Origin: Gaeumannomyces sp. JS-464
Lineage: Eukaryota; Ascomycota; Sordariomycetes; Magnaporthales; Magnaporthaceae
Assembly (NCBI GenBank): GCA_002197995.1
Contig: NGZR01000005.1
Location: 1,736,001-1,800,000, forward strand
DNA: 64,000 nucleotides
Reading direction: 5' to 3'
Shown: positions 1-64,000 of the stretch, piece by piece
Layout: each line of letters starts with the position of its first letter
Position numbering within the stretch: position 1 is the first letter of the stretch
The notes under the pieces: generated by a model
Databases searched by the model: none
What the model was told of the DNA's origin: nothing
The model's input: the letters and a program-made list of their open reading frames with translations, nothing else
Program-made: the position numbers and the translations under genes

Positions 1-331
1 TTCGGCGACTGTGTTTTTTTAGGTTTGTCGGAATAAGCAAGTGGCGGGTGTTCGTATATTGCGGGGTGAGTGGGTGGGTGTAAGTGACCAAGAGCCCCCA
101 TGCCACTATGGGCCGGGCATTTTTTCGATATCAGTCTAGCGAGAGGTGGGACTTACAGGGACATCCGCAGTGCCGGAGAAACACCACGATTGTGGGCTTC
201 CCAGTGGGAAAGGGGAGCTTCGCCGAGCTTGGGGCCCTGTCGCCCAGCTTCAGAGCCGCGGCGACCTCTTTTGCGGGAGGGGCCACGTACGACTGCGCCT
301 CCTGGGCGACGTACTTCCTCAGGCTCTCCAT
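1..331 (-). CDS. AhpC/TSA-type thioredoxin-like protein, 5' part only
   Basis: Partial gene: exon 1 is 331..157 and exon 2 starts at 8 and leaves the window. The ATG at 331 opens 58 codons beginning MESLRKYVAQ, with the KPTIVVFLRHCGCP block typical of the fungal AhpC/TSA antioxidant (thioredoxin-fold) family. The CxC-like cysteines sit where a redox-active site is expected. The donor GTAAGT at 156..151 and an acceptor CACAG ending at 9 restore the conserved continuation F-A-E across a 148-bp intron, which supports both boundaries. The frame is open upstream of 331 without an ATG in good context, so 331 is preferred. It is divergent from DML1. Its substrate cannot be told from this fragment. 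Family assignment is fairly sure; function (peroxide or thiol redox chemistry) is by family only. Confidence 0.75.
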
Positions 332-640
332 GACACACAGCGGCCTCTGGATGGGCGTTGTCGTCGTTGCAATTGTAATTTCGTGGTTCCAAGACAAACG
401 ATGTCTGAGGTTGCGTGTCGGGCTGGCAAGGTTGGGCGGTTTTTTGGGCCATTTGTATCAGTTGTGACGATGACGTCTGCCTGAGCGGTCTGAGACGGCA
501 CTGGGGGCAGTTTATACCCGCACTGAACTCGCAGAACTGCCCGCCGCTATGGAGTCCACATAGTATCAAATTCGTGCCTGGCACTCACCCCATTTTCACC
601 TGACGCTTTATTTCGCCACACGGGCAGGCAGTTCGAAAAG
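332..640. promoter_or_regulatory. Divergent intergenic region between AhpC/TSA-like gene and DML1
   Basis: About 309 bp separate the two divergent start codons, so both promoters must lie here. A CRE-like TGACGTC is at 471-477, preceded by TGACG at 465-469. This is the core bound by bZIP ATF/CREB factors, but no occupancy can be inferred. Open frames in this stretch have no recognisable product. Confidence 0.4.
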
Positions 641-2617
641 ATGCACGAAATAATAACGCTGCAGCTGGGCCAGCCAAGTAATTATTTGGCAACGCACTTC
701 TGGAATGCGCAGGTACTGTATTACCGAATTCGAAGCCTTGATGTGGTGCCTAGGTGCATGTGCTAAGGCAGGCAGGGGTGTGCCGCAAAAATATAGGAGG
801 CATACTTCACCTATTCTGACGACGAGGAGTCGCCGGTAAACCACGATGTGCACTGGAGGCCGGGCATAGGGGCGGATGGCTCCGATACCTACATGCCCCG
901 GACCGTCATATATGACCTGAAGGGCGGCTTTGGCTCCATGCGCAAGATCAACGCTCTCTACGACGCCCAAGATGACCAGCCCCCACAGGCACTGTGGTGA
1001 GTCTGATCTCACTTAATGACAGTTCGTTTCTCTTTGACGGGAGGGTTACTGAGACCTGGCTGGGGGACACTGAAAAGGAGCGGCAAGACCGTGGTCCAGA
1101 AGCAGGCTCCCATCGAGCTAGCCGAGTATCAGCAGAGCCTGGAGAAGGGCGAGGCGCCCGCGGAGCTAACACCCGGGTCGGTACGATACTGGTCTGACTT
1201 CAACCGCGTCTTTATGCACCCTCGTTCCGTCGTGCAGCTCAACGACTACGAACTCAACTCGTCCATCCAGCCTTTTGAGCGCTGGAACACGGGCGAGGAG
1301 CTCTTTGCCGAGCTCGACAAGGAACACGATCTCCTCGACCGTGACCTGCGCCCCTTCGTCGAGGAGGCCGACCACATGCAGGCCATTCAGGTATTCACAA
1401 CTATTGACGATGCTTGGGCCGGCTTCGCTGCTCGCTACGCTGAGCGTCTGCGCGACGAGTACGCAAAATCGGTCGTCTGGATCTGGGGCCTGCAGGACTC
1501 CGCCCGGGTCTGAACAGGGTTGGTTCTTCTACCCAACAGCCGACTTGATTTGCGTGAAAAACAAAGCTGTGGCTAGATTAAACGGGGCATGCTAACAGCA
1601 AGTCTAGGACCAACGTCTCCTGAGGATGTCCAACAAGGCCCGCGCCCTGACGGAGCTCTACAAGCAGGCATCAATCCTGATACCTTTCTCCATGCCGCGG
1701 TCCCCAGCCTCGCACAGGGGACTGTTGTCACAACTGGATACCACATGCCGCTGGCACACATCAGCCCTACTTGCCACGGCCCTCGAGACGGCCACTCTGC
1801 CGTCCAGGCTTAAGCGGGGACCCAATAGCGACAGCATGGACGGAATGGCCGAGTGGCTCAACGTCATGGGAAGGCAGACCATCGCGACTCTGCAGATGGA
1901 CGTTGTGCACGAGGAGCCCGACGACTCGTCATCAGACCCCAGGCAGCGGCCGGATGTCCTCAAGAGGTACGCCATCGACGGCGGAGATGAGTATGACGGC
2001 AACGAGGACACGGCAGAAGGGGCCAGGGGTGTGAATCTGCCGATCGACTTTACGGCACACGATGAGTTTGCATCCCCATCGCGCCAGAATGGGCACAAAT
2101 CGCGCCGGCACATTTTTGGCCAGACGATTTCTGTCCGTGGGGTATCGCCGAGCGAGGACGCACCAGCACAGGACCGGCGGTTTGCCAGGCAGCACCAGAG
2201 CTCGGGTAACGCGGCAGTACGGAGGTTAGTTGATCGAGTCACTATGGAGGCGCCACACACATGGTTGCACTTCTGCTACCTTTTTTTCTTCTCTTTTCCG
2301 TTGTCGAAGGCTGCGGCTGGCTAACACGAACTCCTGTGGCTCGCAGCTACTTCTCCGACCTGATGTTCCCCCAACCGGACAGCTTTCCCCTGATCTACAC
2401 CACGGCCTCGGGAGAAGCCTCCAAGGGCTCGTTGCCGGTTATCGGCTCGTTGACCACGGACAGTGCAACGTCGGACAGGCTCAAGCTACTCCGGACCAAC
2501 GTGGCCCGAAGGATCGGCGTCGAGGATAGAGAGGCGTTGAGTAACGAGCTTGCACAAATGGCCGAGGAGTACCACGAGGGCTGGTCGAGCGGCAGCGACG
2601 ACGGCGACGACGACTGA
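641..2617 (+). CDS. DML1: DML1/Misato family mitochondrial-inheritance protein (tubulin-like)
   Basis: Five exons: 641-712, 797-996, 1078-1507, 1608-2224 and 2347-2617, giving 529 codons plus stop. The N-terminus ([20 protein letters not shown]) is the Misato segment. [29 protein letters not shown] and [14 protein letters not shown] are family landmarks of the central tubulin-like part. The end [16 protein letters not shown] is the usual acidic tail. Phases match at every junction: exon 2 ends in TG and exon 3 starts with G to give W-S-G-K-T-V-V-Q. Introns are 84, 81, 100 and 122 bp. The intron 3 donor is a weak GTCTGA, but a GCTAAC branch site at 1591 and the resumed frame D-Q-R-L-L-R support it. 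In yeast Dml1 acts in partitioning of mitochondria and mtDNA; that role is inferred here by homology. The length is near the usual ~480-530 residues. Confidence 0.9.
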
Positions 2618-3173
2618 AGGTCTTTGTGTGACGGGCGACGAGTACTTTTTTTTTCTTCTTTTTTATATCTCGTTTGCTTCCGTATCGTATCCATGGCACG
2701 TTACATCTCGCTGCGACTCCAGTAGGTGTGGGCAGGTGAATGTCAGGAGAAGGGCCCAGAAACTCGGATAGCACAAAGATGGTAGCAAACGTGTTCCAGT
2801 TTGACGACAATGACCATTGACCGCCTGATACGCCGCCCGGACTTCTTTCTGGCTGCCCGTAGAATATCCATTGCTGTTTCTATAGATGCGGCTGCCTAAC
2901 CCACCGCACTCGTCACTCCTTTTTTGTGGGCAACTGCTGGTGACCCGTTCCTTCCCCCGACTTGGGACGACACCCACAAGATAAATCTGCGAGAGGATAT
3001 ATTCCGCCCATATTCCTTCTTGGGTTGCCGCCCGCCTCGCACACTGCACTTCTCGCCTGCCCAGCGAACGGAGAGCCTCGCACAAAGTCACTCCTATCTA
3101 GCGGCGACACCCTGCACAAGACGGGTCGGAAGAAACAGAAAAATAACTGGTATCTGAACTAACGGGGTCTACC
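2618..3173. other. Intergenic: DML1 3' end and PLC-like promoter
   Basis: There is no convincing gene. A T-rich tract at 2646-2666 (runs of T with CTTCTTTT) may be the DML1 3'UTR. The last ~150 bp before 3174 are pyrimidine-rich, as is common in fungal promoters. The ATG context at 3174 (CTACCATGT) is reasonable. Confidence 0.5.
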
Positions 3174-4443
3174 ATGTTTGCCTCCAAGGCCGCTATTGTC
3201 GCGGCAGCCTGCCTCGTCGGGCTGGCCCTCGTCACCAGCGGCGCCAATGCCAAGGCCATCAGCAGAGACAGCCCCGACTCTGCCCAGCTGGACATCTTCG
3301 GCTCCTCGGCCGGCTCCGACGGCGCCTATGCCAACTGGATGGCCGCCTACCCGGACTCGACCAAGATCCAGCACCTCAACATCCCCGGCACGCGCGACAG
3401 CGCCACCTGGCTCGTCCGCAACGGCACCACGCGCTCCATCGCCCTACCCGAGGACATCATCACCTCGACGCCCAAGTTCAACATCAGCTCGTGCAAGATC
3501 CAGGACCGCAGCATCGCCGACTCCCTCGCCGCCGGCGTCCGCTTCTTCGACCTGCGCGTCAACACGGACCCGGACGGCAAGGGCCGCCTGGTGCTCTACA
3601 AGGGCAACCTCGTCCTGTCCGAGGACACGGTCAGCTTCGAGGCCACCCTCAAGGCCCTCTACGGCTGGCTCGACGGCCACCCGCGCGAGGCCGTGCTGCT
3701 GTCCGTCATGCTCGGAGCTCGGCGGCAACAGGGACCGCAGCCAGGCCGCCCAGAGGGCCTCCCAGCAGGAGCTCTACCGCGTCCTGACCTCGGACCCGGC
3801 CACCAGGTACTTCTACCGCGGCGACCCCCGCGACGAGCTGCCCCCCAACCTGGGCGCCGCCAGGGGCAAGATCGTGCTGCTGCGCCGCTTCGCCTCGCTC
3901 GACCCGCTCCTGGGCCGCGGCCACGACTCGGAGCTGGCCGGCGTCCGCCTGCCGCCCGACACCTGGGCCGTCAACTCGCCGGGCTTCGCCGTCGTGCAGA
4001 ATAGGGGCAAGAATGTCACGACCTACATCGAGGACCTGCGCCAGCCCGCCGCGCTCCTGCCCGCCTCGGGAGGGTTCGACGGCCTGGGCTTCAGCGGAGG
4101 CGACAGCAACGGCAACAACTACGGCGGCGACCCGCTCAAGGCCCTCGCTGTCGTGCCGGTCAAGTACAACGTCACGGCCGAGCACCTGCTCAAGGCCGCG
4201 AGCTCGGCCGCCCCGGACTCGCTCTTCATCACCTTCGCCGGAGGCATGGACGAGGCCGGCCACCCGCCCATCTGGCCCCAGGTCATGGCTCTGGGGAACG
4301 GGTCCGAGTACACGCTAAAGGGCGGGGTCAACCACCAGCTCGTGCCTTTTATCAAGAGCCTGGCCGGCAAGAGGCTGGGCGTCGTGGTGTTGGACTACTA
4401 CCACCAGCCCGACAACCTCGTCCCGGCCATCTTGGGCAAATGA
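3174..4443 (+). CDS. Secreted PI-PLC X-like protein, catalytic histidines replaced, one frame break
   Basis: The two halves of one protein are in adjacent frames: 3174-3713 (frame of the ATG) and 3715-4443. Deleting the single G at 3714 (CTCGGAGCTC) joins them into about 422 codons. Residues 1-26 form a signal peptide (hydrophobic IVAAACLVGLALVTSG, then A-N-A). The fold is that of PLC-like phosphodiesterases: IPGTRDSATW near residue 74, RFFDLRV near 128, then LYKGNLVLSEDT, ending in LGVVVLDYYHQPDNLV. In active PI-PLC the first motif is PGTHDS and the second strand carries another His; here these are Arg74 and Tyr142-Lys143. So the protein is probably not a phospholipase, or uses another mechanism. 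The frame break may be a sequencing error or real decay. A 31-bp GT-AG stretch (3701-3731) also fits the phase but is too short for an intron. The gene is intronless, GC-rich and several NxS/T sites suggest secretion. Confidence 0.8.
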
Positions 4444-5627
4444 AGGGATCAAAGCTGCAAAGAGGTTCATGACAAGACACATTCCGCTGTGTATAGACCC
4501 ATTTCGCCATGTCTTCTAGGGCCGATAGTATCCAGATAGTTTAATTTGTTAGGGTGAGGCCACTGAGGCCTCTAATTGAGAGTTTATTGGGCTCTGAGTC
4601 TGATATTTAACATTACACAGGCAAGTCGAGCGTCCCCTCTCCACAGCCTTGCCTCCAGTCTCCCTCCAAACGGAAATCATCGACGAGGTGGCCCGAGAGC
4701 CACCGTGAGCTGTAGCTTTGGTTGGCAAGCGAAGCCTGACTGTCCCTCCCTCCCTCCCTCGACCGGTCGTGTCCCACAGTCTATGTTGTTGTTGTCGTCG
4801 TCGCTGGACCTTTTGGCGAAATGCAATGCACCACCCCTAAAAAAAGATAAAAACTGGAAAACCTGTCCGGGACGCCAAGCATGAGTGTGTGAAGAGGAGA
4901 AGCGTAACAAAACAGACATGAAACAAAAAGAAAAGGAACAAGGAGAAGAACAAGGAGAAGAACAAGAGGAAGAAAAAAGGGGACTAAATAGTAGTAGGGG
5001 AAAGCTTTCAAGTGATGTCCAGAAATGTCAACACTTTGCTGGCTGCTCCTCAGGGGTAAATGGAAGGGAAGGGGAGGGAACTGTGTCCTCGATCTACAAA
5101 TCTTATCTGGTAAAATGGGCATCAAGAGCCCGTGTGTTTTGGATGCCTTGTTCCGGGGCGGCGAGGGACTCACGCCTCCATGCCTTGTTTTGGTTTATGT
5201 TCTTTTTTCTTTTTCTTTTTTAATTTTTTTTCGAGTGATGTGTTAGCGTCCGGTATTCGACGTTGCGGACGAAATCTTTTTGTTGCATGACCGAACTTGG
5301 GTCGCGGCGTAGTAGCATCGAGCAACCAGGCCTCGGAACGCCAGCAGAAATCTGTTTGTCAATATCGGTGGGCCAAGTCGTTGTCGTCGACAGGCGTTGC
5401 TGAGCCGAAGATTAAAAAGTCGCCCGCAGCAACAGCGGCCGGTCGCCGGCTAGATAAGATACCCGAGAACGAGATCACGGGGCGCCGTCAGTTTGGAAGA
5501 GTAACATCACCGAGGCACGACGTATGGGACCCCACACGCCATAGCATCCAGTGGAGTGCGAGGTCGGTGCGGCAATCAGCCGGCGGCGGCGACCGAGGTG
5601 GCCTGCCTTCGCTTTGCTGGGTTCGAG
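4444..5627. other. Convergent intergenic region between PLC-like gene and PAP1
   Basis: No gene is supported. It contains a short TCCC microsatellite (about 4743-4760), a TTG/TCG trinucleotide tract (about 4782-4802), a purine-rich stretch of AACAAGGAGAAG repeats (about 4937-4980) and a T-rich tract near 5203-5231. Open frames here have no recognisable similarity. The two flanking genes converge, so this should hold both 3'UTRs. Confidence 0.5.
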
Positions 5628-8872
<3,245 letters not shown>

Positions 8873-9360
8873 GAGAGAGAGAGAGTATATTTAACGTCAG
8901 TAAATCGGGATCTACCAGTCCCTGCCTCCCAAGGGGCATATGACGTGCTAGCGCTACCTAAGCTTAACACTAGGCTATATGCTGCTATCAAGGCGGCTAA
9001 CAAATTAAACCCGAAGGCACACGGGGGTCGGGCCGCATTCCGGCGCTCCTTGTTAGCGAGCGGGCAATCGACAATAGGGCGTAAAAATACGCCGGGGCGT
9101 TGTAAAGCGCTGCGGGTGGTAGTGATGCTATTGGCCGGCGGGTATGCCGGAAAAGGGGTAAAGCCGGGTTTGGGCGGGGGAGGGGGTCTTCGGGACCTCC
9201 CCTGGGCCCGGCCTAAAGTGCGGGGGATTAACGAGCCTACTGTTAATCCTAGTAGTACAAAGGAAAAGGTTAAGTATAGGCTTTTTGGGCCCTGTTGTTA
9301 TCGTCCGGCGATAGTGTAGTAGTTGGTGGCTTTAACGAACGAAGCAAAAAGGGAGGGCTT

Positions 9361-12336
9361 TTAAAGAAGCCGTTTCCAATATCCGGGCCTATCGAAGGCC
9401 GGGGGAAGGTCCGCTATAGGCCATTTGTTTTTTGCCGCCCTAGCCAGCCTGCAAAATACAGGGTGGGAAGGGGACTTATTTCGCCCGCAACGGCACGGGT
9501 TATCGTTTTCGTGCTGGAACTTTCGGTGGTACCAGTCGAAATCCCCGTGGCCGGTGCGTGCGGCTATTAGCCGTTGCAGTACCTTCCGGTGCAACTGTAA
9601 CGCTTCGAGCGTGTGTTATGGTACCAGCGGGAGGCCTATAGCCTATATACCGATCCGGAAAGTTGTTCTTAAACCATGCGTTCCGGGCGTCCCGGGCTGT
9701 TTTCCGGGCTAAAGCCTTTACTTCCGGCCACCGTTGGTTTAAAATGTTGGGGTATTGGCAGGGGCCGATCCCAACTTTGGCTTCGGCGTTTGCCTTTTCG
9801 TTTCCGGGGATTCCCATATGGCCCGGGACCAGCGTACGTATACCTGGTGTTTATCCATAAAGCAATGGATTTCTTTAAAAGCCCCTTGTAAAAACTATCA
9901 GGGGCCGTGCTTAAACCAGCCGTTGGCCGCCGAGGTGTTGTCGAGGCATAGGTGGAAAGTGCAGTTGCGAAAAGCTCCACACGGCTTTACGGAGGCCATT
10001 CGGGCCCCTTCCGCTTCGCCGTCGAATACTTCGCCGGCCGGCGCGCTAACCGGCCGTGCCCGGAAAGTTTACGTTGGCCGGCTTGGTATATTACCCAGCC
10101 GTATCCAACTGCCCCGTCCTTTGCTTTGGACCCCGTCGCTATATATTATAACGTTGGTAGTGGAAGGGTGCGAAGCTACGCTATAAAAGCTTTTGCGGCT
10201 GCGGGCTTTTCTTGTGTGGCCACCGTAAGCCCCGTATATTTATAAGGGAGGTGGGCCGGGCGGGTGCAAACCGGAAGGAGTCCGGCCGTCCTTTGCAAAA
10301 AGGTCGCAAGCCTGCCGGGTAAGCCTGCCTTAGGCCTTCGGGCGTTAAAGGCCGGCTTAGCCGCTGCGGCCAAAGGGTGATCTTCCGAAACCGTATTTAT
10401 ACGGGCCGCAAAACGGAGGCGGGCTTGTTCCAAAAGCGCTTGGGCGCTTGGAATGCCGAATTCGTAATGTAATGCGTTTATCGGTGTGTGGTTTTCCAAG
10501 CTGGGGCCACTGCCTTAAAGGACGCGGTTAAAGCTTTATTAACCCGTTCGATTAAATGGCCTTGGCGGATAATTTGCTATTGTGCCGGCTTATACGGGTG
10601 TGGTTTAGTTTTACCCTTATACCATACCTCGGCCCCGTATAAAGCCGTAGGGATTATAACCGTTATAACGGCTTTGTAAACCGAATGTGCCGGTATCCCC
10701 CCTATTAAATTCGTAAGCCTTCGGAGGTGGTTGGCAACGCTTTAAGCTTTTGCAGCCCTGTTATCCACGTGGGCTTTAAAATTAAGCCTTTGGTCGAAAA
10801 AAACCCCTAACCACCGTAAAGCTCCTATAGCTTGTTATATGGTAAGGCCTTCCGCCGTAACCGCCGGGGTTGTGGGATTTTTCCGCTTAGAAAAGTGCAT
10901 AAGCTCGCACTTCCCCGGGTCGAAAGCCACTTTATTAGCCTTTCCCCAGCGGAGGATTTCCGTTACCGTTGCCCCTGCTTTACGGGAGCACTCCTTCGGA
11001 AGTGCTACCCGTTACGCAAATGCCTATATCGTCCGCGTATCCGTACTTAACCGCTTTTGCTTTAGGTAGGATTTCGGCCATATAAAGCATAAACAAAACC
11101 GGTAACGCCGGTAACCTTTGGGGTAGCCCGCAGTCCGGGGAAAAAGGGGGTGCCGTGGCGTTTTCCAAACGCACTTTAACCACCCTGTTTTTTGCAAAAT
11201 GATACCCATCGTATTAACGTTGGATCCCAGCCTTGGTTTAGGAGCCTCCGAAGGAGCCTCCGGCGGAGTACGGCGTCGAAAGCCCTTGTACATCCATGGT
11301 AACGAGGGCGGCCGATTTATGCTTTTGGAAGGCCCGTTCCACCTCGTGGGCCACGCATGCCGTTAAATCGATGGCGGCCTTTTTCGGGGTAGCCCCGGCG
11401 TGTTGCGGAGCTATAAGCCCGTGTTGTAATGCGAGGGACGCCATCCGCGAAGCCACCAGCCGCTTTAGCCCTTTCCTTAAGCACGGGAGCAAAGCTATCG
11501 GGCGGTAGGATTTTGGGTCCGTTATATCCGTTTTATTCGGCTTTTTTACATAACCACCTTCCGCGTGCGGAAAGGGCCCGGGTGGTGCCCGGCCCTAAGG
11601 CAGGCCTCGAAAAGGGCCCTAACGTATTCCCCTATTGCCGGCCATGCCGTTGTAAGCAGTTTAACCGTTAAGGAGTCGACGCCCGGGGCCGTGTTTGCCG
11701 TGCCAACGGTGCACTTCCGGCATTCCTCCAGGGGACGTGGGGGTCCCACGGGAGTTGTGCGGTCCTTTGGGTAGCCTTTGCTGTAACGGGTCCTTTTGTA
11801 GGTCGTCCTCCGCCGTAAACCTACGGAGGATCTTGCGGCTAATGCTTCCGTTTTATCCCTTGGGGCTATTACAACCTCCCCGTTAATATTTAACGGGGGA
11901 AGCCGTATAGCGGGTGTAAGTTTATGCCATTTTTACACACGGTATAGCGCTTTCGGGGAATCCACTTCCTCCAGCACGCTGGCCCAATGCTGTCTTTTAG
12001 CCGTCCGAACCGTTGCTTTTAAAGCACGGGCTTCGGCCGTAAAAGGCCCGCCGTTTCCCATAGCTTTTGCAAAGTCCCGTTAGGCGTTAGCGCACTTTTC
12101 GTTCCACCAGGGTTAGCCTTTTCTTTTTGCTTTAGGCCCCGGCCGAAGGCTATTAACACATTTTTTAGCAGGTTTATTAATGCCTCGGCCGCTTTATCCA
12201 AGTAATCCGCCGTGTATGGATTTGTAAGTGGCGGCAGGCTGCCGGCCCCCGTTGCTACCGCGTTTGCGAAAAACGGTAGTTTATCGTTTGGTAGCGTAAT
12301 ACGCCGGCAGTCCGGAACGGAGTTATTACGGTTAAG
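9361..12336 (-). pseudogene. LINE-1 ORF2 remnant (RT, RNase H, Cys/His end)
   Basis: This is a broken reading frame of the LINE polyprotein. Recognisable pieces are APGVDSLTVKLLTTAWPAIG (about 11680-11560), LPCLRKGLKRLVASRMAS (about 11490-11430), PDCGLPQRLPALPVLFMLYM (about 11145-11080), YADD at 11028-11039, an RNase H strand near 10140, GIPGNEKANAEAK (about 9815-9770) and a C-terminal PCRCGRNKSPSHPVFC knuckle (about 9500-9450). The breaks are mostly one-base indels in homopolymers plus RIP-type stops. The RNase H domain places it with fungal Tad1-clade LINEs. Confidence 0.8.
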
Positions 12337-12341
12337 AACTT

Positions 12342-12510
12342 TATCAAAGGTGGCCTGGAATTACGTGGTGGCAACTAGTGCCCTACAGCTTTAGCCCTAT
12401 GCACTGGCCCTAGTATTTTGGCCTACGCGCGCCCTAGCCCGCGATCGAGTAAAGTAGCCCAGAAACAATCACCAATCACTTTGGGTGCCTGTCGTCGCGC
12501 ACCTCCATTA
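12342..12510 (+). repeat. Copia-1 5' LTR
   Basis: 169 bp, starting TATCAAAGGTGGCC and ending CACCTCCATTA. It aligns with the 3' LTR at 17486-17654 and with the Copia-2 LTRs, where the ends are intact (TGTCAAAAGTGG; CCTCCATCA). The primer-binding site should follow directly (GGTTATAAGCC from 12511). Confidence 0.9.
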
Positions 12511-12710
12511 GGTTATAAGCCTTCGCGCCGCCGTTAACGATATCTCTGCCTAATTAGGAGAGATTAACGGTGCACGAGTTGTTTCCCGTTGCTTGCGTTT
12601 TCCCGCCGTGGATTACGGGCGAGGCGCAGCAGTTAAAAAACCGTTAAACGACAATTAATAAGGCCGCGTTCGGCGCCGATTAGCAACCATAACAAAATAA
12701 CAACAATAAC

Positions 12711-15700
12711 CCTTTTAGCGCCTAAAGGCACCATTTCCTTTGCAATTTAACGCCTTTGTACGCGTTAAAAGTGCTAACAAAATCGCCAAAATGGCGGAAT
12801 ACCGCGAAGTCGCAATAAAGGTCCCGGACCTGCTAAGGCCTTTTAATTTGAAAACATAAAAGCGTACTATCCGGGTGCATTTAACCGCTTCCCGTAACAT
12901 TTCCTTTATATTTGCTAACTTTTCGGCCAAACCGGCTGGAGCGGAAAACGACGAAGCTGTATAGTTATAGGCTTTTAAAAGGACATTAACATGGTATTGC
13001 ATCCGCAATAGTATCGAAAAGGTAATTACGGACTTAGAAAAGGCCGGCTAGGACCGCTTTAAAAACGACGAGGATTAAAACCCAAAAGCTTTTTGGGATA
13101 AAGTAGTTAGCACTATTAAAGTTACCGCTAACGGCCGTTTCGACGCCTTAATTAACGAACATTATACAATTTCGGTGGAAAAGTTCGACGGTAACGTTAA
13201 AAAGTATACGAACCGCTGGTTATAAGTAAAGCAGGCTTTGGATTAGGCTAATATTAACATTCCGGATCGGATGCTTATAAGGAGCCTCGTTAACGGGCTT
13301 AACGCCATTACCCTTTTGCGGTAGCTATAGCTTTAGGAAGTTGTAAGGGCGAGCGCCGCATTCCCGTTAACTTTATTTCGAAAGTGCTTAAAAACACGGC
13401 GGTTATAAGGCTTCGGAATCGAGGGCTATAACTAATATTAACAAAAAGCCGGAAAGACCTTAGGGGCCGAGGGAAAAGCCGAAGCCCTGCAATAAAAAGG
13501 GTTGTATATCGTTTCGCGTGCTCCCCACCACGATAGGTGCGGTAAGCATTACAAAGGCGGTGATAACAACTGCTAACTCCTGCACTTTAAGTTTAAGGAG
13601 CTTAAAAGCTAAGTATTCGGAACGGCGCTTCCAGCGAGGCAATAAGGCAGCTAACGAGGTTATAACTAACTTAAAGGCTGCTAACCATACTAGTGTGTAC
13701 CGTTAATCGGGGCAGTGCCAGCCAATATAACATAGCCAATACCGTTTAAGCAATGTTAACAGTGCCCGTAACGCCGTAATAATCGATTCCGGCTCGTTTA
13801 AACACCACTTTAACGATCGCAAATGGTTTACCTCGCTAAAAAACGCGAGGTCCCTTACAACGCTACCACGGCCAACGGCGGCGCCCAAGTTTCCGTTAAA
13901 AAGGGCACCGTCGAAATGCATTAACGTAATAAAGCGGGCGTTATTACAGTTACCTTATAAGCAATCTTTACGCTTAAATCCCTTTTTAACCTTTTTAGCT
14001 TTAGCAAAATGCGTAAAGCAGGTTTAAAAAACGATTAAACCGATTATTTCGTAACGCCCGACGATAAGTGGTTAAGTAGTTACCAAATTAACAATAACGT
14101 ACTAATTGCTAACGTTAACGTGCCCGCAAGCGCGCCCCCGGGCTTTATGGCTTAGGTAACGCACTTAACGGAAAAAACCGACCGACGGGGCTAACGCAAA
14201 CTATAATAAAACGCCCGGTGCTTTACGTATAATGTCGGCGCTTAATGCATGCTAATAAAAAGGCGGTAATAACGGCTTACCGCGCTGCAGCATTAAAATT
14301 AGCTACTTTAAGCATTAAAATATACTTATAACGGCTGTTTAAAAAGCAAAGCGACTTAAATTATCGGCAATCGTTACTTCCACCGCATTACCCGCTTTTT
14401 AAGCCGTATTTACATAAATACATTAACCATTTCGCTTACTTTATATACGAATATAATTACGCCGTTTATATTATTAATAAGGCAACTACTTTTAACTGGG
14501 TAATTTTTGCAGTTAGCAAAGCTAGCACGGAAATTTTTACGAAAGTTTATAATGGATTAGTATATTAAACTCCAGTTAAGCATTAAAATACAAGCAATCC
14601 ATACGGACGGTGGCACGGAGTTTAACCCGGAAAAGCTAAAAGCTATTGCATTACTCGAAGCAAAGCTGCGAAATTAGCCCGGCGCGATGCCCGGAAATAA
14701 ATAGCATCGTTAAGCGTGCTAACCGTACTATATTTAACGCGGCTCGCACCGGGATTAACGCTAACGGCTTGCATAAAAAGTACTGGGTATATGCCTTGCA
14801 AGCAGCGAAGGAGGGTGCTAAACTACACCTTAAATACAGCTTTTAGCGGCAAGGAAAGCCCGCACGAGGCGTGGGCAAAAGCAATCGGCCTTAACGAAAA
14901 GTATTACCAACTACCAATCCGTACTTCGCATTTAAGGCGCGGTCGCCTAAATGCTAATTAAAAACGGCAAACAGGTAAAGCCGACAAAATGGCCCTAAAG
15001 CAACGAAAGGCCGGCTTATGGCTGGGAAAGCCTTTATAACGAAATCCTGCTAGTTAAGCCGGACGGTACTAATAAGGTTTTCCGTTGCCGTAACGCACGG
15101 TTAACGAGGGCTAATAAACGCCGGAAATCGCCCTATAACTTTGTTAAAAAGGCGATTACCACTAACGAGGTTAATAAAGCCGTTATTAAAAACCTTTACT
15201 TTACAATAGGCATTTGGGTTTATAATATTAGCCCAACTATTAATTCCACCGATAGTAACGATGGTAACACCGGTGCAACTGGCGATATTACCGGCCCCGA
15301 AGTAATAACGATTTATCGCCTGCGGAAAAAACCGGGGAAACCGAAGCGGAAAACGAGGAGCTGCCGTTGCAAAGCTTAAAAAGCTTAAAAAGCCCGCCGG
15401 CCCGGGCATGCCAACAAAAACTCCCGAGCTCGGTAACGAGGCGGTTACGGTGCCCGCAGCGCTTAAAAAAAGGACCTGCAAAAAGCGGCCGCCGCCCCCG
15501 CCGAGTACCGGCAATTAAGGAAGCGCTTAACGGCTTTTAAGCATTACGAAGTCCTAACACCAAATTGCAAAAAGGGAGCCGTAAGGCATTTACAACGGCT
15601 CGCTTCGAGCTTAAAAATATTAAAAAGGTGGCGGAAAAGGATCCGGGTAATAAAAGCGCCGGAAACGACGAAAGCTTTTAGCTTTAATACGGATATAAAG

Positions 15701-17480
15701 GTGCCGAGGAAATGCCCGAAAAACGGGTTTTGCACTTGTTAACATTACGTACCCGGATAACGATATCGTTTTGCTTAAAAAATCGGCGGTTTTAAAATCC
15801 CCAATTCGCGCTTTTCGGCGTCGCTACGGTGCCGGGAACACCGTATATTCCGGCCTATTATTACGACGCGGTAAAGCACGAAACCGAGTACGAGCGATAT
15901 TATAAGCTAGCAATGCAAAAGCAAATTAATACGCTTTCGAAAAAGGCACGTAAATGCTGGAAAAATTGCCCCCGGCGCTAAAGCATTGCCGGGCAAATGG
16001 GTATACGTGCTTAAACTAACGCTTAACGGCGCTTTTAAAAAATTAAAGCGCGTTAGTCGTTTGCGGCAATTACACGATATTCCGGGCGAGGATAAGGTTG
16101 CAACGTACGCGGCAATCGCTTATGCAGCATTTACGAGGGTGTTTTTTGCTTATGGCCGTTAACGACTTTAAATGCCGCCAGTTCGACTTCGTGGTGCTTA
16201 TTTCGGCGTATCGTATTTAGTAACGTTATGGTATACGTACAGCAATTTAAAGCATTCCGGTTGGTAAAAAGGTACTATTACCGCTTAAAAAAAGCACTTT
16301 ACGGCTTTCGCAAATCGCTTTTATAGTATTAAACGATTACTTCGGAGTTTAAAGCATTTAGCTTTAAGCCGATTTATTAAAACGTTTGCTTTTACCGCAA
16401 AAAGGAAACGGGCGTTATATTGTTGCTTTACGTGGACGATTTCCAAATTGCCGCTCGTACGGTTACGGAAATTAAAGCCATCGCTACGAAGTGGGTAGCC
16501 GGTTCGAAATAACCGCTTTAAGTAAAAAAACGTTCCTCGGCATGCAAGGTATAAGGATCGCCAGCGGAGGATGTAAGCTTTTATAACGCGATTATATTAA
16601 TAAAATTATTACCAAATACGAACGGGAGGACCTTAAAGCAGTGAAAACGCTTTGGCCTTTTAGCTTTATAATGCCGATTACTTGGGACCTTTTCCCGCAC
16701 GAGGAGGTTTTGCGCTACCAATCGGAAATAGCGAGTATTAGTACCTCGCTGGCATTACTCGCCCTAATTATCACGTATACCGTAAAAATTGCAAAAGGTT
16801 AACGCTAATCCCGGCAACGAACATTTGGCACTGCTAAAGCACTTTTAGGCGTATATTATTAGCATTAAAAGGCTCGCGCTTACTTTTGGCGGGCTTACTT
16901 ACAGCCGAAGCGATGGGCTTAAAGCTTACGAAAACGCCTCGTTCGCTAACTGCCTCCGTACGAGGGCATTTACAAGCGGCGTAATCGTTATGCTAGCGGG
17001 TGGTCCTATTTACTTAGCAATTAAAAAAGCAAACTTTTGTAACGACGTTAACGACGGAAGCGAAGTTCGTTAACCTCCTACTAACGGGCCGGGCTTTGCT
17101 TTGGATTAAAGGCATTTTAAAGGAAACTGGATACCTTAGCGAAAAACTTTCGTAATGCATACGGACAGCGCTAACGCTTAAACGACGGTGCTAAACCCGT
17201 TGGAATTAGCCCGCACCCATAATCGACCTCCGTTACAAATGGGTAATCGATGCTGTAAAGCGTTAACTTTTCACCTTTAAGCTCGTTAGCACGGCCAATA
17301 TAAAGGCGGACGGTTTTACGAAAGGCTTAACGGCGAAGGATAGCGAGGTTTGTTATTTAGCTGGGAATGCAAAATGCCGCAATAAACGGCTTATAGGAAA
17401 ACCAGGGAAACATTACGGATTTGGAGGGTTACTACGTAAATGCGGCTCGTAATACTTTTAAACCGTTGCATGGCTTACGG
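12711..17480 (+). pseudogene. Copia-1 gag-pol remnant
   Basis: Many RIP-type stops interrupt one long gag-pol frame. Gag lies at about 12711-13480. A protease IIDSGSFKHHF block is near 13781-13815. The integrase zinc region and core span about 14220-14900 (NSIVKRANRTIFNAARTGIN at about 14698). A linker leads to an RT whose YVDD is intact at 16429-16440 (LLLYVDDFQIA). RNase H is at about 16900-17150. Domain order is that of Copia (Pseudoviridae-type) elements. Confidence 0.85.
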
Positions 17481-17485
17481 GGGGG

Positions 17486-17654
17486 TATTAAAGGTGGCCT
17501 GAAGTTACGTGGGTGGCAACTAGTGCCTTACAGCTTTAGCCTTATGCATTGGCCCTGTATTTTGGCTTGCGCGCGCCCTAGCCCGCGATCGAGTAAAGTA
17601 GCTTAAGAATAATCACTAATCACTTTGGGTGCTTGTCGTCGCGCACTTCCATTA
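17486..17654 (+). repeat. Copia-1 3' LTR
   Basis: 169 bp, TATTAAAGGTGGCC...CACTTCCATTA, preceded by the G7 polypurine tract and followed by the duplicated AACTT. Confidence 0.9.
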
Positions 17655-18207
17655 AACTTCGATCCGTATCGAGCGGTGGTCCGAATCGGTTGCTAGCGAA
17701 GGGTCGATTTCCGCTGTTGCCAAAAGGGCGTTGGAAAAGGTAAAATCCAAAACGCCCCCATCGTTATGCGTAGGTTGGCCTGGGTTGGTAAGTAGGAAGA
17801 GGTTATAGGTATTAGCCCATTGGGCTATATCCTGGCCCCTATTCCTATTACCCCTAACCGGATCCCACGCCGGGAACCCTGCGTTAAAGTCCCCAGCTAT
17901 AATGCATTTTGCCGTTGGGCGCTAACGTAGTAAAAGGTCCAACGAGGGTTCCGAAGGGTCCTTTGGAGGCCTATATACGTTAACGAAAGTGCACCCGGCG
18001 ACGGTAAGCCAAAGGATGTCCCGGGTGCTGCCTGCCGGCCGGTCCGCTACGGGCCGCAGCCCCGGGTCCTTCCGTACGTAAGTTATTACCCGAGGCTTGG
18101 TTTGGTGGTCGTGTTAGCTATTTACCGGAGTAAATAGCTCGTACGACGGGTGGGTGCAAAGCATAAGCTTCCTTTTCCACGCGCTAGGGGGCTTTTGCAT
18201 TAGCACC

Positions 18208-18410
18208 CCGACGAAAATGGAGCGGTGGAAATGAGGATGTAAAGTCGAAAGTACAAAGACGGAGCATTAGGGGGAAAAGGGGCTTTATTTATGCTGTAAC
18301 AAAAAACGTACAGTGCGCGGCGAAGGAGTGGAAACGACGCTATGCCCAATTGGGAGGGGCGCTAAACTTGGAAGGGCAGGCAGCGACTTCGCGTTTACGT
18401 TTAAAACGTA
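18208..18410. other. Unassigned GC-moderate junction between LINE-1 and Gypsy-1
   Basis: About 200 bp match neither LINE-2 nor the Gypsy-1 family LTR seen elsewhere. They carry little RIP signature. An open frame across 18313-18573 is a chimera: its first third is this junction and its last two thirds are Gypsy-1 gag. Confidence 0.4.
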
Positions 18411-21400
18411 TAAGTTCCCGTTTTTAAACTTTTACAAAAAAAAAAACGGCAAATTTAAAACGTTTTTTACTAAATGCAAAAGCTATTTTAAGTTTTACAA
18501 ATACCAGTTTGTAAGCGAAAAACAAAAAGTCGTTTACGCTATTACCAGGCTAAACGGCGAGGTAAAAAAATGATTTTAGCTAACCTAAAACAACTATTTT
18601 AAAAGGTATAAAAATAGCTAGGAAATTACTAAGGTTATTTTCGCCAATTTCGAAACTTTCGGAAAAAGGTCGGAAAAGTGTTCGAAATATTCGACGAAAC
18701 TTAAGCCGCCGAAAAAAACCTGCTGGTTTTTAAACAGCGAAAAGCCGCAACCAAATACGCTGTAAACTTTTAACAAATTAGCATTAAATTTAACTAAAAA
18801 CGACGCTACGTTAATGCTGCATTTTACAACGGGTTACGCGAAAACGTAAAAAACGAACTTGCAAAATAAAATCGCCCGGAGTTTTTTACGGATTACGTTT
18901 AAAACGCGGTTCGCATTAACAATAAATTATACGAACGATAATAGGAAAAAAAAGAATGGTTTTATAAATGCGGTATAAAATAATAAAGCTAATTAAAAAA
19001 AGGCCAAATAACAACTTATTACGGCTTACGAAACGCATTTAAACTTTATAAACCTTAGTGCGGGAGCCGCTTACTAGTAATAAAAGTAATAAAAAAAAGC
19101 AAAAATAAAACCTGAAAAACGGGAAATGTTTTAAATGCGGTTAAATTGGCTATATAAAAATTAATTGCTTTTAACGGGATAATAACCGCTATATAGCGAA
19201 CTTTTAACGAACGCAAAAAAGCCCGATATAAAAGGGATTATGTTTTAATATAGCGTTTAATTAAACGTGCTATATAACAAGCTATGCGTTATATACCGGT
19301 TCGATAAAAAGGCTACCGGATAATACCTTCGAAAATTACGAAATATTGCTATATTTAAAACTATTAGGGTTGTATACGATAGCGAAAGAAAATAGCGGGT
19401 CGTTTTTAGGCTAGAAGATTTGGAAGGAAAAAACGACGCTTTTTCCCGTTGGGTTTAAAAAAAAGCGATTTTAGCAAGCGGCCCGGTGGGAGGAAAAGTT
19501 TAAAAAAAGCTTTTAAGCTAAACACACTTTTTCCGAAAGTCGAAAAACCTTAATACCGACGCGAAAGTAAACCGAAATGGTTAAACTTTTAAAATAGCCG
19601 AGTTTTGGGAATAAGCAAAAAGCTCGAACGGCGAAACCTTTGTATTTATAATTCGCGAAAACCAAACAAATTGGAAAAATTAGCGCGCTTTATACCTTTT
19701 AACGTTTTAAAATGCTTTTAAAACGTTAAGGTTTTAAAACATTTAAATGGCCTATTATATTACGTTATTTTAACGGACGGAAATAATAGTTAACTTTTAT
19801 TATAATTTAACGATTAATAAAAAGTTAAATATGTTAGCTATAAATTTAATAACGTAAACGGGCTAAAATAAACTGCGTTAAAACTTAAAAATTACTTTAA
19901 TATCGATGTAAAATACCCCGGATATTTGTACCTTTTTTAAGCAAAATGTATTTACGGAAAATGCAAATTCCACTTATAACCTAAGCTTAAGTACGATTTT
20001 TTTCCACGAAAAATAAAAAGCGAGCTAAAGGTTAAACCTCGTTTGGCATTTTAATTACCACGGTGGGAATTAGCCCGGATCGGCAAATTTACCGCAGTTT
20101 TTAAACCTAACGAACGGCACCCGATATTATGCGTTACCCGAACGTTCGATGAAAAAAAGTGCGAAATTACGGATTGCAAAAAAAATATAGCATAAAAAGC
20201 GAAAGCTTAATATTAAAAAATCGCTTAAATATACGTACCGTTTAAACCAAATAAAAAGACGAACGTACGGTATTCGTTCCTTTTATTAAAAAACTAAAAA
20301 AACCACTTAAACGGAAAGCACGAAATGAAAAAAAGGAAAAATTAATAAAAACCTTCCCAATAGCAAAATCAAATCGTTTGTACAACCTATTAACATTTTA
20401 AATAAAATGTTAAAGAAAAAAGGTTAAACTAATAATCGATTGCGAAATATAAAGCGATTATATATCGCTATAAACGGTTAAACAGTATAAAAACTTATAA
20501 AACGGAAACATTAACCGTATTAATTAAAAACGGTCGAAAAAATACCTATCGTTTATAATAAAAAATAAATCGACGAAAAAATATAACTAATAACATTACG
20601 CACCCGGAATGGGGAAAACGTTATTACTATATTAAACGAATTAAATATCGGGAAAGAACGTATAATTTTCGAAATCCTTTAGCTTAGGAAAAATAACTTA
20701 CGGATAAATTAAACCACTGGCTAAGTTTAATAAAAAACGCTATAAATAATTAAAACGGTTTACTAATTATAAGCTTTAAACCGTAAATATAAAAAGCGAT
20801 AAAAAAAAGGTTATAATAGTAATAAAACTTAATAATTTACCTTTACATTTAGCATTAACGAATATACAATTATTTAAAATAAAAAACGATTAAAACGACC
20901 AAACTAATATTAAAAAACGGCTCGCGAATATTTCGAAGGAATATTATAAATACGAAAAATTGTTTAAAAAAAACCTAAAAACGGTACTTCCTAAATACGA
21001 ACCGTTTAACTTTAAAATTAAATTTAAATTAAAAACGTAATTTAAATACTAAAAACTGTACCAGTTTAACCTTTAATATTAAAAGGTATTAAAGGAATAA
21101 TTAAAAGAAAACTTACGAAAAGGACATATTAAACCTTTCGATTTTTTAATAAAATACGGGATTTTATAAAAAAGAAAAAAAAATAAAACGAAGCGAATAT
21201 GCATCGATTACCGCCTATTAAACGAGGTTACGATTAAAAATCGGTACTTTTTGCTTTTTATTAACTAATTGCGAAATAAGCTCGGTAAAGCCCAATATTT
21301 TACGGTTTTAAACCTACGAAAAGCTTATAATTTAATACGGATTAAAAAAGGCTAAAAGTGGGTTACGGCTTTTAAAATAAAGTTTAAATGCTACGAGTTT

Positions 21401-23640
21401 TAAATAATAACCTTCGGGTTTACTAACGCATTAACCACGTTTTAAAAAATAATTAATTATATATTACGCAAATATTTTAACGTTTTCGTTTTCGTGTATT
21501 TGGATAATATTTTGGTTTTTTCGAAAACGATGGAAAAGCATAAATAGCACGTATATAAAATGCTTTAAAAGTTACTTAGCGTAAAACTTTTCGTTAAACC
21601 GGAAAAGTGCGAATAGCATTCGTAAAAAATCGCTTTTTTAAAATTTGTAATTACATTTGGACAAATTTGTATAAATCCTAAAAAAATTAAAAAAGTTAAA
21701 AAATAGCTTATATTTAAAAACGTTACGAAAGTACGGGGGTTTTTAGGATTTTTAACCTTTTATAAACGGTTTATCCGCAGTTATAGCAAAATCGCCATAC
21801 TATTTACAAACTTTACCAAAAATAACCACTAATTTTTTAGGAAAAGCAAAAATAAAAAGCTTTCGAGCAATTTCAAAACGTCGTATTAAAAAAACTAATG
21901 TTAATATTTTTAAACCTAAAAAAACCTTTCGAAGTTAAAACTAACGCATCGAATTACGCGATCGGCGGTTAACTTAAACAGCGAAACAATTAAAAACGGT
22001 TGCATTTTTGCGCGTTTTTTTTGTAAAGGTTAAATAAACCTAAATTAAATTACCAAATCCACGATAAAAAACTTTTAGCAATTATCCAAGCATTTGAAAA
22101 GTAGCGACCGCATTTTTATAAAGCGAGGTATTAAATTATAATATATACGAATTATACAAACCTAACGCATTTTACTATAAGCAAAAACCTAAATAAGCGA
22201 TAAATCCGTTAAAGTAAGTTTTTATAAAACTACGATATCCGGATTAAATATCGAAAAAAGTCGAAAAACGGCCGGGCGAACGCTTTAAGCTAATAACCAA
22301 ACCATTAAATTATAATACCTAAAGAAATACAAGTAATTTTAGCGGAAAAATTAAACGGGTTTTTAATTTTAGCGTAAAAAATACTCGTTAAAATAATCCA
22401 GTAAAGAAAAGTTTAAACCCTAAAAAATTTACCAAATTTATAACCAGTTAATATACAGCTATTAAAAGGTAAAAAAACGTAAAAATGGTTATAACAATAT
22501 TACAAGTTTGTAAAAACTCGAGCCGAAATATAAAACGCAAAAAAAAATTACGAAAACTATTTTAAAAACAAAGCTAATAGGTATAAACCATACAGGTTAT
22601 TATAACTTTTACTAGCACCGAACGAAATATAGCAAAAAGTTATTATAAATTTCGTTATTAAACTTTCCTAATTTAAAAAACCGATAACTAAAGTAAAATA
22701 CGACAATATATTGGTAATAATAAATAGGTTTACCAAATACGCTTTATTTTTACCGTATAAAAAAGTAATAACGCTACCAAATTAGCGTACGTTTTTATTA
22801 AACACGTAATAGCGGAATACGGTACGCCGAACCGCTTAATTACGGATAAAAATAAACTGTTTATAAGCAAGTTTTGGAAAAAGCTTACGGCTTTGTTAAA
22901 AACTAAGCACTTTTTATTTACGGCTTACCACTTTTAAACAAATAAACGAAACGGACGAATTAAACCATAAAGTGATATTTACGTTATTACGTTAACCATA
23001 AATAAAACAACTAGGTATAATTACTTTTTATAGCTTAATTCGCTTATAATAACTTAATTTATAAAAGCATAGGAATTACACCGTTTTATACGAATTACGG
23101 GTTTACGCTTATAGCGTATAAAAACCTAAAGCAGGAAAACATGCTTTAATAGCGGAAATACAAATAATAAAGCTTACCAAATTGCATAAACATTTTTAAA
23201 TAAAGCTAAAAAAACTACGGCACCGCATAACCATTTAAACAAATAAAAAGGATGAAAAAACCGACTTTTAAAAAGGGAAAAAGCGTTTATCTTTTTCGAC
23301 GAAATATTAAAATAAAACAATTAAGCGATAAACTAAATTATAAAAAACTGGGACAGTTTAAAATGCTAAAAAAAATATCAAATATAAATTACAAACTTCG
23401 GTTACTACCAACCATAAAATCCCACCCGGTTTTTTATATTTCCCTATTTAAATTAGCGTTATAGGGCTGTAAAAACGACGAGTTAATAAAAGTTAACCTA
23501 AAATAAAAGTACGAGGTTTAAAATTTTTTAAATTATAAGTTAAAAAATAAGCTTAAAAAGTACTTAATTAAGTGGAAAAGGTACGGCCACGAGGAAAACA
23601 CGTGGGAAAAAGCAACTAACTTTATAAATTGCTAAAAAGC
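18411..23640 (+). pseudogene. Gypsy-1 gag-pol remnant with C-terminal chromodomain
   Basis: Gag (TKCKSYFKFYKYQFVSEKQK, about 18470-18530) is followed by a knuckle C-F-K-C at 19127-19138 and a last Cys at 19166, with the His now Tyr and an internal stop. The RT fingers read ICIDYRLLNEVTIKNRY (about 21194-21246), and the catalytic loop is YLDN at 21497-21508 (Asp to Asn, a G-to-A change). The integrase core has RFTKYALFLPY near 22735, and the GPY/F-like region is 23252-23460. The chromodomain, 23558-23632 (KYLIKWKRYGHEENTWEKAT), places it among chromoviruses, whose chromodomain is thought to steer insertion to heterochromatin. Confidence 0.8.
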
Positions 23641-23741
23641 TTTAACGGAATACCGGCAAAAATACTTGTAAAAAGGTTAGCAAAAGCAAAAGTAATTAGG
23701 AAACCAATCGGCGAAAACTTAACAATCGGGTCCTTAATAAT

Positions 23742-23813
23742 AGTCGTGCCGGGATTCGAACCTAAAACCTCGGCAGGAAAAACTAAAGCCACACCTAATA
23801 TGCCACAAACTTA
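23742..23813 (-). tRNA. tRNA-like relic in the Gypsy-1 3' region
   Basis: The minus strand carries a T-arm signature, GGTTCGAATCCCGG, followed by CACGACT. The 5' end reads AGTTTGTG. If one extra T is ignored and C-to-T changes are allowed for, the acceptor strands AGTTGTG and CACGACT pair throughout. The D-arm and anticodon arm fold poorly and no anticodon is assigned. It may be a RIP-degraded tRNA pseudogene carried by the element, or chance. Confidence 0.3.
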
Positions 23814-23925
23814 AAAAAGTTATTAGGGAAACCACAACTTACAATAGTTAAAAAGGGCAAACAAGTTTAAATTAAAATTAACCCCGGGCATTTGCTAATC
23901 GAAAAAGACGAAAAGAGCTATAAAA

Positions 23926-24002
23926 GGTTTAAGCCGCGAGGCAGTTTAGTAAACCGCCTAATCGGTTTCCTCGCGTTTAACACGCTTTAACTCTTTTATA
24001 GC
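23926..24002. repeat. Imperfect inverted repeat
   Basis: GAGCTATAAAAGG...CCGCGAGG on the left arm faces CCTCGCG...CTTTTATAGC on the right arm, with a loop around TTAGTAAACC. It lies between the chromodomain and the 3' LTR of Gypsy-1. It could be a transcript hairpin or a terminator-like structure. Confidence 0.45.
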
Positions 24003-24519
24003 GTTAATATTACGACGAATTGCACGCATTTTCTTTTCGAACCATACTTTTTTTTTGCTTTCGTAAGCGCTCGAATTTATTATCCAAAGCACGGCGTTCG
24101 TTATTTAAAACGCGACTTTTTTTTTTACCGCTTCGACTTCCGCTTTTATTTGTTAGTATTGCAAGCCGATAAAACGGAGCTGTTTAAAAAAAAAGGCTTA
24201 AAATGTTACAACCCGAGCGGTTTCGATCGAAACACTTTACATACCGCGACAAGTTTTAAAAAAAAGCCTCGCACTTTTTACGCTTTAAAACCTCGTAATA
24301 AAAAAGCAGGAAGGCATTTTAACAAAGAAAAAAACGATTTAAGCAAGCAAATCCTTACGTTAAAAGGTTTTTTTCGCAAAAAGACGTTTTCGCACCCGAC
24401 CAAACATTTTGTTAAAATAAAAAAGGGATGGGAAATGGTAAAAAAAGAAAGTACTTACTATTAACAAAAGGCGAAGCGATAAGTTTAAACCAAAAAAACT
24501 TAACTTAAAAAAAGAAACT

Positions 24520-24528
24520 TAATGTTAC
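24520..24528 (+). other. Left junction of the Rep dimer: TAATGTTAC
   Basis: Host Gypsy-1 sequence (purine tract GAAACTTAA plus LTR start TGTT) runs up to 24526; Rep-unit sequence begins AC-AGC at 24527. Uninterrupted copies of the same host sequence are at 57560-57568 (TAATGTTAC, minus) and 54241-54249 (TAATATTAC, minus). There the LTR continues ACAACCAG or ACGATTAA. The join is therefore inside TTAC. Confidence 0.75.
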
Positions 24529-26239
24529 AGCTTTAATGCGCGGTATCCTGGTATTCTTTTTATAATGGTGTAGGTTTTTGTGCGGGGTTTGCTAAGGTTA
24601 ATTGGTGTTTTACAAAAAAATGTTTTATTATTTTCGTAATTTGCAAAACATTATCGTGTAATAATTTAGTTTTCGCAATGGTTAAATAAAACCGCATTTA
24701 ATCGCAATTGCGCGATGCATATATCCTTGTATAAACTGTAATACAATTAAATGTAATCGGCATGTTGCAACTTTGCACAACCTTTTAGTTTGCTTTTTAA
24801 AGTCGGTCGTTTAAACATTCCCTTTTATTATTGCATTAATATCCTACGCGAAATTGTTATTTATTTATTTAATCGTAACCCACGCATTCGATTAAACGTG
24901 GATTTTCCCGTTATATTCGCGTTTTTATTATATCGAAAATGTTTTTCTCTTTTTAAAAGGTATATGTTTTTTATTTTAAATTGCAAAATTTCCCTTTTTT
25001 TTAAATGTATTTACGATTCCGTTACCAGCGAGCCTTTCGGTATCGTCGTTTTTACCTTAATCGCACTTTATACGGCATAGTCCGCTTTATAGCCGTCGTC
25101 CTCGATACCGCCGTCGGTACTATTAGGTGCTGCTTGCATTTTATTTATCCCGATTGTCCGACCCGCCGCACATAGCCTTTCCATCCACCTTCGCTTCGCT
25201 ATTCGCGGGAGCAGCAGCTTTTTTAACATTTACGGCACTTGTTAAACCATTCGACTTTTTCACTTTTACTATTAGCACGATGGTTTTTAAAACCCGAGGA
25301 AGCTACCGGCGCCACTTCCGCGGCGGTCGAAACTTTAGCCGCTTTGCATTAGCAGTAAAGCAAATGTCTAATATTAAACGCCATTTTATTAGTATTTTGG
25401 TTAATAGGAATTTAAAGCTAATTCGTTATAAAATGCATGCCGGTACATCCGATTCCGGCTTTTTCCTCCCCGGTATTAAGCTTTATCGCGGGGTTAATCG
25501 CGAACCCGACGTGGATACGGTGGTATAAAAGCATTAAATTTAATATATCCATTTATGTTTTACGGTTTTGCAGCATGCGTATTATTGCTTATCGCCTTTT
25601 TACAGATATTTTTGCCAATATGTGGCATTATGGTAATCCTTTTAACGATATGCGGAATGTCGCACTTTTTTTTAGCTAATGGTGGTAGTAGGTTTAATAA
25701 GCTGGATTTATTAAAAAACTAACAATCCCTATAATGCCCGTTAATATTTTGTTAAATGTAAAAACATTTTTTCCTTTTTTAACACTCGTTCGATTTTTTT
25801 TCCGGTTTATTAATTCGCAATATCGGTTACGCGTTTTATTAAATTAGGTTTAATATTTTAATATGCGAAATTCTTTTTAATTTCGTTTTATTTCGGTTTA
25901 AATTCTTTTAACTTAAAAAGTTAAGTATTTTGGTATAAAATCGAACGGTTTTTACCGCCGCATACTATTAAAATTTCGGTCGAACATCATTTTTTTATAT
26001 TATTTTATATTTTGTTTTTTTACAGTTAAAAGGCAATTAGTTATTACCGTTCGTTTTAATATAAATGTAAATAACGACTTTCGTTTTCTTAAAGCAAAGC
26101 TTTCTTTTCGGCCGAGTTTTTCGACTTTTAAAACGTTTACTATTATTTTAAATGCGAATTAGCGTTCGTTATTTGCATTGGAAATGCGAAATATTAGTTT
26201 TACTTTATATTAACGGCAGTTAAACAAATTAATTAATTA
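24527..26239 (-). pseudogene. Unit A second coding region, unknown product
   Basis: The minus-strand frame is broken but consistent between units A and B. It has a region near 25430-25480 reading KLNTGEEKAGIGCTG, then a low-complexity part, then a basic part with TGKST at 24911-24897 (also 28167-28153 in unit B). TGKST could be the end of a Walker A loop, as in the SF3 helicase half of Rep proteins, but the expected first glycine is not visible. No capsid-like frame was recognised on the plus strand. The product is unknown. Confidence 0.35.
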
Positions 26240-27540
26240 AAAAAATGATCGTTTTCCTCGTTTAATTGTTTTACAAACGCTTTTAACGCTTTCACTTTTA
26301 AATTTAGCATGCCGTATGGCTTTGCTTTTACGAATAATAGTTTATACATTTGCATAAATACACAATTTCCATTTAATTACGTGGCGTTTACCCTATTATA
26401 TTTACGTAAATCCTCGTTTGCCAAATAAATGCAAAGCAATTTTTAGCTTTCGAAATGTACCTTTTTAAAGTACTTATCGGTTACCGAAAAATTGCTTTAG
26501 CATTTTAGCATTTGCTTATAATGCTTAAGCATATCCTTATCGCTTAATAGCACGTCGTTAATTATTAAATATTTTTTAATGTTATCGAGCAGCGAGGCAT
26601 TCTAACACCCGCTTATATAGTTGTATAAGCCCAAGCTTTTAACCCATATTATTTTAAACAATTTTATTGCACCGTATAACACAGTGATTTAAGTCGTCCT
26701 ATCGATAAAAAATAAAATTAGCCACGTGTATAAAAGGTCCGGCGAAAAGCCTTTTAAAGGCCTTTTTAAAATTAAAAGTTTAAACCGTAAACCGAACTTA
26801 ATAAAACACTACTAACTAAGCCAAAACTAAGTCCTTACCTTTTGGATAGTCCCGCAGCGAAAAACGAGCGGAAGGGGAAGGTTATAACTTACCTTATTTT
26901 TCTTGCAAATTTTTTGCATTACTTTGTAATTTTTATAAAAAGGTCCTATACACCGTCCAATACCGGTTTAACATATTTTAAAACTGGTATGCGAAATGTA
27001 TTATCGGCGTAGGCTTTTACATTTAAGTAATGCAAAATCAATTCGCGAGGGGCCTTTTCGCGGAACTGTGAAAAAAATCCGTACGGTTGGATGTTTTTAC
27101 AGCCGCAAACCAAAAGTTTGCTTTAAGGTTTTTACGCAGCCCTTTTAGCTCGGTTATTATGCTGCCGACGTGTTTTAACTGGCTTTTCCGCTTATAAAAG
27201 TACTTTTAAGCAGCCAACGGCTGCCTAATCCTCCGATGTTTAAATAAAACCGTCCAATATCGAAATGTTTGGGATTTTTAATGTTTTCTTTTTATTTTAA
27301 TTGCCGATAACGTAATAATGTTAAGTGCCGTTCTTATAGCGTTTTCGAACGGCGTAATAATCGAAAAAGCTAAACTTTTTTTCTTTTAAATTAGGTTTTT
27401 AGGTTTAAAAGTGCATTTCGGGTACGTTAGGAAAACCGACTTTAATACGAATCGAAATGGTTATTGCTAACGCAAAAATCGACGACTTGCAAGTCGTTTA
27501 ATTATTCGTTTACTAGTAATATTAGTGTTTCGTTTTGCAT
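26240..27540 (-). pseudogene. Unit A Rep-like HUH endonuclease remnant
   Basis: The ATG is at 27540-27538. Motif I reads FLTYPKCTF (27433-27407), matching the FLTYP of geminivirus-type Reps. A GRS-like stretch HFDIGRFYLNI follows near 27270-27235. Motif II is HYYV (27320-27309); the second His of H-u-H is lost by a C-to-T change. Motif III is KYFYK (27205-27191), with Tyr and Lys in Y-x-x-K spacing. Spacing between motifs is about 30 and 35 residues. The rest, to about 26240, is a basic, stop-riddled region without a recognised domain. In the family this domain nicks TAATATT/AC and joins to the 5' phosphate through Tyr. Confidence 0.72.
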
Positions 27541-27806
27541 AAGTAAATTAATAAGTTAATTTATTAATAATGGAAATAATAAAAAATGTTAATTATTCGG
27601 CGAACTGTGCGTCGTATTAGTCGAAAATAGCGTTATTAACGAACAGTGATAGTAAAAAAGGGAAAGATAAAAAGGAAAAAAACGAAGCCCCGAAAATTTA
27701 AAAAAAGAAATTTATAATTATTGCTTGCTTTGCTACCTAAAACACTATTGGAAAATTAAAGCGCGGTATTTTATCCTTTTTATGCTTTTTAACACGCGTA
27801 AATACC

Positions 27807-27831
27807 AAAGCTGATTTAATATTACAGCCCT
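27807..27831 (+). promoter_or_regulatory. Rep origin-like stem-loop with TAATATTAC at the unit A/B junction
   Basis: TAATATTAC is at 27817-27825. The flanks AAAGCTG (27807-27813) and CAGCCCT (27825-27831) pair at five of seven positions; both mismatches are A opposite C, as G-to-A RIP would produce from a perfect stem. The loop would hold TAATATTA. In geminiviruses Rep nicks this nonanucleotide between T7 and A8 to start rolling-circle replication. Confidence 0.7.
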
Positions 27832-28972
27832 AATGCGCGGTGTTTTAGTGTTCTTTTCGTAGTGGTATAGGTCCTCGTACGGGGTTTGTCGGGGTTAATT
27901 AGTGCCTTGCAAGGTTTGGTTTTATTATTATTGTAATTTGCAAAACACTATTATGTAATAGTTTAGTTTTCGCAATGGCTAAGTAAGACCGCATCCAATC
28001 GCAATTGCGCGATTTGTACATCTTTATATGGGCTGCGACACAATTAAGTGTGATTTGCACGTCGCTAGGACATTACCCCTTATTATCGCGTTAATGTTTT
28101 ACGCGAAATGATTGTTTATTTAACGCGATCGCGATACGAGCACTCGATTTAACGTGGATTTTCCCGTTATTATCGCGTTTTTATTATAACGATTAAGTTT
28201 TTTTCTTTTTATAAAAAGGGATGCGTTACCTGCTTTAAGTTGCAAAACTTCCCTTTTTTTTAAATGTATTTACGATTCCGTTACCGGCGAGCCTTTCGGT
28301 ATCGTCGTTTTTACCCCAATCGCTTTTTATACAGCACAGTTCGCTTTACAGCCCGCCGTTTTTGATACCGCCGTCGGTACTATTAGGTGCTGCTTGCACT
28401 TTACTTGCCTCGACTGTCCGACCCGCCGCACATAGCCTTTTCGCCCTCCTTTACTTCGTTATTCCCGAAAGCAATAACCTTTTCACTTTCGGCATTCGTT
28501 AAACCATTCGAAGTTTTTCCTTTGCTATTAGCACGATGGTTTTTAGCACTCGAGGAGGCTACAAATGGCACTTCGGCCGCCGCTAAAACTTTTACCGCTT
28601 TGCGGCACAAATGAATTTGGTTACCCAGGTTAAAAAGCATATCCGTAAAATATTAATTAGCTTTAATAAATTTTTATCCGTTTATACGTTAAAAACGGGT
28701 AAAGATAATTCGGGGTTTTTCCTCCCGGCCACTAAATTTTGTCGTGGTTTTAACAAAAGCATTAATATGTCAATTGTCACTTTGCGTAAGGTTAAAGCTA
28801 AAATAATGCTTTGCGTTTTTCGGTTTTGTAATATGCGTGCTATTGCGTACTATCCCCCTATTACCATTAAGCAAAATTAATAGCATTTTTCTTTTGCCAT
28901 TTTTGGTGTAAAAAATTTACTTTTAATAGTGGTACGTATGGTGGGTTTAGTTTTATAAATAGGGGTAACTAT

Positions 28973-29177
28973 TGTCATGGCCGGCAAGAGGTGGAAAGGG
29001 CCCACTGGCGGGGCAAAGGGACCCCCACCTTTATCGGCACGATAAGGGAGGTGGGGCTTTTGCAAAGCTTTCCCTGCAAGCCTGCCCGCCCGGCCTCCGG
29101 CCTTTAACTCTCTCCTGTAAAAAATCCAACCTTACCATATATCGCAATCCAACCAGTCCCCCCTACTGTTCGCGATA
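28973..29177 (+). repeat. Gypsy-2 5' LTR
   Basis: Begins TGTCATGGCCGGC and ends GTTCGCGATA (CA end changed to TA). The partner LTR is at 48454-48655. Confidence 0.88.
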
Positions 29178-29824
29178 AGTGGTAGCAACTTTCTGCTTAT
29201 TGCAAAGTTACCAATCCCCGCCCTTTAAACTTATTTTCGGCTCGTTTGGAGATTTACGCACCCCCAGCGCGCTTTGTTTCGGCTCGGCGCGCGCGTTTCT
29301 CTATTAGGCTTATTTTCGGCTCGCTTGGCGCACGCTACCCTTCCCTGGCTTTTTAGTTACGGAATTGGCACCTTTGTAATTTCGGTAAGGCCGATTAAGA
29401 TTAAAGTAAAGTTGCTTAGGTTTCGCCCTGCCCGACTTCCCTTGCAGTCGCTTTAACCGTCGCGCTTGTTTTCGGCTCGCGCGCGATCGGAAAGTTTATC
29501 CTTTAATCTTTATCACTTCCTTTTAACTTACTTAACCTTCGAAAGCTTTTAAAACCCGCTAAAACCCTTTTACTTCCAGCGAATAGTTAAGCAGCGAGAG
29601 AAAACAAGTTAAAAAGTCCTTTAAAATCCTCCCGGAAGCAACATTTACGAACCTTTAAAGCTGTCCATTTTTGTAACGATAAGCCTTTTAAAAATTTGTA
29701 AAACCTGGCCTATCGACGAATTACCTTTACCACCCGCGGGTAAATATTGGGATCCCTAAAGCAGTAAAAGTATAAGCGAAAAAGCACAAAGCGGTAATGG
29801 CTAACGAGGTTATCCCGCCTTTTA
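29178..29824 (+). other. Gypsy-2 leader before the Copia-2 insertion
   Basis: This untranslated leader holds the primer-binding site and four copies of TTTCGGCTCG (near 29235, 29277, 29314 and 29470). No coding sequence is visible. AGGGT at 29825-29829 is the Copia-2 target duplication. Confidence 0.6.
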
Positions 29825-29829
29825 AGGGT

Positions 29830-29999
29830 TAATGGAGGTGCGCGACAACAGGCACCCGAAGTGATTGGTAATTGTTCCTTTTTTACTTTACTTAATCGCG
29901 GGCTAGGGCGCACGCAGGCTAAAATACTAAGGCCAATGCATAGGCTTAAAGCTGTAAGGCACCAATTGCCACCCACGTAACTCCAGGCCACCTTTAACA
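29830..29999 (-). repeat. Copia-2 3' LTR
   Basis: 170 bp. On the plus strand it runs TAATGGAGGTGCGCG...CACCTTTAACA and is followed by a C-rich tract, the complement of the polypurine tract. Confidence 0.9.
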
Positions 30000-32900
30000 C
30001 CCCCCCGTAGGCCATGCAACGGCTTTAATGGCATTACGAGCCCGCATTTACGTAGTAATCCTCCAAATCCGTAGTGTTTCCCTGGTTCTCTTGTAAGCCG
30101 TTTACTGCGGCATTTGCTGCATTCCCAGCTGAATAACAAACCTCGCTTATCCCTTCGCCGTTAAGCCTTTCGTAAAACCGTCCGCCTTTATGTTGGCCGT
30201 GCCAACGAGCTTAAAGGTGAAAAGTTAACGCTTTACAGCATCGATTACCCACTTATAACGGAGGTCGATTATGCGGGTGCGGGTTAATTCCAACGGGTTT
30301 AACACCGTCGCTTGGGCGTTGGCGCTATCCGTATGCACCACGAAAGTTTTTCGCTAAAGGTATCCAATTTCTTTTAAAATGCCTTTAATCCAAAGCAAGG
30401 CCCGGCCCGTTGGCAGGAGGTTAACGAACTCCGCTTCCGTCGTCGACGTCGTTATAAAAGTCTGCTTTTTTGATTGCCAGTAAACAGGACCACCCGTTAG
30501 CATGACGATTACGCCGCTTGTAAATGCCCTCGTACGGAGGCAGTTGGCGAACGAGGCGTTTCCATAAGCTTTTAGGCCCATCGTTTCGGCGCTATAAGTA
30601 GGCCCACCAAAGGTAAGCGCGAGCCCCTTAGTGCCAATAATATAGCGCCAAAGGTGTTTTAGCAGTGCCAAATGCTCGTTGCCGGGATTGGCGTTAACCT
30701 TTTGCAACCTCCTCACGGTATACGTGATATTAGGGCGAGTAATGCTAGCGAGGTAGCTAATACTCGCTATTTCCGACTGGTAGCGCAAAACTTCCTAGTG
30801 CGGGAAAAGGTCCCAAGTGATCGGCATTATAAAGCCAAAGGGCCAGGGCGTTTTCACTGCTTTAAGGTCCTCCCGTCCGTATTTGGTAATAATTTTGTTA
30901 ATATAGTCGCGTTAATAAAGGCTTACAGTCCTCCGCTGGCGATTTTTTACAACCTGCATGCCGAAAAACGTTTTTGCGTTCCCAGGGCGGTTATTTCGAA
31001 CCGGCTACCTACCTCGGTAGCGGTGGCTTTAATTTCCGTAACCGTACGGGCGGCAATTTGGAAGTCGTCCACGTAAAGCAATAGCATGGCGCCCGTTTCC
31101 TTTTTGCGGTAAAGGCAAACGTTTTGGTAAATCGGCTTAAAGCCAAATGCCTCGAGCTCCGGAGTAATCGTTTAATACCATTATAAAAGCGATTTACGAA
31201 GGCCGTAAAGTGCTTTTTTTAAACGGCAATAATAGCCTTTCTGCCCAACCGGAATGCTTTAAGGTTGCTGTACGTATACCATAACGTTATTAAGTACGAT
31301 AGCGCCGAAATAGGCAGTTACGAAGTCGAATTGGCGGCATTTAAAGTCGTTAACGGCTATAAGCACAAAAAACACTTTCGTAAATGCTGCATAAGCGATT
31401 GCCGCGTACGTTGCAGCTTTGTCCTCGCCCGGAATATCGTCGTAATTGCCGCAAACGACCTAACGCGTTTTAATTTTTTTAAAAGCACCGTTAAGCGTTA
31501 GCTTAAGCACGTATACCCATTTGCCCGGCAGTGCTTTAGCACCCGGGGGCAATTTCTCTAGCATTTACGTGCCCTTTTCGAGTAACGTGTTAATTTGCTT
31601 TTGCATTGCTGGCTTATAATATCGCTCGTACTCGGCCTTGTGCTTTACCGCGTCGTAGTAATAGGCCGGAATATACGGTGTTCCCGGCACCGTGGCGACG
31701 CCGAAGCGCGAGGTTGGGGATTTTAAAGCCGCCGATCTTTTAAGGCAAAACGATATCGTTATCCGGGTACGTAATGTTAACGAGTGCAAAACCCGTTTTT
31801 CGGGCAGTTTTTCGGCAGCCTCGTATTCGTATTAAGGCTGTGGAAGCTTTCGTCGTTTCGGCGCTTTTAGGGTTACCCGGATCCTTTTCCGCCACTTTTT
31901 TAATATTTTTGCTCGAAGCGAGCCGTTGTAAATGCTTTACGGGCTCCCTTTTTTTGCAGGTTTTTGGTGTTAGGACTTCGTAATGCTTAAAAGTCGTTAG
32001 GCGTTTTTTTAATTGCCGGTCACTCGGCGGGGGCGGCGGCCGCTTTTTGCAGGTCCTTTTTTTGGGCGCTGCGGGCACCGTAACCGCCTCGTTGCCGAGC
32101 TCGGAAGTTCTTTCGGATGTTAGCATGCCCGGGCCGGCGGGCTTTTTAGGCTTTTTAGGCTTTGCAGCGGCAAGCTCCTCGTCCTCCGCTCCGGTTTCCC
32201 CGGTTTTTTCCGTAAGCGATGAATTATTATCACTTCCGGGGCCGGCAATATCGCTAGTTGCACCGGTGTTACCATCGTTATTATCGGTGGAATTAGTAGT
32301 TGGGCCAATATTGTAAACCCAAGTGCCTATTGTGAAGTAAAGGTTTTTGACAACGGTTTTATTAACCTTGTTAATGGTAATCGCCTTTTTAACAAAGTTA
32401 TAGGGCGATTTCCGGCGTTTACCAGCGCCTTCGTTAATCCGTGCGTTACGGTAAACGGAAGACCTTGTTAATATCGTCCGGCTTAACTAGCAGGATCTCG
32501 TTATGGAGGCTTTCCCAGCCTATAAGCCGACCTTTCGTTGCCCTGGGGGCCATTTTGTCGGCTTTGGCCTGTTTGCCGTTTTTAATTAGCACCTAGGCGA
32601 CCGCGCCCCAGGTGCGGAGGGTACGGATTGGTGGTTGGTAATACTTTTCGTTAAGGCTAATTGCTTTTGCCCACGCTTCGTGCGGGCTTTCCTTACTGCC
32701 AAAAGCTGTTTTTGGAGTGTAGTTTAGCACCCTCCTCGTTGTTTGCAGGGCATATACCCAGTACTTTTTGTGCAGGCCGTTAGTATTAATCCCGGTGCGA
32801 GCCGCGTTAAGTATAGTACGGTTGGCACGCTTAACGATGCTGTTCATTTCCGGGCATCGCGCCGGGCTAATTTCGCAGGCTTTGCTTCGAGCAGTATAGT

Positions 32901-33436
32901 AGGCTTTTAGCTTTTCCGGGTTAAACTCCGTGCTACCGTCCGTATGGATTGCCTGTATTTTAATACCTAACTGGAGTTTAATATAGTTAATCTAGTTACA
33001 AACTTTCGTAAAAATTTCCGTGCTGGCTTTGCTAATTGCAAAAATCACCTAGCTAAAAGTAGTTGCTTTATTAATAATATGAACGGCGTAATTGTATCCG
33101 TCGTATAAAGTAGGCGAAATGGTTAATATATCCATATAAATACGGCCCAAAAGGCGGGTAGTGCGGTGGAAGTGACGATTGCCGATGATTTGGGTCGCCT
33201 TGCTTTCCAAACAGCCGTTACAGGTATGCTTTAATGCTTCGAAGTAGCTGACTTTAATGCCTGCAGCGCGGCAGGCCGTTATCACCGCCTTTTTATTGGC
33301 ATGCATTAAGCGCCGATGCATTATCACGTAAGGCACCGGGCGCCTTGTCGTGGTCGGTGCGTTAGCCTTCGTCGGTCGGTCTTTTCCGTTAGGTGCGTTG
33401 CCCAGGGCCACAAGGCCCGGGGGCGCGCTTGCGGGC
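30000..33436 (-). pseudogene. Copia-2 pol, 3' part: integrase, RT, RNase H
   Basis: The integrase zinc domain (HRRLMHANKKAVITACRAAG, TCNGC; about 33330-33220) leads to the core (YMDILTISPTLYDGYNYAVH). NSIVKRANRTILNAARTGIN is near 32847. The linker is alanine/proline/lysine-rich (about 32126-31740). The RT YVDD is at 31075-31064. RNase H has KKQTFITTSTTEAEF (about 30470-30420). Several frames are interrupted by indels and stops. Confidence 0.85.
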
Positions 33437-33584
33437 ACGTTAACGTTGGAGTGAGTGAGTGAGTGAGTAATTTAACGTCAGTAAGTCGGGATCTACCAGT
33501 CCCTGCCTCCCAAGGGGCATATGACGTGCTAGCGCTACTAAGCTAAACATTAGGCTACATGTTGCTATCCGGCGGCTAGCAGAA

Positions 33585-36500
33585 TTAACCCGAAGGCACA
33601 CGAAGGTCGGGCCGCGTTCCAGCGCTCCTTGTTAGTGAGCGGGCAATCGGCGGTAGGGCGTATATATATACGCCAGGGCGTTGTAAAGCGCTGCGGGTGG
33701 TAGTAGTGCGTTCGGCCGGCGAGTATGCCGGTAAAGGGTGGGGCCGGGTTTTAGGCTGGAAGGTCCTCGGGACCCCCAGGGCCCGGCCGGAGGTGCGGGG
33801 GACCAACGAGCCTACTGTTAGTCCTGGTGGTACAAAGGAAAAAGGTAAAAGGTGTAGGAGAACAAGGAAAAGGATGTATGCGGGCTTTTTAGGCCCTGTT
33901 GTTATCGTCCAGCGATAGTGTAATAATTGGTAGCTTCGGCGAACGAAGCAAAAAGGAAAGGCTTTTGAAGTAGCCGTTTCCAATATCCGGGCCTGTCGGA
34001 AGCCGGGGAGGGGTCCGCTATAGGCCATTTATTTTCTGCCGTTTTAGCCAACCTGCAAAATACAGGGTGGGAAGGGGATTTGTTTCTTCCGCAGCGGCAC
34101 GGGTTATCGTCTTCGTGCTGGAACTTTCGGTGGTACCAGTCGAAATCCCCGTGACCGGTGCGTGCGGCTATTAGCCGTTGCAGTACCCTCCGGTGCAGCT
34201 GCAACGCTTCGGGCGTATGTTGTGGTGCCGGCGGGAGGCCTATAGCCTTATACCGATCCGGAAAGTTGTCCTTAAACCATGCGTTCCGGGCGTCCCGGGC
34301 CGTTTTCCGGGCTAAAGCCTTTACTCCGGCCACCGTTGGTTTAAAATGTTGGGGTATTGGCAGGGCCGATCCCAACTTTGCTTCGGCGTTGCCTTTCGTT
34401 TCCGGGGATTCCCATATGGCCCGGGGACCAGCGTACGTATACCTGGTGTTTATCCATAAGGCAATGGATTTTTTAAAGGCCCTTGTGAACTATCAGGGGC
34501 CGTGCTTAAACAGCCGTTGGCCGCCGAGGTGTTATCGAGGCACAAGTGGAAAGTGCAATTGCGGAAGCTCCAAACGGCTTTACGGAGGCCCATCCGGGCC
34601 CCTTCCGCCTCGCCGTCGAATACTTCCGCGGGATGCGCCAGCCGGCCGTGCCCGGAAAGTTTGCGTTGGCCGGCTTGGTATATTACCCAGCCGTATCCAA
34701 CTGCTCCGTTCTGCTTTGGACCCGTCGCTATATATTATAACGTCGGTGGGTGGGAGGGTGCAAAGCCACGCCGTAAATGCTTTAGCGGCTGCTTGCTTTT
34801 CTTATATGGCCACCGTAAGCCCCGTATATTTATAAGAGGTAGGCCGGGCGGGTGCAAGCCGGAAAAAGTCCGGCCGTCCTTTGCAAGGAGGTTGCAAGCC
34901 TGCCGGGTAAGCCTGCCCTAGGCCCTCGGGCGTTAAAGCCGGCTTGGCCGCTGCGGCCAGGGTGTTCTTCCGGAACCGTATTTATACGGGCCGCAAAACG
35001 GAGGCGGGCTTGTTCCAAAAGCGCCTGGGCGTTGGGATGCCGGATTCGTAATGCAATGCGTTTATCGGTGTGGTTTTCCAAGCTGGGACCACTGCTTAAG
35101 GGACGCGGTTAAGCTTTATCGACCCGATCGATTAAATGGCCTTGGCGGATAATTTGCTGTTGTGCCGGCTTGTACGGGTGTGGTTTAGTTTTACCCCTAT
35201 ACCATACCTCGGCCCCGTATAAAGCCGTAGGATTATAACCGTTGTGACGGCTTTGTAAACCGAATGTGCCGGTATCCCCCCTATCGAATTCGTAAGCCTT
35301 CGGAGGTGGTTGGCAACGCTTTGGGCTTTTGCAGCCCTGTTTTCCACGTGGGCTTTAAAATTAAGCCTTTGGTCGAAAAGGACCCCTAACCACCGTAAAG
35401 CTTGTAGCTTGTTGTATGGTAAGCCCTTCCGCCGTAACCGCTAGGGTTGTGGGATTTCTCCGTTTGGAAAAATGCATAAGCTCGCACTTCCCCGGGTCGA
35501 AAGCAACCTTATTAGCCTCCCAACGTAGGATTTCCGTAACCGTAGCCCCTGCTTTACGGGAGCACTTCCGGAGTGCTACCCGTTACGCAAATGCCTATAT
35601 CGTCCGCGTATCCGTACTAATCGCTTTTGCTTTGGGTAGGATTTCGGCCATATAAAGCATAAATAGGACCGGTAACGCCGGTAACCCTTGGGGTAGCCCG
35701 CAGTCCGGGGAAAAAGGGGGTGCCGTGGCGTCCTCCAAACGCACTTTAACCACCCTGTTTCCTGCAAAAGATGATACCATCGTACTAACGTTGGATCCCA
35801 GCCTTGGTTTAAAAGCCTTTAAAGGAGCCTCCGGCGAAGTACGGCGTCGAAAGCCCCTTGTACATCCATGGTAACGAGGGCGGCCGTTTTATGCTTTTGG
35901 AAGGCCCGTTCCACCTCGTGGGCCACGCATGCCGTTAAATCGATGGCGGCCTTTTTCGGGGTAGCCCCGGCGTGTTGCGGGGCTATAAGCCCGTGTTGTA
36001 ATGCGAGGGATGCCATCCGCGAAGCCACCAGCCGTTCCAGCCCTTTCCCTAAGCACGGGAGTAAAGCTATCGGGCGGTAGGATTTTGGGTCCGTTAAATC
36101 CGTTTTATTCGGCTTTTTAGCATAACCACTTCCGCTGTGCGGAAAGGGGCTGGGTGGTGTGCCCGGCCCTAAGCAAGCCTCGAAAAAGGCCCTAACGTAT
36201 TCCCCTATTGCCGGCCACGCCGCTGTAAGTAGCTTAACCGTTAGGGAATCGACGCCCGGGGCCGTGTTTGCCGTGCCAACGGTGCACTTCCGGCATTCCT
36301 TTAAAAGGACGTGGGGTCCCACGGGAGTTGTGCGGTTTTTTAGTAGCCCTTTGCTGTAACGGGTCCTCCTGTAAGTCGTCCTCCGCCGTAAACCTACGGA
36401 GGATTTTGCGGCCTAATGTTCCGCTTTATCCCTGGGCTATTATAACCTCCCCGTTAATATTTAACGGGGGAAGCCGTATAGCGGGTGTAAGTTTATGCCA

Positions 36501-37655
36501 CTTTACAGCACGGTATAGCGCTTTCGGGGAATCCATTTCCTCCAGCACGCTGGCCCAATGCTGTTTTTTAGCCGTCCGAACCGTTGCTTTTAAAGCACGG
36601 GCTTCGGCCGTAAAAGGCCCGCCGTTTCCCATAGCTTTTGCAAGTCCCGTTGGGCGTTGGCGCACTTTTCGTTACCAGGGTTGGCCTTTTCTTTTGGCTT
36701 TAGGCCCCCGGCCGAAAGCCATTAACGCATTTTTTAATAAGTTTGTTAATGCTTCGGCCGCTTTATTAGGTGTTCCGCAGTGCCTGGGTTTGTAAGTGGT
36801 GGCAAGTTGCCGGCCCCGTTGCTACCGCGTTTGCGAAAAACGGTAGTTTATCGTTTGGTAGCGTAATACGCCGGCAGTCCGGAACGAAGTTATTGCGGTT
36901 AGGAATTTCGATCCGTATCGAGCGGTGGTCCGAATCGGTTGCTAGCGAAAGGTCGATTTCCGCTGTTGCTAAAAGGGCGTTGGAAAAGGTAAGATCCAAA
37001 ACGCCCCCGTCGTTGTGCGTAGGTTGGCCTGGGTCGGTAAGTAGGAGGAGGTTATAGGTATTAGCCCATTGGGCTATATCCTGGCCCCTATTCCTATTAC
37101 CCTTAACCGGATCCCACGCCGGGACCCTGCGTTAAAGTTTCCAGCTATAATGCATTTTGCCGTTGGGCGCCAACGTAGTAAAAGGTCCAACGAGGGTTCC
37201 GAAAGGTCCCCTAAAGCCTATATACGTTAACGAAGGTGCACTGGCGACGGTAAGCCAAAATGTCCCGGGTGTTGCCTGCCGGCCGGTCCGCTACGGGCCG
37301 AAGCCCCGGGTCTTCCGTACGTAAGTTATTACCCGAGGCCTGGTTTGGTGGTCGTGCCAGCTATTTACCGGAGTAAATAGCTCGTACGACGGGTGGGTGC
37401 AAAGCATAAGCTTCCCTTTCCACGCGCTAGGGGGCTCCTGCATTAGCACCACGTCGATATTTTGGCTCCAAAATAGTTGGAGTAAAGTAGCCCCCGCTTC
37501 CCAGCTACGTCGAACGTTCGCTTGGGCGGCGGTTAAAGCACGGCGTTCGGGGCGAAGCCCCGGGGCCGGGCCCTATTGCCATGCGTTTGTTGTATCCGGT
37601 TGGCTGCTGGCATACGTAAAAGCGGCGTTGTGTATTGGGGGCTTTGGCCCTAAGG
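33585..37655 (-). pseudogene. LINE-2 ORF2: endonuclease, RT, RNase H
   Basis: The endonuclease spans about 37600-36880, ending with DLTFSNALLA and the catalytic SDHRSI (about 36945). RT spans about 36322-35590: APGVDSLTVKLLTAAWPA, SYRPIALLPCLGKGLERL, TMDVQGAFDAVLRRRLL, QGLPALPVLFMLYM, then YADD at 35610-35599 (out of frame after a one-base loss). RNase H has IIYSDGS with the Asp codon at 34726-34724. The C-terminal knuckle PCRCGRNKSPSHPVFC is near 34110-34060. Confidence 0.83.
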
Positions 37656-39560
37656 TTGTTAGCCGGCGGTACCGTCGGTTTCCTCCAGGGGGTTTCCGGT
37701 TATTTCGATAGCCCCTTCGGGCTCGGGGAGGTCCAGTTCCATATCCGCCAGTACTTCGTATTGGTTGTTAAAACTAACCCTAAGCCTTTTGGCAGGGTGC
37801 CTTCCCTTGCCGGCCGTACGGGCCGCGCCCTCGGGGGCCAGCGGATTTGCCGGGCTTACCTCGGCAGCGTCGGCGGTGGCAGCAGCGGCAGGAACGGCGG
37901 CGGCGGCGGGGGTAACGGAAGCAGCGGCGTTACCGGTACCGGCCGCGGGATTGGCATTAGCGGTAACGGTTACAACGGAATTGTCCGTAGTAACCGCGGT
38001 TGCAGGAAGGGCGTTGGCGGTGGCGGCCGCGGCGGCCGCGGCGGTGGCGGCGGCAGCGGCGGCTTCCACCTCTTTTACCGCCGCCCGGTAGGCTTGTGCC
38101 CCTAATTTCCTAACCGCGCCTTTTTCCCCACGGGTTAAATGCTTTAGCACTCCGTTTACCCGTACAGGCTTTATAGGGCAGTTCGGGTGGTCGGCTGGGT
38201 ACGGGCCCGAACAGTTTGCGCATTGCGGAAGGGCCGTGCACGGCGATGCGTGCGGGCCGTCGTTCACTTTCCCGCACCGGAGGCACCTATCGGCCCGGGC
38301 ACAGTTGCGAGCCACGTGAAAGCCGTGGCAGCCGGGGGTATGTTGCGTAACCGGCGGGTGTCGTTTACGCGGCGTGAAAAAACGTAATCCCCAAAGCCTA
38401 AACCCGGTTACGCGCGTGTAAAAGGATATAATCCATAATATACGCCTTTGGTAATTAGCGCCGGCCCCGGAGGCTTAACGCTTACTGGCTTTAGCCCTGT
38501 TTGGGCTTCGACTTCCTCCCGGACCAGCTTTTCCGATACCGGGACGCTTTGTCCGAGGCCGTTCGTTAAACGTGGGGCATCCGGAAATCACGTAGTTAAA
38601 CCAGATTTCGGGCTTTTCGATCCTTTCGGCGTTATATAAACGGCCTAATTCGGATCGATGCTGCAAAAGCCGGCTTTGGATATCCGCCGTTTTTGCTTTT
38701 AGCACGAACCCAGTAGGGGTTCGATAAGCTTCCGGGACGTCGGCTGTCGTAAACGGCAGGTCCCTGCTATCGGCAAGGGCTTTGCGAATACTAAAGCCCG
38801 TTTGTTGGTTGGCCCAAGCCTGTTTTTCCTCCGGGATTTTAACAAAAACCCGGAAATCGGCTTTGGGCCGGGCGGGAGGGCGGGGCTCCCGGGGTGCACG
38901 GTTTTTTAAAGCCTGTGCGGGTTGCTGGGGCTGCTGGAGCCCTGTTCGGGCCGCCGCCGCGTAAGTGGTCGGGGGCGGGCGTTGCGGGTTAGGCGCGTAA
39001 GGTTCCGGGGCCCCGTAAGGGTTTCTTTCCTTTGGGCCGGCGTTGGCAGGCCGAAAAGGCTTGTTTGGCGTATTCGATAAAACAATCCTTCCAGCCGTTG
39101 GCTTCGGGGATTGCCTCCAGTGGGAGGGAAGCGATGCCGGCGTCGATAAAGCGGGCGAGGGTTGTGCAAATTAAAGCCGTTTGCTGTTGCTTGCGGCTGT
39201 AACTCGCAACAATTTCCTCCGCGGCCGCCGCAGCCGACCCGAGGGGTGGGCGCGTAGGCCGGGGGTGGGAAGGAGGGGAAAAGAAAGGAAAGGGGCACCT
39301 GTGCCGGTTGCCGTCGTGGGTGCCTTCCTGGCCCTGAACGGGCCCTGTTGGGTGTTGCGAATTCCGCAACGGGGACGGCGTGGTCGGGTGCGCTAACGCG
39401 CGGGGGGCCCGGGTGGCAGCGACGCGTTCCTCCGGGCCGTTGGGCCGACGAGGAGGGCGCGCGCCACCCTATTGGCCGAAGGGGGGCTGTTGGCAACGGC
39501 ATGTTGCCGTCGCCAGCGCCGTTGGCGGGCGTGGTTATTAGTGTTGGGTCGCTAATTGGC
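37655..39560 (-). pseudogene. LINE-2 ORF1 (gag-like, three zinc knuckles)
   Basis: The N-terminal part is proline/arginine-rich (about 39500-38910). Next comes a region with ELGRLYNAERIEKPEIWFNY (about 38650-38590). Three Cys/His knuckles follow between 38345 and 38160 (GCHGFHVARNC; CLRCGKVNDGPHASPC; CANCSGPYPADHPNC). The C-terminus is alanine-rich with a GCN-type low-complexity tract (about 38090-37870). ORF1 proteins of this kind bind the element's RNA. Confidence 0.75.
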
Positions 39561-39653
39561 GGGTGTTAAGGATTTGTATGCAATTTGGCAGTGTGCACTA
39601 ACAGCGCAATGCCAAAAATTGGTGAATTCGAGGAAGGTTGACGTTAACGTTGG

Positions 39654-41060
39654 CGATTAGTACGTTATTGTTAATTTGGTAGCTGCCCAACCACTTGTCG
39701 TCGGGCGTTACGAAGTGATCGGTTTAATCGTTTTTCAAACCTGCTTTGCGCATCCTGCTAAGGCTGAGAAGGTTAAAAGGGGACTTAGGCGTGAAGATTG
39801 CTTGTAAGGTAATTGTAATAACGCCCGCCTTGTTACGCCAATGCATCTTAACGGTGCCCTCCTTAACGGAAACTTGGGCGCCGCCGTTAGCCGTGGTAGC
39901 GTTGTAAAGGACCTCGCGCTTCCTTAGCGAGGTAAACCACTTGCGATCGTTAAAGTGGTGCTTAAACGAGCCGGAATCGATTATTACGGCGTTACGGGCA
40001 TTGTTAATATTGCTTAAAGCGGTATTGGCCATATTATATTGGCTGGCACTGCCCCGATCAACCGGCACACCACTAGTATAATCGGCAGCCTTCGGGTTGG
40101 CTGTAGCCTCGTTGGCTGCCTTATTGCCTCGCTGAAAGCGCCGCTCCGGATACTTGGCCTTCCAAGCCTCCTCGAGTTTAGGGTGCAGGAGCCAGCAGTT
40201 ATCGTCGCCGCCTTTGTAATGCTTACCGCACCTATCGTGGTGGGGAGCACGCGAAACGATAGTGCAACCCTTTTTGCTGCAGGGCTTCGGCTCCTCCTTC
40301 GGCCTTTAAAGTCCTTCCGGCTTTTTGTTAGTGTTAGCCATGGCCCTCGACTCCGAGGCCTTTATAACCGCCGTATTTTCGAGCACTTTCGAGATAAAGT
40401 TAGCGGGAGTGCGGCGCTCGCCCTTACAACTCCCCAAAGCTATAGCTACCGCAGAAGGGTAAGTGGCGCTAAGCCCGTTAACGAGGCTCCTTATAAGCAT
40501 CCGATCCGGAATGTTAATATTGGCCTAATCCAGGGCCTGCTTCACTTGTAGCCAACGGTCCGTATACTTTTTAACGTTACCGTCGAACTTTTCCACCGAG
40601 ATTGTATAGTGTTCGTTAATTAAGGCGTCGAGACGGCCGTTAGCGGTAACTCCAATAGTGCTAACTACCTTATCCCAAAAAGCTTTTAGGTCCTAATCCT
40701 CGTCGTTTTGGGGCGGTCCTAGCCGGCCTTTTCCAAATCCGTAATTACCTTTTCGATACTGTTGCGGATGCAATACCATGTTAATGTCCTCCTAAAAGCC
40801 CATAACTGTACAGCTTCGTCGTTTTCCGCTCCAGCCGGCTTGGCCGGCGGGTTAGCAAATATAAAGGAGATGTTGCGAAAAGCGGTTAAATGCACCCGGA
40901 TGGTACGCTTCCATGTTTCCAGGTTAGAAGGCCCTAGCAGGTCCGGGACCTTTACTGCGACTTCGCGGTATTCCGCCATTTCGGCGGCTTTGTTGGCACT
41001 TTTAACGCGTACAAAAGCGTTGGATTGCAAGGAAAACAGTGCTTTTAAGCGCTAAAAGGG
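39654..41060 (-). pseudogene. Copia-2 gag and protease
   Basis: Gag starts near 41030 (QSNAFVRVKSANKAAEMAEY; LLGPSNLETWKRTIRVHL), with a Cys/His-rich stretch near 40270-40170. The aspartic protease is 40068-39724, with catalytic IIDSGSFKHHF (DSG at 39978-39970). It continues into the pre-integrase part beyond the LINE-2 insertion. Confidence 0.82.
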
Positions 41061-41259
41061 TTATTGTTGTTATTTTGTTATGGTTGCTGATCGGCGCCGA
41101 ACGCGGCCTTGTTGATTGTCGTTTAACGGTTTTTTAACTGCTGCGCTTCGCCCGTAATCCACGGCGGGAGAACGCAAGCAACGAGAAACAACTCGTGCAC
41201 CGTTAATCTCTCCTAATTAGGCAGAGATATCGTTAACGGCGGCGCGAGGGCTTATAACC

Positions 41260-41429
41260 TGATGGAGGTGCGCGATAACAGGCACCCGAAGTGATTGGTA
41301 ATTGTTCCTTTTCTACTTTACTTAATCGCGGGCTAAGGCGCACGCAGGCCAAAATACTAGGGCCAATGCATAGGCCTAAAGCTGTGGGGCACCAGTTGCC
41401 ACCCACGTGACTCCAGGCCACTTTTGACA
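41260..41429 (-). repeat. Copia-2 5' LTR
   Basis: 170 bp with intact termini (TGATGGAGGTG...CACTTTTGACA on the plus strand). It gives the reference ends for the family. Confidence 0.9.
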
Positions 41430-41434
41430 AGGGT

Positions 41435-44000
41435 AAAACACCCGATACGGGCTAATAAAACACCGGTTAACAAAGCGCGAACTTAAACCCTCCCGAATTA
41501 CCGGTCTTCCTTCCGGTATCCCAATATACCGCAAGCCGGCTTTTAGGCCCTATATAGGAATATTAGGCCCACGTTAATAACGAAGATAAGGAAGGAGGAG
41601 TTTCGCTGGATAAAACGTACTTCGACCTCGGCGGCCGCTTAAGCCGCTCGATGCGTAGTCGACAAAAGGAAAGTTACACTGTTAGCTTCGATAAAAACGA
41701 CGACCCTCGCTTAAGCCAGTTTAGCAAAAGCAAAGCCTTTGCAAAGTGGTTCGAGCGTCGTTAAAACCGCATATATAACAGCTTATCGCAATAAATAACG
41801 GGCATAGAAAGTCGCTTAAAGGCGGTGCTTATTAAAACCCTCGATAAGCTATCCATTAAAATACAAAGGAACTTTAACATTATCGATAAAAACTTTGGAA
41901 TTTTGTTCGAAAACCAAAAATAGCTCGCTATCCGCGTCGATAACGCGCGCAAAAACACTTTAAACCTATAAGCCCAAATGGAAACCCATTTTAACAAAGA
42001 CGAAGATCTTAGCCGACGTATTTTTTTCAAATTTAGCACGGACGAAAAACGTCGCAAAACCAGCGCTCGCGCCTCCCTAAGACCGTTATTATTACGACGG
42101 GCTAGTACGCAAAGCAGCTAAGCTGCCCAAAATAGCACGGCTAACCCCGAGGTAGGCCGCAGTAAAAGCCGTCCAATTAAAATTACCGACGATAATTTAT
42201 TTAGCGAGTTCGATATTAACGCGAAACGTTTTTACCAGCTTATTGGATACCGAGTAATTAAGCCCCCCGCACATAAGCCGCGTTAACACCGTAAAACGGA
42301 TAGTAAGCTAATCCAAAAGTACGACGGAGGCATTAAAACTGTTGCCTTTTAGCCGGAGTTTTATGGAGCCGATTAAACCTTCGGTTAGGACTTAAGCTAG
42401 TAATAGCAGCCTTAGCTTAGCTTTATACCTTTTAATACCGGAGTTACCACTTTTGCTTAAAAAGCTACCAATAAGTATTACGAAATAACCTACGGCCAGT
42501 TTCGCCCCGGCTCGGTTCGCGTTGGCACATTTGGCTTAGGTATAGCGCTTGCCGCATTCCCGAGCTTTGGACGTAATTGTTAATAGGAGCTTAGCTAAGC
42601 TTACCCTTAATAACTATCCCAATTCGAGCAGTAATAAGGTAATATAAGTTACTTTACCCAACTTATTTCGGCCTAGCAATAGCTAACGCAAAACTCGTGC
42701 GCTTTTAACCTCGCCGCCCATTAATAGCGAAGCTTTAACAACTTTTAACCCGTCGAATAACTAATGTTTAACATTAAAAACGGTCCTCGTTTTAAGCGAA
42801 AAAACGTCGGCATTTTTAAACCCGACCATAAAAACCCTAAGGATTTTGGCACCGTTACCGACGGAAAAAACATTATTTTTACGGATAGCTTTTTTTCGAA
42901 ATACGACTAATAAGCTTTTTAATAAACCCCGTATATGCTATATTTAATAAAAGTTAACTTAAGGACATATTCCTTACGTTGCTAAAAGGTAAAGCCCTTA
43001 TTTAGTGAAATAGTTAAATTCCCTTTTACGTTTAACTAGATTTTTACGGTTAAGGTTTTTTCGGCATAATTACCGCTATTAAGCAACGCTTTCCTCCTAA
43101 CCGCATAAAAGTTACCAAAAAGTTCTTCGAAGGCACTATTACCATTAAAAACGTCGCAATTAACCCCGACGCCCTTATAAACTATGTTATTAATAAGCTT
43201 AAGCACGCTCGCATTATAGGTTTTTGCACCGAAAATGGTTAAAACTAGTTTGCGGCTATGGCCTAAATTTGGTCCTTACTTAATAACGACGTTAAGGTTT
43301 ACTTACGTTAACCCTCCTTTAATAAGTACATCGGAAATTACCTTTTCGAAGTCGAAAATATTAAGCCTATGCTTTTTAGCGTTATAGCTTAACGCTACCC
43401 GCATATTAAACCGGGCTATAACGATTCCAATTCCGGCTCGAACGCTAATTACAAAAAAAAGTCCCGCAAAAAGGATAAGCATTTTAAGCGCGACAAATAT
43501 CGCGATAAAAATAAGTCCAAAGGCAAATATAACGGCAAATATAAGCCGCTTAAGTACGAAGCTCGTAATAAGGACCGCGAATACAAAAGCCGTAATAAGG
43601 ATTGTAATAAAAGCCGCGATAAAAACCGCGATTATAAGGACAAAAAGGATTTTAAAAAGTTTTACAATAAAAAGAAGGATAATAAAGTTAACCTAGTTAA
43701 GTTTAACTTAAACGACGATTTATTTAACGAGGAAAAGCAATCCTTTTCCTTTAGTACGAATAACTTCGATTTTATTTATAACGTTTTCGAAAACACGCTA
43801 ATTACTAATTGCAAACGTTATAGCGAAAACTTCCGGTTCCGCAATAAGCTATTTAAACACTTAAAGAATTACGAAGCTAAACCTCCTTAGGAATTTAACT
43901 CCGTTAACTTTATTATAAAAAACGTGGTTAAGGAAAGCGAGCCTAAAAAGGTTGCCTTATCGCATTTGGAGGTTATACTTATTAAAAAATCATGGTCCGC
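41435..44000 (+). pseudogene. Gypsy-2 gag region with a long basic tract
   Basis: The gag-like frame has few stops for this region. At about 43440-43690 it becomes a strongly charged tract of K, R and D with N/Y (RDKYRDKNKSKGKYN, RNKDREYKSRNKD). This could serve nucleic-acid binding in place of a zinc knuckle, which I did not find. A DLFNEEKQSFSFSTNNFDF stretch follows. The N-terminal half is unrecognised. Confidence 0.6.
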
Positions 44001-47000
44001 GAAACCCTTAACGGATTAGATATACCCATTTGCACTAATATAGGCTCGGAACGTAACCTCGTCGACAAAGCCTAACTTAAGGAATTTTTCTTTAACGCCG
44101 TAATTACTAAGGTAAATAAAGGAGTTCGACCTAATATTAAAGGCTAGGATTTCGAGCGACCTATAAAAGCTAAAAACTACGCTACCTTTTCCTTTTTTGC
44201 TAAAAGCGTTAAAAATAACGGCTTCCCGGGTATTACAACCAAAACGGTTAAGGCGTGGATCGTTAATAAGCTGGATGTAAGCTATTTGCTAAGCACTTCC
44301 TAGCTTAAACCTCGCCGTGCCCAAATCGATTTCGGCACTAACCTAATGCACTTCCTTAACGACGGCTTTGCTATCCCCTTTACCGTTGTCCGCAAAGGTA
44401 AGCCCGTTTTAAAGAAGGTTGTTAACAAAAAAGCCTTTACTTTAGCCTTTGGAAAAACTGCAGCGATCCCCGTTAAATACGTAGCCCTCTTTAAAGGTCG
44501 CCCCTTTTTAATGGCCGGCATCCACCTTTTGGCAATTAATTTTATCGTCGATTATAAAACTCTTTAAGTTTGCTTTATGCATAACATTACGAGCAAAACA
44601 ATTATCGTGCTTTGCAAAACTAAATTCGCGATAATTTAGGAAAGTTTAAACTAAATCCGGAACAAAGTTAATTACGAGCAAGCTAAGCGGCTCCTTAGCA
44701 AAGCCATTTGCGTTTAAAACTTAACGATAAAGGCCGAAAAGGCCTTACTAATGGGAAAAAACCAAAACCTTATTCTTTTAACGGGCCCGGGTAATGCCGA
44801 AACGTCGCTAAACCTAAAGTTTTCCCTTAATAACGAGGCTAGTAAGCATTACTAAAGGGCGATTAAGTTGCGCACGATATTGCCATTAACGGAACGTTAC
44901 CGACTAAGGACGACGCGCTACCTAAAAAGTAAAAAACAATGCTCGATAACCCCGAGCCATTGCCTAAAGTCCCCGAAAAAAAGTTAACTTTCGGCATTAA
45001 GCCCTCGAACGAAACCTTTTACATTACCTTAATTAACGGGATTTACATTTACAACGGCGAAACGCTGGAGCAAACTTAAAAAATAAGGGAAATTTGTAAA
45101 AAGTTTTAAATTTGGGAGGATAATAATAAGCAAATCGAAATCCCCAAAAACAAAATAATGCGCATCCTTTTCGTCAACGGATACGAAAAGTATTTAAGCT
45201 TTCGCTACCGCATATACCCCGTATTAAAAAAGGAAAGGGACGTTATTAACGAAACTTACGATAAGCTTTACGAATAGGGCCGCATAAACTATATAAAAAA
45301 AGCAGCCTAATTTGCCTTCCCGTGTTTTATCGTTTAAAAACGCGTGCACGGCAAAAATAAAGCGAGGGTTATCGTCGACTTAAAACCTTTTAATAAGGCC
45401 ATTATCCCTAACGCTTACCTTTTACCTTTGCAATAAAACGTGGTCGATTTAGTTCGAGGCAAGCTTTACATTACCGTCGTAAACGCCACCTCGTTTTTTT
45501 TTCAATTCCTAATTCATCCTAAGGATAAAAATAAGCTGGTAATCGTTAGCTACCAAAGATTGGAACGTATAAACGTGGCGATAATAGGCTTCCGCAATTT
45601 ACCGGCTTACGTACAAAGATTTATGAACGGTTTTTTGCGCCTTTATAGCAAATATTGCAAAGCTTTTATCGACGATATTATCGTTTTTAGCGACACTTTT
45701 AAAAACCACGTCCGGCATTTGGAAACCATTTTTAGCTTATTTTAAAATAAAAACATTGCCTTATCCCCCGGTAAATCTTTTATAAGCTACTTTAACGTCG
45801 AGCTTTTAGGATTTTACGTCGATTTCTTCGGAAAAACTAACATTAAAAACCGCATCCAAAGCTTCCGAAACTGGGAATTACCTACTAACCTATAAAACTT
45901 CGAAATTTTTATCGAAGCTTCCAAATAGCTCCGCTGCATAATCCTTTACTACGGACGCTTTATTAAACCCTTTTAACTTCGAAAGATAGCTTTGCTAGCA
46001 AAAGGCCGTAAAAAAGGACGAATCGTCCCCAATAACCACGGTAAGCGAGCGGCTTATTATCGCTCGGCGCATTTTAAAAGCACCGAAGCCGAGGTTTAAT
46101 CTTTTAAAGCGGTTAAAACGATGCTTTGCACCAAAATTAGGCTTTACCACGCCGACCTAAAAAAGCAAATCATTTTGCAAATCGACGGCAGCCTTAAGCG
46201 TGGCTTTAAAGTTATAGCTTTCCACTTTAAAAACGTTTACGCTTGGGACCGCAAATCCAAAACCATCCCGGCATATGCTATCGAGCCAATTATGTTTATC
46301 TTTCGGTGCTTTTATAAGGAGGAGCTTAATTACGGCCTTTTAAAGCTTAAAGTCGCATACCTCGTTTAAGCTTGCAAAACCTTCCGTACTACATTGCATT
46401 TAAGCAATAAAAAAATCCTCGTTTTTACGGACCACGAGTTAATTGCGGGCATTGTTAATCGGACCACTTTGCTAACGTCCTCCACCGAGCGTATTAACCG
46501 ACGGCTAATTAACGCGTTAATTTACCTTTCCGAATATAACCTTAAAGTATTACATATACCCGGCAAAATAAACCTTGTTTTAAATGCTTTATCCCGCTTA
46601 CCCACGGCTACCGACGACGAGGACCGCTAAAAAACAAACGCTCCGATCTTCGATTTAATGTATAACCACGTTTTAATAGTCGCTAAGGCCCGAATAGCCG
46701 AAACAATTCGCTAACGGTTCGCAAAGGGTTACATCGAAAATTTAATGTACCGCAAAATTATGCTTAACTTTGCTACTCCTTAAAGGTCGAAATGCACGAT
46801 TAAAAGTAACGAAGGCGTTGCTAATGCTTCCAAAGTCGGGCATTTTTTTCGAGTGGCCGACTACCTTTTTTATTTACGGGATAACGACGGCCACGAGCGC
46901 TTTATAATTTTAAAACCTTTAATCGCTAACTACCTGCGAAAAGTGCACGATAATAAGCACCATTTCGGCCGACTCCGAATGTTTAACGCTTTTAAAAACG

Positions 47001-48338
47001 TGCATTTCCGAGCTAAAAAACGCCAAGTCGAGCAGTATATTAGCAAATGCTACGAGTGCGGCATAAACCGACAAAATAATCGGCTCCCTATTGGAACCCT
47101 TTAACTTATCCAAGCCCCTTTTAAGCCTATAAGTATAATTATTATGGACTTCGTAATAGCACTCCTTTTAATTCCTTCGAAGGGTACGCTTTAGACCCAA
47201 CGGAACTTTAACTTTTATAATGCGCTACTAATAGTTACTTGCAAAACGTCCAAACGTACGATAATTATCCCTGGCTACGACGAATATACGGCGCAAATAT
47301 GGGGTAAACAACTCGGCCGTTAGCTACTTTTAACCGACTGGTTTTGCCCTAAGGTAATTATTTTCGACAAGGACCCCAAATTCACCTCCGCCTTTTGGAA
47401 TAGTTTGTGGCGCACTTTTAGGATTCGCCTCCAAATGACGGCCGCTTACCATTCGCAGGCTAACGGGCAGTTCGAACGCAAAAACCAAACAGTTAAGCTA
47501 GCTATTCGTTATTACTTAGCCACGATAAACGACCCTTAGGTTAACGTTATCCCCTTTTGCAGTGGAATTTAAACAATGCTATTATAACGGCGCTTAACTG
47601 CAACCCCTACGAGTATTTGTTTGGGTTTAAAATACCAAAACCTTTAAAGCTTACAACCTCCGCACGAATTCCCCAAAAAGTTGCAAAACTTCGCTTTATG
47701 CGTAAGCACCTTCGCAAGGACGCTTTATTTGCGATAAACGTCGCTGCCGCCGAGCAAAAGCGCATTTACAACTCTAAGCACCGCTACGAGGAGTTTAACG
47801 TCGGCGACCAAGTTTGGCTTAATATGGGCAAAGCGTATAAAACTAAAGGTAAGCATTTCGTTAATAAGGAAAAGCCTAAGCGGCAAAGCCCTTATACCAT
47901 TATCCGCAAAGTTTCCCCTTTAGCTTACGAGCTCGATTTCTTTAGCACCTTTACCAAAATACACCCGGTTATTAGCATTTAGCACTTTACTCGCTACGAT
48001 TGCAACGACGATCTTTTCCAACGCGTACCTCCGCTTTCGGGCCCTATCGAGTACGATAACGATAAGGAGATCGACCTTAACGCCCATTCTCGGAAAAAGG
48101 CGACATTTTCGAGGTGGATAAGGTTTTTAACCACGAAGGCACCAAGCTAAAGTTTGAAGTTATCCGCACCAAATACTTGGTGCGCTGGAAGGGTTACGGC
48201 CTTAAGGGAAACATTTGGAAACCTTTGGAAAAGCTTAGTAACGCGGCTAAGGCCGTTAAAAGTACGAGGATCGCTAAGCCGACGCCCGAACCCTCGAAAG
48301 TAATAGGGCTAAGGTTTAGGCTTAGGCAAAGCCTTTAA
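44001..48338 (+). pseudogene. Gypsy-2 pol remnant: protease, RT, RNase H, integrase, chromodomain
   Basis: RT lies at 45350-45745 with the catalytic FIDD at 45665-45676 (AFIDDIIVFSDTF). RNase H is near 46120-46630 and ends in VLNALSRLP. The integrase zinc module is 46940-47075 (KHHFGRL...KCYECGINRQ) and the core follows. The C-terminal part is 47557-47980, and a chromodomain is at 48114-48260 (YLVRWKGYGLKGNIWKPLEKL). The open pieces are in adjacent frames, with RIP-type stops between them. The domain order is Ty3/gypsy, distinct from Gypsy-1 in sequence. Confidence 0.85.
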
Positions 48339-48453
48339 GACGCTCCGCGCGCAAGGCAGGCAAGGATTAAAAACCTTATTAATTGTATTTACCCTTTTTA
48401 TGTACAGTAGTTATCTCCCTAAGGATAGGGAGTTTTTTTTATGCGCCGGCACT

Positions 48454-48655
48454 TGTTATGGCCGGCAGGAGGTGGAAGGGGCCCACTGGCGGGGCAGGGG
48501 GACCCCACCCTTATCGGCACGATAAGGGAAGTGGGGCTTTGCAAGCTTTCTTTGCAGGCCTGCCCGCCCGGCCTTCGGCCTTTAACTTTCTCTTGTAAAG
48601 AATTTAACCTTACCATATATCGCAATTTAACCAGTCCCCTTTATTGTTCGCGATA
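48454..48655 (+). repeat. Gypsy-2 3' LTR
   Basis: TGTTATGGCCGGC...GTTCGCGATA, followed by ACTAT (48656-48660). It carries small indels relative to the 5' LTR. Confidence 0.88.
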
Positions 48656-49169
48656 ACTATCCAATTAGTACTTGGTTTACCGAAATTAGGGAATTGTTTT
48701 TTTTTCCGATATTCGCCTTTAGTTTTTTCGTTTTATCGACGCCAAAAAGCGGTTACGTGTTTTGCTTAATTAGGTTTAACATTTTACTGTAACCGACAGT
48801 TTTTAATTTCGGCTTATTAATTTTTGGGTTAATTTGGTTCGTTAAGTAACGTATTAAAGTGAGAACGCTAATAGTTTATATCGCTTTGGTTAAAAAGCGG
48901 ACGCGAAACGGTTTAATTTATATTTCCTTATTATGTTTTATATTCCTTTTTTTTCCATTGAAAAATGGCATATTGTTTTTATTTCGTTTATAAAAATAAA
49001 CGAAAATTCGAAAAAGTTTACGCCGGCGAGTTTTTCTCGTCCTGTTACGTTTGCTTTTAAAACGTTTACTATTATTTTAAGTGCGAATAAGCGGTTATTG
49101 CTTGCTTTAGAAGTTCGGGAAATTAGTTTTACTTTGTATTAGCGGCAGTTAAAAGAATAAATTAAAAAA

Positions 49170-50475
49170 AGCTATCGTTTTCCTCGTTTAATTGTTTTAC
49201 AAACGCTTTTAATGCCTCCACTTTTAAATTTGGCGTGCTATATGGCTTTGCTTCGATAAATAATAGTTTATACATTTGCATAAACACACAATTCCCGTTT
49301 AGTTATATGGAATTCACCCCGTTATATCCTCGTAAATCCTTATTAGCTAAGTAAATGCAAAGCAATTTTTAACTTTTAAAATGTACTTTTTTAAGGTATT
49401 TGTCGGTTACCGAAAAGTTGTTTTAGCATTTTAGCATTTATTTGTAATGCTTAAGCATATTTTTATCGTTTAATAGCATATCGTCGATTACTAAGTATTT
49501 TTTAATGCTATCGAATAGCGAGGCATTTTAACACCCGCTTATATAGTTATATAAGTTTAAGCTTTTAGCTTACATTGTTTTAAACAGTTTTATTACACCG
49601 TATACACACAGTAATTTGTGTCGTTTTATCGATAAAATATAACGTTAGCTACGTGTATAAAAGGTTTGGCAAGGGGCCCCCCGATGGCCTTTTTAAAGTG
49701 GGGGTTTAAGCTGTAAACCGGACTTAACAAAACACTATAAAAAATGGCTAAAAACTAGGTCTTTACCTTTTAAAAGGTCCTATAGCGAAAAACGAGCGGA
49801 GGGGGGGGTTATAGCGTACTTTGTTTTTTTTCGCAAGTTTTTTTACATCCACTTTGTGATTTTTATAAAGAAATCTTATATACCGTTTAACACCGGTCCA
49901 ATATACGTTAAAACTGGTATGCGGAATGTGTTATCGGCGTAAACTTTTAAATTTAAATAATGCAAAATTAATTCGCGGGGGGCCTTTTCGCGGAACCGGG
50001 AAAAAAAATCCGTGCGATCGGATGTTTTTACCGCCGCAAACCAAAAGTTTGCTTTAAGGTTTTTGCGCAGCCCTTTTAGCTCGGTTATTATACCGCTAAC
50101 GTGTTTTAACTAGCCTTTCCGCTTGTAAAAGTATTTTTAAGCAGCTAACGGCTGCCTAATCCGCCCGATATTCGGATAAAACCGTTTAATATCGAAGTGT
50201 TTGGGATTTTTAATGTTTTTCTTTTTATTTTAATTGCCGATAACGTGGTAATGTGGGGTACCGTTTTTATAGCGTTTTCGGACGGCGTAATAATTGAAAA
50301 AGCTAAACTTTTTTATCTTTTAAATTAGCTCGTCGGGTTTAAAAGTGCACTTCGAGTACGTTAGGAAAACCGATTTTAATGCGAATCGGAATGGTATATT
50401 GCCGACGCAAAAATCGACGACTTGCAAATCGTTTAACTATTAGCTTGCTGGTAATATTGGTGTTTCGTTTTGCAT
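49170..50475 (-). pseudogene. Unit B Rep-like HUH endonuclease remnant
   Basis: ATG at 50475-50473. Motif I is FLTYSKCTF (50367-50341). Motif II HYHV is intact at 50253-50242, preceded by KNGTP. Motif III contains YFYK (50133 to 50122 on the minus strand). Two His plus Y-x-x-K make a complete HUH catalytic set in this copy, unlike unit A, though stops elsewhere inactivate it. The nonanucleotide lies 279 bp upstream at 50754-50762. Confidence 0.72.
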
Positions 50476-50753
50476 AAACGATTTTATGGGTTAATTTATT
50501 AATAATAAAAATAATAAAGAAAATGTTAGTTGTTCGGCGAACTGTGCGTCGTATTAGTTAAAAATGGCGTTTTTAACAAATAACGATTGTGAAAGTGGGA
50601 AAAAAAAGGGGGAAAAAACGAAGCCCTGAAAATTTGGGAAAGGGAATTTATAGTTGTTGCTTGCTTTGCTGCCTAAAACATTGTTGGAAAATTAAAGCGC
50701 GGTGTTTTGCCCTTTTTATGCTTTTTTAACCCGCGCGAATACTAAAGCTAATT

Positions 50754-50762
50754 TAATATTAC
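50754..50762 (+). other. Right junction of the Rep dimer: TAATATTAC
   Basis: Element sequence ends ...AATTTAATATT at 50760. From 50761 the sequence is Gypsy-1 LTR (ACAACCAGCATGCAAG), matching the minus-strand LTR at 57561 and below (ACAACCAGTATGCAAA). Confidence 0.75.
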
Positions 50763-51140
50763 AACCAGCATGCAAGTTTTAAAGCAGCAGGATAACAAAA
50801 GCCCTAAATAATGCTTTTGCCCCGCTTTAAAACACGTGAAATTACGTAATTAAAAAAGGATTTAAAGATTTGTAGTAACCTAAAAATAAAGCGACAAATT
50901 TAAAAAGGATTTGTAAAGTTGTAATAAGTTAAAAGCAAAACTACAAATTTAAGGATTATTAAAGCGGGGAAATAGCGTATATATAAAAAATGGATTTCCT
51001 ACTGTTTTAAGTAGTTTTAATTAAAGTTTCGGCATTAATTAACTTAAGTTAGCTTTTAAGCATCCCCTAAAACAAGCAATTAAGTTGTCCTTTTAAATTA
51101 CGTGTTTTTTTTATTACCCAAACCAGTGATACTGTCCTTT
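50761..51140 (+). repeat. Gypsy-1 3' LTR, right part
   Basis: It resumes ACAACCAGCATGCAAG after the Rep dimer and aligns with the LTRs at 56945-57565 and 53626-54246, for example CCCCGCTTTAA..CACGTGAAA and AACTTAAGTTAGCTTTTAAG. It is cut at a run of 12 C (51141-51152), beyond which a Copia fragment starts. The end is approximate. Confidence 0.65.
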
Positions 51141-51189
51141 CCCCCCCCCCCCTCGAAGTGCTTTACTTTAAAAGCAAACTTTTAATTGT

Positions 51190-53532
51190 GATAGCATCGC
51201 GCCGGGTTAATTTCGCAAATTTTGCTAAAAGCAATGTAATAAACTTTTAGCTTTTCCGGGTTAAACTCCGTGTTACTATTCGTATAAATTGCTTATATTT
51301 TAATGCTTAACTAAAGTTTAATATTATTAATTTAATTACAAACCTTTGTAAAAATCTCCGTATTAACTTTATTAATTGCAAAAATTACCCAGCTAAAAGT
51401 AATTGCCTTATTAATAACATAAACGGCGTAATTATATCCGCTGTATAAAGTAAGCGAAATGGTTAAATATTTATGTAAATACGGCTTAAAAAGCGGGTAA
51501 TGCTGTGGAAATAACGATTATCGATAATTTACGTCGCTTTACTTTTTAAATAACCGTTATAGGTATGTTTTAATATTTCGAAATAGCTAACTTTAATGCT
51601 TGCAACGCGGCAAACCGTTATTACCGCTTTTTTATTAGCATACATTAAACGCCGATGCATTATTACGTAAAACACTAAGCGTTTTATCGTAGTTAATGCG
51701 TTAGCTTTCGTCGGTTAGTTTTTCCGTTAAATGCGTTACTTAAAGCTATAAGGTTTAAAAGCGCGCTTATAAGTACGTTAACGTTAGCGATTAATACGTT
51801 ATTATTAATTTGGTAATTGCTTAACTACTTATCGGCGGGCGTTACGAAATAATCGGTTTAATTATCCTTTAAGCTTGCTTTACGCATTTTGCTAAAGCTT
51901 AAAAGGTTAAAAAGGGATTTAAATGTAAAAATTGCTTATAAGGTAATTGTAATAACGCCCGCTTTATTACGCTAATGCATTTCGTCGGTGCTTTTTTTAA
52001 CGGAAATTTAAACGCCGCCGTTAGCAATATTAGCGTTGTAAAAAAACCTCGCGCTTTTTTAGCAAAGTAAACCATTTGCGATCGTTAAAGTGGTGTTTAA
52101 ACGAGCCGAAGTTAATTATTACGGCGTTACGAGCATTGTTAATATTGCTTAAAGCGGTATTAGCTATATTGTATTAGCTGGCACTACTTCGATTAACCGG
52201 CATACCACTAGTATAATCGGCAGCCTTTAGGTTAGCTATAACCTCGTTAAATGCCTTATTGCTTCGCTAAAAACGCCGTTCCGGATATTTAGCCTTTTAA
52301 ACCTTTTTAAACTTAAAGTGCAAAAGCTAGCAATTATTATCGCCGCTTTTGCAATACTTACCGCACTTTTCGTAATAAAAAGCACGCGAAACGATAATGC
52401 AACCCCTTTTATTACAAAACTTCGGCTTTTCCTTCGGCTTTTAAAATCTTTCCGGCTTTTTATTAATATTAGCTATAGCTTTCGACTTTAAGGCTTTTAT
52501 AACCGCCGTATTTTCGAGCACTTTCGAAATAAAGTTAACGGGAATGCGGCGCTCGCTTTTACAACTTTTTAAAATTATAACCACCGTAAAAGGGTAAATA
52601 GCGCTAAACCCGTTAATAAAGCTCTTAATAAACAATTAATTCGGAATGTTAATATTAGCTTAATTTAAAGTTTGCTTTATTTATAACTAACGGTCCGTAT
52701 ATTTTTTAACGTTACCGTTAAACTTTTCCACCGAAATTATATAATATTCGTTAATTAAAGTGTCAAAACGGCCGTTAACGGTAATTTTAATAATGCTAAT
52801 TACTTTATTTTAAAAAGCTTTTAAGTTTTAATCCTCGTCGTTTTTAAAGCGGTTTTAACCGTTTTTTTAAATCTATAATTACCTTTTCGATATTATTACA
52901 AATGTAATACCATATTAATATCCTTTTAAAAGCTAATACCTATATAACTTCGTCGTTTTTCATTTTAACCGGTTTAATTAAAAAGTTAGCAAATATAAAA
53001 AGAAATGTTAGGGAAGCGGTTAAATGCACCCGGATAATGCGCTTTTATATTTCCAAATTAAAAAGCCCTATTAAATCCGGGGCTTTTACTACGATTTCGC
53101 GGTATTCCGCTATTTCGGTGGCTTTATTAGCACTTTTAACGCGTATAAAAGCGTTGGATTGCAAAGGAAATGGTGCTTTTAAACGTTAAAAGGGTTATTA
53201 TTAATACTTTATTATAATTGCTAATCGGCGTCGAACGCGGCTTTATTAATTGTCGTTTAACGGTTTTTTAACTACTGCGCTTCGCTCGTAATCCACGGCG
53301 GGAAAACGCAAATAACGGGAAACAACTCGTGCACCGTTAGTTTTTCCTTATTAGGCAAAAACATCGTTAACGGCGGCGCAAAAGCTTATAATTTAATAAA
53401 AGTGCGCGATAATAAACACTTGAAATAATTGTTTTTAAACTACTTTACTTGGTCGCGGGCTAAAACCAGTGCATAAACCTAAAGCCGTAAAGCGCCAATT
53501 GCTACCCACGTAATTTTAAACCACTTTTAACA
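51190..53532 (-). mobile_element. Copia-3: 5' half of a RIP-degraded Copia
   Basis: Same family as Copia-1 and Copia-2: integrase zinc region (about 51670-51560), protease (about 52170-51870), gag (about 53170-52440) and a 139-bp 5' LTR at 53394-53532 with an internal deletion. RT, RNase H and the 3' LTR are missing. Similarity begins abruptly near 51190. It is much more AT-rich than Copia-2. No target duplication was found. Confidence 0.8.
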
Positions 53533-54742
53533 ATTACGTAACCCTACGTACCTTAATACGAAGTAAGGCACTATTTAAAACCCCTCTAGTCCTATAATTT
53601 TAAAGCTTGCATGCTAGTCGTAACATATAGCATAAGGTTAAATTTATATGTTTAACTTACTTTATACCTTTTACTTTGCATTTTAATAAGTTAAACGATT
53701 ATAAAAGCTGGTATAACGCTTTATAGCGTTATGTAAACACTTATAATTACCTACGTTACACAGCTTTATTATAATTAAAAGCTTTTCTTTTAAAATAAGG
53801 CGTTTTAAAAGTGGTTTTAAATAAATAGCGCTGGTTAAAGCATAAGGTAAACACGTAATTAAAAGGTAACTTTTAATTGCTTGCTTTAAAAAATGCTTAA
53901 AAGCTAACTTAAGTTAACTAATGCTAAAGCTTTAATTAAAGATGTTTAATACATAAAGGAATTTCTTTACTATATATTTCCTAGCTTTTACGCTAACCTT
54001 TTTTAATTCGTTATAATTTTTTAAATTATTACAAACCGCTCGTTGGGGGTTAATTTGTCGTAATTTTTTAAATTATTACAAACTGCTCGTTAAAAGTTAA
54101 TTTGTCGTAATTTTTTAAATTATTACGAACTTTTAAATGTTACGTGGCTTTTAACTTTAAACGGGGTAAAACTTCGTTTTTTTAGTTTACCCTTTTTTAA
54201 TATCCCGCCGTTTAACCTTTTACCCCTTTTTGTTTTAATCGTAATATTAGGTTTCCTTTTTTAAATTAAATCCTTTTAGTTATTTTTATAACCCCGTTTT
54301 TTTATTAATTGGTAAGTATTTTCCTTTTTTATTATTTTTTATCCTTTTTTTATTTTAATAAAAATGTTTAATCGGGTATAAAAACGCAGGTTTATTCCTT
54401 TTTTAATACGTTATTATAAGGACTTTTTTATTATTATTACGTTATTTTTTATTAAAATGCCTTTTTATATAAATTGCAAAACGCGTAAATTTTCGCCGTG
54501 CGTCGTATTTCCTACCGGATTTAACCGTTACGCGAAATATATTCGTAATAATTAAATAAAATGGAACGTATTAGGGATTTTTCTTAACACTTTTCGTTAT
54601 TACGCTTTTTAATACCGTTTATTAAATAAAAAGCTTGAAAAGGTTAAAAACAGCTTTTATACCAAATCGAATCGCATTTTTCGATTACGTAAGCAAAAAA
54701 AACTGTTAATTAAAAAGATTTACCAAACCGTAAATCGTAGTA
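53533..54742 (-). mobile_element. Gypsy-1 family fragments: LTR pieces and 3' internal end
   Basis: On the minus strand, 54742-54247 matches the 3' internal end of Gypsy-1 (24.1-24.5 kb). Then comes TAATATTAC (54249-54241) and an LTR of about 621 bp (54246-53626). A second LTR start, TGTTACGACTAGCATGCAAG, runs from 53625 to the Copia-3 edge at 53533. So two LTR starts stand head to tail here. Confidence 0.6.
54014..54130. repeat. 47-bp minisatellite inside the LTR
   Basis: Units at 54014-54060 and 54061-54107, with a third partial to about 54130. Each reads TAATTTTTTAAATTATTAC then CTGCTCGTT and TTAATTTGTCG. GGGGG in unit 1 is AAAAG in unit 2, a RIP-type difference. The LTR at 57.3-57.5 kb has a different A/T-rich repeat in the same place. 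Confidence 0.8.
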
Positions 54743-56600
54743 ACGTGGTTTATAAGCGAGTGGGCCACATAAGCGAGTGGGCCCCAACACGCGACCACGC
54801 GACGCTTTTTTTCTCGCGACCAATTCCTTTATTAATAACAATGTTAACGGAAAACGACGAAAGCCGGGTAATCCTTGCTTTTCGGGCTTTGCAATTTAAC
54901 TTAAAACTAAGCATTCGGAAAGCTGCAAAGATTTATTCGGTTGCGAAATCGACTTTAGCGCGTTGGAAGCGCGGCTAACCTGCTCGACGCGACACTATGC
55001 CCAATTTTCGGAAATTAACGAAATTTAAAAAAAAAGGCGCTTGTTAAATACATACTTAAGCTGGATTCCCGCGCATTTCCTCCTCGGCTTTTTAGTGTTA
55101 AAAATATAGCTAACCGATTGCTCGCCGAACGCGACGCGGGCGCCGTCGGTAAATGCTGGGTTACGAACTTCGTTAAGCGCCGCGTAAAGCTCGGCATACG
55201 CTGGATTTGAAAGTACGATTACTAAAAGGCCAAATGCGAAAATCCCAAGCTCGTTTTTGCCTAGTTCGACTTTATACGAAACATTATAGCCAAATATGGC
55301 ATTTTAAATAACGATATTTACAACTTTAACAAAACCGGCTTTTTTATAGGCATAATCGCCGTCGTTATATTATTACAATATCGGAAGGCCGTAATAAAGC
55401 AAAACTAGTCCACTTAACAACCGAAATAAGCTACAGTTATCCAAAGGGTTAATTATTACGGCTAAGCAATCCCCCTTTTTATTATCGTTAAAAGGCAATA
55501 CTATTTGGCCAACTGGTATTCGGAAACCGGCTTTTTACGCGATTAGGTTATTTTAACGAATGCTAACGGGTGGATTACGAACGAGCTCGGCTTAAAATGG
55601 ATTTAGCATTTCGATAAACACATAACATCGCGCATAAAAGGCTTTTATCGTTTGTTAGTGCTAAACGGCTACGAAAGCTACTATTAACGGATTTTAAGCT
55701 TTATTGCCAAAAATATAACATTATTACGCTTTATATGCCTCCGCATTCGTTTTACTTCTTTTAGCCGCTTAACGTTAAATGCTTTAGCCCGTTAAAAAAA
55801 GCGTACGGTCGAAAAATCGAAAACTTAATAAGGTTACACGTTAGCCACGTAACTAAGGTCGAGTTTTTTTCGGCGTTTAAAACGGCATTTTTTAACTTTA
55901 TAACCGAAGGAAATATTTAAAAAAGTTTCCGAAAAGCTGGCTTTGCTTTTTTTAATCCGGATTCGGTTTTAAAAAAGCTAAATATAAGGTTACGGATTTT
56001 AACTCCCTCGAAAAAGCCTTTAAGCAACGCCGAACTTTGGACTTCCAAAACGCCCTAAACAGTTAAAAACGTAACTTCGCAATTCGAATATATTAAAACT
56101 CGGATTTCCAATTACCGAAGCAGTTTTTCGTTACCTATGCTAGCGGTTATAAACCAGCTTGCGAAAAAAACGAGTTTAATAATGCATTAAATGGCCCTTT
56201 TTAAAGCCGAAATTGCTTCGCTACGCAAAGCGAACGAAGCATTAAGCAAACGCCGAAAGGTTAAAAAAACACGTGTTCGATAAAAAGGGTTACATACTAT
56301 TAAAAAAATACGAAATGTTTTGGACCAGCAAGACTTAAATGGGCAGCTATAGCAAGAAATGCGCGATTATAAGGGTTAGGAAAAAAGGGCGACGACGACT
56401 CGTTAGCGATATGGCACTTGCGGCAAAACCGGACACAATGCGCGCATTTGTTAGGAAAAAGTAGAAATGTCCGATATATACAGTTTCGAATAATTTAAAT
56501 GAATTCCTGGCGTTATTGGGTTGGTATGCGCGTCGATTAACCGGAGGTTAAAGTGTCGTGGCCCATTCGCTTATATGGCCTATTCGCTTATAAACCACGT
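54743..56600 (+). mobile_element. Fot-1: Fot1/pogo DNA transposon with TA duplication
   Basis: 1858 bp, the usual size of Fot1 elements, between TA dinucleotides (54741-54742 and 56601-56602). The 41-bp terminal inverted repeats (54743-54783 and 56560-56600) differ at four positions, all transitions. The transposase is on the plus strand. It lies in Gypsy-1 family sequence. Confidence 0.92.
54841..56492 (+). pseudogene. Fot-1 pogo-type transposase remnant
   Basis: Starts MLTENDESRVILAFRALQ. The psq-type helix-turn-helix reads LSIRKAAKIYSVAKSTLARW, and the CENP-B/Tc5-like DNA-binding part follows (FPPRLFSVKNIANRLLAERD; NFVKRR). The DDE core includes YNFNKTGFFIGI and RLLVLNGYESYY. Near the end is a knuckle TCGKTGHNARIC (Cys codons at 56419 and about 56446). 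At least a dozen stops, mostly TAA/TAG of RIP type. The C-terminal limit is uncertain. Confidence 0.85.
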
Positions 56601-56602
56601 TA

Positions 56603-57960
56603 TCGATAATTTAAAAAAAGTCGAAATAAATTGTTCGAAAGCAAATAGCGAAAGTGGCTAACCAAGCTTTTTTCTTTTATTACTTTTGTAAAAATATAAA
56701 GTTTTAATTAAAGCGTGCTTACGCTAATTACAATAACTAATAAAATTACGTTTAATTAGTATAGGTTTTATTAAACACTATAAGCAATGCTAGTAAGGTT
56801 TTAAGCTTAGTGGGTAGTACAAGCTTATATTATAAAAAGGGGGCGTTAACCGTCGCTTTTTTTATATACCTTCCAATATCGATCCCGCGGGCCCCCCGCC
56901 TAAAGGGGTTTTAATGCCGCACGCGATTTTCCGAAAAATTATTTTGTATAGGGAAATTAAAAAATCGACTCACGGCTATTAAAGCCATTTTTACGTTAAG
57001 CTTTTAAATTTAACTTATGCGTTTTTCACCTTTGTTTTAACGCGTGCAAAATAGGTAAATTAAGTAGCTTAATAACGGATAACTTAAGCGTTATAGCACG
57101 TTATAAGCCGATTTTATACACAAATTTACAAAAGTATAAAGTAGGTAATACAAGGTAAGTAATGCGAGGTAAATAAGGCTTATGCATTTAACTTTAGCTA
57201 AATACATTACTTTTTTTTAACAAATGCTTAAAAGCTAATTTAAATTAACTAATCCTAAGGTTTTAATTAAAACTATATAGGATAGTAAAACATCCACCCT
57301 TTTACGTACATGCTTTTTTTGCTTTTACGAACGTTTAAATTTGTAGCTTTATTTAAAAATCCAAAAATCTTTTTAAATTTATAAATTTGTTTAAAAATTT
57401 AAAAATTTAAAAATCTTTTTAGATTTATAAATTTGTTTAAAAATCCAAAAATCCAGCTTAAGTAAGCTTATTACGTGTTTTCGTATTTCTTAGTAAAGCG
57501 GGGTAAAAGCACCATTTAAAAGCCCTTTTGTTTTATGTTTTAAAATTTGCATACTGGTTGTAACATTAAGTTTCCCCTTTTAAACCAAATCTTTTTAATT
57601 ATAATTTGTGCCCCCGCTTTCGTTAATTAATAAGTATTTTTTTTTACCATCTTTTTTTCCCTTTTCCTATTAACGAAATGTTTAATCGAGTGCGAAAGCG
57701 TTTTTTCGCGAAGAAAACCTTTTAACGCAAAGGCTTATTTATTTAAATTATCTTTTTTACCGTCGAAATACCTTTTTGCTTTTTTTATTACAACGTTTTA
57801 AAACGTAAAAAGTATAAGGCTTTTTTTTAAAACTCGTTTCGGTACGTGAAATGCTTTAATCGAAACTATTTAAATTGTAACATTTTAGGTTTTTTTTTAA
57901 ACAACTCCGTTTTATTAATAAGTAATACTAACAATTAAAGCCGAAATTTAAACTATTAAA
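56603..57960 (-). mobile_element. Gypsy-1 family fragments around an LTR (empty Rep target)
   Basis: On the minus strand, 57960-57566 matches the Gypsy-1 3' internal end: purine tract AAAAGGGGAAACTTAA, then LTR start TGTTACAACCAG at 57565. The LTR runs to about 56945 and includes A/T-rich tandem repeats at 57340-57455. TAATGTTAC at 57568-57560 is uninterrupted, so this is the pre-insertion state of the Rep site. 56603-56944 is AT-rich and unassigned, possibly the interior of another copy. Confidence 0.6.
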
Positions 57961-58189
57961 AAAAAACGTCGCTTATTTAACACTCGTTTCGAGCGCGTGC
58001 GTAAATAAAAAAAATATGGTTTAAAAAAAAATGCGCGCGATTTGGCGCGGCTTTAACGTTATGCAGTAATTGGAACGTATCGAGCGGGAAAAGGCCGACC
58101 GGAAGGTTCGCCGAGTTACTTCGCAACTTAAGCCATTCGTAATTTTTACTGCTTTTTTTAACTAGCAAACGTTCGAAATTAACTTTAAC
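57961..58189. other. Unassigned AT-rich spacer
   Basis: It lies between the LTR-proximal fragment and the Gypsy-3 pol fragment. An open frame at 57977-58168 has no recognisable product. It may be the deleted 3' end of Gypsy-3. Confidence 0.35.
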
Positions 58190-58938
58190 TTAAACCTGTT
58201 TACTTTTTTTAACTTTAGTAAAGATTTTTTTACTAATAGTAAAATGTATTAGGTTTTTATGGTTTATATATACCATAACCTAATGCTTAGCTTTATAAAA
58301 ATATATCCGCCATTTTTCGAATGTTTAAATAATTACTAAAAATTTTTTATCGTAAATGTAGTAATTTAATTTAAATTTATTTAACTTTTACGAAAAAAAC
58401 GCGCAAAAGTATAACCTTTTTTGGTCGTTTCGTTATCCGAATTAGCCACCGATCGCGTAATTCGACGCGTCGATTTTAATTTCGAAAGGTTTTTTTTACG
58501 TTTAAAAATGCCAATACTAGTTCGTTTATTACGGCGTTTCGTAATTACGTAAAAGCTTTTTATTTTTACCTTCCCTAATAAAATTAGTAGTTATTTTTTG
58601 TAAAATCTGTAAATAGTATAGCGATTTTGCTATAACTACGGATAAACCGTTTGTAAAAGGTTAAAAAACTTAAAAACCCTCGTATTTTCGTAACGTTTTT
58701 AAATATAAGCCATTTTTTAACTTTTTCAACTTTTTTAAAGTTTATATAAACCTGTTTTAATATAATTATAAACTTTAAAAAAGTGACTTTTTACGTATAC
58801 TATTCGCACTTTTTTAACTTAATAAAAAGCTTTGCGTTAAGCAGCTTTTAAAGCATTTTATATACGTATTGCTTATATTTTTTTATCATTTACGAAAAGA
58901 TTAAAATATTACCTAAATCCGCGAAAACGAAAACGTTA

Positions 58939-60800
58939 ACGTAATTTACCACCGAGTAAAACACACTACCGAATAAAACACGCGATTGCGATAACGCGGC
59001 ACTTTTCCTTATATAACGAATTCCTTTACCAATTAAAATGCTTATAAAAAACAACGAAAGCCGGGTAATCCTCGCTTTTTAAGCTTTACAATCCGATTTT
59101 AAATTAAGCATTAGGGCCGCAGCTAAAATCTTTTCGGTTTTTATAGCAACTTTTTCGCGTCGGAAACGCGGCCGACTTGCTCGACGCGATAACGAACCCA
59201 ACTTTCGGAAATTAACAAAATCCGAAAAAAAGGCGCTTGTTAAATACATACTCGAGCTGGATTTTCGCGCATTTCCTCCCTGGCTTTTTAGTGTTAAAAA
59301 TATGGCTAATTAGCTGCTCGCCGAACGCGACGCGGCCACCGTCGGAACCAACTAAGTCGCGAAGTTCGTTAAACGCCGCTTAAAGCTCGGTACGCGCTAA
59401 ATTCGAAAGTACGACTACCAAAAAGCCAAATGCGAAAATCCCAAGCTCGTTTTTACGTAATTCGACTTTATGCGAAATATTATAACCAAATATAGCATTT
59501 TGGATAACGATATTTATAATTTCGACAAAACCGGCTTTTTTATAGGCATAATCGCCGCCGTTATAATCGTTATAACGTCGGAAAGCCGTAGTAAAACAAA
59601 GCTGGTTTAGCTTAACAACCGGAAATAAGCTATAATTATTTAAAAGGTTAACTATTACAACTAAGCGATTTGTTTTTTTATTATCGTTAAAAGGCAATAC
59701 CATTTAACCAATTGGTATTCGGAAACCGGCTTTTTACGCGATTAGGTTATTTTAACGAATGCTAACGGGTGAACTACGAACGGGCTCGGCTTAAAATGGA
59801 TTTAGCATTTCGATAAACATATAATATCGCGCATAAAAGGCTTTTATCGTTTATTAATGCTAAACGGCTACGAAAGCCACTATTTAACTAATTTCGAGCT
59901 TTATTGCTAAAAATATAACATTATTACGCTTTGCATGCTTTCGCATTCGTTTTACTTTTTTTAACCGTTTAACGTTAAGTGTTTTAACCCGTTGAAAAAG
60001 GCGTACGGTCGATAAATCGAAAGCTTAATAAAATTGCACGTTAATTACGTAATTAAGGTCGACTTTTTTTCGGCGTTTAAAACGGCATTTTTTAACTTTA
60101 TAACTGAAAAAAACATCCGAAAAGGTTTTTAAAAGGCTAGCTTTGCTCCTTTTAACCCGGATTCGGTTTTGGAAAAGCTGGATGTAAAGTTACGGACTTT
60201 AACTCTTTTAAAAGCGCTTTTAAATAACCCCGAACTTTAAACTTTTAAAACGCTTTAAACAGTTAAAAAAGCAACTTCGCAATTCGAATACATTAAAATT
60301 CGAATTTCTAATTACCGAAATAGCTTTCCGACACTTATGCTAGCGGTTGTAAACCAGTTTGCGAAAAGGACGAGTTTAATAATGCATTAAATGGCCCTTT
60401 TTAAAGCCGAAGTTGCTTCGCTACGCAATGCGAACGAAGCATTAAGTAAACGCCGAAAGGCCAAAAAATCGCGTGTTTAATAAAAAGGGTTACATACTGT
60501 CGAAAAAGTACGAAATGCTTTAAACTAAAAGGAGCTAAATAGGTAATTACAGTAAAAAATGCGCGATTATAAAGGTTAATAAAAAAGGGCGATAACGATT
60601 CGTCGGCGATGTGGCACTTGCGGTAAAACCGGACATAATGCGCGCATTTATTAAAAGGAAGTAAAAATGTCCGATATATATAGTTCCGAGTAGTTTAAAT
60701 GGATTTTTAGCGTTATTAGGTTAGCATATAAATCGATTGTTAAATGGTCGGGTTTAGGTGTTTTACTTAGTAGTGTGTTTTACTCGGTGGTAAATTACGT
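58939..60800 (+). mobile_element. Fot-2: second Fot1/pogo transposon, different terminal repeats
   Basis: 1862 bp between TA dinucleotides (58937-58938 and 60801-60802). The 43-bp inverted repeats (58939-58981 and 60758-60800) start ACGTAATTTACCACCGAG and differ at three positions. Transposase and length match Fot-1, but beyond the first bases the terminal repeats do not. Confidence 0.92.
59038..60690 (+). pseudogene. Fot-2 pogo-type transposase remnant
   Basis: Starts MLIKNNESRVILAF, collinear with Fot-1 (FPPWLFSVKNMAN; LLAERDAATVG). The same C-terminal knuckle occurs near 60610-60650 (TCGKTGHNARI). It is more RIP-mutated than Fot-1: the helix-turn-helix has lost basic residues and there are many stops. 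Confidence 0.82.
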
Positions 60801-62909
60801 TAAAATATTTTCGCAATATATAATTAATTATTTTTTAAAACGTAGCTAATATATTAGTAAAGCTAAAAGTTATTATTAATAATTCGTAGCATTTAAACCT
60901 TATTTTAAAAATTGTTAACCATTTTTAACCTTTTTTTAATCCGTATTAAGCTATAAACTTTCCGTAAATTTAAAACCGTAAAATATTAAGCTTTGCTAAG
61001 CTTATTTCGTAATTTATTAATAAAAGGTAAAATATATCGATTTTTAATCGTAACCTTGTTTAACGGGCGGTAATTAACGCATATTCGCTCCGTCCCGCTT
61101 TTTTTTATAAAATCCCGTATTTTATTAAAAATTGGAATGTTTAATATATCCTTTTCGTAAATCTTTTTTTAATTATTTTTTTAACATTTTTTATTATCGG
61201 CGATTGCATGCTTAGTTTAAATTTAATTTTAAAATCGAACGGTTTATATTCGGGAAGCACCGTTTTTAAGTTTTTTCTAAATAGTTTTTCGTATTTATAA
61301 TATTTTTTTAAAATATTTACGAGCCGTTTTTTAATGTTAATTAAATCGTTTTAATCGCTTTTTATTTTAAATAATTGTATATTTGTTAATATTAAATGTA
61401 AATGTGGATTGCTAAATCCTATTACCGTTATAACCTTTTTTTATTATTTCTTATGCTTACAGTTTAAAATTTATAATTAGTAAACTGTTTTTTATTTATA
61501 ACTTTTTTTTATTAAATTTAACTGGTAGTTTAATTTATTTGTAAATTGTTTTTCCTAAGCTAAGGGATTTCGAAAATAACATTTCCTTTTTTTATATTTA
61601 GCTTGTTTAATATAATAGTAACGTTTTCCTTATTCCGGGTACGTAATTTTATTAGTTATGTTTTTCGATCGATTTATCTTTTATTATTATTATAAGGTAG
61701 CCCGAAAGTGGTTATTTAAAAGCTTAAAAAAGGTGATAAATAAAACTAACGAAAAAAGAAATTTATTTGCTAAAAGCTTAAAACTACGAAAAGAATTATA
61801 TATAAGTTACAAAATAAAGCTTTAGCATTAAAATTGGGCTATTAAGTTTAATTTATAACAATTATAAACGATCGGTAGTTTTTCGACCATTTTTAATTAA
61901 TACGGTTAGCGTTTTTAATTTGTAGGAATTTTATACTGTTTAACCGTTTATAATATATAATCGCTTTATACTTTACAATTAATTATTATTTTAACTTTTT
62001 TTTTTAATATTTCATTTAAAACGTTAATAAATCGTACGGTTAATTCGATTTTACTATTGCTAAAGTTTTTATCGATTTTCGTTTTTCACTTTATGCTTTT
62101 TGCTTAAGTGGTTTTTTTTAATTTTTTAATAAAAAAGCAAATACCGTACGTTCGTTTTTTTATTTAAATCGAATAGGATATACGTTCGCGCGATTTTTTT
62201 AATACCAGGTTTTCGCTTTTTATACCATATGCATTTTGCAGTTTTTAATTTCGCACTTTCCTTAATCGAATATATTTATATCGCATAGCATCGGGTATTT
62301 CCCGCTAGGTTTAAAAGTTATAACGAATTTGGTAATATTAGTTAATTTTTACCGTAGTAATTAAAATGTTAATCGTAATTTAATTTTAAGTTCGTTTTTA
62401 AACTTTTGTAAAAAAAATCGTATTTTAATTTAAATTTAAAGTAAAACTTGCATTTTTTATAAATGCATTTTGCTTAAAAAAATATAAATGTTTAAAATGT
62501 TTTAAATCGATATTAAAATAGTTTTTAAAGTTTAACGCAGCTTTTTTTTTAGCTCGCTTACGTTGTTAAATCGGCAATTAACGTATTTAACTTTTTACTA
62601 ATTGTTAAACTACGATAAAAGTTAGCCGTTATCATTTTCCGCTAAAGTGGCGTAGTATAACGGGCTATTTGGGTATTTTAAAACCTTAACGTTTAAAAAC
62701 ACTTCGAAACGTTAAAAAGCGTAAAAGCGCGTTAGTTTTTTTAATTTGCCTGGTTTTTACGGATTATAAATGCAAAAGTTACACCGTTTTAACCTTTTGC
62801 TCGTTTTTAAAACTCGGTTATTTTAAAATTTTAATCGTTTCGGTTTATTTTAACGTCGGTGTTTAAATTTTCGGGTTTGCGAAAAAAATAGGTTTAATTT
62901 AAAAGCTTT

Positions 62910-64000
62910 TAATAAAAGTGCGCGACGATAAACATTTAAAGTGATTGTTTTTTAAGCTATTTTAATCGGTCGCGGGCTAAAGCTAATGCATAAGCTTAAA
63001 GCCGTAAAGCACTAGTTGCTACCCACGTAATTTTAAGCCACTTTTAACACCCTTTTGTAAGTTATGCAACTATTTTAACGGCATTACGAGTTTGCATTTA
63101 CTTAATAACCTTTTAAATTCGTAATATTTCTTTAGTTTTCCTATAAGCCGTTTATTGCAACATTTGCTGCATTTTTAATTAAATAATAAACCTCGCTTAT
63201 ATATTTACCGTTAAACCTTTCGTAAAGCCGTCCGCTTTTATATTAGCCGTGTTAACGAGTTTAAAAGTAAAAGGTTAACGCTTTACAACGTCGATTACTT
63301 ATTATAACGGAAGTTAATTATACGGGTACGGGTTAATTTTAACGGATTTAATACCGTCGTTTAAACGTTAGCGCTATTCGTATGCATTACGAAAGTTTTT
63401 CGCTAAAAGTATCTAATTTCCTTTAAAATGCTTTTAATTTAAAGCAAAGCCCGGCCCGTTATTAAAAGGTAAACGAATTTCGCTTTCGTCGTTAACGTCG
63501 TTATAAAAGTCTGCTTTTTTAATTGCTAGTAAATAGGATTACCCGCTAGCATAACGATTACGCCGTTTGTAAATGCCTTTATATAAAAGCAGTTAACGAA
63601 CGAAGCGTTTTCGTAAGCTTTTAAACCTATCGTTTTAACGTTATAAATAGGCTTATTAAAAGTAAGCGCGAGCTTTTTAATATTAATAATATAACGTTAA
63701 AAGTGTTTTAGCAATGCCAAATGCTCGTTACCAGGATTAGCATTAACCTTTTGCAACTTTTTTACGGTATACGTAATATTAAAACGAGTAATGCTAGCAA
63801 AGTAGCTAATATTTGCTATTTCCGATTAATAGCGTAAAACCTCCTCGTGCGGGAAAAGGTTCCAAATAATCGGCATTATAAAGTTAAAAAGTTAAAACGT
63901 TTTCACTGCTTTAAAATCCTCCTATTTGTATTTGGTAATAATTTTTATTAATATCGCGTTAATAAAAGCTTACAATTTTCCGTTAGCGATTTTTTACAAC
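62910..64000 (-). mobile_element. Copia-4: 3' part of a RIP-degraded Copia, running off the right edge
   Basis: The 3' LTR is 62910-63049 (140 bp, same internal deletion as in Copia-3). From 63050 the RNase H and RT parts of the Copia family follow on the minus strand to the end of the window. They are collinear with Copia-2 at 30000-30960. Confidence 0.8.

What the first reader, a model, noticed from the sequence alone, without database searches (positions are those of the whole stretch)
24520..50762. Head-to-tail dimer of a geminivirus-like Rep element in a fungal genome
Two ~3.3-kb direct copies each carry a minus-strand Rep with motif I (FLTYPKCTF / FLTYSKCTF), HUH (HYHV intact in unit B) and Y-x-x-K, plus plus-strand TAATATTAC ~280 bp upstream. 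A unit-length tandem bounded by nick sites is what integration of a rolling-circle concatemer would leave. Related Rep sequences are known in some fungi, but a full-unit dimer with origin-bounded ends would be unusual. It could be a CRESS virus, a linked plasmid, or a transposon class.
Basis: partly seen in the sequence, partly recalled or inferred. Interest (0 to 1): 0.95.

Follow-up and report, generated by a model that had tools for sequence, protein, structure and literature searches.

The report
Geminivirus-like site-specific fungal transposon
A dead family of virus-like mobile DNA in what looks like a fungal genome carries a geminivirus-type replication gene and inserted itself, again and again, exactly into copies of the nine-letter sequence where such viruses start replicating, which would be a new way for this kind of virus machinery to move in chromosomes.

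Summary
The two ~3.3-kb units are real and belong to a dispersed family of about 25 loci. Their ends lie at the geminivirus nonanucleotide: 18 of 18 outer left ends read TAATNTTA[C/T]; 17 of 21 outer right ends read TAATATTAC, the other four being one or two bases off. Unoccupied paralogous sites hold one nonamer where filled sites hold the element between two: four different sites, one also used on the opposite strand, one empty copy in this window. At the LTR-junction site left nonamers keep the target's G and right ones have the element's A, so strands were exchanged inside or next to the nonamer, as a Rep nick-and-join at TAATATT/AC would do. Rep remnants match Gemini_AL1 (E 5e-7) and solved Rep nuclease domains (E 5e-8). 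Units within all four tandem arrays differ by transversions (A/B left ends 84 of 954), which favours successive insertions over one concatemer. Best reading: an extinct rolling-circle transposon, or a virus with that habit, that targets its own origin sequence. The copies are damaged (RIP-like) and the mechanism is inferred from sequence.

The parts
24520..27825 (.). Unit A of the element, nonamer to nonamer
   Evidence: self-BLAST; ends agree with genome-wide copies
27817..28972 (.). Unit B, left part (28968-28972 is the ACTAT duplication of the nested LTR element)
48661..50762 (.). Unit B, right part
   Evidence: PF00799 hit at 50152-50391 minus
24520..24528 (+). Left nonamer TAATGTTAC, read as derived from the target site
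   Evidence: same G in empty sites L062-L064 and at window 57551-57559; L061 has A
27817..27825 (+). Nonamer TAATATTAC at the A/B junction, between the two origin stem arms
   Evidence: junctions L038, L040, L041 fold with the nonamer position in a 13-nt loop, this one (L037) did not in the minimum-energy fold
50754..50762 (+). Right nonamer TAATATTAC
26225..27494 (-). Rep remnant of unit A (catalytic and helicase-like parts), frames broken
   Evidence: FLTYPKC at 27433; extent extrapolated from the position of pieces in other copies
49162..50431 (-). Rep remnant of unit B, frames broken
   Evidence: PF00799 39.4 bits; FLTYSKC 50367, HYHV 50253; extent extrapolated as for A
25280..25720 (+). 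Orphan plus-strand gene remnant, unit A (end extrapolated)
   Evidence: Shared stop-free pieces in several copies; third-position excess of transversions
28536..28972 (+). Orphan plus-strand gene remnant, unit B
   Evidence: Position equivalent to unit A
22501..24519 (+). Left flank X: inner part of the target LTR retrotransposon, up to its LTR junction
50763..51190 (+). Right flank Y: 3' LTR of the target element, as far as matches run
57551..57559 (-). Unoccupied copy of the target site, TAATGTTAC, with both flanks contiguous
22495..22503 (+). Unoccupied paralogue (CAATATTAC) of the site filled in L022/L054
24005..24013 (+). Unoccupied paralogue (TAATATTAC) of the left flank of L012
   Evidence: BLAST 70% over 236 columns, E 3e-21, up to the junction; 42 of 59 end bases
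28973..48655 (.). Retrotransposon nest inserted into unit B (LTRs 28973-29178 and 48453-48655, duplication ACTAT)

Best explanation
An extinct family of ~3.3-kb rolling-circle elements with a geminivirus-type Rep (Y1 HUH nuclease plus a helicase-like part) and a geminivirus-type origin (stem-loop with TAATATTAC in the loop). SHOWN from sequence: copies open at the nonamer; where an empty paralogue was found they lie in a pre-existing TAATRTTAC-like site; insertion leaves a nonamer at both ends and no other change that I could detect beyond point differences; the left nonamer's variable base follows the target and the right one the element. INFERRED: Rep nicked the element at TAATATT/AC to give an ssDNA or circular intermediate, nicked or attacked the same sequence in chromosomal DNA (including the end nonamer of a resident copy, hence tandem arrays), joined the strands, and the host copied the second strand. 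A copy flanked by two nonamers, or a tandem with a whole origin between units, could then release new unit circles, as redundant geminivirus copies are reported to do (a title in the reference list of PMC3187698; not shown here).
For: End position: left-end query, 24 matches, 22 starting at query base 1; right-end query, 28 matches, 25 ending at base 599 or 600; beyond the ends most flanks are unlike. Thirteen units with both ends are 3,283-3,583 bp, seven of them 3,290-3,309 (coordinates). Empty sites: LTR-junction site, 253 places with up to 2 mismatches against 4 for the reversed pattern, four read out and one in the window; site Z, all 40 scored places (of 404 candidates) span the joined-flank query across the junction, 38 of them from base 1 or 2 to 224-229, nonamer read in three; site Q, four read; site R, two read, TAGTATTAC. 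Z holds two insertions one way (L023/L046, L025/L058) and one the other way (L052), possible because GTAATATTAC carries the nonamer on both strands. Base 5 of the nonamer is not A in 7 of 18 outer left ends and 0 of 21 outer right ends, Fisher P 0.002. Rep: PF00799 5.1e-7 for a piece of L047; solved Rep nuclease domains 4.7e-8. All 12 PF00799 places lie in loci that the terminal queries also found.
Against: No working copy, circle or transposition event was seen. Both flanks were matched to an empty paralogue for only six insertions at four sites (window array, L016/L060, L022/L054, L013/L043, L023/L046, L025/L058), and for L016/L060 the right flank rests on its first bases by eye plus a BLAST match further in (the 60-base comparison does not rise above its cross control for two of four empties). 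Three copies have flanks from unlike sites: L018/L049 (left from the LTR junction, right from Z +343), L021/L034 (right LTR, left unknown), L024/L057 (left Q, right R; the joined-flank search found 0 of 40 scored places spanning both). Ectopic recombination could do this, but it is unexplained; the remaining loci were not tested. Seven right ends have no recognised left end and four left ends no recognised right end. The helicase part has no Pfam or PDB match. The Fisher test treats loci as independent, though three of the five G cases share one repeat site. The data confine the exchange only to between base 5 and about base 11.
Confidence: 0.75

Rival explanations
1. Endogenised CRESS virus: a fungal geminivirus/genomovirus-like virus whose Rep joined its genome to chromosomal nonamers during repeated infections; copies are fossils of infection, not of transposition.
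For: Virus-like layout (Rep on one strand, a second gene on the other, origin between); the orphan product starts with an Arg-rich stretch, as many capsid proteins do (recalled); left and right halves have different nearest relatives, as in recombining ssDNA viruses.
Against: The orphan protein has no relative found in Pfam, the PDB or the 5.8-billion-protein collection; no relative confirmed in IMG/VR by Rep N-terminal pieces. The integration step would be the same.
Confidence: 0.3
2. The tandem is one integrated rolling-circle concatemer.
For: Head-to-tail units sharing one nonamer; right ends of A and B are each other's nearest by transversions, 17 of 988, and left ends of the C29 pair are close, 21 of 994.
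Against: Left ends of A and B: 84 transversions of 954, while A's nearest is L014 (31 of 992) and B's is L011 (67 of 942). Other arrays: C31 left 125 of 967 and right 54 of 982; C29 right 52 of 983; C1 right 61 of 988, against medians over all pairs of 7.8% (left) and 5.3% (right). So in each of the four arrays at least one end is about as unlike as two random copies.
Confidence: 0.07
3. Host repair: circular episomes captured at breaks through 9-bp microhomology, without Rep.
For: The target and the element share about nine bases.
Against: Microhomology joining should open the circle anywhere. The ends were found with terminal queries, which favours copies opened at the origin, but all 12 PF00799 places, found without them, lie in loci that have at least one such end. 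Copies lacking one recognised end (eleven) leave room for a few opened elsewhere.
Confidence: 0.06
4. Another recombinase (Crypton-like tyrosine recombinase, or one encoded by the orphan gene) integrates a circle across a 9-bp crossover.
For: Target copy at both ends and both orientations in a palindromic site would also fit a crossover sequence.
Against: No recombinase domain in the twelve stop-free pieces scanned, which do not cover the whole element; the crossover sequence is the nick site expected for the Rep that the element does encode.
Confidence: 0.06

Closest known systems
Geminivirus-like transposon of Tuber melanosporum (Liu et al. 2011, PMC3198968; abstract and passages seen)
   Same: Geminivirus-type Rep, dispersed multi-copy family in a fungus, no obvious target duplication
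   Different: Described with 37-bp terminal inverted repeats and two transposase ORFs; the main text has 0 occurrences of 'TAATATTAC', 'nonanucleotide' and 'tandem'. Here the only inverted repeats noticed at the ends are the two arms of the origin stem. Whether the Tuber repeats are stem arms too was not tested.
Replitrons (Craig 2023; known here only through a passage in PMC10741241)
   Same: HUH nuclease, short direct terminal repeats (5-11 bp), 0.9-4 kb
   Different: Described there from green algae and plants, lacking TIRs and with TSDs of 2-8 bp; here the terminal repeat is the geminivirus nonamer and the target is that same nonamer. Relationship of the nucleases not tested.
Helitrons
   Same: Eukaryotic rolling-circle transposon
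   Different: Insert between A and T, no TIR or TSD (passage); no Helitron domain among the Pfam hits of the pieces scanned
Endogenous geminiviral sequences of plants (PMC7758297, four passages)
   Same: Geminivirus Rep copies in a nuclear genome, some in tandem
   Different: The passages I saw report no origin-bounded ends or target-site choice
Geminiviridae / Genomoviridae
   Different: No recognisable capsid gene; chromosomal site-specific insertion

Membership tests
Geminivirus-type (CRESS) Rep | HUH catalytic domain with motifs I-III | tested here: met
   PF00799 5.1e-7 (L047 piece), 1.3e-6 (L054), 6.3e-5 just under the cut-off (L048); PDB Rep domains 4.7e-8; FLTY and HYH in unit B; Y-x-x-K read in L048
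Geminivirus-type (CRESS) Rep | Central and SF3 helicase domains | tested here: inconclusive
   PF08283 only E 0.09-0.1, below cut-off and, below two unrelated chance families; KYLVIDD and LANEDPR-like blocks by eye (motifs recalled); the copies that read the P-loop have F where the second G is expected; no Pfam or PDB hit for the helicase pieces
Geminiviridae | TAATATTAC in the loop of an origin stem-loop | tested here: met
   Three of four tandem junctions fold so (one of them reads TAAAATTAC); the window's own junction did not in the minimum-energy fold
Geminiviridae | Capsid protein gene | tested here: inconclusive
   No Pfam hit for three plus-strand ORF pieces; no homologues; the gene is damaged, so a divergent capsid gene is not excluded
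Helitron | Helitron-type Rep/helicase and insertion between A and T | tested here: not met
   No such Pfam hit in the pieces; insertion inside a TAATNTTAC-like site
Replitron | Short direct terminal repeats and an HUH nuclease | tested here: met
   9-bp nonamer at both ends; HUH domain
Replitron | No TIR; separate TSD of 2-8 bp; Replitron-type nuclease | tested here: inconclusive
   Inverted stem arms lie at the ends; no separate TSD seen; nuclease relationship not tested
Tuber geminivirus-like transposon | Transposase ORFs and 37-bp TIRs | tested here: inconclusive
   No transposase domain in the pieces scanned; the Tuber sequence was not compared
Integrated rolling-circle concatemer | Units identical at insertion | tested here: not met
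   84 of 954 transversions between A and B left ends; their right ends, 17 of 988, are close

The most novel reading that the evidence does not exclude
A distinct class of eukaryotic transposon in which a complete geminivirus-type replicon is the transposon: one nine-base sequence is replication origin, both transposon ends and chromosomal target, so every insertion, and every insertion into an insertion, rebuilds a launch site for new circles. It would be a direct evolutionary bridge between CRESS viruses and HUH transposons.
Probability: 0.55. Interest if true: 0.92.

Novelty: new variant of a known kind. Interest (0 to 1): 0.84.

Why it matters
Geminivirus Reps nick and join at their own origin (recalled); integration of ssDNA viruses is described in the review passages I saw as non-homologous, apart from AAV (PMC3187698). 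Here a natural experiment with about 25 loci shows chromosomal insertion at that nick sequence, with empty sites, both orientations and tandem growth. That makes an old question testable: whether CRESS viruses and rolling-circle transposons turn into one another, and by what chemistry. None of the titles listed in nine searches of the open-access library reports it; most lists were cut at 20-30 rows, I saw passages of five papers only, and most subscription papers are not held.

Tried and rejected
Capsid or other known function for the plus-strand gene: Pfam, the protein collection (1,134 candidates, none at E 1e-3) and PDB (best E 0.86) gave nothing. Exogenous relatives: IMG/VR by Rep N-terminal pieces (558 pattern matches, none confirmed) and the protein collection by central Rep pieces (1,406 candidates, none at E 1e-3; only proteins of 0.55-1.75 times the query's length are compared, so full-length Reps could not be found). 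Walker A by strict pattern: no hit on the Rep frame. Codon-position test: supports the plus-strand frame over bases 840-1080 of the element (23, 13 and 40 transversion sites by phase, chi2 14.7, the best of 13 overlapping stretches) and the Rep frame weakly (12, 4, 1 with reference L054, chi2 11.4, but 4, 5, 8, chi2 1.5, with reference L034); most stretches show nothing. The first run on right ends gave no sites at all and was repeated with shorter stretches and other rows. Short global alignments of 60-base flanks are noisy: for the LTR-junction site several scores hardly exceed the shuffled or cross control, so I rely there on BLAST matches and the 20-base pattern. The joined flanks of L024/L057 were not found contiguous anywhere (0 of 40 scored). 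A first guess that X ends at a native nonamer of another element was dropped when empty sites showed X and Y contiguous. Folding the orphan protein was not tried: the diverse copies come from genome-search loci, which the folding tool does not list as admissible.

Rows dropped: the end tallies leave out four tandem-internal left ends (L009, L026, L027, L029) and four right ends (L037, L038, L040, L041), and matches not reaching the end (L020, L031; L050, L051, L059). One search also leaves out L030, L032, L057, L060 but keeps the tandem-internal ends. One search left leaves out L009, L012, L024, L025, L030, L032; right leaves out L045, L046, L052, L055, L057, L058, L060 and had 18 copies.
Full report
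WHAT IS THERE. The window is G000:C30:1736001-1800000 of an unnamed 53-Mb genome. Unit A (24520-27825) and unit B (27817-28972 and 48661-50762) align at both ends, with only three short matches between. B is split by a retrotransposon nest with ~205-bp LTRs and a 5-bp duplication ACTAT. Dinucleotide indices are RIP-like in the units and flanks and not in window 1-12000 (TA/AT 1.18-1.44 against 0.93). Of the 12 Gemini_AL1 matches in the genome, 11 contain stops and the twelfth covers only 63 of 113 positions.

A DISPERSED FAMILY WITH FIXED ENDS. The left 600 bases of unit B match 24 places and the right 600 bases 28 places. Twenty-two left matches begin at query base 1 and 25 right matches end at base 599 or 600. 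Because the queries themselves end at the nonamer, the ends are shown by the flanks beyond them, which are mostly unlike one another; those that are alike fall into a few repeat groups. Outer left ends: 10 TAATATTAC, 4 TAATGTTAC, 2 TAATTTTAC, 1 TAATATTAT, 1 TAATGTTAT (18). Outer right ends: 17 TAATATTAC, 1 TAACATTAC, 1 TAATAGTAG, 2 TAATATTAT (21). Pairing the coordinates by eye gives about 25 loci, 13 units with both ends at 3,283-3,583 bp, and four head-to-tail arrays (window; C31:1707677-1714279; C29:1724072-1738389; C1 around 10809688). Seven right ends lack a recognised left end and four left ends lack a recognised right end.

EMPTY SITES. The window array sits between X and Y. The same two flanks are contiguous at window 57980-57494 (minus), with TAATGTTAC between them. 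The 20-base junction pattern occurs 253 times in the genome with up to 2 mismatches, 4 for the reversed control. Y starts like an LTR: its first bases occur 585 times (0 for the control), in the listing often in same-strand pairs ~7.0 kb apart, the downstream member often being one of the places. The site is therefore read as the boundary between the inner region and the 3' LTR of an abundant retrotransposon. Three more sites: Q (L022/L054 filled; L069, L070, L071 TAATATTAC, L074 CAATATTAC empty), R (L013/L043 filled; L072, L073 TAGTATTAC empty), Z (L023/L046 and L025/L058 filled; L065, L067 TAATATTAC, L066 TAATACTAT empty; L068 did not show the anchor). L052 sits in Z on the opposite strand, where GTAATATTAC offers the nonamer both ways. 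In these pairs the filled site differs from the empty one by element plus one nonamer, apart from point differences. TAATRTTAC occurs 1,936 times in the genome (control 506; palindromic sites are counted on both strands), so the retrotransposon's share of insertions may simply reflect its share of sites (inference, not tested).

WHERE THE STRANDS WERE EXCHANGED. At the LTR junction three of the four fetched empty sites, and the one in the window, have G at base 5 of the nonamer; 17 of the 27 exact pattern matches listed do. All three insertions with flank X keep G on the left; the three right ends that meet Y have A. Over all loci base 5 is not A in 7 of 18 outer left and 0 of 21 outer right ends (P 0.002). 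RIP turns G to A, not A to G, and cannot make T from A (recalled). The left bases thus follow the target and the right ones the element; after the left nonamer the element's bases begin. The known geminivirus cut, TAATATT/AC (recalled), lies in that interval.

THE ELEMENT'S GENES. Rep lies on the minus strand from ~330 to ~1,600 nt from the right end. Stop-free pieces give PF00799 (5.1e-7) and match solved Rep nuclease domains (4.7e-8). The central part matches PF08283 only at 0.09-0.1, below its cut-off and, below two unrelated families. C-terminal pieces look like a helicase by eye (KYLVIDD; LANEDPR), but neither Pfam nor the PDB confirms it, and the copies that read the P-loop (L043, L054, L060) have Phe in place of its second Gly. 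On the plus strand an orphan ORF is shared by copies and shows a third-position excess of transversions in part of its length. No relative was found. Its Arg-rich start would suit a capsid or a DNA-binding protein (inference).

ORIGIN. At three of four tandem junctions the sequence folds into a stem with a 13-nt loop that contains the nonamer position (L038, L040, L041; L040 reads TAAAATTAC); L037, the window's own junction, does not in the minimum-energy fold. In a single insertion each end keeps one arm, so the arms would look like imperfect terminal inverted repeats.

TANDEMS. Transversions, which RIP does not make, separate A and B left ends (84 of 954), the C31 pair (left 125 of 967, right 54 of 982), the C29 pair's right ends (52 of 983) and the C1 right ends (61 of 988), whereas right ends of A and B (17 of 988) and left ends of the C29 pair (21 of 994) are close. 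Left and right parts therefore have different relatives (mosaics), and in each array at least one end is about as unlike as a random pair (medians 7.8% left, 5.3% right). Successive insertion into the terminal nonamer of a resident copy would explain all four; integration of mosaic multimers is not strictly excluded.

WHAT DOES NOT FIT. L018/L049, L024/L057 and L021/L034 carry flanks from unlike sites. Ectopic recombination among copies, or a 5' LTR target for L021/L034, may explain them; I did not show it. Loci outside the four sites were not tested for empty sites, except L012's left flank, whose paralogue in the window (24005) reads TAATATTAC. L030 and L032 are left ends without a found right end.

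PLACE AMONG KNOWN SYSTEMS. It works like an HUH rolling-circle transposon and is built like a geminivirus-type replicon. It shows no recognisable capsid gene, fails the domain and target tests for Helitrons, and resembles Replitrons in short direct terminal repeats (passage). The Tuber element (passages) is the nearest published relative in kind that I found. Kazlauskas et al. (passages) keep Helitrons apart from CRESS viruses, so a CRESS-Rep transposon with this target logic would fill a gap. Searches for prior reports: (listings only, most cut at 20-30 rows); no listed title reports it.

Noticed in passing
Loci L043, L054, L060, Rep C-terminal pieces: The P-loop-like block has Phe where the second Gly of GxxxxGK is expected (GAIKLFK in L043 and L060, NVIKLFK in L054). 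Not a RIP change; either an unusual helicase or a dead one.
   Followed up: partly
Left against right ends of the copies compared: Left and right parts have different nearest relatives, as in recombining ssDNA viruses.
   Followed up: partly
Genome-wide; in the window 22495, 24005, 57551: An LTR retrotransposon with LTR starts ~7 kb apart (about 250 junctions) carries several TAATRTTAC-like sites and is a frequent target.
   Followed up: partly
9260-12072 and 33864-37127: Direct repeats, 87-96% alike, with a reverse-transcriptase-like ORF at 35819-36322 (judged by eye).
   Followed up: no
1-12000 against 19000-24519: Change from GC ~57% with no RIP signal to ~29% GC with RIP-like indices.
   Followed up: no
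L030 and L032: Left ends only (query bases 1-243 and 1-176) with no right nonamer within ~1.7 kb: truncated or non-autonomous copies.
   Followed up: no
C33:494174-498829: Two right ends in the same orientation 4.1 kb apart without a recognised left end.
   Followed up: no
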